Source of the DNA: Onthophagus taurus
Lineage: Eukaryota > Arthropoda > Insecta > Coleoptera > Scarabaeidae
DNA length: 64,000 nucleotides
NCBI RefSeq assembly: GCF_036711975.1
Contig: NW_027248941.1
Location: 2,914,001-2,978,000 of the forward strand
Reading direction: 5' to 3'
Shown here: positions 1-64,000 of the stretch, piece by piece
Layout of the letters: every line of letters begins with the position of its first letter
Numbering within the stretch: position 1 is the stretch's first letter
Notes under the pieces: generated by a model
The model's input: only the letters and a program-made list of their open reading frames with translations
Database searches by the model: none
Told to the model about the DNA's origin: nothing
Made by a program: the position numbers and the translations under genes

Positions 1-203
1 ATTTATCCATCGTGGGGCTTAAAGCGCTTTTTAAGTCGAGCTTTTTCCCAGAGTAATTTGACAATATGGCGGGGTGTAGGGGTTATTACCAACTTAAAAT
101 TAATTTTTTCGTGCATAATTGGTTGCCTATTAATCAATGACAATTTAAAAAAATATTTATTCAACTAAAAATAAAAATATATCACTTTTTTATTATAAAC
201 AAC

Positions 204-592
204 TTAAATTTTGTAAATGGGGCGCTTCAGCGCCAAAATATCCTTAATTTCCGCCGGAACACATACGGCGCTAATCTCGTTATCGGATATAATCTTCCGG
301 ATGTAATCCCGAGTCAATTGCACCAAACTCGGAACGCAATTTTCATTCGCAAAATACAAATGGAGATCGTTATTATACAAATTCGGTTGATAATCCGTCA
401 AGTCATAACGAATTAGGAACTTCATATACTCTTCGTTAAGAACCTCCTTCACTTTCTCGATATAATCGGAATCATATCTATTCTCGTAAAGTGACATCTG
501 AAAAGAGATTTTTAATATTAGTTTGGGGCTATTAACTCACTCACCATGAAACAGCGAGCGTAATCATCGCGCTTATTATTTTTTTCGCTCAT
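204..592 (-). CDS. Small SOCS-box-like protein 1 (113 aa)
   Basis: Two exons on the minus strand: 592-545 (16 codons, starting at ATG 592) and 497-204, joined across a 47 bp GT-AG intron. The second exon opens with a second Met in frame, so a shorter product is also possible. Residues about 71-84 read VPSLVQLTRDYIRKI, which resembles the elongin BC-binding box of SOCS-box proteins. A Pro-containing segment ending in AEIKDIL follows, where family members carry the cullin box. The family role would be a substrate adaptor of a cullin-RING ubiquitin ligase, but there is no recognisable substrate-binding domain, so that function is inference. A paralogue on the same strand lies just upstream, with the same two-exon plan and the same C-terminal motif. 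Confidence 0.55.
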
Positions 593-843
593 GATTTATT
601 TAAATAAATAAAAAAATTAAGGTGAGGTTATGTCACTTGGATTCCAAGGATATTATTTTTTGATTAATTGAACGCACCCCAATTATTTTCAGCTTAACCT
701 AAAAATTAATTTTTTTTTTAAATAATTTAATTAAATTAAACAATTTCTTTTAAAGAAATATAAAAAAATCTTTATTTGAGTTTAAATATCTTTAATTTAA
801 CTCAAAATATTGGTTAATAAGATATAAAATTAATAAAAGCATT

Positions 844-1333
844 CTAATAAATGCCACGTTTTAAAACTAAAATATCTTTAACATCTTGTGTAAGACTTAA
901 TTTATGTATCCCATCGCTGCTTTTAAAATCATCCTCTTTAATTTGTTTATGAAACATAATCCTCCGAACGGCATCTCGAGATAATTGCAATAAACTCGGA
1001 ATCGTTTCTTTCTTTGCAAAGAACTTATCGAGGCTGGGACGATGCGAGAAATTCGAGCAATCGTTTAAAATGCAAACGAAATCTTTAAACGGGAATTTAT
1101 CCAGCTCCTTTTTGTAATGAAAGATAAATCCGGTGCATTCCGGGGATTTCTTTGCTCGGATTATCTTCGATAAACATTTTTCATACTCGTTATAGCTTGG
1201 ATACTGAAAATAAACAATTATAATTAATTAGTAACGATATAAATTCAAACTTCAAATTTATTTTTGAGGTTATGACACTTACAACTAAATCAAAAGGATT
1301 ATTGTTGATAACATCACGATTACATTCACCCAT
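844..1333 (-). CDS. Small SOCS-box-like protein 2 (136 aa), paralogue of the previous gene
   Basis: Exons 1333-1283 (17 codons) and 1203-844 flank a 79 bp intron with a GTAAGT donor and close in frame at TAG. The C-terminal part reads IPSLLQLSRDAVRRIM and ends TQDVKDILVLKRGIY. It lines up with the neighbour's VPSLVQLTRDYIRKI and AEIKDILALKRPIY, so the two are tandem duplicates. The N-terminal halves are much less alike. As with the neighbour, a SOCS-box-type adaptor role rests only on this C-terminal similarity. The gene is divergent from ZNHIT2, with 323 bp between the start codons, so the two may share a promoter region. Confidence 0.55.
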
Positions 1334-1656
1334 TCTTTTTTGCGATCTATAAACTCAATTTAAATCGAGGATAAAGTAAATAATTAATGAATATTTGGTG
1401 AAATCGCAGAAATGACTACAAAATGAAACCCAAAGAGATATAATTTAAGTGATCGCCAATTTTTGTGGTTAATATGTCAATGATCGAAACTTTTTTACTT
1501 AAATTTTTAAGTAATTTAATTAATTTAAGCAATTAAAATCGTCTTTTTGATCGATTATAATCAATTAATTTTAATAATTGGATAATTATATAAATAAAAA
1601 ATTAAAATAAATTTTAATTTAAATTCAACATAACCTCAAACAATCTAACCTCAAAA

Positions 1657-2850
1657 ATGGCTTCGGCTAATATTTGCGAAATGTAACTAAAACCGTTTTA
1701 ATCCCCCAAATAATTGTTAATAATCTTTTTTTAGATGTAATTTAAAATCGGGGCGATACACTTGCCCCCGCTGCAACATTCTTTATTGCTCAACAACTTG
1801 TTATCAATCCATAACCCACAATAATTGTTCAGAAAGTTTTTTTAAAGATTGCGTTGATGAAATGCTCCAATCCGTTAATAAAGATCCAAAGAATAAACGT
1901 GACGTTGAAGAGCTTTTAAAGCGAGTTAACGGCGATTTCAATGAAATTGATGCGCAATTATTAGATTCCGATGATGATGAGAACTGCCCGGACGACATTA
2001 ACACCCTCCAAGAGCGATTAGAAGGAGTGGATTTAGATGATTCGGAGTTAGTTTGGTCGAAATTAAGTGAAAACGAGCGAAGGGAGTATTTCGAATTTTT
2101 ACAAAATGGAGAAATGAACGAGATTGTTGAAGCCGTGTGGAAACCGTTTTGGGGAAATAAGTTTGAAACTAAAATTATCGAAGTAGAAAAATTGGAGGAG
2201 TTAAAAACGAAGTGCCCGACAATTTTAAAAATTAAAGATTTTAATTCAATTTCCGTAAAAAAACATGTATAAATTTTTAATTTTATTTTAATTTATGAAT
2301 AATTTTAGAATAAAAGCCCATCGGATTGCGTCCAATTCAATCTTATCAACATCTTAGCATCTTACGCTTTTACGACTCGTTACTTCGACGGAGATCATTT
2401 TAAAGAAGCTGCTGAAGCTGTGTCTTGTATTACCCAAATTAGTTCTGTTTTTAAATCAAACGGGAGGTTTCAAAATTACGAGGAGGCTGTTAAATCGGTT
2501 ATTTATGAATACAAAAATGTAAATTCATTAATTTGGTGTTAAATAATTTAATTAATTAATCTTGTTTACAGTTGAGTTGGGTTGAGACATCGGGCGAAAA
2601 CGAGAAATTATTATGGGGGGATTTAAAAGATATATTAGAGGGACCTCATAACACAGAAAAGAATTTTTACGCTCTTTGTTGTTTATCCGATTTATCCCGA
2701 CTGTTTAAAAGCGCCCTAAATGGAATAATTGATACAAATAAATCGAAAGGATTTCAGAACGACGAAATTAAATTTGAAACGAGGGATAGGATTAAAATGC
2801 ACATTAAAAAAGTCGATTATTATTTATCCTACGTTAAAGATTTATTTTAA
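1657..2850 (+). CDS. ZNHIT2: Zinc finger HIT domain-containing protein 2 (348 aa)
   Basis: Exons 1657-1682, 1735-2266, 2309-2518 and 2572-2850 join in phase to 348 residues. The N-terminus holds a complete HIT-type zinc finger, with cysteines at 7/10, 19/22, 27/31 and a final His37/Cys40. The middle contains an acidic stretch (DSDDDENCPDD) and a segment reading SENERREYFEFLQNGEMNE followed by VWKPFWG. This matches the conserved ZNHIT2 block around an E-R-x3-F motif and W-x-P-W/F-W. ZNHIT2 works with R2TP/HSP90 in assembling the U5 snRNP and other complexes. Human ZNHIT2 is about 400 residues, so this copy is slightly short. It lies head-to-head with SOCS-box-like gene 2. Confidence 0.85.
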
Positions 2851-3028
2851 ATTAAGTTTTTTGAGGTTAATTTGATTTAGGTATTAAATAATAGATGTCG
2901 TTGTTTCGTTGACACATTTAAGACGTAATAAAATGACAGATGTCAATTTAATATTTTTATTTTAATAATTTTAAAAACTTTCTCCTTAAATGATTCAAAC
3001 AATGAAGAAAAATCTTCTTTAATAAATA

Positions 3029-3741
3029 ATGTCTAGTAGTGACTCGGATTTGTATCGTTACACAGCCTCCAATGAGAGAGTTGGTGAGTTTTATTTTATT
3101 TTTTCGATTAATTCAGAATTTTTAATATCTGTGTTTTTAGATGAATTAATACGAAAAAATCGCCAGATTAGGCTTAAAAGTAAGTTGGACAACGAGCGGA
3201 AAAGGGAGAGATACTTTAAGGAATATTATGAGTTAGAAAAAGGTGTTGAGGAGTCAATTTTTAATTATCCGGGGTTGTACTTTCTGGAGTTTAATCACAA
3301 AAAAATCAAATTTCGATTTACCCCATCGCAAGTCGTCGAAAACATCGGAAAAAACGACAAATTTTATTGCTCGTTGTGGTATAAATACAACAAGTGGTCG
3401 ATTAAACGTAACTCATTTCCGAGTGATTGTAAAGCAACAATTTCAAATCTATTTGTCGCAATAAACGATTCGAAAGTGTTAAACATCATTAATTCGATTT
3501 ATGAGGTATTGTTGAAGTGGAGCAATGATTATAAACGATTGTTGCAAGAACGATTTGAGGTAAAATTATTATTTATTACAAAAAAAAACCATTTAGGATA
3601 ATTTAGAGGTATTTAGACGGGGATGAGGATATCGTATTAGACTCAATGGAGGAAGAATTATTTTTGGATAAAAAGGAAATTGAGGAGATTCATCGAAAAA
3701 GAAATGTCATTTTGGAACGAATGAAAACTCTAAGAAATTAA
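3029..3741 (+). CDS. Unrecognised 202-aa protein with coiled-coil ends
   Basis: Exons 3029-3083, 3141-3559 and 3607-3741 join in phase to 202 residues. I do not recognise the family. Residues about 19-50 are highly charged and helical (ELIRKNRQIRLKSKLDNERK), which suggests a short coiled coil. The middle (about 55-150) is an ordered-looking alpha/beta segment with aromatic positions (YFLEFNHKKIKFRF). The C-terminus is acidic then basic and helical (EEELFLDKKEIEEIHRKRN). The overall plan of coiled coil plus small globular domain resembles small kinetochore or centrosome subunits, but this is only an analogy. The start is the first ATG after upstream stops. It sits between ZNHIT2 and SmD3 on the same strand. 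Confidence 0.6.
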
Positions 3742-3990
3742 TTATTTTTTCTGTGTAAGTTAATTTAGTATAATTATTTAGATTATATTTAAGTTAAAAT
3801 TAATTTAATCAAAAATTAATAAATAAGTCGGTGACATCTATTGAGAAAGCCCCGAACTAAATTTGACATTATCCAACTTCACACCAAAACAATTTTCTTA
3901 AAAACCAAACGTAACCTAAACGAATAATCGAAATTAATCCTAAATCATCGTTAAATATTTTCGTTTTTAATCCTTAAAAAGTTTTAGAAA

Positions 3991-4404
3991 ATGTCGATCG
4001 GTGTTCCAATTAAAGTTCTGCACGAAGCCGAAGGGCACATCGTAACCTGCGAGACGATAACCGGCGAAGTTTACCGTGGTAAATTAATCGAAGCTGAAGA
4101 TAACATGAATTGCCAAATGACTCAAATAACCGTAACGTACCGAGATGGGCGCGTTACGCAGCTTGAAAACGTTTACATTCGGGGCTCAAAAATCCGATTT
4201 TTAATCCTCCCGGATATGTTGAAGAACGCTCCGATGTTTAAGAAGCAAACTAAAAGTGGTACGGCTGGGAGAGGAAAATCGGCGATTTTACGCGCTCAAG
4301 CAGCGCGAGGAAGAGGTAGGGCTGCGCCCCCTGCAACTAGAGGCGGCCGAGGGGGTCCTTGGCAACCCGGACAACAACAAGCACAACAAGGAAGAGGCCG
4401 ATAA
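3991..4404 (+). CDS. SNRPD3: Small nuclear ribonucleoprotein Sm D3 (137 aa)
   Basis: A single exon encodes a full-length Sm D3. It begins [20 protein letters not shown] and carries the Sm1 motif (residues about 10-45) and the Sm2 motif ending in [17 protein letters not shown]. An RG-rich tail ([17 protein letters not shown]) follows, which is the site of symmetric arginine methylation in this family. The protein is part of the heptameric Sm ring on U1, U2, U4 and U5 snRNAs. The gene is intronless here although its neighbours have introns. Polyadenylation signals AATAAA lie just after the stop and at 4537-4542. Confidence 0.97.
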
Positions 4405-4731
4405 TAAAATAAACTTAAGATTATTGTATATGTATATAATAATATTATTATTATTTGGTATTAATAAGTTTTTGTGTCTAAATAATAATTATTTTTAAGA
4501 TAAAAGTTAGGTTAGAATAATAATTTCCATTTGATTAATAAAGATGAAAAAAGGATGAAAGATGTTTTTCATTAAAATAAAGAGAGACGGATATATTTTT
4601 TTTGTTCCTTTAGACAAAGAGGTATGTGAAAGATCTATGATTAATTTGAGTGCGCATGCGCCAAAGGAAGTTAACAGCGCCACGGTTGGACGTTGGTCGA
4701 AATTTTACACGACTTCACATCAGTGTCAACC
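4405..4731. other. Intergenic: SmD3 3' UTR and ATP synthase beta promoter/5' UTR
   Basis: About 330 bp without a gene. The left part is AT-rich with poly(A) signals for SmD3. The right part (4650-4731) is less AT-rich, contains TGCGCATGCGCC, and must hold the ATP synthase beta start region. The TGCGCATGCGC palindrome resembles an NRF-1-type site, which is common upstream of mitochondrial genes. That role is inference. Confidence 0.5.
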
Positions 4732-7159
<2,428 letters not shown>

Positions 7160-7884
7160 ATTAATTCGATTTAAGATGAGTAAAAATGTAGTTTTTTATT
7201 TTTTTCCTTGGTTGGTATTAAATGTGAATTTTAAAATTAATTTAAAAAAAAAATAGTTTTGGGGAAAATTAAGGGATAATTAAATCTTATAACATCTTTA
7301 AGCCCCCTCTTACGATTACGATTTATTATCTCTCGATAGCCCGAAACTTAAAACTTTAATTAAAGGAATATTTCGTTCTGTTGCAAAAAGAAATTAAATC
7401 AACATCTAAAACGCATTTTACTGATGGTGTAACTGTTATTAATGTTTTAAATAAAAAAAATTAAGAAGTAGTAAATTAATTGTTTTATTTAACAATTTTT
7501 ATTAAATTAAATAATAAAGTGAGGTTAGATATAGTTCAAAAATCAATACATAGATAGCGCTGCAATAAATTAAATTATAAATAAAATTTGTTTCATATTT
7601 ATGTTTAAATGTATTAAATTCTTCCATTTCGTTCTTAATTATCTTTATCTTAATTGTTTAAATAATAATAATTAAGTTATGTTTTATTTAATTCAACTCC
7701 ATGCACCAATATATTCTATGGAATATTTTAAAGAATATCCCTAACTTTTCAGTGATTTTCATTTCTTTCTTCCCCTAGTAATCAATAGGTTGGTAGTGCG
7801 CACTGCATCATGGGTAGTTTAGTAATGGTGTGAGCGCGTGCTGTGTCGCTTGTGGTGCGTTTTGCGGAGTTTTTTACGGAAAAA
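7160..7884. other. Intergenic: ATP synthase beta 3' region and sno promoter
   Basis: About 725 bp. The left 500 bp is AT-rich UTR-like sequence. From about 7790 the sequence becomes richer in G and C and contains GCGCACTGCATCATGGG and a GTGAGCGCGTGCTGTGTCGC stretch just before the sno ATG. This is likely its 5' UTR and core promoter. I see no TATA box near the start. Confidence 0.5.
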
Positions 7885-10800
7885 ATGCCGAAATCAAAAC
7901 GTGCAGTAAGTTAATCGCATTTAATAATAAAACTAGAAGCCCCAAAGAGATAGATTTCGGTTTTTTGGGTGTTGTTGTTGCATGAAACGGGACGGTTTTT
8001 TTGAAAATGGTAATGTCATTTTTTCAGTTTAACCGCTTGCGTTTTTTTTTATTGTTTCTTTCAAAGTTTTGGGGCCCCGAGGATTTCTAACCCTCCAAAA
8101 ACGTTCCTGTACGTTTCCAATATCGATTTTGTAAATAATTAATCGCCTCCCGTTGGATTTTTTGACACAAACTAAAATATTCATAACCAAAAAAAAAGTG
8201 TTGGGCGCAAAAAAAACTTTGTTTTATTTGAGTTTTTCCTTCTGTGGGCGGTCGATTGTTATTGGAAATTGTTCGAAATTGATTTCTCGACGCTCGTTAA
8301 GAGATTGGGCGTGGGTTTCGCCATATTTGAAGGGGAAACTTGAAAAAAAAATTAATCTTAGACTTAACCCTTAAATTATTTTTTTTCTTTTTAACCCAAA
8401 CCCCGAAATTTTAACTCTCTCTTTCTTTCCTTTTCACTATTAGTTTTATTTTCTAGCTTGTAGCTGAATAACGCTTAAAAAAAAAGAAAAATCTTGCATT
8501 AAAAAAATAAACCTAACCTCTCGGACTCCGTTATCACCCTTTTTGCTCAATTTATTTCTGTTGCGCGGCAGTCAAAGAAGATGATGGACGAAGATTTAGA
8601 ATCGTCCGGATCTGATTTCGATGAGGATGAGGATCCCGATAAAATCGAAGTACCCGGTAAGATCATTTTAAAAGAAGAATATTTTGAGGTTATGTTGTGA
8701 TGATTTTTTGAATTAATCTTAGGTGGAGGTAAAGATTTAGCAGCCGCCGCTGGTATTTTGGATAAAAAGGATGAAAAAACGCTTCCGAAAGGAAATTTAA
8801 TGCAACAACAATCCTTCGGAAGAGGTGTCGGAAATAATAGTAAAGCGAATATGCAAAACTTTCCGATGTTGGATATGATGAATGCTTCTATGGGAAATAG
8901 TGAGTAATTCATTCGTTTTTGCTTATTTTATCATTGAAATTAAATAAGTTGAGGTAAAAAAGAAAAAAAAAACAAATCTAACCTCACTTTTTTTTTAAAT
9001 CAATTTAAATAAAATTGGATTTTGAGGGGGTTTTTAAAACTGCGGAGTATGATAATTTGCAGTGGGGCCCTCGTACGGCGGTATGAACAGCGTGACCGCA
9101 ATGGCGAACATGCTGAGTAGCCTCGTTGGCCCAATGAACATGAGCGGATTATTTCCGCCAAATTCAGGGGGCGGCGGAGGTGGCGGTGGCGCCGGGGGCG
9201 GAACTTTCAACGCCGCTCAATTTTTACAACAAAGTAAGAAGTGGTTTTACGGTTTTGAGTTTTTGTTGTATTAATTTTACAAGTAAAATTGACCTAACCT
9301 CACTTTATTTTTTTTTTAGCATTTTTTACACTGGTTTATTAATTCTTAATATTTTTAACCTTTTAAAATTAAAATTTAAGTATAATTCAATAATAAATTA
9401 ATTTAATAAACTATAATTTATTGTATTTAATCAACTTAACCTCACTTTTAACATAACCTAAAAGGTTAAAAAAATTTGCATGGATTTTTTTTTTATTGCT
9501 TTATTTATTAATTTGCATTAAGTAAGTTTTAAATAAAACAATTTTTTCTTTTTAATATTTATTTTCGTAGTGGAAATGGCTGCGATGAGTATGAATGGTC
9601 CATATATGCAAAATCCGTATCTTCAAAATCAAATGTTTGTGGGAGGTCAATGGCCCCCTCAATTAAGCAGCAAAGCAGTTGCATCAATGTGGATGAACAA
9701 CATGAATAACCCGAATAAGTTGCAAGAAGAGGAGGAAGTCGATGATGAGGAGATGGGAGTTGCTGAGACTTACGCCGATTACATGCCGGCCAAGTTGAAA
9801 TTGGGGAAAAAGCATCCAGATCCCGTCGTTGAAACGGCTTCTTTATCCTCGGTGGCTCCAGCTGATGTTTGGTAAAAAATAATTTAATAAAAAAAATTTT
9901 TTTTGAGGTTATGTTTGTGTTTTTAGGTATAAATTATCGATTCCTGATGAAACAATTAGAGGCGGACACTTATCTGCTTTACAATTAGAAAGTATAACGT
10001 ACGCTTCGCAAGCTCACGAACATATTTTACCTGATGGCAGTCGAGCTGGATTTTTAATTGGTAAATTACTTTTAAGTTAACCTCACTTTTAATATTTTTT
10101 ATGTCAATAATTTTTGGGTTGGTACTAATTTTTTAGGTTGGTATTATTTTTGTTTTGAAAAAATTTTTTTTGAGGTTATCTTATTTATAATTAATTTTTA
10201 TTAAAAAAAAAAACCTTTTTGTAGGTGATGGTGCGGGAGTAGGAAAAGGTAGAACAATAGCCGGAACGATTTTTGAGAATTACATGAAAGGTCGAAAACG
10301 AGCAATTTGGGTTTCAGTGTCAAACGATCTTAAATACGACGCGGAACGAGATCTTAAAGATATTGGTGCTGGGAAAATAGACGTCCACCCGTTAAATAAG
10401 TTTAAGTACGCTAAAATCTCATCTGCGATTAACGGAAATGTCAAAAAAGGTGTAATTTTCTCGACGTATTCCGCGTTAATTGGAGAATCAAATTCTGCTG
10501 GGGGGAAATATAAATCTCGATTAAAACAGTTGTTACAATGGTGCGGAAATGATTTCGATGGGTTAATCATTTTCGATGAGTGTCACCGGGCTAAAAATCT
10601 TTGCCCTGTTGGATCATCCAAACCAACGAAAACCGGTTTAACCGTTTTAGAAATTCAAAATAAACTCCCGAAAGCTCGGGTTGTTTACGCATCGGCCACC
10701 GGAGCTAGTGAACCTCGTAACATGGCCTACATGGTCCGGTTGGGGCTATGGGGCGAAGGCACCCCATTTCCCGACTTCAACGATTTCATTTCTGCTGTTG

Positions 10801-13800
10801 AAAAGCGCGGGGTTGGCGCGATGGAAATCGTTGCGATGGATATGAAGTTACGAGGGATGTACATCGCGCGTCAATTAAGTTTTCACGGTGTTGCATTTAA
10901 AATTGAAGAGGTTCCGTTATCGCCGGATTTTGTTAGAATATATGATGCTAGTGTTAAGTTGTGGGTGGAAGCTATGCAAAAGTTTCATGAAGCCGCCGAG
11001 TTAATCGACGCTGAAAGTCGGATGAGAAAAACTATGTGGGGACAGTTTTGGTCATCTCATCAACGATTTTTTAAATATTTGTGTATTGCGGCGAAAGTTT
11101 CTCATGCTGTGGGAACGGCTCATGAAGCTATTAAATGCGGTAAGTTTCAAATAAAAATAAATTTAAAGAATTTAAATTTCGCGCTAAAATGATTTAAAAA
11201 GTTGTATTCAGCGCCATCTCTTATTGGGGGGCTAAAATATATAAGTACACTTATTTATTAAAAATAACTTAAATATTAATTAGTTATTATTAATTTATTT
11301 TTGTTATTAGGAAAATGCGTCGTAATTGGTTTACAAAGTACCGGAGAAGCAAGGACTTTAGAACAATTAGAACGAGACGATGGTGAATTAACCGATTTTG
11401 TATCAACAGCAAAAGGGGTTTTTCAAACTTTAGTTGAAAAGCATTTCCCTGCGCCCGATAGAAATCGAATACAAAGGCTTTTAGGTATTGAAAATAAAAA
11501 AGTTAACGGAAATGAAGAGGCAAATAGCTCAACGGGGAAACGAAAACCAAGTAAATAACAAAAAATATTTGTAGTTAAATGATTATGATATTGAATTGAT
11601 TAATTTTAGCTCGCCAAGCGGCTGCGAAAGCTTTAAAACGCAACAAATGGTCGACATCGGACTCCGATAAAGCCTCCGATTCAGATCGTTCCGACGCCGG
11701 GAGCGAGTACAAAATGTCAGACATAGAATCTGAAATATCCGAGGAACGCAGCGATTCAAACATGAGTAGCGATTTTAATCCGTTTAACTCAGACAGCGAT
11801 TCCGATAACGACCCGTGGAATCGATCAAAGAAAAAGGGGAAAAAGAAGAAGAAAGCGAAACGAAAACCACAATCGACTCAAGATAAAATTTCGATGCTTT
11901 TAGCCCAAAAAAGTAAAGGAGGTGGGGCTGGGGCGAAAGCGAATGGGGGCACCGCTGGAAATAAAAGTTACGCTCCTCAACCAGATGCTATCGATAGGGC
12001 GTGTAGTATGAAGGAGGATCTTTTAAAACAAATTGAGAGATTAGGGGATAAATTACCTCCGAATACTTTGGATCAATTAATTGATGAACTTGGTAAGTTT
12101 AAAGTAATTTGAAATATAACCCCAAAATTAATTTAAAAAAAATTTAGGTTGGTATTTCTGAAATTACCAAAAAATTTAAATGGTGGAACTAACCTAACTT
12201 TTCGAATTATTTATTAAAAAATTAATTTATTTGATTTTTTTTAGGTGGTCCTGAAAATGTGGCTGAAATGACGGGTCGTAAAGGTCGCGTTGTCCAAACT
12301 GAAGATGGGATTCAATACGAAAGTCGTTCTGAAGTCGATGTCCCCCTTGAAACGCTTAATTTAACCGAAAAGCAACGCTTTATGGATGGTGAGAAAGACG
12401 TTGCGATTATTTCGGAGGCCGCTTCTTCTGGTATTTCACTTCAAAGTGATCGGAGGGTTCGAAATCAACGTCGGCGTGTTCACATAACCCTCGAACTTCC
12501 TTGGTCTGCGGATCGAGCTATACAACAATTCGGTCGGACGCACCGTAGTAATCAAGTGAACGCCCCCGAGTACATTTTTTTGATCTCTGATTTAGCTGGC
12601 GAACGAAGGTTTGCTTCGATTGTTGCAAAACGTTTGGAAAGTTTGGGTGCTTTAACTCACGGTGATCGCCGAGCGACTGAAACTCGCGATTTAAGCCAGT
12701 TTAACATCGATAATAAGTACGGGAGGTCAGCTTTGGAGGCTACAATGAAAACCATAATGGGATATGAGAGTCCGTTGGTGCCCCCTCCTCAAGATTATAA
12801 AGGCGACTTCTTTAAGGACGTAGCCGATGCTTTAGTGGGAGTTGGATTAATTGTAAATAACGAATCTATGCCTGGGATGCTAACTTTGGACAAAGACTAC
12901 AATAATATGTCGAAATTTTTGAATCGCATCCTCGGTATGCCCGTTGATTTGCAAAATCGCCTCTTTCGGTACTTCACCGACACCCTCGCCGCGATTATAT
13001 CTCAAGCGAAGCGTTCGGGGCGCTTTGATTTAGGGATTTTAGATTTAGGAACATCGGGGGAGAACGTAAAAAGGGTTAAAACGTGGATGTTTTTGAGGAA
13101 ACACGCTACTGGGACTGCCCCGACTGAGTTACACACGGTCCATGTTGAGAGGGGAATGGCTTGGGCTGAAGCGTTGGATAAATGGTCGGAGTTAAGCGGG
13201 GCTAAAGAAGGGTTTTATGTTTCTCATCAAGTTAGAAATAATAAACACACTGCGATTTTAGCCGTGCAAGTTGATGCGGGGGTTAAAAAGAAAGAATCAA
13301 AGAAGGATCAAATGTATTTTGTGTATAGACCGAATACTGGGTTGCAATTTCGACAGGAAAGTTTAGCCGAGTTGGAAAAAAAATATAAAAAGGTTAATTA
13401 ATTTATTTTTTTTAATTAAACAAATAATAAAATGAATTTGTTGTAGGTGCAATCAAACGAGGCTCAAGATCCATGGACATCGCAATACGATTCATCTGTA
13501 ACAACTTGTTCGCACGCTTATTGGCGGGGAAATTGTCGTAATGTGAATATGGGGCACGATTGTGAGGTGGGGCTCCGCCGGAGAACGTATCACGTAGTTT
13601 CCGGCTCGGTTTTATCTGTTTGGTCTCGCGTTGAAGGTGTATTAGCCACGAGAAATGGCTCGCATAATAATAAAATGCAAGTTATTCGATTACGGACTGA
13701 TGATGGGCTTAAAATTGTCGGTGAGATCATCTAATTAAGTTAATAAAGTAAGGTTATGATTAAAAAAATTTTTCTTTTAAGGGACTCTAATCCCGAAGAA

Positions 13801-13867
13801 TTGTTTGGAATCTTTGGTTGAAGTTTTATCATCGGATGCGGAGAAAGTGGAGCAAAAAACGTTTTAA
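7885..13867 (+). CDS. sno: Strawberry notch helicase-like protein (1344 aa)
   Basis: Twelve exons join in phase: 7885-7905, 8572-8656, 8723-8899, 9063-9233, 9571-9871, 9927-10060, 10225-11139, 11311-11550, 11610-12092, 12245-13392, 13447-13720 and 13782-13867. The product is a nuclear DExD/H-type protein linked to Notch and EGFR signalling in flies. The N-terminus is acidic, followed by Met/Asn/Gly-rich low-complexity sequence with a Gly run. The Walker A motif [11 protein letters not shown] is at about 297-307 and the DECH box at about 414-417. A Lys/Ser-rich linker is at about 690-780. The helicase C motif [10 protein letters not shown] is at about 937, and the conserved SBNO C-terminal domain follows. 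The length is close to vertebrate SBNO1/2 (about 1,390). The first exon codes only seven residues (MPKSKRA). The intron at 13393 uses a weak GTTAAT donor. Confidence 0.95.
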
Positions 13868-14308
13868 TGTGGCGTTTATTAATTTATTGGGATTTTTTGA
13901 GGTTAGATCACCCCGATTGACAGTATTAATTGTAAAAGTCACAAATTTGGAAAACGAGGAGGATAAAAACTGTGAAATAAGATTAATGATGTATTTTAGG
14001 GTACTATTTTAAGTAATTTATATTTAGACATCAAAAAGAATTTGTTCCTTACTTTGTTTTTTGTTGAAAGTTTTTTTTTGTTAAATAATATAAAGTAGTT
14101 ATTAATTTCCCACTTCTGGAAATAAAGTTTTAAGTTAATCTTGATTATTTGTACATTATTATTTAATTTTCTTTTGTATTAATAATAATTAGTGATTTGA
14201 ACTTAATCCACACCAACAAAAGGTTTTTTTGTTTAATTTAAATAGTACAATGTAATAAAGCACTTGTAGAAAATTGATTTCGAAAATAAATTTTATTAAA
14301 AAATTAAT
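13868..14308. other. Convergent intergenic region (sno / fatty acyl-CoA reductase)
   Basis: The 3' ends of sno (+) and the reductase (-) face each other across 440 bp of AT-rich sequence. A likely poly(A) signal for sno lies near 14118 (GGAAATAAAG), and one for the reductase on the minus strand near 14291-14297. No other structure is seen. Confidence 0.6.
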
Positions 14309-16673
14309 TTAATGAATTAAGTCGTAGAAAAAGGTATAAATTTTATAAAAAATAACGATAAAAATGATTAACAAGGTGTAATGCGCCACTTTGAGAACTT
14401 TTAATTTCCTCCGACCAGCTGGGATCGTCTCAAGGGGGTCCTTCATCAAATACACCCGAGCCCCTTTGATGTAATTAGTAAAAAAATCCTCCCAAGGCAT
14501 CGATTCGATGTTGAAAGGAAATAATTTTTGATCACTTTCATTTAAATCGTTCCACAAAGATATCGTATTATCCGTACTAAATTTCCAAGATTTCGTGCTA
14601 AAATACGAAATGGCCCCGCAAAATTTATCAATTTTTTTGTATGCTTTAACCAACCTAAAATCAAATCACATTAATTTAATTAATTTTTATAAATTAATCA
14701 AAAAATATAAGTAGTTCACGGCCGGTGTTAATTAAACTAGAACTAACACTGGACCTAGAACTAGTAACATTCGGGTTTGGCTGTCTTGAGAGACGCACAG
14801 CTGTGGTTTCTTATGAATCATTAAGATTCGTTTTTTAATAAAACTGCCAAATTTTGACATTTGATATATTTAGGTTATAACCACAATTTTAAAATTAAAG
14901 TTACTAACCCGAAGTTTGCTTACTATAATATGTATTATTAATTATTAACGTAAAATTTAATCTTTAAATTAATTATAAACTTAATATTAATAACAAATTC
15001 AATGTGGAAATTTAGCTCTTTATTTTTTGATCGCCATCTATCGGATTAACACCCAATTAATTTAAATTAATTAAATATGTATTATATTAAATTAAATAAT
15101 CTATTTATAACAATTACGCAATATTTATTAAATTTTGATTCAATAATAATCAATAATAATGATAATTTTTTTGATAGAATAAAATTATTTTAGACATAAA
15201 CTTTAACCCCATCTGTGAATTGGACGTTCAATTAAGTTATAAGGGATCCGAAACGTCAAATATTTTAACCCGAAAGTTTTTAGTTCTAGGGTTATTAGTT
15301 CCAGTGATAGTGTTAGTTCTAATTTTAGTTTAATTAATAAAAAAACTTACATTGGTTCTTTTCCGATTAATTTCGCAGCGAAATCGACGACATAAGCCGG
15401 GATCGTTTGAACGAAAAACGAATAAATCAAAAATATTAACCGAGTTTTAATCAAAAATAACGTTGAGTGCCAAACAACTAACGGTGAAGGTACTTTTAGG
15501 GCGTATTTCCTCGTTAAATTTTCGTAATTCTCCCACGTAATCAAGTTCTGTTTCGAGCTAACGTAGTTATAAATTTTTGATTCTTGCGTTTTTGCCGTTT
15601 TATACCCCGCTGCTATTATTGAGTTAATCACAAAATCGACAGGGACGATTTCCGCCGGGGCGTTTTTATCCACGTTGAGGGCCCGAATCAATCCGAAACA
15701 AGCCCCTAATAAAATCGAGGTGGGTCCGAATAAATTATCTAACCAACCGGGGATTGGTTCTTTGTAACTACTTACAACTAAAAATTTATTTGGTTAATAT
15801 CAATTAATTAGAATAAATTAGTTTTTACCGATACTCGGTCGAATCAAAGCAATCGGAAGTTTTTTTGAGAAATCCTTAATTTGATTCTCGGCTATTGATT
15901 TAGTAAAAACGTAAGTGTTTGGGTTATCTTGTAATAATCTAAAAGAAATTGTTTGATTTTAATGAATTAATGAATAAATTAAGAAATAAATATTATTTTT
16001 TTTAAGATTATGTCAATGTTGATTTTTTTTTCTTTTCTTACGTTGGTGTTATTTGCTTTAACGTCTCCAAATCCAAACAATCGACTAATTTCAGCAAATT
16101 TTCGCTGGTTATTAACGGTTGGTAGAACTTTTCGTCGATTGTTTGTTTAGTGCAGTTGGAAAAAGCCGTCGAAACGTAAACAAAGCTCTCCAAATTTTCG
16201 GCTTTTTCCGCTAAAATCAGTAAATCCCGCGTGCTTCTCACATTAATGTAAGTAGCTTTTTGTAAGTTTTCGTCGAAACGAACCGTCGCGCCACTATGGA
16301 TTATTACGTTAACCTCACTTTCGAGAATTTCTTTATCTTTTTGTTTTAACCCCAAATCGACTAATTCTAAATCGCCCTCAATGATCGAAATTAACGATTT
16401 ATAATTCGGTTTTAGGTTAGTTAATGAGGAAAATGCCTAAAATTAATTTTTTTAATTAAGAAAAAAAAGAAACAAAAAATAACTTACTGGGATGTCAAAT
16501 AATTCTTGGAGACGCGCACTGGGATTTTTTCCTTTCTTTTCTCTCAACAACAAAAAAATTTTTTTGGGGTTAGAACTCCTCAAAATTTTCTCGACGAACA
16601 ATTTCCCCAAAAACCCAGTTCCCCCCGTTAAAAAAATCGTTTTGTTTTCGTAAAATCTTTGAATCTCACTCAT
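14309..16673 (-). CDS. Fatty acyl-CoA reductase (487 aa)
   Basis: Five exons on the minus strand: 16673-16488, 16436-16042, 15938-15829, 15777-15351 and 14654-14309. They join in phase to 487 residues, close to the usual length of about 500. The NAD(P)-binding Rossmann motif TGGTGFLG is at residues 16-23. The catalytic YVFTK (YxxxK) is at about 203-207, preceded by VSTAFSN. The C-terminal FAR_C domain begins near the fifth exon. The last residues form a hydrophobic membrane segment (YTLLIIFIVIFYKIYTFFY). These enzymes reduce long-chain acyl-CoA to fatty alcohols at the ER or peroxisome, for waxes or pheromones in insects. Which substrate cannot be read from sequence. Intron 4 (696 bp) contains a terminal-inverted-repeat element. 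Confidence 0.93.
14724..15336. mobile_element. CTAGAACTAACAC-family inverted-repeat element in FAR intron 4
   Basis: The left end reads TTAATTAAACTAGAACTAAC and the right end is its imperfect inverted copy (15270-15336). Paired inner blocks carry ATTCGGGTT on the left and AACCCGAAAG on the right. There is no ORF. This looks like a non-autonomous DNA element of about 610 bp with terminal inverted repeats of about 50 bp. Further fragments of the same family lie at 25588-25720, 52126-52290, 60715-60930 and 61670-61740. Confidence 0.6.
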
Positions 16674-16957
16674 TTTATTTTATTTATAATAATTTAAGTT
16701 CCAACTTTTAAATCCTATATCAAACTACCAAAGCAAGGTCGCCGGCTATTCTTTTTGTTATAACCCCCCCACTCTCAATTTTTTTTATTTAACTCTTTTC
16801 TTTGTGTTTTTTCGCTTTAGGAAGACTTCAACGCTCAAAGATGTTGTGAAAACCAAAAACACGTCCGGTGACTCAAACAACTTAAAAAAAAAGAATGCTT
16901 TCGTAAAAGAAAAGGTAATCAAATTATATTTTAAGGTAAAATCAAACGTTTATTAAA
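16674..16957. other. Short intergenic gap with a candidate plus-strand exon
   Basis: This is the gap between the LRRC51 stop and the reductase start (both minus). Within it 16821-16914 is open on the plus strand between a plausible acceptor (TTTCGCTTTAG) and a donor (AAAAG/GTAATC). It would encode a Lys-rich peptide beginning KTSTLKDVVKTKN. No partner exon was found, so I do not call it a gene. Confidence 0.3.
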
Positions 16958-17521
16958 CTAATCCTCATTTTCTCGTTCCGGAGGAGGTGCTAACGTTTGA
17001 TATCTATCGGCTTTAGTGATCGGTGTAAAATCTAAATTACAAATTTGTGGTAAACAATTAATAACATAACTTCTATAGAATGGTTTATCAACAATGGGAT
17101 TTCCGTGGAAAGTGACACTTCGTAACCGCCCCAACGTAGCTAACTTCTTCACCTCGTCCATGTTGTCAATGTTGTTGCCATGGAAATAAATGATAATTAA
17201 ATTAACGAATTTTTGGATGATCAGATCGATCCCTCCGATTCGATTGTACGAAACGTCCAACCACCCCAACCGATTGGGGTACTCCAAAACCGAGTTCATA
17301 AAAACATCCAAATTTTGAATATGAATCAATCTGTTGTTGTTTAACCAAACGGCGCGGGTTAAAAACCGGTGGTTTTGGCCCCTTTCAGGAATCCCTCCGA
17401 TACGGGTCTCTCGGGCTTGCTCGCAATCGTATTCCGAGAGAGTTTTTAATTTTTTGAATGAAAAATCGGCCGGTCTCGCAGTCTCGAGTTCTTGTAGTTC
17501 GTTTTTTGGTACGTTCCCCAT
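16958..17521 (-). CDS. LRRC51: Leucine-rich repeat-containing protein 51 (187 aa)
   Basis: A single exon. It contains tandem leucine-rich repeats from about residue 55 to 150, for example TRAVWLNNNRLIHIQNL, LGWLDVSYNRIGGID and IIYFHGNNIDNMDEV. An LRR-cap-like end (SYVINCLPQICNLDF) follows. The N-terminal PADFSFKKLKTLSEY and the total length match LRRC51, the LRRC51/LRTOMT reading frame of vertebrates (about 192 aa). That protein is conserved in ciliated organisms. Its molecular role is not settled, and a cilium-linked role here is inference. Transcription runs the same way as the reductase downstream. Confidence 0.88.
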   Translation of the reverse strand: MGNVPKNELQELETARPADFSFKKLKTLSEYDCEQARETRIGGIPERGQNHRFLTRAVWLNNNRLIHIQNLDVFMNSVLEYPNRLGWLDVSYNRIGGIDLIIQKFVNLIIIYFHGNNIDNMDEVKKLATLGRLRSVTFHGNPIVDKPFYRSYVINCLPQICNLDFTPITKADRYQTLAPPPERENED

Positions 17522-17572
17522 TTTTTTTTAATTAAAAATGATTCGCACTAAAAATTTTAATTTGACACTAAA

Positions 17573-17812
17573 AATTTTTTTGACGTTTTGATTATTTAAT
17601 GTCAAAATTTAATCATTTTGTTTTCAATTTTGAAAATTGCTATAATTCCGTAATCGTTTAAATCTTATTCGATAAATCAATAATATCCATAATTTTTTTG
17701 ACGTTTTGACTATTTAATGTCAATAGTTAGGTAATCATTTTGTTTGCAATTTTGAAAATTGCTATAATTCCGTAATCGCTTAAAGCTTCTTCGATTCATC
17801 AATAATATCCAT
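17573..17812. repeat. Direct tandem duplication, two units of about 120 bp
   Basis: Unit 1 (17573-17690) and unit 2 (17691-17812) both run from AATTTTTTTGACGTTTTGA to TCAATAATATCCAT, with scattered substitutions and a small insertion in unit 2. It sits immediately upstream of the LRRC51 start, so it may include promoter sequence. Confidence 0.8.
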
Positions 17813-18113
17813 AAATTAAAAAAAAAAAACGTTTTTGCGTCTATTCCTTGAAAATTTTAATCGGCCAATTTTGTTGGAATTAATTGCAATTAGCAATAAT
17901 TAGTTTCGATTAATGCACTTCAGTAATATACAACCAATCAGAGTAACCATCGTTTAAAATTTCGACCAATAATGTGATTTTTTAAGTTACCTAGGTTTTT
18001 CAATTGAATAAATCACACGTGATATTTTATAACTGATAAAAACGCGACTACCTATATCTAAGTAAGCTAAGTAAGCTATACTAAGTTGCAGTCATTCAGA
18101 TACACCCTGTATA

Positions 18114-19264
18114 TACAGGTGTATCTGAATGACGTGCCCGAACTTCAAGGGGTGATTCTTTAGTGAATTTTAAGGGTACTTTGATATATGAACCATGGGC
18201 GACTTCGGCTCCCCTAAGGAGCTACACCCCTCCAAAAATGGCGGAAAATTTTGGTTTAATTTTTTTTTCTCGAAAACCATAAACGCTAGGAAAATGAAAT
18301 TTAGGGAATATGTTTAACTCATAATAGGGCACGTTTTGATGCTATTTGTACTTTCAACCTACCCTTCTAAACTATTAAACGTAACCACCCCCGTTCAATT
18401 TATGCCTAGATTTTTTTTATGAAGATGATAAACACATTGGAAAAATTACAGTTAGATAGGTAAAACTATTCTAAAACTTTTTTATCTCTCTGAAGTTCTT
18501 CGAAAATTTAATAATTTCTGAGAAAAAAAATAATTAAGCAAACACTAACTGTTAAGCTGTAGGGTTGTTAATCGAAAGTTGGAATGAATTTTTAATGAAA
18601 AAACCTTAGTAGGCTTTGCGATCTTTGTCAGATGTATTTTTGACGTTTAAATGTCAGTGGTTTTTTTACTATTATTATTATTTTATTTAAAATTTTGAGC
18701 CTAAATGCGATAGAACTTTATTCAAAAATTAATTTGAAAAACAATAATAATAGTAAGAAAAACATTGACATTTAAACGTCAAAAATATTTCTGATAAAGA
18801 TTAGAAAGCCCACTAAGATTTTTTCATTAAAAATTCATTTCAAACTTTTGATCGACAACCCCGTTGTTTAACGGGCAGTGTTTGCTTTATTATTTTTTTA
18901 GAGAGACATGTTTAGAGAGGCTATGTAAAATTTTTTTAATGTATTTATCATCTGCATACAAAAAATTTTAGCAAAAATGTAAAGGGGGTGGTTACGTTTA
19001 GTAGTTTAGAAGAGTAGGATGAAAGTACAAATAGCATCAAAACGTGCCCTATTATGAGTTAAACATATTCCCCAAATTACATTTTCCTAGCGTTTAAGGT
19101 TTTTGAGAAAAAAAAATTAAACCAAAATTTTCCGCCATTTTTGGAGGGGCGTAGCTCCCCAGGGGGGCCGAAGTCGCCCATGGTTCATATATGAAAGTAC
19201 CCTTAAAATTCACTAAAGAATCACCCCTCGAAGTTTGTTGCAGTCATTCAGATACACCCTGTAT
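18114..19264. mobile_element. Long palindromic (foldback) element, family A
   Basis: The sequence is a near-perfect inverted repeat of about 1.15 kb. It starts TACAGGTGTATCTGAATGAC and ends GTCATTCAGATACACCCTGTA. Arms of about 550 bp meet at a short spacer near 18680-18735. The inner arms also pair (for example around TGACGTTTAAATGTCA at 18641 and 18768). No ORF is seen. An additional short inverted end (18088-18111) abuts the left tip. A second, broken copy lies at 43783-44077 and 45423-45470. It behaves like a non-autonomous foldback DNA element. The family that mobilises it is unknown. Confidence 0.75.
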
Positions 19265-20632
19265 ATATACTTTTGTTTATCTGTCACATCTTTGACAAGT
19301 GTAATTAAGTCAAAAATAGTTAATAAATAATTAAAAATTGTCAATAAATCGTGCAATTGTCGTGTATTAATCTCCCTAAAATACGCTCGAGCTTGATTTT
19401 AAATCAGGATAATTTTATTTTTAATTCACTCATGCTTTTGATTTCGAGTTATTTCAATGGTAACAAAACGTTCGTGTAAAAATAAAATTATCAAGCTCTT
19501 GTGTATTTACCCCCGATTAATTATTTAATTATTTTTCATAATTAAAAATAAAATCAAAGTTGGCGGATATGACTTGACGTTTTTGAGGTTATGTTGAAAA
19601 ATTCGCAAAAATTTGATCAAATTGCACCGTTTTTAATTGCTATTAGGATTTATCTCGAATTCGATTTTTTTTTTGGGTCAAACTGACAGCTTAAAAAATA
19701 TGAAAATGTCAAAAATCGATTTTTGTTTTGTTTTTAGTCGATGCGAAATTAAAAGGCGATTAATTCAAGTCCAAACATGACATGTTTTGGTTAAAAACTT
19801 TTTGAGATATCAACAAATAAAACATCAAAGATGGGTTGTTGGGTATCAAATTGCACGATTTTTAATCCCTATTATAATTAATCAGGAATTAGATTTCTTA
19901 TTTGATTCAAATAAGAAATCTATTTTGGTTAGAAATTGTTTAAGATATCAACGAATAAAAAAATTAAAGATGGCTTCAACTTGTTTTTTTGAGGTTATAA
20001 CAATTTTTTTAAGTAAAATATAGGTTGTTGGGTATCAAATCAAAGCATTTTTGATTGAAATGACGAATTTGAGCAATTTAAATTCCATTATTGGAAATGT
20101 TTACAATTTATTAACCCTTTAACGACGGGTTACCGTCAACAGTACACGTCTATTGACATGACCCGTCGTTAAAGAATTAAACATTAAAATGCATTAAAAT
20201 TTATTTCTATATTGCGAAATATATTGAATAAAAACCCAAACTTGTTTTTGACTCGTTTGACCTTAAAAAAGATTCAACCTTGTTTCATAATTTTCTTTTT
20301 CTTGAAACATTTTTTCCCAAGTCCACTGACCGACCTTCCATTTACCCTTTCTATTCTGCATTGAAATGTTTAATCGAGTTGTTTACCTCATTTAAAACAG
20401 ATTTTTTCCAATAATTTATTAGGTTCTAAAAGTAAGGTTAGAAATTAAAATTGTTGATCAATTATTTATTATTTTTTTCGTTTTAGAAGTAGCACAATGC
20501 TTAATCATCGATTTGAGTAATAAATTGTTATTGGAATTGGGTCAAAAAATAACTTAACTCAACAAAAATAAAAAATTTTAGGTTATGAAAAAATTAATTC
20601 AAATTTTTATATATAAAGTAACAAAAATAGCC
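19265..20632. other. Intergenic stretch with short repeats
   Basis: AT-rich sequence between the palindrome and HROB. Around 19790-20045 the phrases AGATATCAAC(A/G)AATAAAA and TTGTTGGGTATCAAAT each occur twice in the same orientation, a degenerate direct repeat. A 70 bp TTAA-flanked MITE lies at 20111-20180. No coding sequence is supported. Confidence 0.5.
20111..20180. mobile_element. 70-bp piggyBac-like MITE
   Basis: TTAA at both ends (20111-20114, 20177-20180) brackets inverted repeats CTTTAACGACGGGT and ACCCGTCGTTAAAG. The TTAA target and a CCCTTTAA-type tip are typical of piggyBac-superfamily ends. The interior has a second small inverted repeat (GTCAA/TTGAC). It is too short to code for anything. 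Confidence 0.65.
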
Positions 20633-21392
20633 TTAAAAATCATCGAAATCAATATCATTTAAAGCATCCCGAACGGCGTTAATATCTTTTTGAGTACTCT
20701 GACTTAAAATGACCACCGAAGCTGAATCTTCCTTGATTTGTATCGATTTAAACTTTTTCGGAGGTGGTGAATCAATTTCTTCATCGAAATCATCATAATT
20801 AAACTTGTTAACTGTAATAATTTGTAAATCATCACTTTTCTTCATTACGGAGTTATTAAAAAGGTTATAAATTTTTAAGAGGTTATTTTCAGTGATTATT
20901 AGGTATCGTTTAATTGGACTCATCGTTAATAAGCTGCACCCTTTCAAAATAAAAACCGAATTTATGGTTAAAAACTCTGAAAATCGCTCGTAGAGCTCCT
21001 CAGAAATAATCCCTCCAATTTCACCCGTTGGGTCGCACAAAATAAAATTGGGCTTCTTTCCGATTAATTCCAACAGCTTTATTTTAACTGCTAAAAATGG
21101 GATTTTCCGATTTATTATCTTAGAATTATTAATAACCCATCCAATGTTGTATTTATCCAATAAATAACCATGATTATTTTGATTTAAATCGTCCATCATT
21201 TCTAACCAGGTACCATCGGAGAAGGTATTCGAAGTTGATTGTGAGCAAAGAACCTTAAATTTATTTTAAATAAGATTTTTTTTAAATTTTAGTAATACTT
21301 ACGGTTTGCGATGAAATTTGATTCTCTTTTTCGGGTAACAATAAACCAGCGGGTCCTGGAAACTTCCTTTTAATAATTTTTGGGGTCTTCAT
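20633..21392 (-). CDS. HROB: Homologous recombination OB-fold protein, short form (236 aa)
   Basis: Exons 21392-21303 (30 codons) and 21253-20633 join in phase. The N-terminus carries the HROB hallmark RKFPGPAGLL (residues about 9-18). After a Ser/Gln-rich link, residues about 60-140 form the OB-fold domain: KIPFLAVKIKLLELIG, then FILCDPTGEIGGIISEEL, then INSVFILKGCSLL and RYLIITENNLLKIYN. HROB binds DNA and loads or activates the MCM8-MCM9 helicase in homologous recombination and crosslink repair. Human HROB is about 650 residues. This copy keeps essentially only the motif, the OB fold and an acidic tail, so the long disordered N-terminal half is missing. Confidence 0.82.
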
Positions 21393-21922
21393 TTTGTGTT
21401 GAGAAAGATCTAAAATTATTTGAGGTTATGTTGTAGTAAATAGACATGAAATTGGTTATTACAGGAAACTGCAAAATTTTAAGATGGCGCCACAACAAAA
21501 TTCCTATTGAATAAAAATAGATATTATTAATAAAGTAAAATTAAAAACTTTGCCTTATAACATTTTATTATTTTTTTTTGACTACATTTTTTTAATTTAT
21601 TTATGCTTATAATAACACATTCATTTTTAATCACGTTAAATACATATTCGGATTTTCCCGACCATTATTAATAAGAACATAATTAAATTAACATTACTTT
21701 CTACAAAAAAACCAAAAAGAAACAAAAATAATCTTTATTTGTATCACAAAATCTAATCTAACCTCACTTTTTTTTCGATTTAAGATTTTTAAATCATTTT
21801 CTTGGTGAAAATAATAACTTAGTAATTACTTAATAGTTAAAAATAAAAAATTAAATTTAAAGCGTAAGATGTTGATTATTTTTATCATATCTCGATTTTT
21901 ACAAAAAAAATGTGTCTAAATC
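21393..21922. other. Intergenic: HROB promoter and Atg8 3' UTR
   Basis: About 530 bp of AT-rich sequence. HROB starts at 21392 (minus) and the Atg8 stop is at 21923. Most of this interval is probably Atg8 3' UTR. No other structure is seen. Confidence 0.5.
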
Positions 21923-23106
<1,184 letters not shown>

Positions 23107-23760
23107 ATGAAATTTTTAACTCATAAAGTTGTTGAAAAAAATTTACAAAATGTGCCATATCTAAAATTAAGAAAAGTTTTATTTGTATGTTTGGGTGAAT
23201 TTAGAACAAAATTGAATCAAAAAAATGATTTAGATTGATTTTTCACTTTATCATTTAAGGTAACATTTGCCGATCACCTATAGCCGAAGCTGTTTTTACC
23301 TATTTAGTTAAAAAAAGGAAATTGGAGGAGGCTTGGAGTTGTGATAGCGCGGCTTTAGGGCGATGGCACGAAGGTAAACCACCCGATTATAGGGCGAGGA
23401 AGGTTCTATGTAAACACAAAATCCGTTATTACGGAGTATCGAGAGTTGTAATTTCTCAATTTAAATTTAAAATCGAAGCTAAAAATGAATTTGTAGATTT
23501 GTCGGAATGATTACAAAGAATTTGACTTCATATTGGGAATGGACCTAAATAATATATCGCTTTTAAGAGATGAAAAAGGGAATTCGAAAAATTGTAAAGC
23601 CCAAATCATGCTTTTGGGGGAATTCGACCCCAACGGAGAAAAAATTATAGAAGACCCTTATTACGACCAGGGAATTGAAGGATTTGAGAAGTGTTTCCAA
23701 CAATGTTTTAGATCGTGTGAAGGATTTTTAGATAAATATTCATTAAGAACATACAAATAA
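23107..23760 (+). CDS. Low-molecular-weight protein tyrosine phosphatase, copy 1 (179 aa)
   Basis: Exons 23107-23194, 23260-23447 and 23497-23760 join in phase. The P-loop CLGNICR (CX5R) is at residues 28-34, within LFVCLGNICRSPIAEAV. The general-acid loop reads EDPYYDQG. These are the two catalytic signatures of the ACP1/LMW-PTP family, which dephosphorylates phosphotyrosine in the cytosol. Compared with copy 2 it has about 20 extra N-terminal residues (MKFLTHKVVEKNLQNVPYL), a longer C-tail, and no intron after DPYY. Start choice is uncertain because no other ATG precedes the P-loop in this exon. Copy 2 lies about 100 bp downstream in the same orientation. Confidence 0.88.
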
Positions 23761-23859
23761 AACTGCCTTAATAACATAACCTCTTTCTTATCAATTTTAA
23801 TTACGAACATAGATGGCGCCACATAATTTCTTTTTGACAGATTAAAATTTAACCTCAAA

Positions 23860-24475
23860 ATGAAAAAGGTTTTATTTATTTGTTTGGGTAAGTTATAAAA
23901 ATACCTCAATAAATTTTATTAATTCTTTAATGTTTAGGTAATATTTGCAGATCACCCATCGCCGAAGCCGTTTTCGCCCATTTAATTAAGCAGAGAAACT
24001 TGGAAAATGCTTGGAGCTGCGATAGCGCCGCTTTGGGGGGTTGGCACGAAGGAAATCCCCCCGATCATAGGGCAAGAAAGGTTTTATCGAACCATAAAAT
24101 CCCTTATAATGGAGTTGCAAGACAGGTAAAAATTGATTACAAACTTAACCTCGAATTAATTTTTTAATTTTTAGATTTTCTCTGAGGACTACAACGACTT
24201 TGATTTTATCCTTGGAATGGATGAAAACAACATTTCGAGCTTAAAAGGAGATGCTCCGCAAAATTGCAAGGCCAAAATCCTTCTTTTGGGGGATTTTGAC
24301 CCAAACGGAGAGAGAATAATTCGTGATCCTTATTACGTTAGTTTGAAAAAAATTAATTTTAATAATTTATTAAAAAAAATTTTATTTTTAGGACGATGGG
24401 ATTGAGGGGTTCGAAAAATGTTTCGAGCAGTGTGTAAGATCATGTAATGGATTTTTAGATCAACATTCCTCATAA
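23860..24475 (+). CDS. Low-molecular-weight protein tyrosine phosphatase, copy 2 (153 aa)
   Basis: Exons 23860-23887, 23938-24125, 24175-24336 and 24392-24475 join in phase. The protein starts MKKVLFICLGNICRSPIAEA with the P-loop Cys8 to Arg14. The general-acid loop DPYY falls exactly at the end of exon 3 and is followed by DDGIEGFEKCFEQC. Length and ends match the standard family (about 155-158 aa), so this is the more typical copy. The shared first two splice positions show that the pair arose by tandem duplication. The stop codon is 15 bp from the stop of arylsulfatase B on the other strand. Confidence 0.93.
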
Positions 24476-24490
24476 ATACAGGTACTTTTA

Positions 24491-27400
24491 TTAACATTTT
24501 CCTTTATTTTCCAACCAAAGGCTCCAAGTACCATTAAAAAACGCGGGGTTTGACTCAAAATCAACTTTTGGAACGCCTCTTGGTACCACGAATTGTTTAA
24601 AATCATTAATTTTTCTCCATAAATCATTGGAGATTTCCTCAAAATCATCGATGATGTTTGTAGTTTCTAACGGATCATCTTTTAAATTAAACAAGCATGT
24701 TTTGGAGCAATTAAATTCGTTGGTGTTACTAAAAATTCCCAAATCTAATTTATTTCTGATTTCTTTAATTTTATTTTCGGTTAAAATCTCATTTTTCGTA
24801 GAAAATCTTTCGAGGATCTTATTAACGGGGCTGTTTAAAACTGATTTTAAGTCATAATCCGGGTCGTTAACCCCCCTTCCAGTTTCTCCGCTTCTATTTT
24901 GATAAAATCCCCCCAAATAATTATCTTTAACCAGTTTATAATCGCCGGAAATGAACCCAAAGACGTCCATGTGATCATCTAATTCGAGTAACAACTCTTT
25001 TCTGGAACTTTGAGTGTTTTCGAAAAGATTTTTCTTGATGTTTATTGAATCAAAACTTGATGAGTCATTTAATTCGCCCCCTTGAATAAAAAAATGTAGG
25101 ATTTAATGATTTTTATTACAAGAAATTTACCTGCGATGTTAATAATCGTTGAAAATAAATCAACGATGTGAACCAAATCGTGCTTAATGATGCTTTTGGG
25201 TAACTTTGGGGAATAGATAATGCATGGGACGCGAATTCCTCCGTTTAAAATTGTAAATTTTTGCCCTTTTAGCGGCCAATTCGATGCTTTATTAGCGTGC
25301 ATTCCGTATGTTTGGCCTCCGTTGTCCGATAAGAAGAAAATAATGGAATTTTCCAATAAATTTCGCCTATTTAAAGCTACGATTGTATCAGAAATCGTCG
25401 AATCCAGCGTTTGGACGATATCTTTAACCCAAAAATGATTTAATTAATTCAAATTTCTTCTTTTGTTTAATAAATTAATCGGCAGATGTAAAAAGGTTAT
25501 GTGAAATTTTTTTAAAACGTGAGGTTAATGGCGGACAATGATCAGCGCACTTCGTCCCATATAATATGTAAAAACGGAGTTCTTTATTAGAACTAGATAC
25601 ATTCGGGTATAGCCGTACGTGTTAGTTCTAGTTTTATTTAAATAGAAATGATTTTCGTGTTTTTTTGAACGAGTTTCGAATGATTCTAGTTCTAAGTCTT
25701 GTGTTAGTTCTAGTGATGCATCATGTTTGGACACTTTGGACCTTTGATTATATATAATATGGATTGAGCTAACTGAATATATAGTAGAAACCACGAGAGC
25801 TGGCAGTGACAGATCGCTTAAAAATGGTATGAATCAAGATATGGACGTACGACTTAGATTATTTCACCACATACATTTAAATTTAGGTTATGTTAGTAAT
25901 GGAGGTTATATGTCAAACATTGTCAAAGATATTATTTAATGATTTTCCTTTCAAAGAAAACATTTTCGGCTTGTGACACTAACAGATTCATGACAACGCT
26001 CACAAGACGTTTCGATTTGAGGTTATAATTATAGAGTTACATCCCTTAGAAGAACAGACGTACTTTTTCGACGTGGCCATTTGAATTGTACAGCAGACAT
26101 ATTAAAGTAATGCTATCTCTTTTTAACACACATTACTCTCTAGCGGTTTGTGAACTACGTATGGCATTTGTAAGAACGGAAAACGATGATTTACTGCCAG
26201 CTCTCGTGGCGTCTACTATATCTACTAACAAAAATGTGGCTCAAGGTGAATAGACGCAGATGGAAAGCGATAATGTGAAAGTGTAACAAAGATAGACATA
26301 AAACGGTACTAAACAGACGGGCGCATGCGCACAAAAGTGTCAAACCTCTTCCATGTTTAAAAATGTATTGTTTCGTGTGCAAAGTTCGCGATAATACAGT
26401 TTCACATCACCTGTAAGTATTATAAATGTTACTTCTAATTGATAGTTTTTTATCTTATAAATTAACGCACGCCCATTATATGTCAGTAGGCTTCTATCAA
26501 GGTTTATATATAAGAGGTTGTCTAGATTCGTACGCAACCATACTGCGTATTACGTCACATGTGGAAAATAATACCGCCAAGCAATTCAAATTAAACAAAT
26601 GCACAGAGCACCACATGGCCATGAGGTTGCGTGCGCAATCCGTGATCGCTTACGTCACGAAACACTCCTGCTCTTGCCCCTCGCCCACAAACTAAATCAA
26701 AGTATTGCAGCATAGGTACTTAGACAACCTTTAATATATAAACCTTGGGCTTCTATGTCTATCTCGGTTCGATCATCTTGCGCAAGCTATCTCTCTCGTT
26801 GGCTCAATCCATATTATATATAATCAAAGCATTGGACTCATTTTAAAGGTTCTTTAATAAAGAATACATCATGAAAGAACACCATGAAGTTGTCCATTTC
26901 TCAATTATATGACAGCTAACTTCAGGCTTAAAATGTCAACCTCAATTTTGACATATTTGTAATTTTCAATATTAATGAAGTTATAGTGAGTTTACACATG
27001 CATGGATTTAGTGGCGCCAATAAAAACTGGCGCGCCAGTAAAATTAAATTGCATGTGTAAACATCAACTGGCATGCAAGTTGAAACCATGCATGCATGGA
27101 TCGGAAAAGTCTGCACGCTTCTGAAATTACTGGCGCCAGTGATGAGTCTAAAACATGTAACCATGGCAACATAGGTGAGTGTCCACAAAAATACAAAATT
27201 TTTTAATGTCAAATTTAGGTTATGTTTCATTGCATTCAAATTAAATCCCAATAACGTTAACACATTCAACGATAACGTATAATTATCCACCTTAAAGCTA
27301 GAATATATCTATTTTCGTTTCGGTTGAGGTCCTAATTTGTGTATATAGTTGTAGTACACTTTAAAAATGAAACTGGCGTGTTACTTATCTTTTACATGTG

Positions 27401-28519
27401 CCACGCTAGTGGCACATGTAATGTAAACCTTTACTGGCGAGCAAGTAGAATTGGCGCAACTACTGGCGCCATTAAATCCATGCATGTCTAAACTCACCTT
27501 TATGGTCAATTTCCAGTTAGAAATGTCAACGTCAATTTTGACATATTTGTAATAGTGAAAAATTTTTGTCTCCTCTGTAAAATATGATTTTTTCTACATA
27601 ACCCCTTTTTACAACTGACGATTCAAATAACCTGCATATCTCCTTCTTTCCTCATCCTCGATAAAATTAAACTTGTTATTAACTTCCGTTTGATTTTTAA
27701 CAGGCAATTCGGTTCCATTTTCACCAACATGAGGTGCCAAGTGGGAAATCATTAAAAATAAAGGCTCATTTTCGTTGTGATTTTCAATAATTTCGATTAC
27801 TTTTTCGTTTAAAACGTCCAAAATGTATCGATTTGTGGCATCATAGAAAGTTTCGTTGTTTTTATGAAGATCGTAACCTAAAAAATCCTTAAATAAAGCG
27901 ATTAAAATAAAGGTTTTGATTTTTTTGGGTTAATTATTACATTTTGAGCCATTTTGTAGTCGAAGTAACCGATAAAGCCATTGTAGTAGCCGAAAAATGT
28001 ATCGAAACCTCTTCCAATTGGGGTGTTCTTCAAGCAAGGACTTCCTAAATGCCACTTCCCAACTAAATGAGTTTTGTAATTTAATTTTTTTAATTCTTCC
28101 GGTAAAGTTGGTGATGTTAATGGTAAGGGGTGGTTTTCTCCCCCCAAAAGGGGGTAACCTTGGAACCCTATTAAGTGAGATTTAATATATTAAAGTTTGT
28201 TAATAAAAAGTTTAAGTTTTACCAGTTCGTATCGGATATTTTCCTGTTAATAAAGCGGCTCGTGATGGGGAACAAGCCGATTGGGTGTAAAATTGGTTTA
28301 AAACGATCCCGTTGTAAGCCAAAGAATCGATGTTTGGGGTGAAAATTTGATTCGCCCCGTGGAAGCTTACATCGTTCCAACCCTGCAAGAATCAATTCAA
28401 AATTAAATTAATCCATTTTTATGGGAAAGACTTACCAAATCATCGGCTAAAATTAAAATTATATTTAAACGGCTCGATAAAGCTGATTTGAATAAGAAAA
28501 ATAAAATTAAAATTTTCAT
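24491..28519 (-). CDS. Arylsulfatase B-like secreted sulfatase (535 aa)
   Basis: Six exons on the minus strand: 28519-28436, 28382-28223, 28167-27941, 27887-27632, 25421-25131 and 25080-24491. They join in phase to 535 residues. A signal peptide ([16 protein letters not shown]) is followed by metal-binding ILADDLG (Asp26/27). The sulfatase signature CSPSR is at 65-69, whose Cys becomes formylglycine. Then come [39 protein letters not shown] and the ARSB-like [15 protein letters not shown]. The family removes sulfate from GalNAc-4-sulfate or related glycans in lysosomes or outside the cell. Exact substrate is unknown. The 2.2 kb intron 27631-25422, with a GTTATT donor, is filled with transposons. 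Confidence 0.92.
25588..25720. repeat. CTAGAACTAACAC-family fragment
   Basis: Within the arylsulfatase intron the blocks TAGAACTAGATACATTCGGG, GTGTTAGTTCTAGTTTTATT and GATTCTAGTTCTAAG mark a rearranged copy of the family seen in the reductase intron. It has no ORF and no clear ends. Confidence 0.5.
25742..26829. mobile_element. 1.09-kb DNA element with perfect 28-bp terminal inverted repeats
   Basis: The left end (25742-25769) begins CTTTGATTATATATAATATG. The right end (26802-26829) is its exact reverse complement over 28 bp. Inside, a second inverted pair (about 25775-25830 and 26190-26225) shares GCCAGCTCTCGTGG. No long ORF is present, so this is a non-autonomous DNA transposon. The perfect terminal repeats suggest recent activity. 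It lies inside the big arylsulfatase intron. Confidence 0.7.
26985..27499. mobile_element. 0.5-kb TIR element with TTAT target-site duplication
   Basis: The left end reads AGTGAGTTTACACATGCATG and the right end, read in reverse complement, AGGTGAGTTTAGACATGCAT. The repeats extend about 33 bp to GGCGCCA. TTAT flanks both sides (26981-26984, 27500-27503). It interrupts a dispersed GTCAACTTCCGG-type repeat whose uninterrupted copies elsewhere read GAAGTTATGGTCAACTTCC. The empty site is therefore visible and the 4 bp duplication is supported. No ORF. Many internal ACTGGCG(C) blocks. Confidence 0.7.
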
Positions 28520-29404
28520 TTTTGAGGTTATGTCAATTATTTATTATTTTTTTTTTTTAATTCAAATAAATACGTTTAAAATGAACGTTAAAATAATTAG
28601 GTTGATAAATTTCGCACAAATTCTTATAGTGTTTTATTAAAATTGTGTCATTATCGTTATTAAAAATTAAAAAAATACAATGTAAATAAATAAAGTAAGG
28701 TTATGTTAGATGTTGCCATCTATTAACGCGATGTTGCACTTATTACTTAATATATAATATAATTAATTCTTTATTAAAATAAATTGTTATAGGATGTAAT
28801 ATAATGAAATGATACACCTGAATGTTTGTTAGATCAACTTTAAGCTACTTTACTCGTTATCTTCGTGCTACAAATTATTATAACTCTAGTTTTCTTGTTC
28901 GTAACCGCCATAATGGTACTTGCTACTTGTCGCAAGGGTCATTCTTGGTTTATTATTAATTATAGTTATTAATAATAAAATTTATTGTTAAATATTAAAT
29001 GAATATAAAAAAAACCTATTCTTAGTTGTCGTTTTAATTCAGCAAAATCAAATTAAGTAAATTAAAAGAAAAAGAATCTTCTATTATCGAACAACTCCCT
29101 TTTTGTTAGAAAAACGATTTCTCTTCCTTTTTGTTACTGTTAGTTGAGCTACTGAATCATAGATGCCGCTGGATGACCCGCAAAAATCGTTTCCTGCCCA
29201 AATAATTGTACCTAATAGAGCGACATCTATTGTCCAATAGGATAAATCTTTCTCCTGATACAATGTTTAAGCAGCAATTTACCTCCTCGGTATTATGTGA
29301 TCCTAATACAAAATGCGAAAAATCCAACATCAAGATTTGACAAGATTCAACGAAATCTAACCTCACTTTTACTTGGCGCATTCGCGTGAGAAGCATACAA
29401 AAAA
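28520..29404. other. Divergent promoter region (arylsulfatase B / PTRH2)
   Basis: 885 bp between start codons. Most is AT-rich. The right end (29150-29400) is more mixed, with CCTCACTTTTACTTGGCGCATTC just upstream of PTRH2. No coding sequence or clear repeat is seen. Confidence 0.4.
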
Positions 29405-30023
29405 ATGGGAATTATAGCGAGTAATTCGTATTTAATGGGAATTGCAACCGGCTCCTTTTTGGGAATAACAGCAACTTATATCGTTTTAAGATTTAAAGGT
29501 ATTAATAACCCGCCGGAAGCTGTACCGATCGAGGAACGTTTCGAGGTTCGCAACATAACCTCAATTTACTATTTATTTGAATTAAAACTTAGCTTTTTAG
29601 TTCCCCGATCCGAAAGACGAATATAGATTAATTATGGCGATACGAAACGATTTAAAGATGCAAAAAGGTAAAGTTGCCGCTCAATGCGGGCACGCCTCCG
29701 TAGCGGCCTACGCCAAAGCTTTAAAATTAAAACCAAAAACTCTTCAGAGGTGGTTAAGATACGGTAAATAAATTGATATAAGAAAATAATTAAATTAAAT
29801 GTATAATTTTTTGTTAGGTGGGACGAAGATTACGGTTAAAGTTGATAACGAGGAGGATTTGTTAAATTTGGATCGAGCCGCGAAGGAGATTGGGGTGTTA
29901 TCGAGTATTGTGAGAGACGCGGGTCAGACTCAGGTTGCGCCGGGGAGTCGGACGGTTATTGCGATCGGGCCCGCACCGAAAAGCGTATTAGATCGGATTA
30001 CGGGACATTTAAAGTTGTATTAA
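29405..30023 (+). CDS. PTRH2: Peptidyl-tRNA hydrolase 2 (169 aa)
   Basis: Exons 29405-29545, 29601-29763 and 29818-30023 join in phase. The first exon gives an N-terminal membrane anchor (SYLMGIATGSFLGITATYIV) typical of mitochondrial PTRH2/Bit1. The rest is the PTH2 domain, with MAIRNDLKMQKGKVAAQCGH (the lysine and the QCGH segment are conserved active-site residues), then GGTKITVKV, DAGQTQVAPGSRT and IGPAPKSVLDRITG at the end. The enzyme frees tRNA from stalled peptidyl-tRNA, and in animals it is also linked to apoptosis. The first intron is only 55 bp with a weak GTTCGC donor, but the reading frame needs it. Confidence 0.95.
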
Positions 30024-30345
30024 AGTAAGTGGATTTAATTATTTGGGGAAAAACGTGTTTATAATTTGAAAAAAAATTTATTATAAAAATTAAAAAAATG
30101 TAAACATAACCTTAATAATAACTTAAAAATTAAATTTTATTATTTTTATGGACGGATTTTTTATTTTTTAGGTTAGGTGGTAAAAATAAAAATATTTACA
30201 CTAATTAATGATAATAACGATAAAAATAATAATAAAAATTGATTATTTAAAATTATGAATTAATAATACTTCTTAAAAAGTGGTATTTTTGTAATTTCTT
30301 AGTACGGAAAATGATTCGTTGCATTTTAAATTATTTTTCGATTAT
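30024..30345. other. Convergent intergenic region (PTRH2 / Fas3)
   Basis: 322 bp of very AT-rich sequence with AATAAAAATT-type runs that can serve both 3' ends. Nothing else is seen. Confidence 0.5.
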
Positions 30346-33300
30346 TTACACGTTTTTTTCCTTCCCCTCTTCGTTCGTATAAACGATTTCGGCGTACTCA
30401 GTCTTTTCGTCGTCCGTTTTTAAAACGACTGGTTTTGGGTTAACATTAACCAAATCCAGCTCGGCGTAAACGACACCTTCGCGATTATGTTCTTTAACGT
30501 CTTTATTAGAATCGTTTTTGTCGGTTGTCGTTAGTGTTTCATCGGTTGGCGCCGAATTCTTTTTATCTGACTCTCCTTCTTCTGATGGGGCGTTTAGGTC
30601 ATCGCTTTGATGGCTCGGAGATGCTGCCTCTTTCTTTTTCGCGAAAAAGTCGGACAATTTCGGGACTAAACTGCGTTTTGAGTCGGTGTGTTGAACGCTT
30701 TCGGTGTCGCTACTAATTTTGGAATTAAATTAATTAATTTGTTGTTAAAAGTGTTGTGGGTTTGCTTACTTTTCTACGTTTCGGTTTGATGAGGAGGCTT
30801 AAAAAGAAATTAGCTTGATTAATTTTGTTGTGGAGATAATAACCCCTATTTGTTTGGTTTTTTGAGTTTTTTTGAATTCGTTTATTTATTTATAAAAAGG
30901 AATTTTTTTAACAATTTTAAACCAGTCTTAACCCACTTTTTTTTCTTAACTATTTTATTAATATCAATACTTTATACACAGATCTTAATTTTATCCGTTA
31001 ATTTGCCTTAAATTAATTAAATCGTTTAATTAATTAATTAATTAAGTAATAGTAGTACTCCCTAATATATTTTAATTCGCTTAACAATTAATTTATAGGG
31101 TTTTTTTGATTCTCTCTTAGTTTGCCTTAAAAAATTTACAATTACAAGTTGGACATAATTTTTTTTGACATATTTATGTTATTCAACAATTAATCGTCTA
31201 ACTTAAATTAAAAAAGAATTAATTAATGTTTACTCCTTATTGTCTTAAAAAATAGTATAAAAAAGTAAGAAAAATAATTTTTTCAAAAAATATCACGATT
31301 TAAAAAAATTTTGGAGAAAAAATAATAAAATTGGAATGTTTGTCTTTTTAGTGAGCGCCATCTCCATTTTTTTAATTTAATCAATGGCAGTGGAAATGTC
31401 AAAAAAGTTTATTAACCTCAAAAAAATTAATTTATTAAAATAAATTAAAAAAATGAAGCTGGCTTATTTTTTTTTTTTAATTGTTTAAACCGCGGTGTCG
31501 ATTTTTTTTTCTTTCTCTTTGATGTGATCGCCCCCGTTGACGAATTCTTGTGAATTATGCCGATTGGGGTTCTCGATGCCGTCCACGCCATGATGGCTCT
31601 GATCTGAGTGATGATGGTGGTGGGGGTGGTGGTGATTATCGCTCCCCGTTGTGTAGTCGATTACGCGGGCGCCCCCTACAAAAAAAACGAATAAAAGCTA
31701 ATAAACAATTTAATAATCAAAGCTGGCAAGCTACTAATATGTACGTCAAAAAAATCATGCGATTAATGTCAAAAATCCCCAACACCAACATAACAAAAAA
31801 AAAATTAAAATAAAAAAAAACTTGCCATCTTGGATGGGTTTAGCTTTTATTTGTTTTTTTTTTCGACTCAATTAATTAATAAAAAATAAAAAAATAAACG
31901 AATCACAAAAAAATCTAATTAAAACACTACAAAGAGGGATCAAATCAACCAAACAAACAACACATAAAAATCTACGTGGATTTTTTATTAACTTACCCGA
32001 AAAACACCATTTTCCTTTGATCCTCGCTATAATAACGGTAAAAACGAGTACCATGACGAGCATTAAAACAACGACGATTCCAACGATTCCCCCCACTCCT
32101 AAATCGAAACCTTCACAAAACAAAAATAAATTGATTACTTAATTTGATTAATTAATTATTAATTTTTTTAAATTAATTATTTTCTTACCAAAAACGCGAA
32201 CGTGCGATCTAATAAATTTATGAAGTCCTGTATCAGCGTGAAATAAAACGACTTTGGGACAGTTTATAATTTAAAGATCGCGGGAATTTATTGAAGTTAT
32301 TAATTAATAAAAAAATGAAATAGATTATTACCTTCCGGTTCGGGGCTGGTTGATATTAAAATGGAGTAATCCTGGGCGCCGATGCTGTTCATCGCCGTTA
32401 AAATGTATTGTGTTTCGGTGTCTTGCTTGGTGATAGCGGCTATTCGTAAATTTGCTAAATATTTTCCTCGTCCCTAAAAAAATTTTTTTCTTATAGCTAT
32501 GCACAATCCGCCCACTTTTGCGGAGATATTAAAAAAAATTATTAGAAAAGTCGGTTCTAAATCGAATTTGTAGCAACTTTTATATAAAGTAATTTTTGAT
32601 TATAACGATTTTTGATATTGATGTATAGCGCCGTGCAAAAACTTTTATACCTATACACATCCCAATCTAGTGAAGATATTAACATATTTTATTAAAAAAG
32701 TAGATTTTAAATCGAATTTGTAGCAACTTTTATATAAAGTAATTTTTGATTATAACAATTTATGATATTGATGTGTACAGGGTGTCCAAATTTCGATGGG
32801 TTGAAAGTTGCGGCTTTCGCGAACCTGAGCTACTTTTTTGTGAAACTTACAATGGCGCAAACCAAATTTTCATAGCCCTCTTCGTTTTTGATATACAGGG
32901 TGTGTTTCAAAATTTACGATTTTCAGACACCTCCTGTATCTCGGCTATCCGGAAATGTAAAAACGGGTTCTAATAGATTTTTTCACGTAGAATCCAATGC
33001 TGCACGTAGAATTTTTCTAGTCATCACGGTTTTTGAGTTATAAAGAGTTAAGTATTGTAGAAGTTGAGTATTTAGTATTTGAGTTGTGTTTATAACTCAA
33101 AAACCGTGATGACTAGAAAAATTCTACGTGCACCATTGGTTTGCACGTGAAAAAATCTATTAGAACCCGTTTTTACTTTTTTACTAAGTTTTCGGATAGC
33201 CGAGATACAGGAGGTGTCTGAAAATCGTAAATTTCAAACACTCCCTGTATATCAAAAACGAAGAGGGCTATGAAAATTTGGTTTGCGCCATTGTAAGTTT

Positions 33301-34780
33301 CACAAAAAAGTAGCTTAGGTTCGCGAAAGCCGCAACTTTCTATCTTTCATAATAACTGAGATACCCTGCAAACCCATCGAAATTTGGACACCCCCTGTAC
33401 AGCGTGCAAAAACTTTTATAGCTATATACAGCCCAATCTAGTGAAGATATTAAAAAATTTTATTGAAAAAGTTTACTTTAAATCGAATTTGTAACAATTT
33501 TTATATAAAGTAATTTTTGATTATAACATTTTTTGATATTGATATACAACGGTGTGCAAAAACTTTTATAGCTATACAGTCCAATTTAGCGGAAATATTA
33601 AAACATTTTATTACAAAAATCGGTTTTAAATCGAATTTGTAACAATGTAATTGTTGATAATAATGATTTTTGACATTGATGTACAGAGCGGTGCAAAAAC
33701 TGTTATACCTATACACAGACTAATCTATCGGAGATATTAAAACATTTTATTACAAAGATCGGTTCTAAATCGATTTTGTAACAAGTTTTCTTTAAAGTAA
33801 TTTTTGATATAGTGCCAATTGACCATATTATTGTAATACCTACCATATCTTGCACTTCTTCCGCATGAATCCTTCCCGTCGCATCAACACTCCCAGCTTG
33901 AATCTTCTGCTCCCTCACCGTCCATTCAACCATCGGTTGGGGGTTCGCCTCAATCTCGACCTGAATAGTCCCCGGTTGACTTAACTCAAATCCAAATCTT
34001 TCAATAGGATTTCCTTGGGGAAGCGGAGGATATTGAACGTTCAACAACTTCATCGTGCTCGCCGTGTTTTGTTGCATCGCGGGGTGCGTCGCAACGCATT
34101 TCAAGTGCTTCCCGTGGTCGCTCGCATGAAGTTGCCTACTGATGTTTTGGACCTTCGTGTGAAGATCCTCTTTGACGTAATCGAACACGGACGGCATGCT
34201 TAAACCGTCCAAAAGCGGCTCGTCGTCTAAATACCAACTTATATTCGCGACGGGCCGCCCATCTCGAACGACGCAGGACGCTTGAAGTACGTCGTTTATC
34301 CTGTGGGGGTCCGCGTTTCTCGCAACTTCTAATTCAGGCGCTTTTGGGGCTCCTAAAAATTAATTATTAATAAAGTATAATCAAATAGAGATGAAGCAAG
34401 AACTAACTTGCTACGGTTAAATGCATCCCCCCCTCTTTTTCTTGGTCTTCAGTTTCGATTCCGAGAAAACAAGTTATTTTCCCGTTGTTTTCCTCGGTGA
34501 CGCGATTTATGATGAAGCCGCATTGACCCGAATCCAATCCGTTACCATAGTAAGATACCTGCGATAAGCACAAACAATTTTGAATTTGGGGTGCGTTCAA
34601 AAATTGGGTCACTTACACCTTTCCTCGATTGTAATTTGCTGTTTAGGTTTAACGATCCTATTCCGGGGATGAGAACCCTGCAATATTGTAAGGGGACGCG
34701 GAGGGTACACAAAAACGTCGCGTTTTCATTCGGGAGGGCGATCGCTTCTTTTGGGATGACGTCGACGAATCCAAGACATC
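30346..34780 (-). CDS. Fas3: Fasciclin III, immunoglobulin-domain adhesion protein (lacks first exon)
   Basis: Minus-strand exons 34780-34617, 34558-34408, 34352-33844, 32473-32332, 32110-31976, 30797-30770 and 30712-30346 join in phase to 497 residues after the missing start. Three Ig-like domains are readable: the first with FLCTLRV, DSGQCGFIINRV and GKITCFLG; the second with VVRDGRPVANISWYLDDEPL and LKCVATH; the third with IQVEIEANPQPMVEWTV. A single membrane helix follows (IVGIVVVLMLVMVLVFTVII), then RIKGKWCFSGKLIKNP and a SDTES motif, recalled from the fly protein. The tail ends in YAEL and YAEIVYT, possible phosphotyrosine sites. Fas3 mediates homophilic adhesion at septate junctions and synapses. 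The signal-peptide exon (ending in phase 1) lies upstream and was not found. Confidence 0.88.
32189..32227 (-). CDS. Fas3: Candidate 39-bp cassette exon of Fas3
   Basis: Between a CAG acceptor (GCTGATACAG) and a GTAAGA donor, this piece keeps phase 1 on both sides. If included it adds 13 residues (reading LHKFIRSHVRVFG) just outside the membrane helix without breaking the frame. Fas3 is known to make isoforms. Whether this exon is used is inference. Confidence 0.4.
32490..33835. repeat. Tandem array of about 140-150-bp units in a Fas3 intron
   Basis: About five degenerate units, each containing TTTAAATCGAATTTGTA(G/A)CAA, TAAAGTAATTTTTGATTATAA and GTGCAAAAACTTTTATA. The GTGCAAAA mark occurs at 32633, 33404, 33554 and 33691. 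The array is split by a palindromic element at 32776-33399. It fills most of the intron between the third-Ig exon and the next one. Confidence 0.75.
32776..33399. mobile_element. Palindromic (foldback) element, family B
   Basis: Left tip TACAGGGTGTCCAAATTTCG and right tip CGAAATTTGGACACCCCCTGTA are inverted copies. The arms of about 290 bp meet near 33065 in GTTATAAAG/TTTATAAC sequence. An inner repeat of the tip (TACAGGGTGTGTTTC) occurs in each arm. It has no ORF. It is inserted in one unit of the surrounding tandem array, next to a TA. Confidence 0.75.
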
Positions 34781-35716
34781 CTGAAATAAATCGAAAAAAA
34801 GTTTGAAAATCTTTTTCGTTTTGTTTCGGGGGGAGATTTTATCGATTTAATCTCGATTTTTTTGCACCCCCAACGAAACAATCGAAAATCACGTAAACAA
34901 TGGGAATTAATCGGCGGAACGGACGGCATCGTCCGGTTTTTATTGAATAACGATCCGCCCTCTCTTCGCCATTTGATCCGAAACGCGCTGATTTACAACC
35001 CCCCGATTCTTTTTAGTCAACAATATCTAAAAATTTAATTATTATTTTAACTCTAAATAAAAATCGTTTAAAAAGTTTTGCGAAACCGACTTTAACCGAA
35101 TCCAACCCTTAACGCCACCAACAACTTTGCTTCCTCTCGTTTATAGCAGGAAACCGCGATTCCGAAATAAATTATGCACAACTCAATTTGGACCACACCA
35201 GATTGTCTCAGACGCCGCTTTCGGCGAAAACAAAACGAAAAGAAAACAACGTTTGTCTGTTTTTCCCGTTGTTGATTGTACGAGGGAAAAAAATGTTATA
35301 GATTTTAAACGAAGTTAATTTTGTTGCCGGAAAAAGGAGAGTGGAAACTATAAACACGTAGAAATGTTATAGCGGTGTAAAATTTCGGATGAATTCATCA
35401 AAATTTAATATTTCGGGGTATTAAAAAATGTCAAAATCGTTTTATTAAATAAAATCATCTCGTTTAAGTATTCATGAGGTGTTTTTAATTGATTAGAATC
35501 ATTTTGACATACATCAATAAGTTTTTTCTACCGTTTGATATCCTTTCATAAAATGCCAAAACCATTTTAATAGATAAAATGATGCCCTTTAAATACCCTG
35601 ATTGACACCTTCATGGTGATAAAGTCAACATTAATTTTGATGTTTTCGTAATCCTTATTATATAACTTTTAAAATGAGCACAAACATGACGCATTTATCT
35701 CTAAAGACAAAAAAGT
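34781..35716. other. Non-coding stretch upstream of the first identified Fas3 exon
   Basis: 34781-35450 is single-copy looking and moderately GC-rich. 35450-35716 carries part of the dispersed repeat with GACGCATTTATCTC. No exon with a signal peptide and a phase-1 donor was found. Confidence 0.4.
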
Positions 35717-36718
35717 TATACTCTGTTTTTAAACCAGGAGGAGTATTTTAAATTTGTCACCAGATTGACCTTGCACGTGATTGGTTGAATGCGAGGAAGG
35801 TTCACACACAGGCAATTTTGAATTTGAAGGTTAGGTTATTTGACAATTCGACAGTTTCGTGTCATTATTGTAAATTTTGTGTTCTTAAACCCTTCTTTAT
35901 TATATTTTGAAATAAATACGCTCATAACTTCAATGTTAATTTGTATGTTTAGTGTTGACGATAACAAACGAAAATAAATACAATAATAAGTAAATAAATA
36001 AATAATAATATATATATATATATTATATATATAGCGTGAAGTTTTCTTTTGTAATGTCAATTATAGCGTGAAGGAATGTTCGGTAAGGTTAGTTCTGTTT
36101 ACAAACATTAATTATACCATGAAGTATTCTTTGGCAATTTGTAATGGCAATTATAGCGTGAAGTTTTCTTTTGTAATGTCAATTATAGCGTGAAGGAATG
36201 TGAGGTAAGGTTAGTTTTGTTTACAAACATTAATTATACCATGAAGTTTTCTTTGGCAATTTGTAATGGCAATTATAGCGTGAAGATTTCTTTTGTAATG
36301 TCAATTATAGTGTGAAGGAATGTTCGGTAAGGTTAGTTTTGTTTACAAACATTAATTATACCATGAAGTTTTCTTTGGCAATTAGTAATGGCAATTATAG
36401 CGTGAAGTTTTCTTTTGTAATGTCAATTATAGCGTGAAGGAATGTGAGGTAAGGTTAGTTTTGTTTACAAACATTAATTATACCATGAAGTTTTCTTTGG
36501 CAATTATACTCTGTTTTTAAACCAGGAGGAGTATTTTAAATTTGTCACCAGATTGACCTTGCACGTGATTGGTTGAATGCGAGGTAAGTAAATAAATAAA
36601 TAATAATAATAATTAATTTAAATTTACCGCCAAAATATCTAGTGATATTTTCTGGTGATTTTTCCTAGTGTAAATCTGACTTTCGCGTTTACTCCTCCTG
36701 GTTTAAAAACAGAGTATA
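35717..36718. mobile_element. TIR element carrying a 122-bp minisatellite
   Basis: The left end TATACTCTGTTTTTAAACCA (35717) is repeated directly at 36505, and its inverted copy ends at 36718 (TGGTTTAAAAACAGAGTATA). The two direct left ends share about 84 bp. Between them lies a perfect-period tandem array (36030-36504). This is either two nested copies of one non-autonomous element or one element whose left end was duplicated when the array grew. No ORF. Confidence 0.65.
36030..36504. repeat. Minisatellite, 3.9 copies of a 122-bp unit
   Basis: The motif TATAGCGTGAAG(T/A)TTTCTTTT begins at 36030, 36152, 36274 and 36396, each exactly 122 bp apart. Units differ at few positions (for example TTCGG versus TGAGG). 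Each unit itself holds two diverged half-repeats (ATAGCGTGAAG and ATACCATGAAG). Confidence 0.85.
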
Positions 36719-36908
36719 GAATAAAAAATATTAAACACGAAGTTGGTAACAATGAAGTTAGTAACATTATTTTTAAATATTAAAAGCAACCTTAGTTTTT
36801 GTGATAAATTTTAAAACATTTTATGAATGTTAAGAATATATCAAAAACTGGCAGATTTGGCAATGATGAAATTAAAATTGACATTTAAAACCTGAACTTG
36901 GTCATCAC

Positions 36909-37852
36909 CACAGAGTAAGGCAGAGAGTTAGCTCACCGGGAAAATGATAGGCCATTCTCTATCTCTTATTATCACATCATAATACCGATATTTTCTCTTT
37001 GTCATCTTGATAGAAATCCTTAGTAGATGGCGTACATGTCGTTACTAATATTACAGAAAGCTGTTGACTTTGTTTAAGCGGTTTTGACATTTTATGTATG
37101 TCACATGTCACACAGTCCTTTTGCGTTTATTGTCTTTATTTGTGCTTATTATCTATTTTTGCGTTGTATTTTTTACGAATAATTTTCGAGAATAATTATT
37201 GTAAAAATGTTTTGCATTGTGTGTGGATGTAGCGAAGATGAAGTTGGAAAATTATTTTGTTTTCCCAAGAATAAGGACAGGTTAGTATTTTAATTATATT
37301 AATTTTTAATTTCAATAGTATTCAAATTTTTGATAACACCGTGTCACTTAGGGTAAGAAGCAGTTGGTGTTTGATAACCAACATTTATTTGTTATAATGC
37401 TTTTTTGTTATATGTACTTTATCAATTGAAAACCACAGACAAAAACGGCCAACTCAACCCAACCTGTGAGGGTCATCCCGGAGATGACGAGGACAGGGGT
37501 TTTTAGTGTAATTATATTGTAATTTAAATATAAAATTTTAAATCGCCAATGGATTTCTCTTTATTTTGCATTGAAATTATAAAATTATAACTTTTTGATT
37601 TGAGGTGCTTTTTATTGGTCTATTAAGCTGTAATTATTTTGGCTTACGTAAGCTAAATATAGCTTAATAGATCCACAAAAAGCACATTAGATCAAAAATA
37701 TTTCTGTATTCAAATATTAAATTAAATAAAAGATTTGAATTTGGCGCCAATTGCATTTTTGCTTCTCACTGCCATCTACATAAGTGTTACATGATGAGTG
37801 AGAGAGACCGGTATATATTGGATCTCGCTTTCACAATGGAGTTGGCCCTCTG
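36909..37852. mobile_element. P-like DNA element remnant with a THAP exon
   Basis: The 944 bp segment starts CACAGAGTAAGG and ends GGCCCTCTG. It is bracketed by an exact 8 bp direct repeat, GTCATCAC (36901-36908 and 37853-37860). A CA...TG tip and an 8 bp duplication fit the P superfamily. An exon at 37207-37280 encodes MFCIVCGCSEDEVGKLFCFP and ends at an AG/GTTAGT donor. An acceptor at about 37352 would continue in phase with RVRSSWCL and soon stops. This looks like the start of a THAP zinc finger, as P transposases have. The rest of the transposase is absent. Confidence 0.5.
37592..37698. mobile_element. 107-bp hairpin MITE inside the P-like element
   Basis: Arms of about 39 bp pair with few mismatches. 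The inner parts are GGTCTATTAAGCT and AGCTTAATAGATCC, and the centre contains the palindrome GGCTTACGTAAGC. It is nested within the element at 36909-37852. Confidence 0.6.
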
Positions 37853-40230
37853 GTCATCACATAGATCAACAATCTCTTTGATTCCATTAATTTGCGTCGT
37901 CCATCTCAAATGATGAAAAGATGTATTAAGTCTATTTCAACAATTTTGTCACGCACCAATAACCGTTTTATATTTTCTGACATCTTTGAAACTTTTCCAA
38001 AAAACACCAAAATTAAAATTTTCAACTTGGAGTTGGCATTAAATTCATTAAAATCGAACGAAATGATGTTTGCCCTGTCAAAAATGACGTTTAACTGTCA
38101 AATTGAATTAATTGTCACGATTTATGGGGAATTTCCCAATTTTGTGAGTGATATTTTGGAAAAAAGATGATGAAAAATGTTTCCGCCCATTTCGGTGGGT
38201 TTTTAGTTTTAGTTTTCATTTGGCCCAAGTGGCAAGGAAACTAAGTGAAATTTCTCGAGACGCCGCGCCCCCTCATTTTTCAACCCCCTCGAACTAATCT
38301 GAACGCCGTTTCTAAAGTGGTAGCGACGTCACTTCGATGGTTACTCGTAAACTAAATCGCCCGAAGGAACGTTTATTTTGAGAAGGGGGCCAAATTGTCT
38401 CACACGAAGCGATTAAATTAATTTATGTAAAAGGAGGAACATGTATTTTCGAAAAAGAGTTGATTAAAATTTATTTTTTTTGCTTTTTGAATTTTAGAGG
38501 GGGTAGTTTTAAAGGGATAATTTGAACTCTCAACCCGTGTTAATTTAACCCCCGAAACCCGCACTTCCTGCTGCAATACGATCGGTTCGCTTCGAATACC
38601 GACCTCTGGAAAATTTGTTAATTAAATTTTATCCCTCAACCCCCACGCGAAACCATCCACTATATATTTTTAATATTTTTTAAAATTTTTATTCAAATAT
38701 ATATGAATTCCCTTTTAAGTTTGTGTTTTGTGGTGGAGTTAAACTTGACACCTGTACACGAACAATGAAACATCACCTCAAAAACCCACCCCTAAAACCC
38801 ACCCTTCCTGTTGTTTTTAGGGGGTTTCCGAAATAAATCGCCTTTAAACTGTCAGCGGGGCGAAGGTAGCATATTGCTCGGGGATTCACAACCATCTATC
38901 ATGCAGTTAATACTCCCCGGAGAAGTTTCGAGACGCTTCGGGGGTGGGTTATTCGCTCCAACATTCTATATTATTGAGAAATGAGAAATAATTTTTTTTT
39001 TCGAGTAACAAACAACTCCATTGATTGCAATTTCAACTTTAAATGGATTCTCAAGTACCTCCTGAAAGACTCTAACCGGTTGGAAATCAAGTTGGGGGTG
39101 AGTTAGCCCACCCACAGCCCTCCGAGATAGGCGACAGGTACAGAGCTTAATTTGCAGAGTTACAACTCCATAGTTGGAAAAGTCCAAATAGAATCCTTAA
39201 CTTTATTTCGCTTGCTTCTTATTATTATTATTATTTCCCCTTTATGTTTAATTTTCACAATTTTATAATTATTAGGGGCGGAATAAAAATGGGGTAATTA
39301 AAAAAGTTTTCCTCCGATTCCAATTTAAAAAGCTCTACTTTTTCACAATCGGTTTACGACGTTTCATTTTTCCTTTTAAAACTTTCTAACTGTTATTAAG
39401 CGGGAGCGGGTGTAAAAGGGGTTGAAGATTCTCGTAAAGGTGAGATGTATCAATCTTGATGGGAAATTCTCCCTTAATTAAGCACCTAACGTCGGAATTC
39501 GAACTAACTAAAACTAACTTCAACACCCTATTTTAACCCCTCCAACAAAACGGGGGCAAACTCCCCCAAAACGGTTTTAGACAACACAAGCACAACTTCC
39601 AAAACGCAGCAGTTACCGCGATTATGTAACTTCGCAAATTTAGCCGTAAAAAAAAGTTTTTCGTAAATCTCCGTACTCTATTGAATCCGGTTTGGTTTAT
39701 TGGCAGTGTTAACCCAATTCCGGGCGCCGTTTTACACCTGAGCTTCTTGGGATCCCATAAAAAACAACCCCTTTTACGTTGTCCCTTTTTCGTGAATATT
39801 TAAAAGATAAAAAAATTTAAAAAAAATTGTATTCGTTGTTTTCGTCGGAACGAGGAAGTTATAACTGGGTTTATGATCTAATCGAGGGCGCGTAATCAAG
39901 AGGGCGCTGCCATCTCGTCGCCTTCATCACCGGAAGTTAAAGCTCCCCTCATTTTCTGAACGAACCCTCTCCGAATGGACGCCGGATGTTTACTTTGTCG
40001 CCTCGCTCAAAAGCTCTTTTCACCCCGCCCATGCTCTAATTTGATTGTTTTAAAAGAGGAAAGTTTTTGTTTTTTTTTTGGTTAAGCACTTGCTGAATCG
40101 ATTCAAAACGTCAAATTTTGATTTTATTGAATATTTTGACGTTTTTTGACAGAGTTTCAAAGATGTCAGAAAATAGAAAAAACTTATTGATTATGTCAAA
40201 ATTGTTACAATAGACTTAAAACTTCTTTTT
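37853..40230. other. Single-copy non-coding stretch
   Basis: No supported gene. The sequence is less AT-rich than the surrounding repeats, with C- and G-runs (for example 38270-38400, 38820-38950 and 39530-39600). It lacks recognisable repeats. It may hold regulatory sequence for Fas3. That is inference from position only. Confidence 0.35.
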
Positions 40231-40284
40231 ATTATGTGTTTTTAAAAATAAACAATGTTTATACTCCAATATATTTTATAAATT

Positions 40285-40335
40285 TATTAACTCTACCGGT
40301 TTCGGTCTAGACCTTCGTCAGGAGTCTCGTCGTAT
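40285..40335 (-). ncRNA. Possible hammerhead-ribozyme-like motif (Penelope-type context)
   Basis: The minus strand reads CTGACGAAGGTCTAGACC followed by GAAACCGGTAGAG. This has the order of a hammerhead core: CUGANGA, a short stem (GGTC/GACC), then GAAA. Such minimal hammerheads are known next to Penelope-like retroelements. The third stem and the cleavage site cannot be placed with confidence, and no reverse transcriptase ORF is nearby. This is a motif-level call only. Confidence 0.3.
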
Positions 40336-40379
40336 AAGGTTGAGGTTAGGAAACACATTCAAATTTACATTCAATTACA

Positions 40380-40790
40380 TTCAAATTTTAATATATCATT
40401 AATATCAAAATTGGTGTTGGTACGCATTTCAAAAGATTCTTAATGATAATTACAAATACGTCAATATTGAGGTTGACATTTCAAACTAAAGGTTCAAAGG
40501 TTGACAACTTCATGGTGTTAATGTCGACTTATTGAATAACCTTTAAATGAGCCCAACCATGACGCATTTATCTCGAAAAAACAAAAAGTTGGAATAAAAA
40601 ATATCAAACCTGAAGTTGGCAACAATGAAGTTAGCAAAATAATTTTTAAATATCAATACCAACCTTAATTTTTAAGTTTTTTTCTTATATTTTCGTTTTT
40701 TGTGATAAATTTTAAGACATTTTATGAATATTAAGAATATGTCAAAATAACATTGACATTTAAAACCGGAAATTGCTTATATCTCGCGTA
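40380..40790. repeat. Dispersed GTCAACTTCCGG repeat, reverse-type copy
   Basis: Contains TGACGCATTTATCTCGAAAA, AAGTTGGAATAAAAAATAT, GGCAACAATGAAGTTAGCAA and TGACATTTAAAACCGGAA in the same order as copies at 36720-36908, 61000-61500 and, inverted, 56150-56690 and 62890-63550. Nine or more copies occur in the window, including pieces at 26870-26984, 27500-27560, 35600-35716 and 42590-42720. Consecutive blocks suggest a tandem monomer of roughly 110-150 bp. Confidence 0.7.
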
Positions 40791-40799
40791 ATATTGAAG

Positions 40800-43782
40800 A
40801 TAAATGTCTCATTTTATTTTTTCAGTTGGTATTTATTCAGCGTTAGATTACTTTAATAAAAAAGGAATATTTAAAAAGATGAAAGATGACAGGTCTTGTC
40901 AATGAGGGTTTATTAAAATGATTTCGATGTAGTTAAATAGCGCGTTATTATTTTTTGTGGGATTTTAGCGGTTGTTATTTTTTAATAATGCGGAAACCGG
41001 GGCAATTTCCGTCCGCCCGGTGGCCCCCGCCACGCCAATTTAATTAATAATTTATAAGCGATTACCCCAACCGATGCGCCGCCACTGACTCTGATTTTCA
41101 TAAAACGCGAATTCCCCACCAAACGAGTGATCGATATTCAATATTGTCGCCAACATTCGAATTTATGTGCGGCGGGAAATTATTAACTTTTGTTTTCGCC
41201 CTCCTCCCCCCATCTCGTCCGCCCCCTTTACCCCCAACATCAACAACCGCCATTGTCGAAAACAACCCCTAAAAGCCCCGCACATTATTCACCGATTTAT
41301 TTTCGACAAATTTTCATTTATTTCCGCCGATTTGATTATTTATTAAAGTTTTTATTTGAAAGAGAATTTTTTTTTAAACGAAAATGTAACCCTTAAAGTA
41401 CGCTTTCAGTAAAGAACGACCGTTCGGTCCCAAACACTCACTAAAGATCGCGCCCCGAAAGCATTTTTGCCACGGTGAGTGTGTTTTCTTGTTCGCTCGC
41501 GTGTGCCGAGACGTAAGTTGGTGAAAACCCGCCCTGAAAGGGGGTTGGGTTGTCGAAAGGAAAACCAGCGGCAACTACGGACATTTTGAACCCTTTCAAC
41601 GTTGCCCTCAGGGCACCCGAACGCTTCGAAATTACACAGGAAACTTGCTTTTAGCCTCGTACCTACCGTTGAAGACATAAATGAATTTTCAAAATAAAGT
41701 TTGGTTAAAAATAAATAAATTAAAAAAGAAAAAAAAGTGTAAAGTAAAAAAGGAACGAATAAGAAGAAGAAGAAGAACGATATTGGATTTTTATAGAAAA
41801 GTTTTCCGACGCCGACGAGGTTTTCGAGGGGGATGATGTTTACCTCTGACCGAGATTCGTAGACGTCAGCTTGTTTATAAGTCGAAATCTGGGAAATGTA
41901 GGGCATCTCGACCATCTACCCAAGTGAAGAATTGCGAGGGGACGAAAAAATAGGGTCAAAAACAAACCTATTTGTTATTTTAATTTATATGAAAACGAAT
42001 AAATAAATCTAATATAAATAATCAATTATATTGAGAAATTGGGTGCATTCGCGTTTGTTAAAGCTATAATTTTTGAGAAACTTCGACACGAAGCTTAAAA
42101 CACGGCAAAAATAAAAAGAACCAAGTGAAATTACCAAGAAAAAAATTAAAACGAAACCAACTCAGAAGTAGTTACATTCATTTGCATATCACGCGAGCTT
42201 CGTGAGCTTAATGACGGTAAGTTTATTCTAAAAATTTCGTTGGAATATTAAGAATTTACACATATACAGGTGTCACACAAAAAACGCCCCAACCTGTAAC
42301 TGTCATTTACATTCCGATTTTCATGACCCAGGTATCAAATAAAATGGTTCCACAACGATTATCAACTTTTGATTTCGTCGGTATGTTTTTCTTCACGCTA
42401 TTGGATAGAGATTCTTTTCTGAATAAATTAATGTACAACACATCAACAATAATTGTAATTGCAGCATAGAAAAACATTAAAATAATTTCCTAACATTCTC
42501 TTAAAGTGACTTGTGTTATACTGTAGTGTGCCACGGAATAAATAAAAAAAAAACAACTTATAAGTATCATTTACAACTGCTTCATTTTTGTGATAAATTT
42601 TAAGACATTTTATGAATATTAAGAATATGTCGAAATTGAGATTGACATTTAAAACCTGAAGTTGGTCATTATATAGTAGAGAAGTCATGTGTGAAGTTAG
42701 AAACGTCAAAAGTTGAAATTGACGTTTTCGAGTTAAAAATTCCGTCTAATTTGGTATTCACGCATCGTTTCTTCCCTTTCGACCCAACCCTACTGGTGCT
42801 AATAAAACGTAAAGAAAAGAAAATAGTAAATGGGAGAAAAAGACAATAAAGCGAAACCGTTTTAAAGTCTATCTTGGAGTCGACGTCGTTTTCTTCGTTG
42901 TCGTCGTCGCTCTCAGAGTGAGAATCTCGACAATTGCTTGGGCTGCCGGCAATATCTATGGAAATCGTCGCGTAAACGTGGAAGAATTTTCTCCTTCACA
43001 TAAAATAGTTACACTATTTTAGGAAAAAAAAATTAACTTTAAATTTTTTTCTTTTTTTAATTTTCATTGAAAAAGATTTCCTCAAGTTTTCTTCCTCCTC
43101 TCCGAGTTTCTTTTCGATCCTTTTAATTCGCTTCTTGAGAAAGTTTCTATCTTGTTTATCCCACGGGGGAGTTAGGCGTAGAAGTGGTGGAGCACGTTCT
43201 CCGCCCCCTCTTTTCAGGGGAGCTCGACCAAGTCCAAAGGAAGCCGGTAATTAATAATAGCGAACAGTTTCTGTGGCCACAGGCGCCGAGACGCGACGTC
43301 CAAGAAACTTACCCCTAACTTCGGACAACTTCTCTAATTAATATACACGCGACGTTGGGGTACTTCACCATCCTCACAAACCGAAATTCGGTGATTTAAT
43401 TTTTTTTTAATTAATTTAATTATTTTTGAACCAAAATATGCACGTCACGTATTCGTAAAAAATCCCGCCTCTATAAAACATCAAATCCCCTGCCATTAGC
43501 GATGATATAGAGCTCGAACGGACGCCCGATATCGTTTCGCATCCCACCCTCATCCCCCTTTGTTACTGATGGTGGGAGGGGGGGACAACGACAAAAATCA
43601 AACTGCGAGTATGTATCAACCCCTCAAAATAATAGGGCCACGTTTCTTATTTTTGACATTTTCAACTTAACAATTAACATTTTGACATTTCTGACAGATC
43701 ATGTGATTTTCAAATTCGATTAATTCGTCAATGCGTCAAAATTAGATTAGAACCCTCTAAAACACTATAAATACCATGTATA
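40800..43782. other. Single-copy non-coding stretch with one repeat piece
   Basis: No supported gene. Long open frames at 41374-41915 are low-complexity shadows. 42266 starts a lone tip, TACAGGTGTCACACAAAAAA, like the ends of the palindromic elements but without a partner. 42590-42720 is a fragment of the dispersed repeat. 43440-43510 contains TATAAAACATC on the plus strand, which could be a TATA box, with no gene seen after it. Confidence 0.35.
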
Positions 43783-45470
43783 TAGGTAGGGTGTCTCTGA
43801 ATGACTGCAACAAACTTCAAGGAGTGATTCTTTAGTGAATTTTAAAGGTACTTTAATATATGAACCATGGGCGACTTCGGCTCCCCTGGGGAGCTATGCC
43901 CCTCCAAAAATGGTGAAAGTTATTGGTTTAATCTTTTTTTCTAGAAAACTATAAACACCAGAAAAATGAAATTTGGGGAATAAGTTTAGCTCGTTTCTAG
44001 CTTATTTGTACTTTTAATATTCCCTTCTAAGTTATTAAACGTAACCACCCCCGTTCAATTTATGCCTAGATTTTTGTTAATAAGCATTTTATTGTTTTTA
44101 ATATTTACCATTTTTATCCCCTTAATACATTCTAATATATATATTATTATTAGTATATTATTTTCACCCTCTACCCTCTTCCTCCATTTCCATACCCTCG
44201 GCTCCTCGGCCCAATCATCCCCTCATCCTTCCCTTTGTCTCCTTACCCCCACAACCATTCTCATCCATCGTTTCCCCTCTCCTAAGATCTGCCCTCGGTC
44301 CAACTCCTCCTCCCTCAACTCACTGCACCCATTCAACATATGTTCCAACGTTTCCCATTCCTCCCTGCATAGCCTACACCACCTCTCCTCATCGGCCATC
44401 CAGTATCTGTTAGCTTTCTCCTCGTTTCCACAAAGGAACCTAGCCACCAACTTCTTCCCTTCCTCATCTCCTTCCAATAACAAGTATCTAGGCAGCCCCT
44501 CCGTTATTATGTCCCTGTACCTTTCGTTATATCTCCCCTCTTTTATTTGTGTCCTTCTTTCCTGTCTCTGCACATCTCGGTCCCTATCTCTCAACTCCCT
44601 CCACATCTTCCTACCCACCCTTCGTCTACTATTTATCTCAGTTACCGAGTAGCCCGCTCGTCTATAATAGTTGTCTCTGTCTCCTTTCCCATATCTGATC
44701 TTTCCCTCTCTAATTTCCCTCCAACACTCCCCCAAGATCCCGCAGTTTGGTCTCCCTTCTATTTTTTCTTCATATTTCACTGCTCTCCTGCCCGCCTCCA
44801 CTCTGACCTTATCCACCTTTACCTCTTCCCTCACTATATACCCCGGTGTTTCTCTCGCCACCCCAAGCACCCATCTCCAGTATCTAGCTTGCACGTCCTC
44901 CAGCATTGCCTGCTCTCTCCATCCCCATACATCATCACACTGCTAACCAGGCCTTCAAACATAATCTTCCTCGCTGCCACATTCCTTCCAAAAACTCTCT
45001 TCCCCCAACCCCATACTTGTCCCATCACCTTATTCGCCTTTTTTGCCATAGTTATCACATGCGACCCCTCCCTGTTGTCCTCCCTGAACACATACCCCAA
45101 GTAAGTATAGTCCCTAACCTCCTCGATCTCTTTTCCCTCCCATCTCCAGTTTTCTGTTCTTTTTCTCCCATCCTTACAAAACTTCATCATCCTTGTCTTC
45201 CCCACATTCACTTCCAGCCCCTTCCCTCTAAAATATCTTTCCAATGTCTTTATCATATCTTTCATCTCCGCCGCTTCTCTCGCCATGACCACGATGTCAT
45301 CCGCGTATGCTAACATATGCACCTTTCTACCTCCCACCACCAACCCTCCCATTTGCCCCTTCCCCAATCTATCCTCCAGGTCCGCCGTATACAGTGCAAA
45401 CAGACTTGGGCTCAGCGGACAGGCCTAGATTTTTGTATCAAGATGATAAATATTCAATACAATATTGTGA
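43783..45470. mobile_element. Broken copy of palindromic family A, split by a LINE
   Basis: 43783-44077 matches the left arm of the element at 18114-19264 (shared blocks GAACCATGGGCGACTTCGGC and GTAACCACCCCCGTTCAATT). The match resumes at 45423 (GCCTAGATTTTTGT, then AAGATGATAAA) and is lost by about 45470. Only part of one arm remains. The interruption is a LINE with its own target-site duplication. Confidence 0.7.
44078..45422 (-). mobile_element. 5'-truncated LINE (reverse transcriptase C-terminal part)
   Basis: Minus-strand frames 45367-44834 and 44906-44223 together cover the end of a non-LTR reverse transcriptase. The catalytic AYADDIVVMA box is near the truncated 5' end. YTYLGYVF and a C-terminal CRLCREEWETLEHMLNGC zinc knuckle follow. 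One frameshift in the overlap separates the two frames. The 14 bp direct repeat GCCTAGATTTTTGT flanks it (44064-44077, 45423-45436), so the insertion is precise. It lies in a copy of palindromic family A. The clade is uncertain. Similar frames are familiar from ant genomes. Confidence 0.85.
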
Positions 45471-47274
45471 CCATATTCAAAAATCGTAATAGTCATAATA
45501 ATCATAATAGGAAACTCAATGTTGACAATTAACAAGCAATTGTCGAAACATGAGCGGAAAAATAAGCCAAGTTTGCTTATGTTAAAAATTAAAATTTTAG
45601 AATAAATAATACATTTAAAAGTAAATAATTCGAAAACTAATAGACTTAGACAATTTAAATAAGAGTACCTTTTTTATGTAAAATTGAATGCTCTTCGTGA
45701 TTTGTAGCTCTTATTGGTCGTATCTCAACTGCCAAAAAACTTATTATTTGATTTATCAAACGAGTAGTGTGTATCTAGTGCCCTCTACCAAAAACTTCCA
45801 ATTCAGATTGATTCATCATTAAAAATAAATTTTTGTAATTAAAAATTAAAGAGCTTTAATATAATAGAAGTTATTGCAACGCAATTTTTTAACATTTTTC
45901 TATTTATATAAAAAGAAAAATGAGTCAAAAAGACGAAGTAGACGAGCGGCCATAAAACATAACCTGTCGTAAGTCAGACGGAGATGGGGGGTTCTCGTTA
46001 AAACTTAGCTCATATCGCCTAGTTTTTACGGGACGACACCAGGTGTCTCTCGTTCACGTTTTTCCCTTAGACTCCCCCTCGCCCGTCACCTCCCCATCCT
46101 ACGCCTACTACGCGGATCTTTCAGCGCTTTCGGAGTTTTCGAGCTCCGCTTCGAAATTTTCAACTGCACAAGATTGCTTTCTTTCTCTAACAAAACTTAT
46201 TACACGTCCTCCGAGTAATTTATTACTTATTGTTGTCGATCTGGGTTGTAAACAAACGCGTTAATACAAAGTGGATTAAATGAATTATTAAGGTTGAAAA
46301 ACAAAAATCCCCGAGTGAAAGCTCAAAAAGCTCGCAGAAATCTTTCAACGTTGCCGACTTAATTACAGCGTCGCCGTGGTCTTAATGAACCACTTCAGGG
46401 CTTCAACCCTTTATTTAAAGTCGTCGAATATTTTCAAAGAGCAAAGTTCTCGCAGACTTTGAAATACTTCGAATATCGACAAAAGGTATCCACTCAAAGG
46501 TTGTGCTTAAATCAAAGGAACTAAAATCCTAATGATGTTCGATATTTGTAATGTATTGTTGAAGGGAATAGAATTCCGAGTAAAACGGGGTGTTAAGTTA
46601 GGGTTGGAAATGTTGGGAGAAGTTTTCCGCGCGTCGCCAGTGAAAAATTTTCAATTTCCCGGAGGTAATTTCGGGCCGCGAAGCGGAATATCTCCGCGTC
46701 GGCAGCCGCCGGGACAAATTAACCGTGAAATACGTCTTCAAACCCACCCCACACCAACCCCAATCCTCACAAATAACGAAAAAGGAACGACGCGCGTGAA
46801 ACAAACTTGACGAGACATTATTGGATTTTTACGTCGACTTTTCTTATTTATTTTTACCATCCCCCGAAAAAAAAAAAATAAATAAATAAATAAATTAAGA
46901 ACATAGAGGGTGTGGTGTAACAAATCTACAAAGGATTCGTTTCAAATTGAAACTAAACGAGAAAGGGGATGAAACCCCCCTTAACATCCCCGTTTTCGTC
47001 GTCGTCGTCCGGTGTCAGAAACACGCTAAACAGTTTCCCTTTGCACAAAGTTTCGTAATTAAGCGACTACATAAAACGGACTTGGTCCGAAAATGAATAG
47101 AAATTGAAATAATTTTGTTTATTAATCGGGGGATTAAAGGAACGAAGATGTGGTTTAATTAAAATATCTTATCGACCGATTTAACCACTTCTAAGCAGCT
47201 TTTGAATGCATTAGACGTTGCCCCAACCCAACTCAATGTGGTTTAACTTTCCAAGTATCTCGACTTAGGCTAGT
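45471..47274. other. Single-copy non-coding stretch
   Basis: No supported gene. 45990-47240 is moderately GC-rich with unmatched open frames. 47190-47260 has an inverted homologue at 54370-54430 (see findings). Confidence 0.35.
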
Positions 47275-47396
47275 TACTACCATCTTCTGGTTAAGCTATC
47301 TAAGGGATTATTACCATGGTTACGGCTATTTTACGCGCTCTCATTGGCTAGTAGATGGGTTTATCTATAAGATAAATTTAACTAAAAGATGGTAGT
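47275..47396. mobile_element. 120-bp MITE with TACTACCATCTT ends
   Basis: The left end TACTACCATCTTCTGGTTAA and the right end TTAACTAAAAGATGGTAGTA form imperfect inverted repeats of about 25 bp. No ORF. Confidence 0.6.
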
Positions 47397-47553
47397 ATTG
47401 GACCTTAATAGGGCCAAATCATATATCCTGCACAACAAGGTTTCTTGTGAGTTAAATATTGCTAGATATTGATTTAGATATGTTTAGATGTCTTGATGGT
47501 GCTAATTCTAATTTTAGTTTAATAAAAATACACAACAATCTAGCGCTTAAGAG

Positions 47554-49600
47554 GCTACTTTACCATACAGCTCGGCAAATTACAAAAAACATACATTATT
47601 TATGAAAATATTTGGATGAAATTTTGTACATAGCTTCTTCTAACAATTCTACATAACGCATGGTGAAAATTTTTAAAGTTTTCCAAAAAAAGGGGTTTTT
47701 TTCCTCAATATTATACAATTTGGTCGTTCTTTTTTAGCTTGCATGATAGTATACTTGAAAATAGTAATATTTTTCAAATAAATTTTTTCAAAATTTTTAG
47801 TTATAAAGGAATAGTTTGTAATTTGCTAAAATTGCAAAAAGGTAGCGTAAAAATGAATATTTTCCGTCAAGATTCCCACGAAGTATTACCACCGCGTTAG
47901 TCCCGCCTCCTGCCGACTGAGCGGCGCTGACATCGACTCTCTTCATCGAAGCTCCTTGTTTTATCTATTACTTTTTAATGTGGTAGAGAAAATAATCATT
48001 TCCAAAAGTACGTTTTGAACTTTATTTTCCGTGATTTTCTACTAATGATTATGTAATTTAACAAAATTTTTGAATTTATAGTCAATAGTTGTTATTTTAT
48101 TGTGTACTATAGTGTTAGTTTAATTTAGTTTGTGTAAAGTTTTTATAAACAATGGGTAAGTATGTTCATCTAAAAAACTACCCCTTAGCATTTGAAGATG
48201 TTCTCGAAAAAGGAGTAATAGACGGTAATAATTTACGATATAAATTTTTATAAAATCTAAAATTTCATATTTTATAGTCCGAGATTCAATTGAAAAATGT
48301 ATTCATTCCGAAAGGTAAGTTAAATTTTATTAATTTTATTGTATAAACTGTGATACACATAAAAAGGACTTATTTAAAAAGAATAAACCATCACAGTAAA
48401 AATTAAAACGATACATTATTTGAAGCGATACCATAAGTTAAATAATACAAATGATGCAGAACCAAATACTGATGGTGGAGAATAATCCATTCAACTGCAA
48501 CAAAACTCGCATTAAATTTATTAATGAGTCAAAAGAAGGGCTTAGCAGCTCATTTCTTTTATGTTTTATGTGCGGGATAAAAAAGAAGCTTTACACTGAA
48601 GAAAGCAAAAAGTCTATTGAGATAAACTCTGCTGTTGTTTCTGTTATCTGTCGGTACCGGATATACACAGGCTGAAGAATTATTGTTATGTGTGGATATA
48701 CTATTTATGTTAACAAAAACATTCCAAAAATATCAAGAACCCGTAAGTGACATGGCATAGCAGTCTATGAAGAACGCAGGTAAAGAAGAATTAATTTAGT
48801 TACAGCTTCAGGAGAAGTAAATAAAGACTGAATAAAGACTGTAAACGCTAAACGCTCGAACAACATCAATTACGATGCATCATCCGGAGTGGTACTGCTA
48901 TAAAATAATTGTATACAATAAAATAAAATACTCGTGTATACAGGGTAATTCAGGTAGGTAGCGAAAGCCGATCAGGGTAATGATAGCAATTCGGTTATAA
49001 TTTATGAGTGACATTTCACACGAAGAATATAAAAGAAAGAAGAATTTATTGGAAACTTGCAAGATGGATGCATTAACAGAAATAAAATACAAATTCTTAC
49101 CAGAAGCTAAAGTACCAATCAGATATGGATCCAAGAAAGGTATCTGTGCCTAACTGCATCGAGATTTGGTGATGTATGTAGGATGAGAAATGACACGTCT
49201 TGCTTAAATAAAGTTAAATCAATCTTGTACTCGAAATTTGCTAGAAATAATAACACTAAACATGGCCAAGACTATGAATGACTTGCATTAAAAAAATTTG
49301 AAAGTAAATATAACTTGCCAGCAAACTCTTGAGTTCTATTCATCCGTAGGATGTATGGATTCTTAGTTGCAAGTCCAAATGAAACAATAAAAAACGAAAA
49401 TGCCATCGTCGAGGTGAAGTGTTCAGCGAATTTCAAGAGCTTACATCTATTCAACGATGGCAAATTAAAATTTCCTAAAGATTTTTCTAGTCAGGGCTGT
49501 TTTATTTATTACACTATTAGCCATATTTTGTATACTTCAATCATTATTTAATATTATTATTAATTAGGTATTACATATTATTTCATTTACTTATACAAGG
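47554..49600 (+). mobile_element. Broken Mutator-like transposon with a YqaJ exonuclease domain
   Basis: Four coding blocks lie in order on the plus strand. Two small in-phase exons (48152-48224 and 48278-48314) start MGKYVHLKNYPLAFEDVLEK. Then 48510-48770 has IEINSAVVSVICRYRIYTG, AEELLLCVDILFM and KTFQKYQEPVSD, matching the Mutator-like transposase domain seen in insect genes. Finally 49145-49470 has ASRFGDVCRMRNDTSCLNK, ILYSKF and FLVASPNETI...AIVEVKC, the YqaJ/lambda-exonuclease fold. The usual SPDG aspartate is Asn here. Several stops and shifts break it, and the central transposase is largely missing. An inverted pair (47554-47587 and 47815-47847, GCAAATTACAAA) marks the left side. The right end is unclear. 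Confidence 0.65.
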
Positions 49601-50448
49601 TGATGCAGACCATGCAGTCCATTTTTTTAAACAGAAATATTAAAAAAGTTCGAATGAAAAGTAATAATATTCATAAAGGAACCACATTTATTCAGCTATT
49701 TTTTGTTTAATTTTTGTAACTACCTGTTTTCAAATAAAATTACTTACACGGTTACTCTGAGACACCTGTATATCAAACGAACGCATAATAATACAACAAA
49801 GATATAATTTATAAATGTTGTACCGAACTTTTCACATTCCTGTATTGCAAATATATCTATTTTAATATAAAATGAAGTTATAAATGTTATTTTCGTTTCA
49901 AAATGATATAAATGTTTTATGCGTCGCAAAATTATTTATTGCATTTGAAATTGATTTTTGCCTTACATTCAGTTGAATTATAAACCCATAATCTTAGATG
50001 TTCTCAACTTCTTTCTCTAATTTCTCTATTAAAAAATTAATATTCTATTCATATCGAAAAAAAGCATTAAAAAACTGATATTTGCGTAATGTAAATTGTT
50101 GTGAACCAAAATACTTAAAAAAAACAAACGTAGTAAAAAAGTGGGCTAAATAACTAAAATAATAAATAAATTGGAAAGTCAATAAAAAGATTGATTGTGA
50201 TTCGTAATTAAGAAAAAGTGTTAATAAATAATAATATTTAGAAGAAGTCGTTTAATTTCTTCATTAACAACATCGACGAGAAAAAGAATCGTAATAAAAT
50301 AAACACGATGTTTTTTTTATCTATAAAGGGTCGGGCCTAGTAGAAAATAAACTCCGCCTCGTTGCTTCCGAACGTCCGTCGTCTGCGCCCCTCAGAAACT
50401 GACCGACCTGGTAAAGTGGGCTCTTAATAACAACTAAAACTAGAACTA
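49601..50448. other. AT-rich non-coding stretch
   Basis: No gene seen. 49762-49776 (GAGACACCTGTATAT) resembles a lone tip of a palindromic element. 50325-50430 is a more mixed segment (GGGTCGGGCCTAG, CGAACGTCCGTCG). Confidence 0.35.
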
Positions 50449-52125
50449 CATTACATTACATAGAATACATATAGGGTAGGCGGACCAACCAACCTTGCAC
50501 CGCGACCCTAAGGATCTATTGTACCCCGATAGATATCGTTATCAAATTTCACCGTGCAGTCCAATGCTCTTAACGAACATTAATACCTTGCTCGGCGAAA
50601 GGTCATTCAGATCTTTTGAGGAGATAAACTGCGACCCAAAAATCGAGAATCTGATACGGTTAACGGCAGGACAGTGGCATAAGACATGCTTAACCGTCTC
50701 TGCTTCCTCCGCACATAGTCGGCATTCAACATCGTCGGTTAAACCCAACAAGTTGAGGTGTGCTTTTAATCGGCAGTGCCCAGTAAAAACACCCATTAGA
50801 ACTTTTATGCTACTACGGGCAAGTCCTAAAATATTCCCGGGTTTGACAGTGGCGATGTTAATAAACACCTTAGCATGTCTCATTCCAGGAGAACTGGTCC
50901 ACAGTAGGCGAAGTCTCTCTTCAGCCCACAGTCCAATCCTATATTTGGCCATCGCAAAAGATACACCAACTGCTGGTTCCGGCCCCACAAACGCTTCAGC
51001 GCTGCCATCTCGTGCTACTTTATCTGCCGCTTCATTGCCAGCAACCCCAGAGTGACCCGGGACCCAGATCAGAGAGACTCTGTTATCACAACTCAGTGTG
51101 TTTAATGTTCTCTTACAATCATTAACCAGAGTCGACACCGTTTTCACGGCTTGCAGCGCCTGGAGAGCGGCTTGACTGTCTGAGAAAATTCGTACTGTCA
51201 TGTTCTTCACCCCTCTTTCAAGAAGGATTTTAGCACCCATGTCAATAGCAAATACTTCCGCCTGGAATACAGTACAGTACGTACCCAGGCTGTAGGCTTG
51301 TTTAATTCGAGGTGTCTGGCAGTATACTCCTGCTCCTACCCCTTCAGGCGTTTTTGATCCATCTGTGTACAAGCAAATGTCTGCCCGAACCAGAGAATTT
51401 TCATTTTCGATCCAGGACTGCCGCTCAGGCAGTACAATCTGGTATCGAGCATTAATCACTGATAGTGATACCGCCAAATCTGACGGCATTGATAGCACAG
51501 TATCAGTGCTTATAATGTCTTCCGCAGCCCATTGGTAGGACATGTCGGAACAGTTTTGAGCGTATTGCTTAAATCTGTAAATGGTTGTTCTAGCCACTTT
51601 CTCTATATGCAAATGCAGAGGAGATAGGCCAAGCAGAACCTCCATTGCTAGAGTTGGCGTTGTGCCTATCGCACCAGAGATTGCCAATCCAGCTACTCGT
51701 TGAATTCGTGAAAGTTTACTGATAACTGAAGTCTGTCGGACTTTCCTATACCAGGCTGCTGCTCCGTATGTGATCATAGGTCTAACCACAGTCACATCAT
51801 AGAGCCAGTACAGTCTTTCAGGGGTAAGACCCCAATTTTTTCCACAAAGACTGCGACAAGTCCACAAGGATAGTCTAGCTTTGTGCAAAACTCCCTGCAA
51901 ATGTCCATTCCATGACAGGGTTTTGTCTAGGATTACTCCTAGATATTCGACTTCCTTTGAGAAAGGAATTTCTTCACCTTGGATAGTTGGACGGATTAGT
52001 CCATCCAACTTTCGCTTCCCGGTGAAGGGCACAACAATTGTCTTTTGCGGGTTTATTGAGAGGTTCTCTCCCTTACACCAAGCGCAAATGGTATCTAGGG
52101 TCACCTGGAGGACTTTAGATATAAG
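50449..52125 (-). mobile_element. 5'-truncated LINE with an open reverse transcriptase/RNase H frame
   Basis: A single minus-strand frame from 52104 to 50542 (520 residues) is uninterrupted. It covers the end of the reverse transcriptase (EVEYLGVILDKTLSW, MITYGAAAW). An RNase H domain follows with the acidic residues in CLYTDGSKT, FQAEVFAID and IFSDSQAAL, plus WVPGHSGVAGNEAADK. A zinc knuckle CRLCAEEAETVKHVLCHC ends the protein. RT plus RNase H in this order fits the I/R1/LOA group. The 3' tail is a TGTAA repeat. The 9 bp direct repeat CTAGAACTA flanks it (50440-50448, 52126-52134) within a CTAGAACTAACAC element. The intact frame indicates a young insertion. Confidence 0.88.
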
Positions 52126-52290
52126 CTAGAACTAACATTAGACCTAGAAACATCTCTCCAGACGGCTAAATCGGAATGATTCTAGTTCTACGTCTTGTGT
52201 TAGTTCTAGTGATAGTGCTAGAGCAAAACTAGAACTAACACTAGACCTAGAGCTAAAAACATTTGGGTTTAGCCGTTCGTCTGAAGACGA
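52126..52290. repeat. CTAGAACTAACAC-family fragment, host of the LINE
   Basis: Blocks CTAGAACTAACATTAGACC, GATTCTAGTTCTACG, GTGTTAGTTCTAGTG and ACTAGAACTAACACTAGACC show a head-to-head arrangement of family tips. Joining 50425-50448 with 52135 onward gives a continuous family sequence, which shows that the LINE inserted here. Confidence 0.65.
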
Positions 52291-52369
52291 AAGTTTTAAA
52301 CAAAAAATAATCTTTGTGAATCCTGTATAGCATTGATCCCGTTTTAGTGTGCAGATAATGTGATTTGGC

Positions 52370-53050
52370 CTGATTAAGCCGAGGTCGCTTGCGGGCGTGA
52401 CTTTTCAATTAATATCATATCACCGTTTGGTTAAACTTGAGATAGAGTTTGTAGCTTTTATGCTTAATTAAGTCCGGGCGCTGTAATTGATACCACATCA
52501 GCACTAAATTGCACAACACTCAACAATTAACGTATCAACCAAAGGCTGATTCGCACATTGCAATGCCTCGGTTGTACATGTAGTTGAAACATTTAAGTAC
52601 GATGTTAAGGTTTATGTTCTCAGCTTATCCACATTTATATTATTATAAATATTGACCTCGGCATATTCAGAATTGTATCGGTATGATATGAATTAACACC
52701 ATATGTGTTAATCGTTTTTTTTTTTGCAATTCGTATAATTAGTTGTGGATTCTCTATTACAAGATTAACCGAGGTTGCTTGCCTCCGAGGTGTTGTAGTT
52801 TAAGTTAGAACCGTAACGACATGGTTTAATCAAGTACAATACCACATTTTAAATTCTCCGTTTAATCAAGGTCGTTTGCGGTCGAGGCGCTGCGACTCAT
52901 TTTGAATGAATGTCGTATTAACTGCAATTCCTGAGCTTAATTCAGCGAAGTCGTATATTCAGCGTTCTAGCATAAACCGAGGTTGCTTGTTTCAAGGTTC
53001 CCCATGATTAATCTGGAATTTTATATGACATCAACATCGGAAAATTATAA
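52370..53050. repeat. Degenerate repeat with CCGAGGT(T/C)GCTTGC boxes
   Basis: The phrase TTAA(G/C)CCGAGGTCGCTTGC and variants occur at about 52378, 52767, 52863 (AATCAAGGTCGTTTGCGG) and 52977 (AAACCGAGGTTGCTTG). The last three are spaced about 100-115 bp. Between them lies similar AATTAA-rich sequence. This is an old tandem array or several fragments of one repeat. Confidence 0.45.
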
Positions 53051-54432
53051 ACGCATTTGTAATGTTTTTGTAGAATCAACCAATCATTTTTTTTAACCCA
53101 TCCACATAACTTACTTTATCTTCGTCCAATAATTCTTGCGCGCATTTTCCCAACCGATGCGACATCGTCGGTTTCCCGATTTCCCCACGCAGATAAACCC
53201 CGGGGTTGAACGTCACTGGAGTTAAATTTACACCAGCGGTCGTTAGTCACGGACCGTAGGTGCGTTTTCGGCCACCCGCGAATGATTTACTTTCCCCCAA
53301 AACCCCGACACACCGCTCGCCCAACCCAGGATGTGATCCCGAAACTCTCACAGAGATAAACTCTCTTCCTTCAAATCACACACAAAATCAACCACAAAAA
53401 AATCGATAACACATAAAAATAACCACCCCTATATAGTTGGGTAGTAACTATACAGGATGGTTATTTTTAAAAAGATGTTAATTCCCAAAAGTAGAGTTTT
53501 TACAACGAGAGTGTTATATTCGAGGGGGTGCTTTTAAAAGCATGTACAACGACCGCGGGTAATAAATAACAATTTTTCGAGGGCGAGCACCCATTAAGCC
53601 CGACGTTTTTTACGTCACACTTATTATTTTTTTGTTTCATTTCTTTTTTTTTTTTTGTATAAAAACGTAATCATCAAATCAATTTTTACATCTAGACGCG
53701 CATCAAAAAGATTTCCGTAAGAAATCACACTCATTAAAAATAATTAAAGTGCTCGAAAAAAAAAAGGGTGGTTTCGGATTTCACTTTAATAACGAGGTGG
53801 TTGGTTTTTTTTTTCTTTAATGAGGGCGCTAAGGAATTACTAAGGTGTAAGAAAAGGACAACATAGAAAAAGATAACAAAGGAATTGTCCCGATACTTTT
53901 AAGGGAATTCGTCGTCGTAGAAGAAGAAGGGGTGAAAACTCCCCCCCTCCGTCACAAAATGGGTTTTCCGCATGGAAATTTCCGGTGGAAATATTCGAAT
54001 CTCTCCCACTTGACCAACCGGTGCAAGAAAAATTCAATATAACGCTTCGAAAAGCGGTTTTTGATTTTTTTTATTTCCCTCGTAACCACCATCGAAAAGG
54101 TTCAACCCCCTACAGTCGCCGACGTTTTCACCTCGTTTCCTTTCCCGCGCGCCCTTAACGTTTCAAAAACCACCATCTCTCGGGATAAAAACGACATTTT
54201 TCCACCGGAAATGTAACTCAATTTGATTTCCCCATAGATGCCGCAATTTTAATTTCTATTCGAAATATATCACGTTAAATTATGCGAAACGAGCGTAATA
54301 ACAATAAAACTTTTCAAACTTTACACAAATCCACCCCATCCACCCCCTTCTCTTCGTTACGATACAAACTTGGAACGTTAAACCAAGTTGAGTTCGGGTA
54401 ACGTTTGATGCATTCAAAAGCTGCTTAACATA
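53051..54432. other. Single-copy stretch with a candidate 5' exon and a hairpin
   Basis: Moderately GC-rich with no supported gene. On the minus strand 53165-53115 reads ATG plus 16 codons up to a GTAAGT donor (see findings). At 53418-53473 arms AAAATAACCACC...TATAGTT and AACTATACAGGATGGTTATTTT pair as a hairpin, with tips like the palindromic elements. 54370-54430 is inverted relative to 47190-47260. Confidence 0.4.
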
Positions 54433-54828
54433 TACAGGTTGTCCCGTATCTTCCGCATCAGAGCATTATACGGTTGTAGGATAGATTATTCTGAAGCAAT
54501 CTTTCTAATAAAATTTTTTCGAAATGTTTATGATAACCGCACGGGAACTGTTTAAACGAACTGTTTTTCGTCCAATCAGCAGATCGCTACGCCGATGATA
54601 ACCGTTTCCCACGTGTACTCACCAATAGATTCGGCACGGAAAGGGAAATAAACTTTTTCGGTGAATCAAAGTCGTCCGCTATTGGACAATAGCGGATAAC
54701 TTTAAACTGTTCCCGTGCGGTTAATATAAATAAACATTTCGAAAAAAATTTATTAGAAAGATCGCTTCAGAATAATGTATCCTACAACCGTATGAAGCAC
54801 TGATGTGGAAGATACGGGACAGCCTGTA
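54433..54828. mobile_element. Palindromic (foldback) element, family C
   Basis: Left tip TACAGGTTGTCCCGTATCTT and right tip AAGATACGGGACAGCCTGTA are inverted copies. Arms of about 180 bp include CGTGCGGTT/AACCGCACG and CATTTCGAAAAAA pairs. TA flanks both ends. No ORF. Confidence 0.75.
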
Positions 54829-54842
54829 TAGAATGTGCGGTA

Positions 54843-56038
54843 TACAGGGTGTTTCGGTGACTCGGGGAACAAATTTAACCATATATACTAGAGTGAAAAT
54901 GATGACGATTCATGTAAAAAAAAATTAGTAAAAGTCTTCAAATTTCAAAGATACAGGCCATAAAAGTTAGGAAATTTTAACACATTTTTCCAAATATCTT
55001 AAACACTATTTACAGTAAAGCGTTGAAATTTGGTACAGTGTAAATCAATGTCATGTAAAATCGTTAGGCAATTTATGAATTGGATCGGTCATCGGGAACA
55101 ATGCTATATAGGATCTTCCTAAAGTTTGTTTGTTCAGAACTTTTTTATTCTATCATAACCGTACATTTACGTTTGCAGTTCCTAATAGCAAATTTAATTT
55201 AGAAATTTTTATTACTCTTAGATAATATTGATAAAAGTCGCCGTTTTCGTGTTAAATGCAAAAATGTTGGGTTCCGATTTCATTAATAGCACTAAAAAAA
55301 AAAAATAAATCTAAGTTTTTGAACATTTCCTTTAGTATTTTTTATTACTTGTTTTGTTATTTTATGTATGTTTTTATTATTCCTATTGGTGTTGTCGTTT
55401 TTTTGTTTATTTTTTGTTGATTTTTAATTTATGGTTTTCGAATTCATTTATTAAACCAACTAAAACAAATTAAAAATGTGATTTAGCTAAATCTACACTG
55501 GGACATGTTGCATGCATAATAGTTATGACAGCTCAGTTCGATTTTCACTTGTCATTGCCAATTCAGATTATTTATTTATTTCTTTTTTTTTGTGTTATTG
55601 AATTCGGAACCTAACATTTTTGCATTTAATACGAAAACGATGGTTTTTATCAATATTCTCTAAGAGTGATAAAAGATTCTAAACTAAATTTACTATTAGA
55701 AACTGCAAAAATAAATGTAGGGTTATGATAGAATAAAAAAAGTTCTGAGCAAACAAAGTTTAGGAACAGCCTGTATAGCACTGTTCCCGCGTACCGATCC
55801 AACTCAAAAATTGCCTAATGATTTGACGTGATATTAGTTTACACTGTACCAAATTTCAACGCTTTACCATAAATAGTGTTTAAGATATTTAGAAAAATGT
55901 GTTAAAATTTCATAATTTTGATAGCCTGTATCTTTGCAATTTGAGGACTTTTACTAATTTTTTTTACATGAATCGTCATCATTTTCACTCTAGTATACTA
56001 GGTTACATTTGTTCCCCGAGTCACCGAAACACCCTGTA
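54843..56038. mobile_element. Palindromic (foldback) element, family D
   Basis: Left tip TACAGGGTGTTTCGGTGACT and right tip AGTCACCGAAACACCCTGTA are exact inverted copies. The arms run about 500 bp each to a low-complexity centre near 55430. Paired blocks include ATGACGATTCATGTAAAAAA and AACGCTTTAC. It lies only 14 bp from family C. No ORF. Confidence 0.8.
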
Positions 56039-56099
56039 TACATTATACTCTGTATTAAAAAGTCGATTTTTAATATCATGATTGTCTTACATAGAAATA

Positions 56100-56690
56100 A
56101 ACATGATACCATAGCATATTTGAACTTATTTTAACGGCTTTTTTAACGAATATTACGAATATATTAAAATTAACATCAAAACCATGAGGTAACTGTCAAT
56201 CTCAATTATGACATATTCGTAATCAATGTAATCATCATTAAAAATCCTTTAAAATGACTACAAACACAACCAATTTATCTTCATTATAAATGAAGACATG
56301 GTCAACTTCCCGTTAGAAATGTCAATGTAAAATTTGATATATTTGCTAAAAATCCTTTGAAATGAATCCAAACATGATACGTTTAATTCCAATATTACTC
56401 GAGATATAAGCAAATTCCGGTTTTAAATGTCAATGTCATTTTGACATATTCATAAACTGTCTTAAAATTTATCACAAAAACAATCTAGGAAACAATGTCA
56501 AAAATTAAGGTTGGTATTAATATTTTAAAATTATGTTGCTAACTTCATTGTTGCCAACTTCGGGTTTAATATTTTTTATTCTAACTTTTTTGTTTTTCGA
56601 GATAATTGCGTCATGTTTGGACTCATTTGAAAGGTTATTTATAAGGATTACGAATACATCAAAATTAAAGTAAAACACGATTTTAATGCA
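56100..56690. repeat. Dispersed GTCAACTTCCGG repeat, forward-type copy
   Basis: Two or more monomer-like units in a row: AATGAAGACATGGTCAACTT, AATGAATCCAAACATGATAC and AATATTACTCGAGATATAAG. Then comes the stretch TTGTTGCCAACTTCGGGTTT that is the reverse complement of blocks in the copies at 40440-40790 and 61240-61330. Confidence 0.7.
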
Positions 56691-58880
56691 TTATTTGTTT
56701 TGTTTGATGAATAATATGTCAGTATTTATATTTGTTTTCGATTATACAAAAAAAAGGCTCTCATTGTTTTTGTTTGCTTTGTCCGGATGGTAATTTTTCA
56801 AATGATCGGACACGGAACAGTTTCGAATGAGCGCGGATAGAGGGGGTAAAAACACAGAGAGAAACAACCCCAAAAACCTAAAACGCAAAAAAAAAACAAA
56901 ATTGAATTCCAGCATCGGAGTCGCGTTTCGATCTCCGCGTCCCGGATTGGATTATTATTTCATAATCCCATTCTACTTTTCCACTTTTAACCGGTTGTTT
57001 CGCGCGCGCATCTCTCTATTCTCAGTTTTACCAACCTAACTGTATTTTGGACGATTCAAATTAAATTTTTTTTCATAAATAATTCAATTTGTATTCAAAT
57101 TCCGGATTATCCAGGAATTTAACCGGGAGTGATGCGATTAGAACCGATTCGATCGCTTCGGTGTTTAACCGACCGAGATGGTCCATAAGGAAATTAGCCA
57201 CCTCACTTAAAGTTTTATTTTATATATTTTTTTTTTTTTGAATGATACAAAATGATTTTTCCGCGTTGAATTTCGCGTAACATCCTTTGGTAGAGTTAAA
57301 AGCGAGATAACGTAGACGTTTCTAAAGGAACAATAAGGCCCCTTATCTGGAAAGGGATGGAAAGAGAAAAACTTGTTGGACATTAACAGAACCGGAGTTA
57401 ACTTCCGCTTTCAACCCTCTCGGCCAAATGGACTGTCCACGTTAAAACGCGTACATCGCCCGAAGAGACAACGACGTCGTCGAGCTTTGAGCTTTTAGAC
57501 ACGGGAAAATCAGCAAACAGATCCGGATTAAGTACTTTTACTACATCTCGCTCCAAATTAATTTCTTAAATACCTTCGGGGAACCTAACACACCAACAAT
57601 AGACTTAGTTTTTATGTTTTAACGACTCTTTGTTTACGCGAGAATAAAAAAATAAGAAAAAAGCAGGGGCGAACTAAGAAGATTCTTTCGGTCTTTTAAG
57701 GTTGTTTGAGCGCCCCGAGGCGCCCTCTCACTAACGACTCTCGGTGTACACTTAAGAAAAAGAGATAAAAAGATAAAATCCAAGGGTGTAGTAATTTTTA
57801 AAAAGTTTTGCCATTAAAAGTAAGAACTCCTAAATACTTGTTCGTTTTCTTATGAATCGAATAAAAAAAATGAAAAATTAATTTGAACAAGAATCGGATA
57901 AATCATTTCCAAATATAAAACACTACATACTTTATGGGGGGTGGGGACTTAGAACAATGGCGTTGTCGATAATTGATGTCTCTTTTCCGTCAGTAGGCCG
58001 CGCGCTCCACGACAAAAGCCGATCGCTTCGACAAAAGCCGATAGAACCAGCCTCCGCCGCTGCACCCTGCAGCATAGAGTCGTTTGTCTTTGAACTCCCT
58101 TTGTTTTCAACACCAACCTCCCCATCATACCATTCAACATCATCCCTTGTTCGTTTACCGGTTTATTATTATTATTATTACGAAATCAGTTTTGATTGCG
58201 ATTCCCGATCGAACACCACAACGATTCCACCCCATCGCGCTTCACCGACGGTGCGTACCCGCTTTTGTTCAAATACCCCCGCCCGCGCGTCGACTCGCAT
58301 TTAAATAATAAAGCTTTTAGTGTGTACTAAAAAGTTCTACATAAATTAGATTCAATTAAAACATAACGATGAAAGATTTAGAAAAACCATAAAACTTGTT
58401 CGTTTATGAGAGATTCCTTATCAAAACTACACTCTCTCACCTTCAAGGAAATGGGGTGGTTTCCTCGCCCTGTTATGTTACGTATAGTCCGAAGGAGATC
58501 TTTTCTCCACCCTCGGAACGACCTCTCCAGTTTCCCCTTCAAAGAGACATAAAAATGTCCGTATCTCGACGCGAACGACGTGGTTTACGGGTATAAAAAA
58601 AAATAGATGGAGCTGAGATCGGTTAAAAAGGAGGAGGAAGAAGAAGGAATAAGACGAGAAAAGAAAGTCGAGTGGTTATTTCACGATATACGATCAAAAG
58701 AAAAGAAAATCAACTTTTCATAAAATCATTTTTTTGTTTGGGGAGAAATAAATAGGGTTTGGTTAAGCAGTTATTAACCCGGCTCTGAATAAATCAACTT
58801 TTTGTGTTTGAACAATTCGCCCCGTTTCTCGGAAGGGACGATTGTTAATCGCTATCAAGATGGTGGAGTAATGAAAAGAT
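56691..58880. other. Single-copy non-coding stretch
   Basis: No supported gene. It is moderately GC-rich, with many CGTCG and purine-rich runs. Open frames at 57949-58304 are low-complexity and lack start and splice support. Possible Fas3 regulatory sequence by position only. Confidence 0.35.
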
Positions 58881-58884
58881 TATA

Positions 58885-59335
58885 ACCTACAAAAAAACTG
58901 TAAAAAATTGACAATTTGAGGATTCTGACATAAAGTATTTGGAGAAAAGCTGTCAAAAATTGACGTCTTTACATTTCAAAATGACACTGTATTTGAAACG
59001 TTAAAAAGACTGAAATATCGAAAACGTTTTAATCGTTTTTAAGTCGTTTATAACCTAAAACATCCGTTAAGGAGCTGTCAAAATTGACGTTTTGACATTT
59101 TAAAATGACATTAACGTAATACTTGTATTCGAAACTCAAAAACGTATTCATCTATTAAGTCGATTATAACCTACATCTGTCAAGGAGCTGTCAAACTGGC
59201 AAAATTTGACATAATTAGCTAAAAGGTGATCTTCAACTAATTCTTTTAAATAAAGCCGCGAAACGACATTAAGCATCCGTCAAAAAGCTATCAAACTGTC
59301 AAAATTTGACATAATTAGCTAGAAAAGGTAATTTC
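58885..59335. repeat. Tandem repeat of about 115-bp units with CTGTCAAAATTGAC boxes
   Basis: About four degenerate units. AAGTCG(T/A)TTATAACCTA occurs at 59041 and 59157. GGAGCTGTCAAA-type boxes occur at 58955, 59072, 59187 and, as AAGCTATCAAA, 59286. The last two units share TTTGACATAATTAGCTA exactly. Confidence 0.65.
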
Positions 59336-60690
59336 AAGTTAATTACTTCACATAAAATTACCAATTAATGTTTAAAAACCAATTGACTTTATTATTGAAA
59401 GTTGAAATTAAAATCTAAACTATTAAAATTTATTATAAATATAATTAGCGTTTTTAATCAAAGATGATTATCGATTTAACGTTTTAATTAGGATGATTGA
59501 CGGCAATAACCATATTAATTTATAATTAAAAAGTGTTTGTAAACCGTAATTCATCATCGATTTAAACCGAGTTTGTAATATAAATTGGAAAAGTTTATGA
59601 CTAAGAGAGAAGAAGGCCGCGTTGTGGTTTTCAATGTAGTACGATTTAAAATTTCTCGTTTACCGGCAACGACAACAAATAGAACGGCACTAATCGGTTT
59701 TAATAATCAGCAAGAACCGTTTATTAAGAATGAAGAAAGCCTTTCACCGATTTTCCAACTAACAACCATGAAAATATTACATTTTCGAACCTTTTTTAAT
59801 TCTTTTTTTTTTTTGTTATTTTCTTTTAACCTCATTTTATTTTTTAACTTTTAGCGCACGCAACGCTCGACAACCGAGGACGGGAGCTTTAATTAGGAAC
59901 GTTCTTTGTGTATCCAGTTGCCTCTGTCTACCTCGAAACAAAAAATGTAACAAACATTGTTGGTGCGGTAAAATTAATGAACGCCATCTCTATCTCGAAA
60001 CGATAATCAAAATTAGAAATAAAATAAATCCACAATTTATTTTCAATCCAACACTTATTCTGTTCATGTAAATGAAAGAAAACGAAATAGACGTGGAAAG
60101 GTTCAAAATTAAGCTCGCTTGTGCATGACAATGATGGCGGGGGCGAGGGATGAGGGGTGACAGGGAGAGGAATCAAGTTGGCCGTTCGTCGTCGAGTGAA
60201 TCGACGAAAAGGGGGGCCAACTCGCCGCTTCGCGCGCCCTCTGACGGACCGGAAGCGACCGGAATTCCCAATTTGCAACCCATAGAGGGCTCCACCGATT
60301 GGAAACAAAAGAGCGGCGGCGGTGGAGATTAAAAATAAAAAAAAAAAATGAAACGAAGTTGGGAAAAGAGAAAAGGGGTTTTAGCGGGTAGGTTAAAAAA
60401 ATACTTTGTTTGAGAGTAAATTTGCCTATCAAAATTTGTTTAATCAACTTTCAACAAAAAAAAAGAAGTTGGAGTATTATTTCATGGCATTGTTGTACAT
60501 TTTCATTAACACATCTTGCGCGGGCACTTTAAACATCACAAAAACCAATCGATAACAATAATCCATCTATAATCCGTAAAAAACGATTTTAGTCGCTTCC
60601 CGCTCAAGTTGTAAAATCCGCGCAAAACGACTTTAGTCGTTTCCCGCGCAAGATGTGTTAAATTATTTGCATTATTCGTTTTTTTTTGTT
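59336..60690. other. Single-copy non-coding stretch with a short duplication
   Basis: No supported gene. 60120-60330 is GC-rich and open in several frames by composition. At 60570-60658 a unit of about 48 bp (AACGATTTTAGTCGCTTCCC and AACGACTTTAGTCGTTTCCC) is duplicated in tandem. Confidence 0.4.
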
Positions 60691-60714
60691 ATACGCACGT
60701 AGCCTTTGAGAAAC

Positions 60715-60930
60715 ACACGGCTAAACCCAAATATTTCTACTTCTAGGTTTAGTGCTAGATCCAGCGATAATGCTGAACAACTTAGCAGCGCTAAATAACT
60801 AAACCTAGAACTAACACTAGACGCACGGCTAAACTCCAAACTTTCTAGTTGTAGGTCTAGTGTTAGTTCTAGGTTTATTTCAATAAAACATGATTTTGAT
60901 GTTTTTTTAAAGAGATACGACGCACGGCTA
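60715..60930. repeat. CTAGAACTAACAC-family fragments
   Basis: Contains ACGGCTAAACCCAAATATTT, CCTAGAACTAACACTAGACG and GTCTAGTGTTAGTTCTAGG in opposite orientations, with ACGCACGGCTAAA three times. Several partial copies are joined. A further fragment lies at 61670-61740. Confidence 0.6.
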
Positions 60931-60949
60931 AAAAAAACTTTCAGGTGTC

Positions 60950-61640
60950 AATGCCAACTTTAATTTAACTGTTATATTCATAATCTTCATAAAATAATCT
61001 TTAAAATGAGCCCAAACATGACGCAATTATCTCAAAAAACAAAAAAATTACAACTTTCAACTTTAATTTTGACATATTTGTCATGTTTATAAAAAATCCT
61101 TTAAAATTAATCCAAACTCGACATGTTTAACTTCAATATTAATGGAGATATGATCAACTTCCGGTTTGAAACGTCAACGTCAATTTTGACATATCTGTCA
61201 TCTTCATTAAAAAACCTTTAAAATTAGTCAAAAGATGACTCATCTTTTATCTCGAAAAACAAAAAAGTTGGAATAAAAAATATTAACCTAAACTTGGCAA
61301 CAATGAAGTTAGCAACATAATTTGTTAATAATTCATTATTGAGATTTTTTTGTTTTGTGACAAATTTTAAGACATTTTATAAAAATTAAAAATATGTCAA
61401 AATAACATTGACATTTAAAACCGGAAGTTGCTTATATCTCGGGTAATATAAGTTAAATCATGTGTTTGAAGGATTATTAATGAAGATTATGAATATGTGA
61501 AAATTGACGTTGACATTTCTAACCGGAAGTTGACCATGTCTTCATCAATATTGAAGAGAACTTCGTGTTTGTACTCTTTTTAAAGGATTTTTAATGATGA
61601 TTACGAATAGGTCAAAATTATTTTAATTTTTTATTAATTT
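60950..61640. repeat. Dispersed GTCAACTTCCGG repeat, long copy
   Basis: Consecutive monomers with GTCAACTTTAATTTAAC, AAACGTCAACGTCAATTTTG and AAGTTGGAATAAAAAATAT, ending in inverted monomers (AACCGGAAGTTGACCATG). Forward and inverted units sit in one block. Confidence 0.7.
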
Positions 61641-61744
61641 GAATTTTTAATTAATATTCAAGAACATTCGGGTTTAACCGTCTTAAGAGACGCACGGTTA
61701 AACACAAATGATTCTAGTTCTAGGTGTTAATGTTTGGAACATGA

Positions 61745-62880
61745 GATCAAAATAAGTTTTTGATATAAAATAGAAAGCGCTTTTAAATGCAATAAAAGTG
61801 ATTGATAAAAAATGTTTAATTGCAAATGTATTAATTAAACAGAATAAATTTTAAATAAAGGTAAAAGTAAATCCGATTCAAATTAAAACAAAATTAACCA
61901 ACAAAACTTTCTTGGATTTCCTATTTTGAAAGAGTTCCCGGATAACAACCGACTAATTGTAGACAAGTAAATAAATTAAAAGTAATTCATTCAATTTCAA
62001 AGAGTTTTGCAGTAAAACGAGAATGAAAAGTGAGCGAAAATTGCGTAAGATAGATTATAGATAAAAATCTTTTGAAAAAAACTATAATATAACGGAGGTG
62101 AGTGTCTCAGCAACGAGAATGAGTCGGAATGAGTCACCGGTTTGTCATGGCACTGACAACGGGGTAACCTCGATTCTCCGAACAGGTATAAATTGATGAA
62201 ACGGGCACGTTGGGAACACAAATAATGAATACCTCGTCGTCTACTTATAACGGAATTTCGTTTCAAATTTAAATTCATAAAGTGTCCCATAAAATTTCAA
62301 CACAATTTAATATTTAACTGTTGAATTTCGGGGTCTAATTAGAATCGGTTTCGACAACACGATCCCGTTAATTGCACTGATCAAAGAACCGGGGGGGTTG
62401 AGTTCTCCTTTGAAGGTGTTCCTGAATTCCCCAAAACGGCTCGTGATATTGTGTTCGGGGTTTAAATTATTGAGGTCGAATCAAATACATAACTTGTTAT
62501 ATAAAATCGTGGGATAAAATTTATTTTTTTTAAGGAAAATTCGCACGCTTTCTAAAGCGACGTTTAAAAAAACTGATAAAAAAATAAAATTCGTTCCGAT
62601 TGAAAACCTAACCGGGGGAAATTCGAACGGAAAATCTGTTTGTACTGAGACTTAATTTCATCCGAGCCGCGTGGGGGGCGAAAAATTAATTGGAAATTCA
62701 ATTAACCCCTTCCGAAACCAACGAACGACGCGGACAGCTTTCGAAGTGTTTACTTTCAAAGTTTTTCCAACCCCTACTTTCAAAAAAAATCTAATTATCT
62801 TCCTCCTTTTAAGATATCTACTTGAAAAAAATTAATTAAAAATTCAAAATAAAAAAATAAAATTGATTTAATTAAAATAA
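61745..62880. other. Single-copy non-coding stretch
   Basis: No supported gene. 62280-62780 is GC-richer (AACCGGGGGGGTTGAGTTC). A frame at 62290-61997 lacks start or splice support. Confidence 0.35.
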
Positions 62881-62884
62881 TTTT

Positions 62885-63560
62885 GAAAGATTCGTAATCA
62901 CCAATAATAATCCTTTCAAATGAGTACCAACATGACATATTTTTGACTTAAAATTTGACACATTTCTAATCATCATTAAGAATCCTTTAAAATGAGTACA
63001 AACACCACACAGTTATCTTTAATATTAATGAAGTTACGGTCAACTTCCAATTACAAATGTCAACGTCAATTTTGACATGTTTGTTATCGTCGTGAAAATC
63101 CCAAACGTGATGCGTTTAATTCCAATATTACTCGAGATATAAGCAACTTCCTGTTTTAAATGTCAACGTCATTTTGACAATCTTAATTTTTAGTTTTAAA
63201 ATTTACCACAAAAATTAAGGTTGGTATTAATATTTAAAAATTATGTTGCTAATTTCATTGTTGCCAACTTCAAGTTTAATATAAGTACGAAGGCTTTAAG
63301 TTTAATATTTTTTATTATAACTTTGTTGTTTTCGATAAAAATGCATCATGTTTGTGTTCATTCCAAAGGATTTTTTGCGGATATTAAAAATATGTCAAAA
63401 TTGACATTGACACTTCAAAGCGGAAGTTGACCATATCTCCCTCAACATTGAAGTTAAATGCGTCGAGTTAGGACTCATTTTAAAGGATTTTTAATGAAAA
63501 TTACAAATATGTCAAAATTAAAATTGAAATATGATTTTATATACTGTAACAATGAGAAGT
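62885..63560. repeat. Dispersed GTCAACTTCCGG repeat, forward and inverted units
   Basis: Forward units (CAATTACAAATGTCAACGTC, CAATATTACTCGAGATATAA) run into GTTGCTAATTTCATTGTTGC and then inverted units (AGCGGAAGTTGACCATATC). The order closely matches the block at 56100-56690, so these two are copies of one longer arrangement. Confidence 0.7.
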
Positions 63561-64000
63561 GTGTGAAAGTTTCTTACCTCAGTGTAGAAAATTGAAATTC
63601 AGCTTTAATCAAGAAGGAAGCAACTTCCAAACGTTTCTTATACAACCTCGAAAGGTTAGGTTAATGATCGCGACTCAATTATAAGAGTTTTTCTTAAAGC
63701 TAACCTAAATGAATCATTTTATACCGACTCTGCATATTCAAATCGAAACGGTTTTAAAAAATTAATTTTATATCGTATTTAGAGATAACATAGTGGTTTT
63801 GTTGCTGATTCAGAATTTAATAATAAATGTAAAAAAATTCTTCTAAAAATAAATTTCTTAAAATACTAAAGTGTTAATCAAAAACGTTTCAGCGCTTAAA
63901 TTGTTTTAAAACCACCTGTACCGAGAAATTACCATCATAAAGGGAACCCCTCAATACACCTGAACCCCTCCAAAAACTCAAACACCACCGGATAACGTTC

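Follow-up and report, generated by a model that had tools for sequence, protein, structure and literature searches.

Four nearly pure palindromes of 0.4-1.2 kb, here called A, B, C and D, lie in a single 64-kb window (the whole stretch of DNA that was analyzed; Table 1). C and D are only 14 bp apart. The left half of each palindrome was aligned with the reverse complement of its right half, with 30 bp of flank included. Identical residues occupied 492 of 553 aligned positions in A, 279 of 297 in B, 174 of 201 in C and 508 of 605 in D, and the alignments contained 105, 90, 54 and 46 gap columns, respectively. These alignments bear out the palindromic character and the sizes given in a preliminary description of the locus. 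That description placed A at 18114-19264; the start was correct, but the true end is one base less, at 19263. Six-frame scans across B, C and D found no Pfam match within these three, an Rfam search of 30-64 kb gave no match, and neither did a tRNA scan of the whole window with the bacterial code.

Table 1. Palindromic elements, related copies, tips and the relic gene in the window
Feature	Position	Strand	Size	Remarks
Palindromic element A	18114..19263	.	1150 bp	tips TACAGGTGTATC / TACAGGGTGTATC; TA on flanks
Palindromic element B	32776..33399	.	624 bp	tips TACAGGGTGTCC / TACAGGGGGTGTCC; within tandem array
Palindromic element C	54433..54828	.	396 bp	tips TACAGGTTGTCCC / TACAGGCTGTCCC
Palindromic element D	54843..56038	.	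1196 bp	TACAGGGTGTTTC as tip at each end
Stub	18085..18111	-	27 bp	identical (27/27) to A right end; abuts A tip to tip (CCCTGTATATACAGG)
A2, second family-A copy	43785..44078	+		single arm; tip damaged (TAGGTAGGGTGT)
Empty-site array sequence left of B	32524..32772	+		89% against joined B flanks, 249 columns
Empty-site array sequence right of B	33403..33646	+		86% against joined B flanks, 246 columns
Inner tip pair of B	32894..33249	.		concentric with outer pair; centres 33071.5 and 33087.5
Mini element in B left arm	32894..32938	.	45 bp	tip at each end; right-arm counterpart 33206-33249
Inner tip pair of D	55107..55775	.		left TATAGGATCTTCC, right TACAGGCTGTTCC
Extra convergent TACAGGC pair in D arms	54952..55930	.		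without preceding TA
Mini element	42265..42298	.	34 bp	TACAGGTGTC...AACCTGTA; inverted TACAGG at 42298
Convergent tips TACAGGGTAATTC / TACAGGTGTCTC	48939..49770	.		flank decayed YqaJ gene; doubtful as element
YqaJ relic	49126-49449			between tips 48939 and 49770; left tip may lie in relic gene
Short hairpin	53414..53469	.		TACAGG (53451) on loop side; design unlike A-D

The four palindromes share their ends. TACAGG is present at all eight, in agreement with the earlier claim of the same tips at a TA on all four families. The common tip is [TA]CAGGGTGT or a close variant, and TA is found on the flanks of A, C and D. TACAGGGTG with at most one mismatch occurs 19 times in the window against 4.71 expected (maximum of 10 in 100 shuffles), and TACAGG[GT]?TG occurs 14 times against 1.03 expected (maximum of 3 in 60 first-order simulations), both counts being too high to the extent that each palindrome, with its arms copied from one another, is scored twice. 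A palindrome collection that made no use of the tip yielded 22 inverted pairs, which left 16 spans to be checked after six that overlapped others were set aside. TACAGG stood at both ends of four spans, which are A-D, and at neither end of the other 12. The tip-to-stub junction beside A is among these 12 and carries tips at its middle.

Minor occurrences of the tip are more varied. The supposed lone tip at 42266 has an inverted TACAGG partner at 42298, 34 bp in all, and for the one at 49762 (outer end 49770) partners may lie at 48939 and 49594 (TACAAGG). A hairpin reported at 53418 does exist, but its TACAGG faces the loop and is not an outer tip.

Beyond the tips, the arms were compared in 24 comparisons (12 arm pairs in two orientations) with the first 12 nt removed and with 100 random sequences each. 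The arm score was reached by the fewest random sequences for C left and D left (1), B right and C right (2) and A right and B right (3); the next-lowest counts were 7, 8 and 9, and all others were at least 15. Three comparisons at or below 3% exceed the 0.7 expected. However, for the opposite arms of the C-D, B-C and A-B pairs the score was reached by 42, 9 and 74 random sequences, and the three low counts are therefore read as no clear similarity. The arms of A-D beyond 12 nt share at most a faint likeness, which is not proof of none.

B is hosted by a tandem array, which has a period of about 139 bp to its right. Flanks of B joined at one TA match the array on both sides, which fits a TA duplication; small indels adjoin the site in these alignments. 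Of the four elements, only B yielded an empty site. Family A is represented again by the stub and by A2. The likeness of A2 to A ends about where the lead-up to a non-LTR reverse transcriptase on the minus strand starts, and with its single arm A2 is a candidate for an arm that was never duplicated. Within the window, no further copies of B or C were found, and D gave only one 24-bp match.

The six-frame Pfam scans covered 31.0-50.4 and 52.1-64.0 kb except for two gaps of <150 bp. They returned YqaJ, a weak PF20700 match, a reverse transcriptase and Ig-type domains, and no DDE transposase in the scanned stretches. A sub-threshold zf-RVT match adjoins the reverse transcriptase. Matches to SAUGI and Meth_synt_1, both sub-threshold, were taken for chance.

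A-D are probably non-autonomous cut-and-paste DNA transposons of the IS630-Tc1-mariner kind that are moved in trans and whose arms come from inverted duplication. The B empty site, which fits a TA target-site duplication, and the inverted terminal repeats, which have one tip in common at all eight ends, allow this superfamily to be proposed, not proven. Mariner-type binding sites tend to be longer than the 10-12 bp shared here, which counts against this reading. A transposase encoded elsewhere would bind the short tip, cut beside it and insert the element at a TA, and it would require little beyond the tip. Because such an enzyme would act on the short tip, the interior between two inverted tips would hardly matter. 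The palindromes may arise by inverted duplication of the DNA beside one tip, for instance through fold-back priming where the DNA has broken. Such a duplication would give a single-tip stretch a second, inverted tip, making it mobile and producing unrelated arms with the same ends. Yeast that lacks Sae2 or Mre11 nuclease is described as undergoing inverted duplication, driven by a break that falls close to natural inverted repeats. The preliminary description had offered two options: one transposase that recognizes about 10 bp and captures arbitrary DNA, or palindromes that form repeatedly at such tips. The first fits the tip, the arms, the TA duplication of B and the repeated A, and a single transposase may move all four families. 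The second probably complements the first rather than replacing it, given the concentric inner tips in B and D.

The inner and outer tip pairs of D have centres at 55441.0 and 55440.5. The concentric tips of B and D could reflect ordinary nesting, in which a younger palindromic element inserted at the central TA of an older one; we regard this as quite possible, if on balance somewhat doubtful. When the flanks of the inner tips are brought together at one TA, they make up a palindrome with TATATA at its centre (62 of 62 positions in B and 52 of 62 in D), and Tc1-type elements prefer targets of this sort. However, inverted duplication alone yields the same joined palindrome automatically, and the centre is just one among 16 (B) and 51 (D) TA sites in the joined outer layers. 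Nor are the inner arms younger: mismatches numbered 8/150 in the inner arms against 1/118 in the outer arms of B (p=0.08) and 25/201 against 25/263 in D (p=0.37), neither difference being significant. Mismatches shift towards the palindrome centre (Stouffer Z 4.8 for the outer 85% of the arms and 2.5 for the outer 70%), but B and C taken alone show no such shift in the outer 70%. Another, rather unlikely, route is outward growth, in which DNA broken at a tip or next to it folds back on an existing palindromic element and copies the flank of the palindrome outward to the next tip. It predicts concentric tips, as seen in B and D, and younger outer layers, in line with the shift of mismatches towards the centre. 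If it were true, every round would add an outer layer and found another mobile family whose arms are unrelated to the others, and the tip rather than an ancestral sequence would be the unit that founds families.

It is improbable that A-D fall within a superfamily whose members carry YqaJ, for instance ISL2EU (PHIS group), with the YqaJ relic as the remnant of an autonomous partner. The YqaJ domain (E 1.5e-9 and 5.1e-10) does lie between convergent TACAGG tips, and a YqaJ ORF like that of the relic is carried by most candidate autonomous ISL2EU elements in the account consulted (PMC4482050). In the same account, the target duplication of ISL2EU is AT, set within A|AT|T, and GG usually opens its ends, whereas the B empty site fits TA and the ends of A-D begin with CAGG after TA. 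A weak Mutator-like match to PF20700 (E 0.0033, below the cut-off) lies upstream of YqaJ at 48530-48790 in the same orientation, and the left tip may therefore fall inside the relic gene. With its left tip perhaps so placed and the ISL2EU rules not followed by A-D, the relic was demoted as autonomous partner. The 25 short pairs detected across 47.0-50.45 kb included no convincing terminal repeats for it. Least credible of all is that A-D arose independently as local inverted duplications, were never mobile and share tips by chance or as a preferred breakpoint sequence, for which the scarcity of further B, C and D copies in the window speaks, but against which stand the empty site of B in its array, the second copy and stub of A, and the enrichment of tips over chance.

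Galileo, Tetris and other foldback transposons have very long inverted arms of variable content and longer target duplications; A-D share such arms, but B fits a duplication of 2 bp. Closer parallels are found in the seed beetle Callosobruchus maculatus, in which large non-autonomous Tc1-Mariner elements, often fully inverted, constitute 5.2% of the genome, with 13 consensus sequences of 654-2199 bp (PMC10849321). A and D fall inside this size range, and B and C fall below it. The likeness is one of description and proposed superfamily; the relevant passages give no tip sequence and do not mention concentric tips (PMC10849321). The findings fit the view that A-D add members to an already published kind of element, the palindromic non-autonomous Tc1-Mariner families. 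In Anopheles gambiae, 6 of 32 MITE-like clusters are palindromic and three groups have common ends with different interiors (PMC3212995), a combination of palindromes and end-sharing as in A-D, although in a mosquito and in passages that give neither tip sequence nor target site. The Anopheles Gambol examples are described as MITEs that retain the outermost end portion and have unrelated interiors. Among the matches listed, the tip itself appears in the literature only for Rhodnius prolixus, in which MITE_83.0 (filed as 'Tc1-like ?') and MITE_113 ('Tc1-like') have the ends TACAGGGTGACC and TACAGGGGGTGG, including the duplication; nothing in the passages concerned presents them as full palindromes, which sets them apart from A-D (PMC4678618). 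Tip-like words in passages of PMC5490172, PMC7577297 and PMC6696609 gave nothing useful, and the search in PMC8982398 covered palindromes and MITEs. Tip-based patterns retrieved 25 loci from IMG/VR (12 + 2) and GTDB (11), none with two exact copies of TACAGGGTG that converge at a spacing of 20-3000 bp; these matches are single and are taken for chance in microbial sequence.

Shared ends with unrelated contents revive an old question, the origin of MITE interiors. The discussion consulted (PMC3212995) left undecided whether the master element supplies the interiors or whether they are copied in from another place once a break has occurred. With four such palindromes in its 64 kb and concentric tips in two of them, the window provides a testable handle on this question. 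If inverted duplication beside a tip makes the palindromes, a genome that carries these tips can keep founding families without a coding ancestor. In practice, the tip could help to sort 'unclassified' repeats of insect genomes.

Elements A to D were described in the preliminary description as almost pure palindromes with common ends and unrelated arms. The window that holds them has a G+C content of 34%; it also has split ORFs encoding strawberry notch, ATP synthase and LSM domains, and is taken to come from an animal, probably an insect and perhaps a beetle. Alignment of one half of each element against the other, with 30 bp of flank counted in, bears out the palindromes. Identical positions amount to 492 of 553 aligned in A (105 gap columns), 279 of 297 in B (90), 174 of 201 in C (54) and 508 of 605 in D (46). 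As single-stranded DNA, B has a folding energy of -297 kcal/mol; 20 shuffled versions average -62. The D palindrome seemingly extends about 16 bp beyond its tips (54827-54842 and 56039-56054), at low identity, up to near a tip-like TACAGAGT.

Positions of the palindromic elements, tip pairs and associated genes in the window
Feature	Position	Strand	Remark
Element A	18114-19263		Near-pure palindrome
Element B	32776-33399		Near-pure palindrome
Inner tip pair of B	32894/33249		Convergent
A2, single arm of A	43785-44078		Similarity to A
Non-LTR reverse transcriptase ORF stretch	44223-45424	-	Across the two such stretches: RVT_1; RNase H and zf-RVT (below cut-off)
YqaJ gene relic	48530-49449	+	Pfam matches, upstream PF20700 match included
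Non-LTR reverse transcriptase ORF stretch	50542-52125	-	Domains as noted at 44223-45424
Element C	54433-54828		Near-pure palindrome
Element D	54843-56038		Near-pure palindrome
Another tip pair in D	54952/55930		Convergent
Inner tip pair of D	55107/55775		Convergent; left tip mutated to TATAGG

The common start was confirmed. All eight ends of A to D read TACAGG, then zero to two more bases, then TGT, and TACAGG[GT]?TG occurs 14 times in the window, where 1.03 occurrences would be expected (no more than 3 in any of 60 simulations). A tip-independent collection of inverted pairs gave 22 rows, and 16 spans were checked after six overlapping others were left out. TACAGG stands at both ends of four spans, which are A to D, and at neither end of the other 12, one of which is a tip-to-stub junction adjoining A. 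Beyond the first 12 nt, the arms have no clear similarity in 24 comparisons, each set against 100 random sequences. The lowest counts of random sequences that reached the arm score were 1, 2 and 3 of 100, where about 0.7 such results are expected, but these were not reproduced when the other arms of those pairs were compared. Some arms may therefore share a faint common ancestry. Among other repeats, a stretch of about 1 kb at 35717-36718 has inverted TATACTCTGTTTTTAAACCAG ends, a 122-bp tandem array of 3.9 copies (36030-36505) and, at 36505, its left end once more in direct orientation. A cluster of overlapping, diverged inverted repeats occupies 60974-63529, with TACAGG absent at the ends checked.

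The claim that the elements sit at a TA is best supported at B, which lies within a tandem array (period 139 bp to its right). When the flanks of B were joined at a single TA, the result aligned across the join with array sequence to either side: 249 columns at 89% identity on the left, 246 columns at 86% on the right. This fits insertion of B with a 2-bp TA duplication, although the match is not letter-perfect, as the array units carry small indels near the site. Among 19 tips and tip-like ends, 16 have a further TA in front of them (TATACAGG); the exceptions are one tip of a mini element and the outer pair of B, which argues against a duplication of more than 2 bp. The flanking TA is the only insertion-site sign seen at A, C and D.

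Family A has a second, one-armed copy, A2, whose similarity ends close to the start of the stretch that leads to a reverse transcriptase on the minus strand. Of the 293 gap-free columns in a three-way alignment of both arms of A with A2, 233 are the same in all three; in 32 the arms of A agree and A2 differs, in 16 the left arm and in 11 the right arm sides with A2, and one has three different letters. The two arms of A therefore resemble each other more than either resembles A2, which would be expected if A2 is older and also if the arms are homogenised. Abutting the left end of A, tip to tip, is a 27-bp stub that matches the element's right end exactly. Shortly before A, a tandem repeat of two 122-bp copies (90% matches) lies at 17573-17814.

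Further tips are arranged concentrically within B and D. Exact TACAGG occurs seven more times in the 3366 bp of A to D (B four, D three, A and C none) against 18 in the 60634 bp elsewhere (p = 0.0002, with palindrome arms not independent). The centres of inner and outer pairs lie 16 bp apart in B and 0.5 bp apart in D. In B, the inner tip opens a mini element of 45 bp that has tips at both its ends and is present in both arms; it is therefore older than the palindrome or its last homogenisation. Two accounts remain. One is a single inverted duplication of a stretch already holding tips. The other is that an element inserted itself into a palindrome that was already there, at the TA in its centre. 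The inner arms are diverged at least as much as the outer ones (8/150 mismatches against 1/118 in B, p = 0.08; 25/201 against 25/263 in D, p = 0.37); these non-significant differences do not favor a younger inner insertion. With columns three or fewer from a gap dropped, mismatches across A to D are shifted towards the centre (Stouffer Z of 6.0 for whole arms, 4.8 for the outer 85% and 2.5 for the outer 70%, a range in which neither B nor C taken alone has such a trend). Poor alignment near the loop could also produce this trend, and so could repair that erodes palindrome centres. Among the papers listed by open-access literature searches on such elements, made under other terms, no description of concentric tips was met.

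No DDE transposase was found when the regions 31.0-50.4 and 52.1-64.0 kb, which take in B, C and D, were scanned with Pfam in six frames, apart from two gaps below 150 bp. Between convergent tips at 48939 and 49770 lies a decayed gene with a YqaJ exonuclease domain (E 1.5e-9 and 5.1e-10). A weak, below-cut-off match to PF20700 (Mutator-like) lies upstream in the same orientation, which suggests that the left tip falls within the relic gene. Most candidate autonomous elements of the ISL2EU group have YqaJ as their second gene (PMC4482050), but they duplicate AT and their ends usually begin with GG, unlike what is seen here. For these reasons the gene is not counted as the autonomous partner; it is more probably a relic of some other transposon. 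A diverged 115-bp palindrome (52162-52276) immediately precedes the retrotransposon ORF at 50.5-52.1 kb on its upstream side and is perhaps part of the retrotransposon 5' end.

Mariner elements, Himar1 and Mos1 among them, have similar CAGG-TG tips in their ends. Non-autonomous Tc1-Mariner elements of 1-2 kb, often full palindromes, are reported to make up 5.2% of the Callosobruchus maculatus genome, with 13 consensus sequences of 654-2199 bp (PMC10849321). Palindromic clusters are given as six of 32 MITE-like ones in Anopheles gambiae, where three groups have common ends and different interiors (PMC3212995). MITE ends of Rhodnius prolixus are filed as 'Tc1-like ?' (TACAGGGTGACC) and 'Tc1-like' (TACAGGGGGTGG) (PMC4678618). 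Given these precedents, A to D fit an already known kind of element.

Breaks close to natural inverted repeats are described as driving inverted duplication in yeast that lacks Sae2 or the Mre11 nuclease, and fold-back priming was put forward as the mechanism. By analogy, the palindromes A to D may have been born through inverted duplication adjoining a tip. The 34-bp and 45-bp mini elements and the stub may be their decay products. We consider it probable that the elements move in trans through a TA-targeting transposase of the IS630-Tc1-mariner kind, which would insert them at TA and need little beyond the tip.
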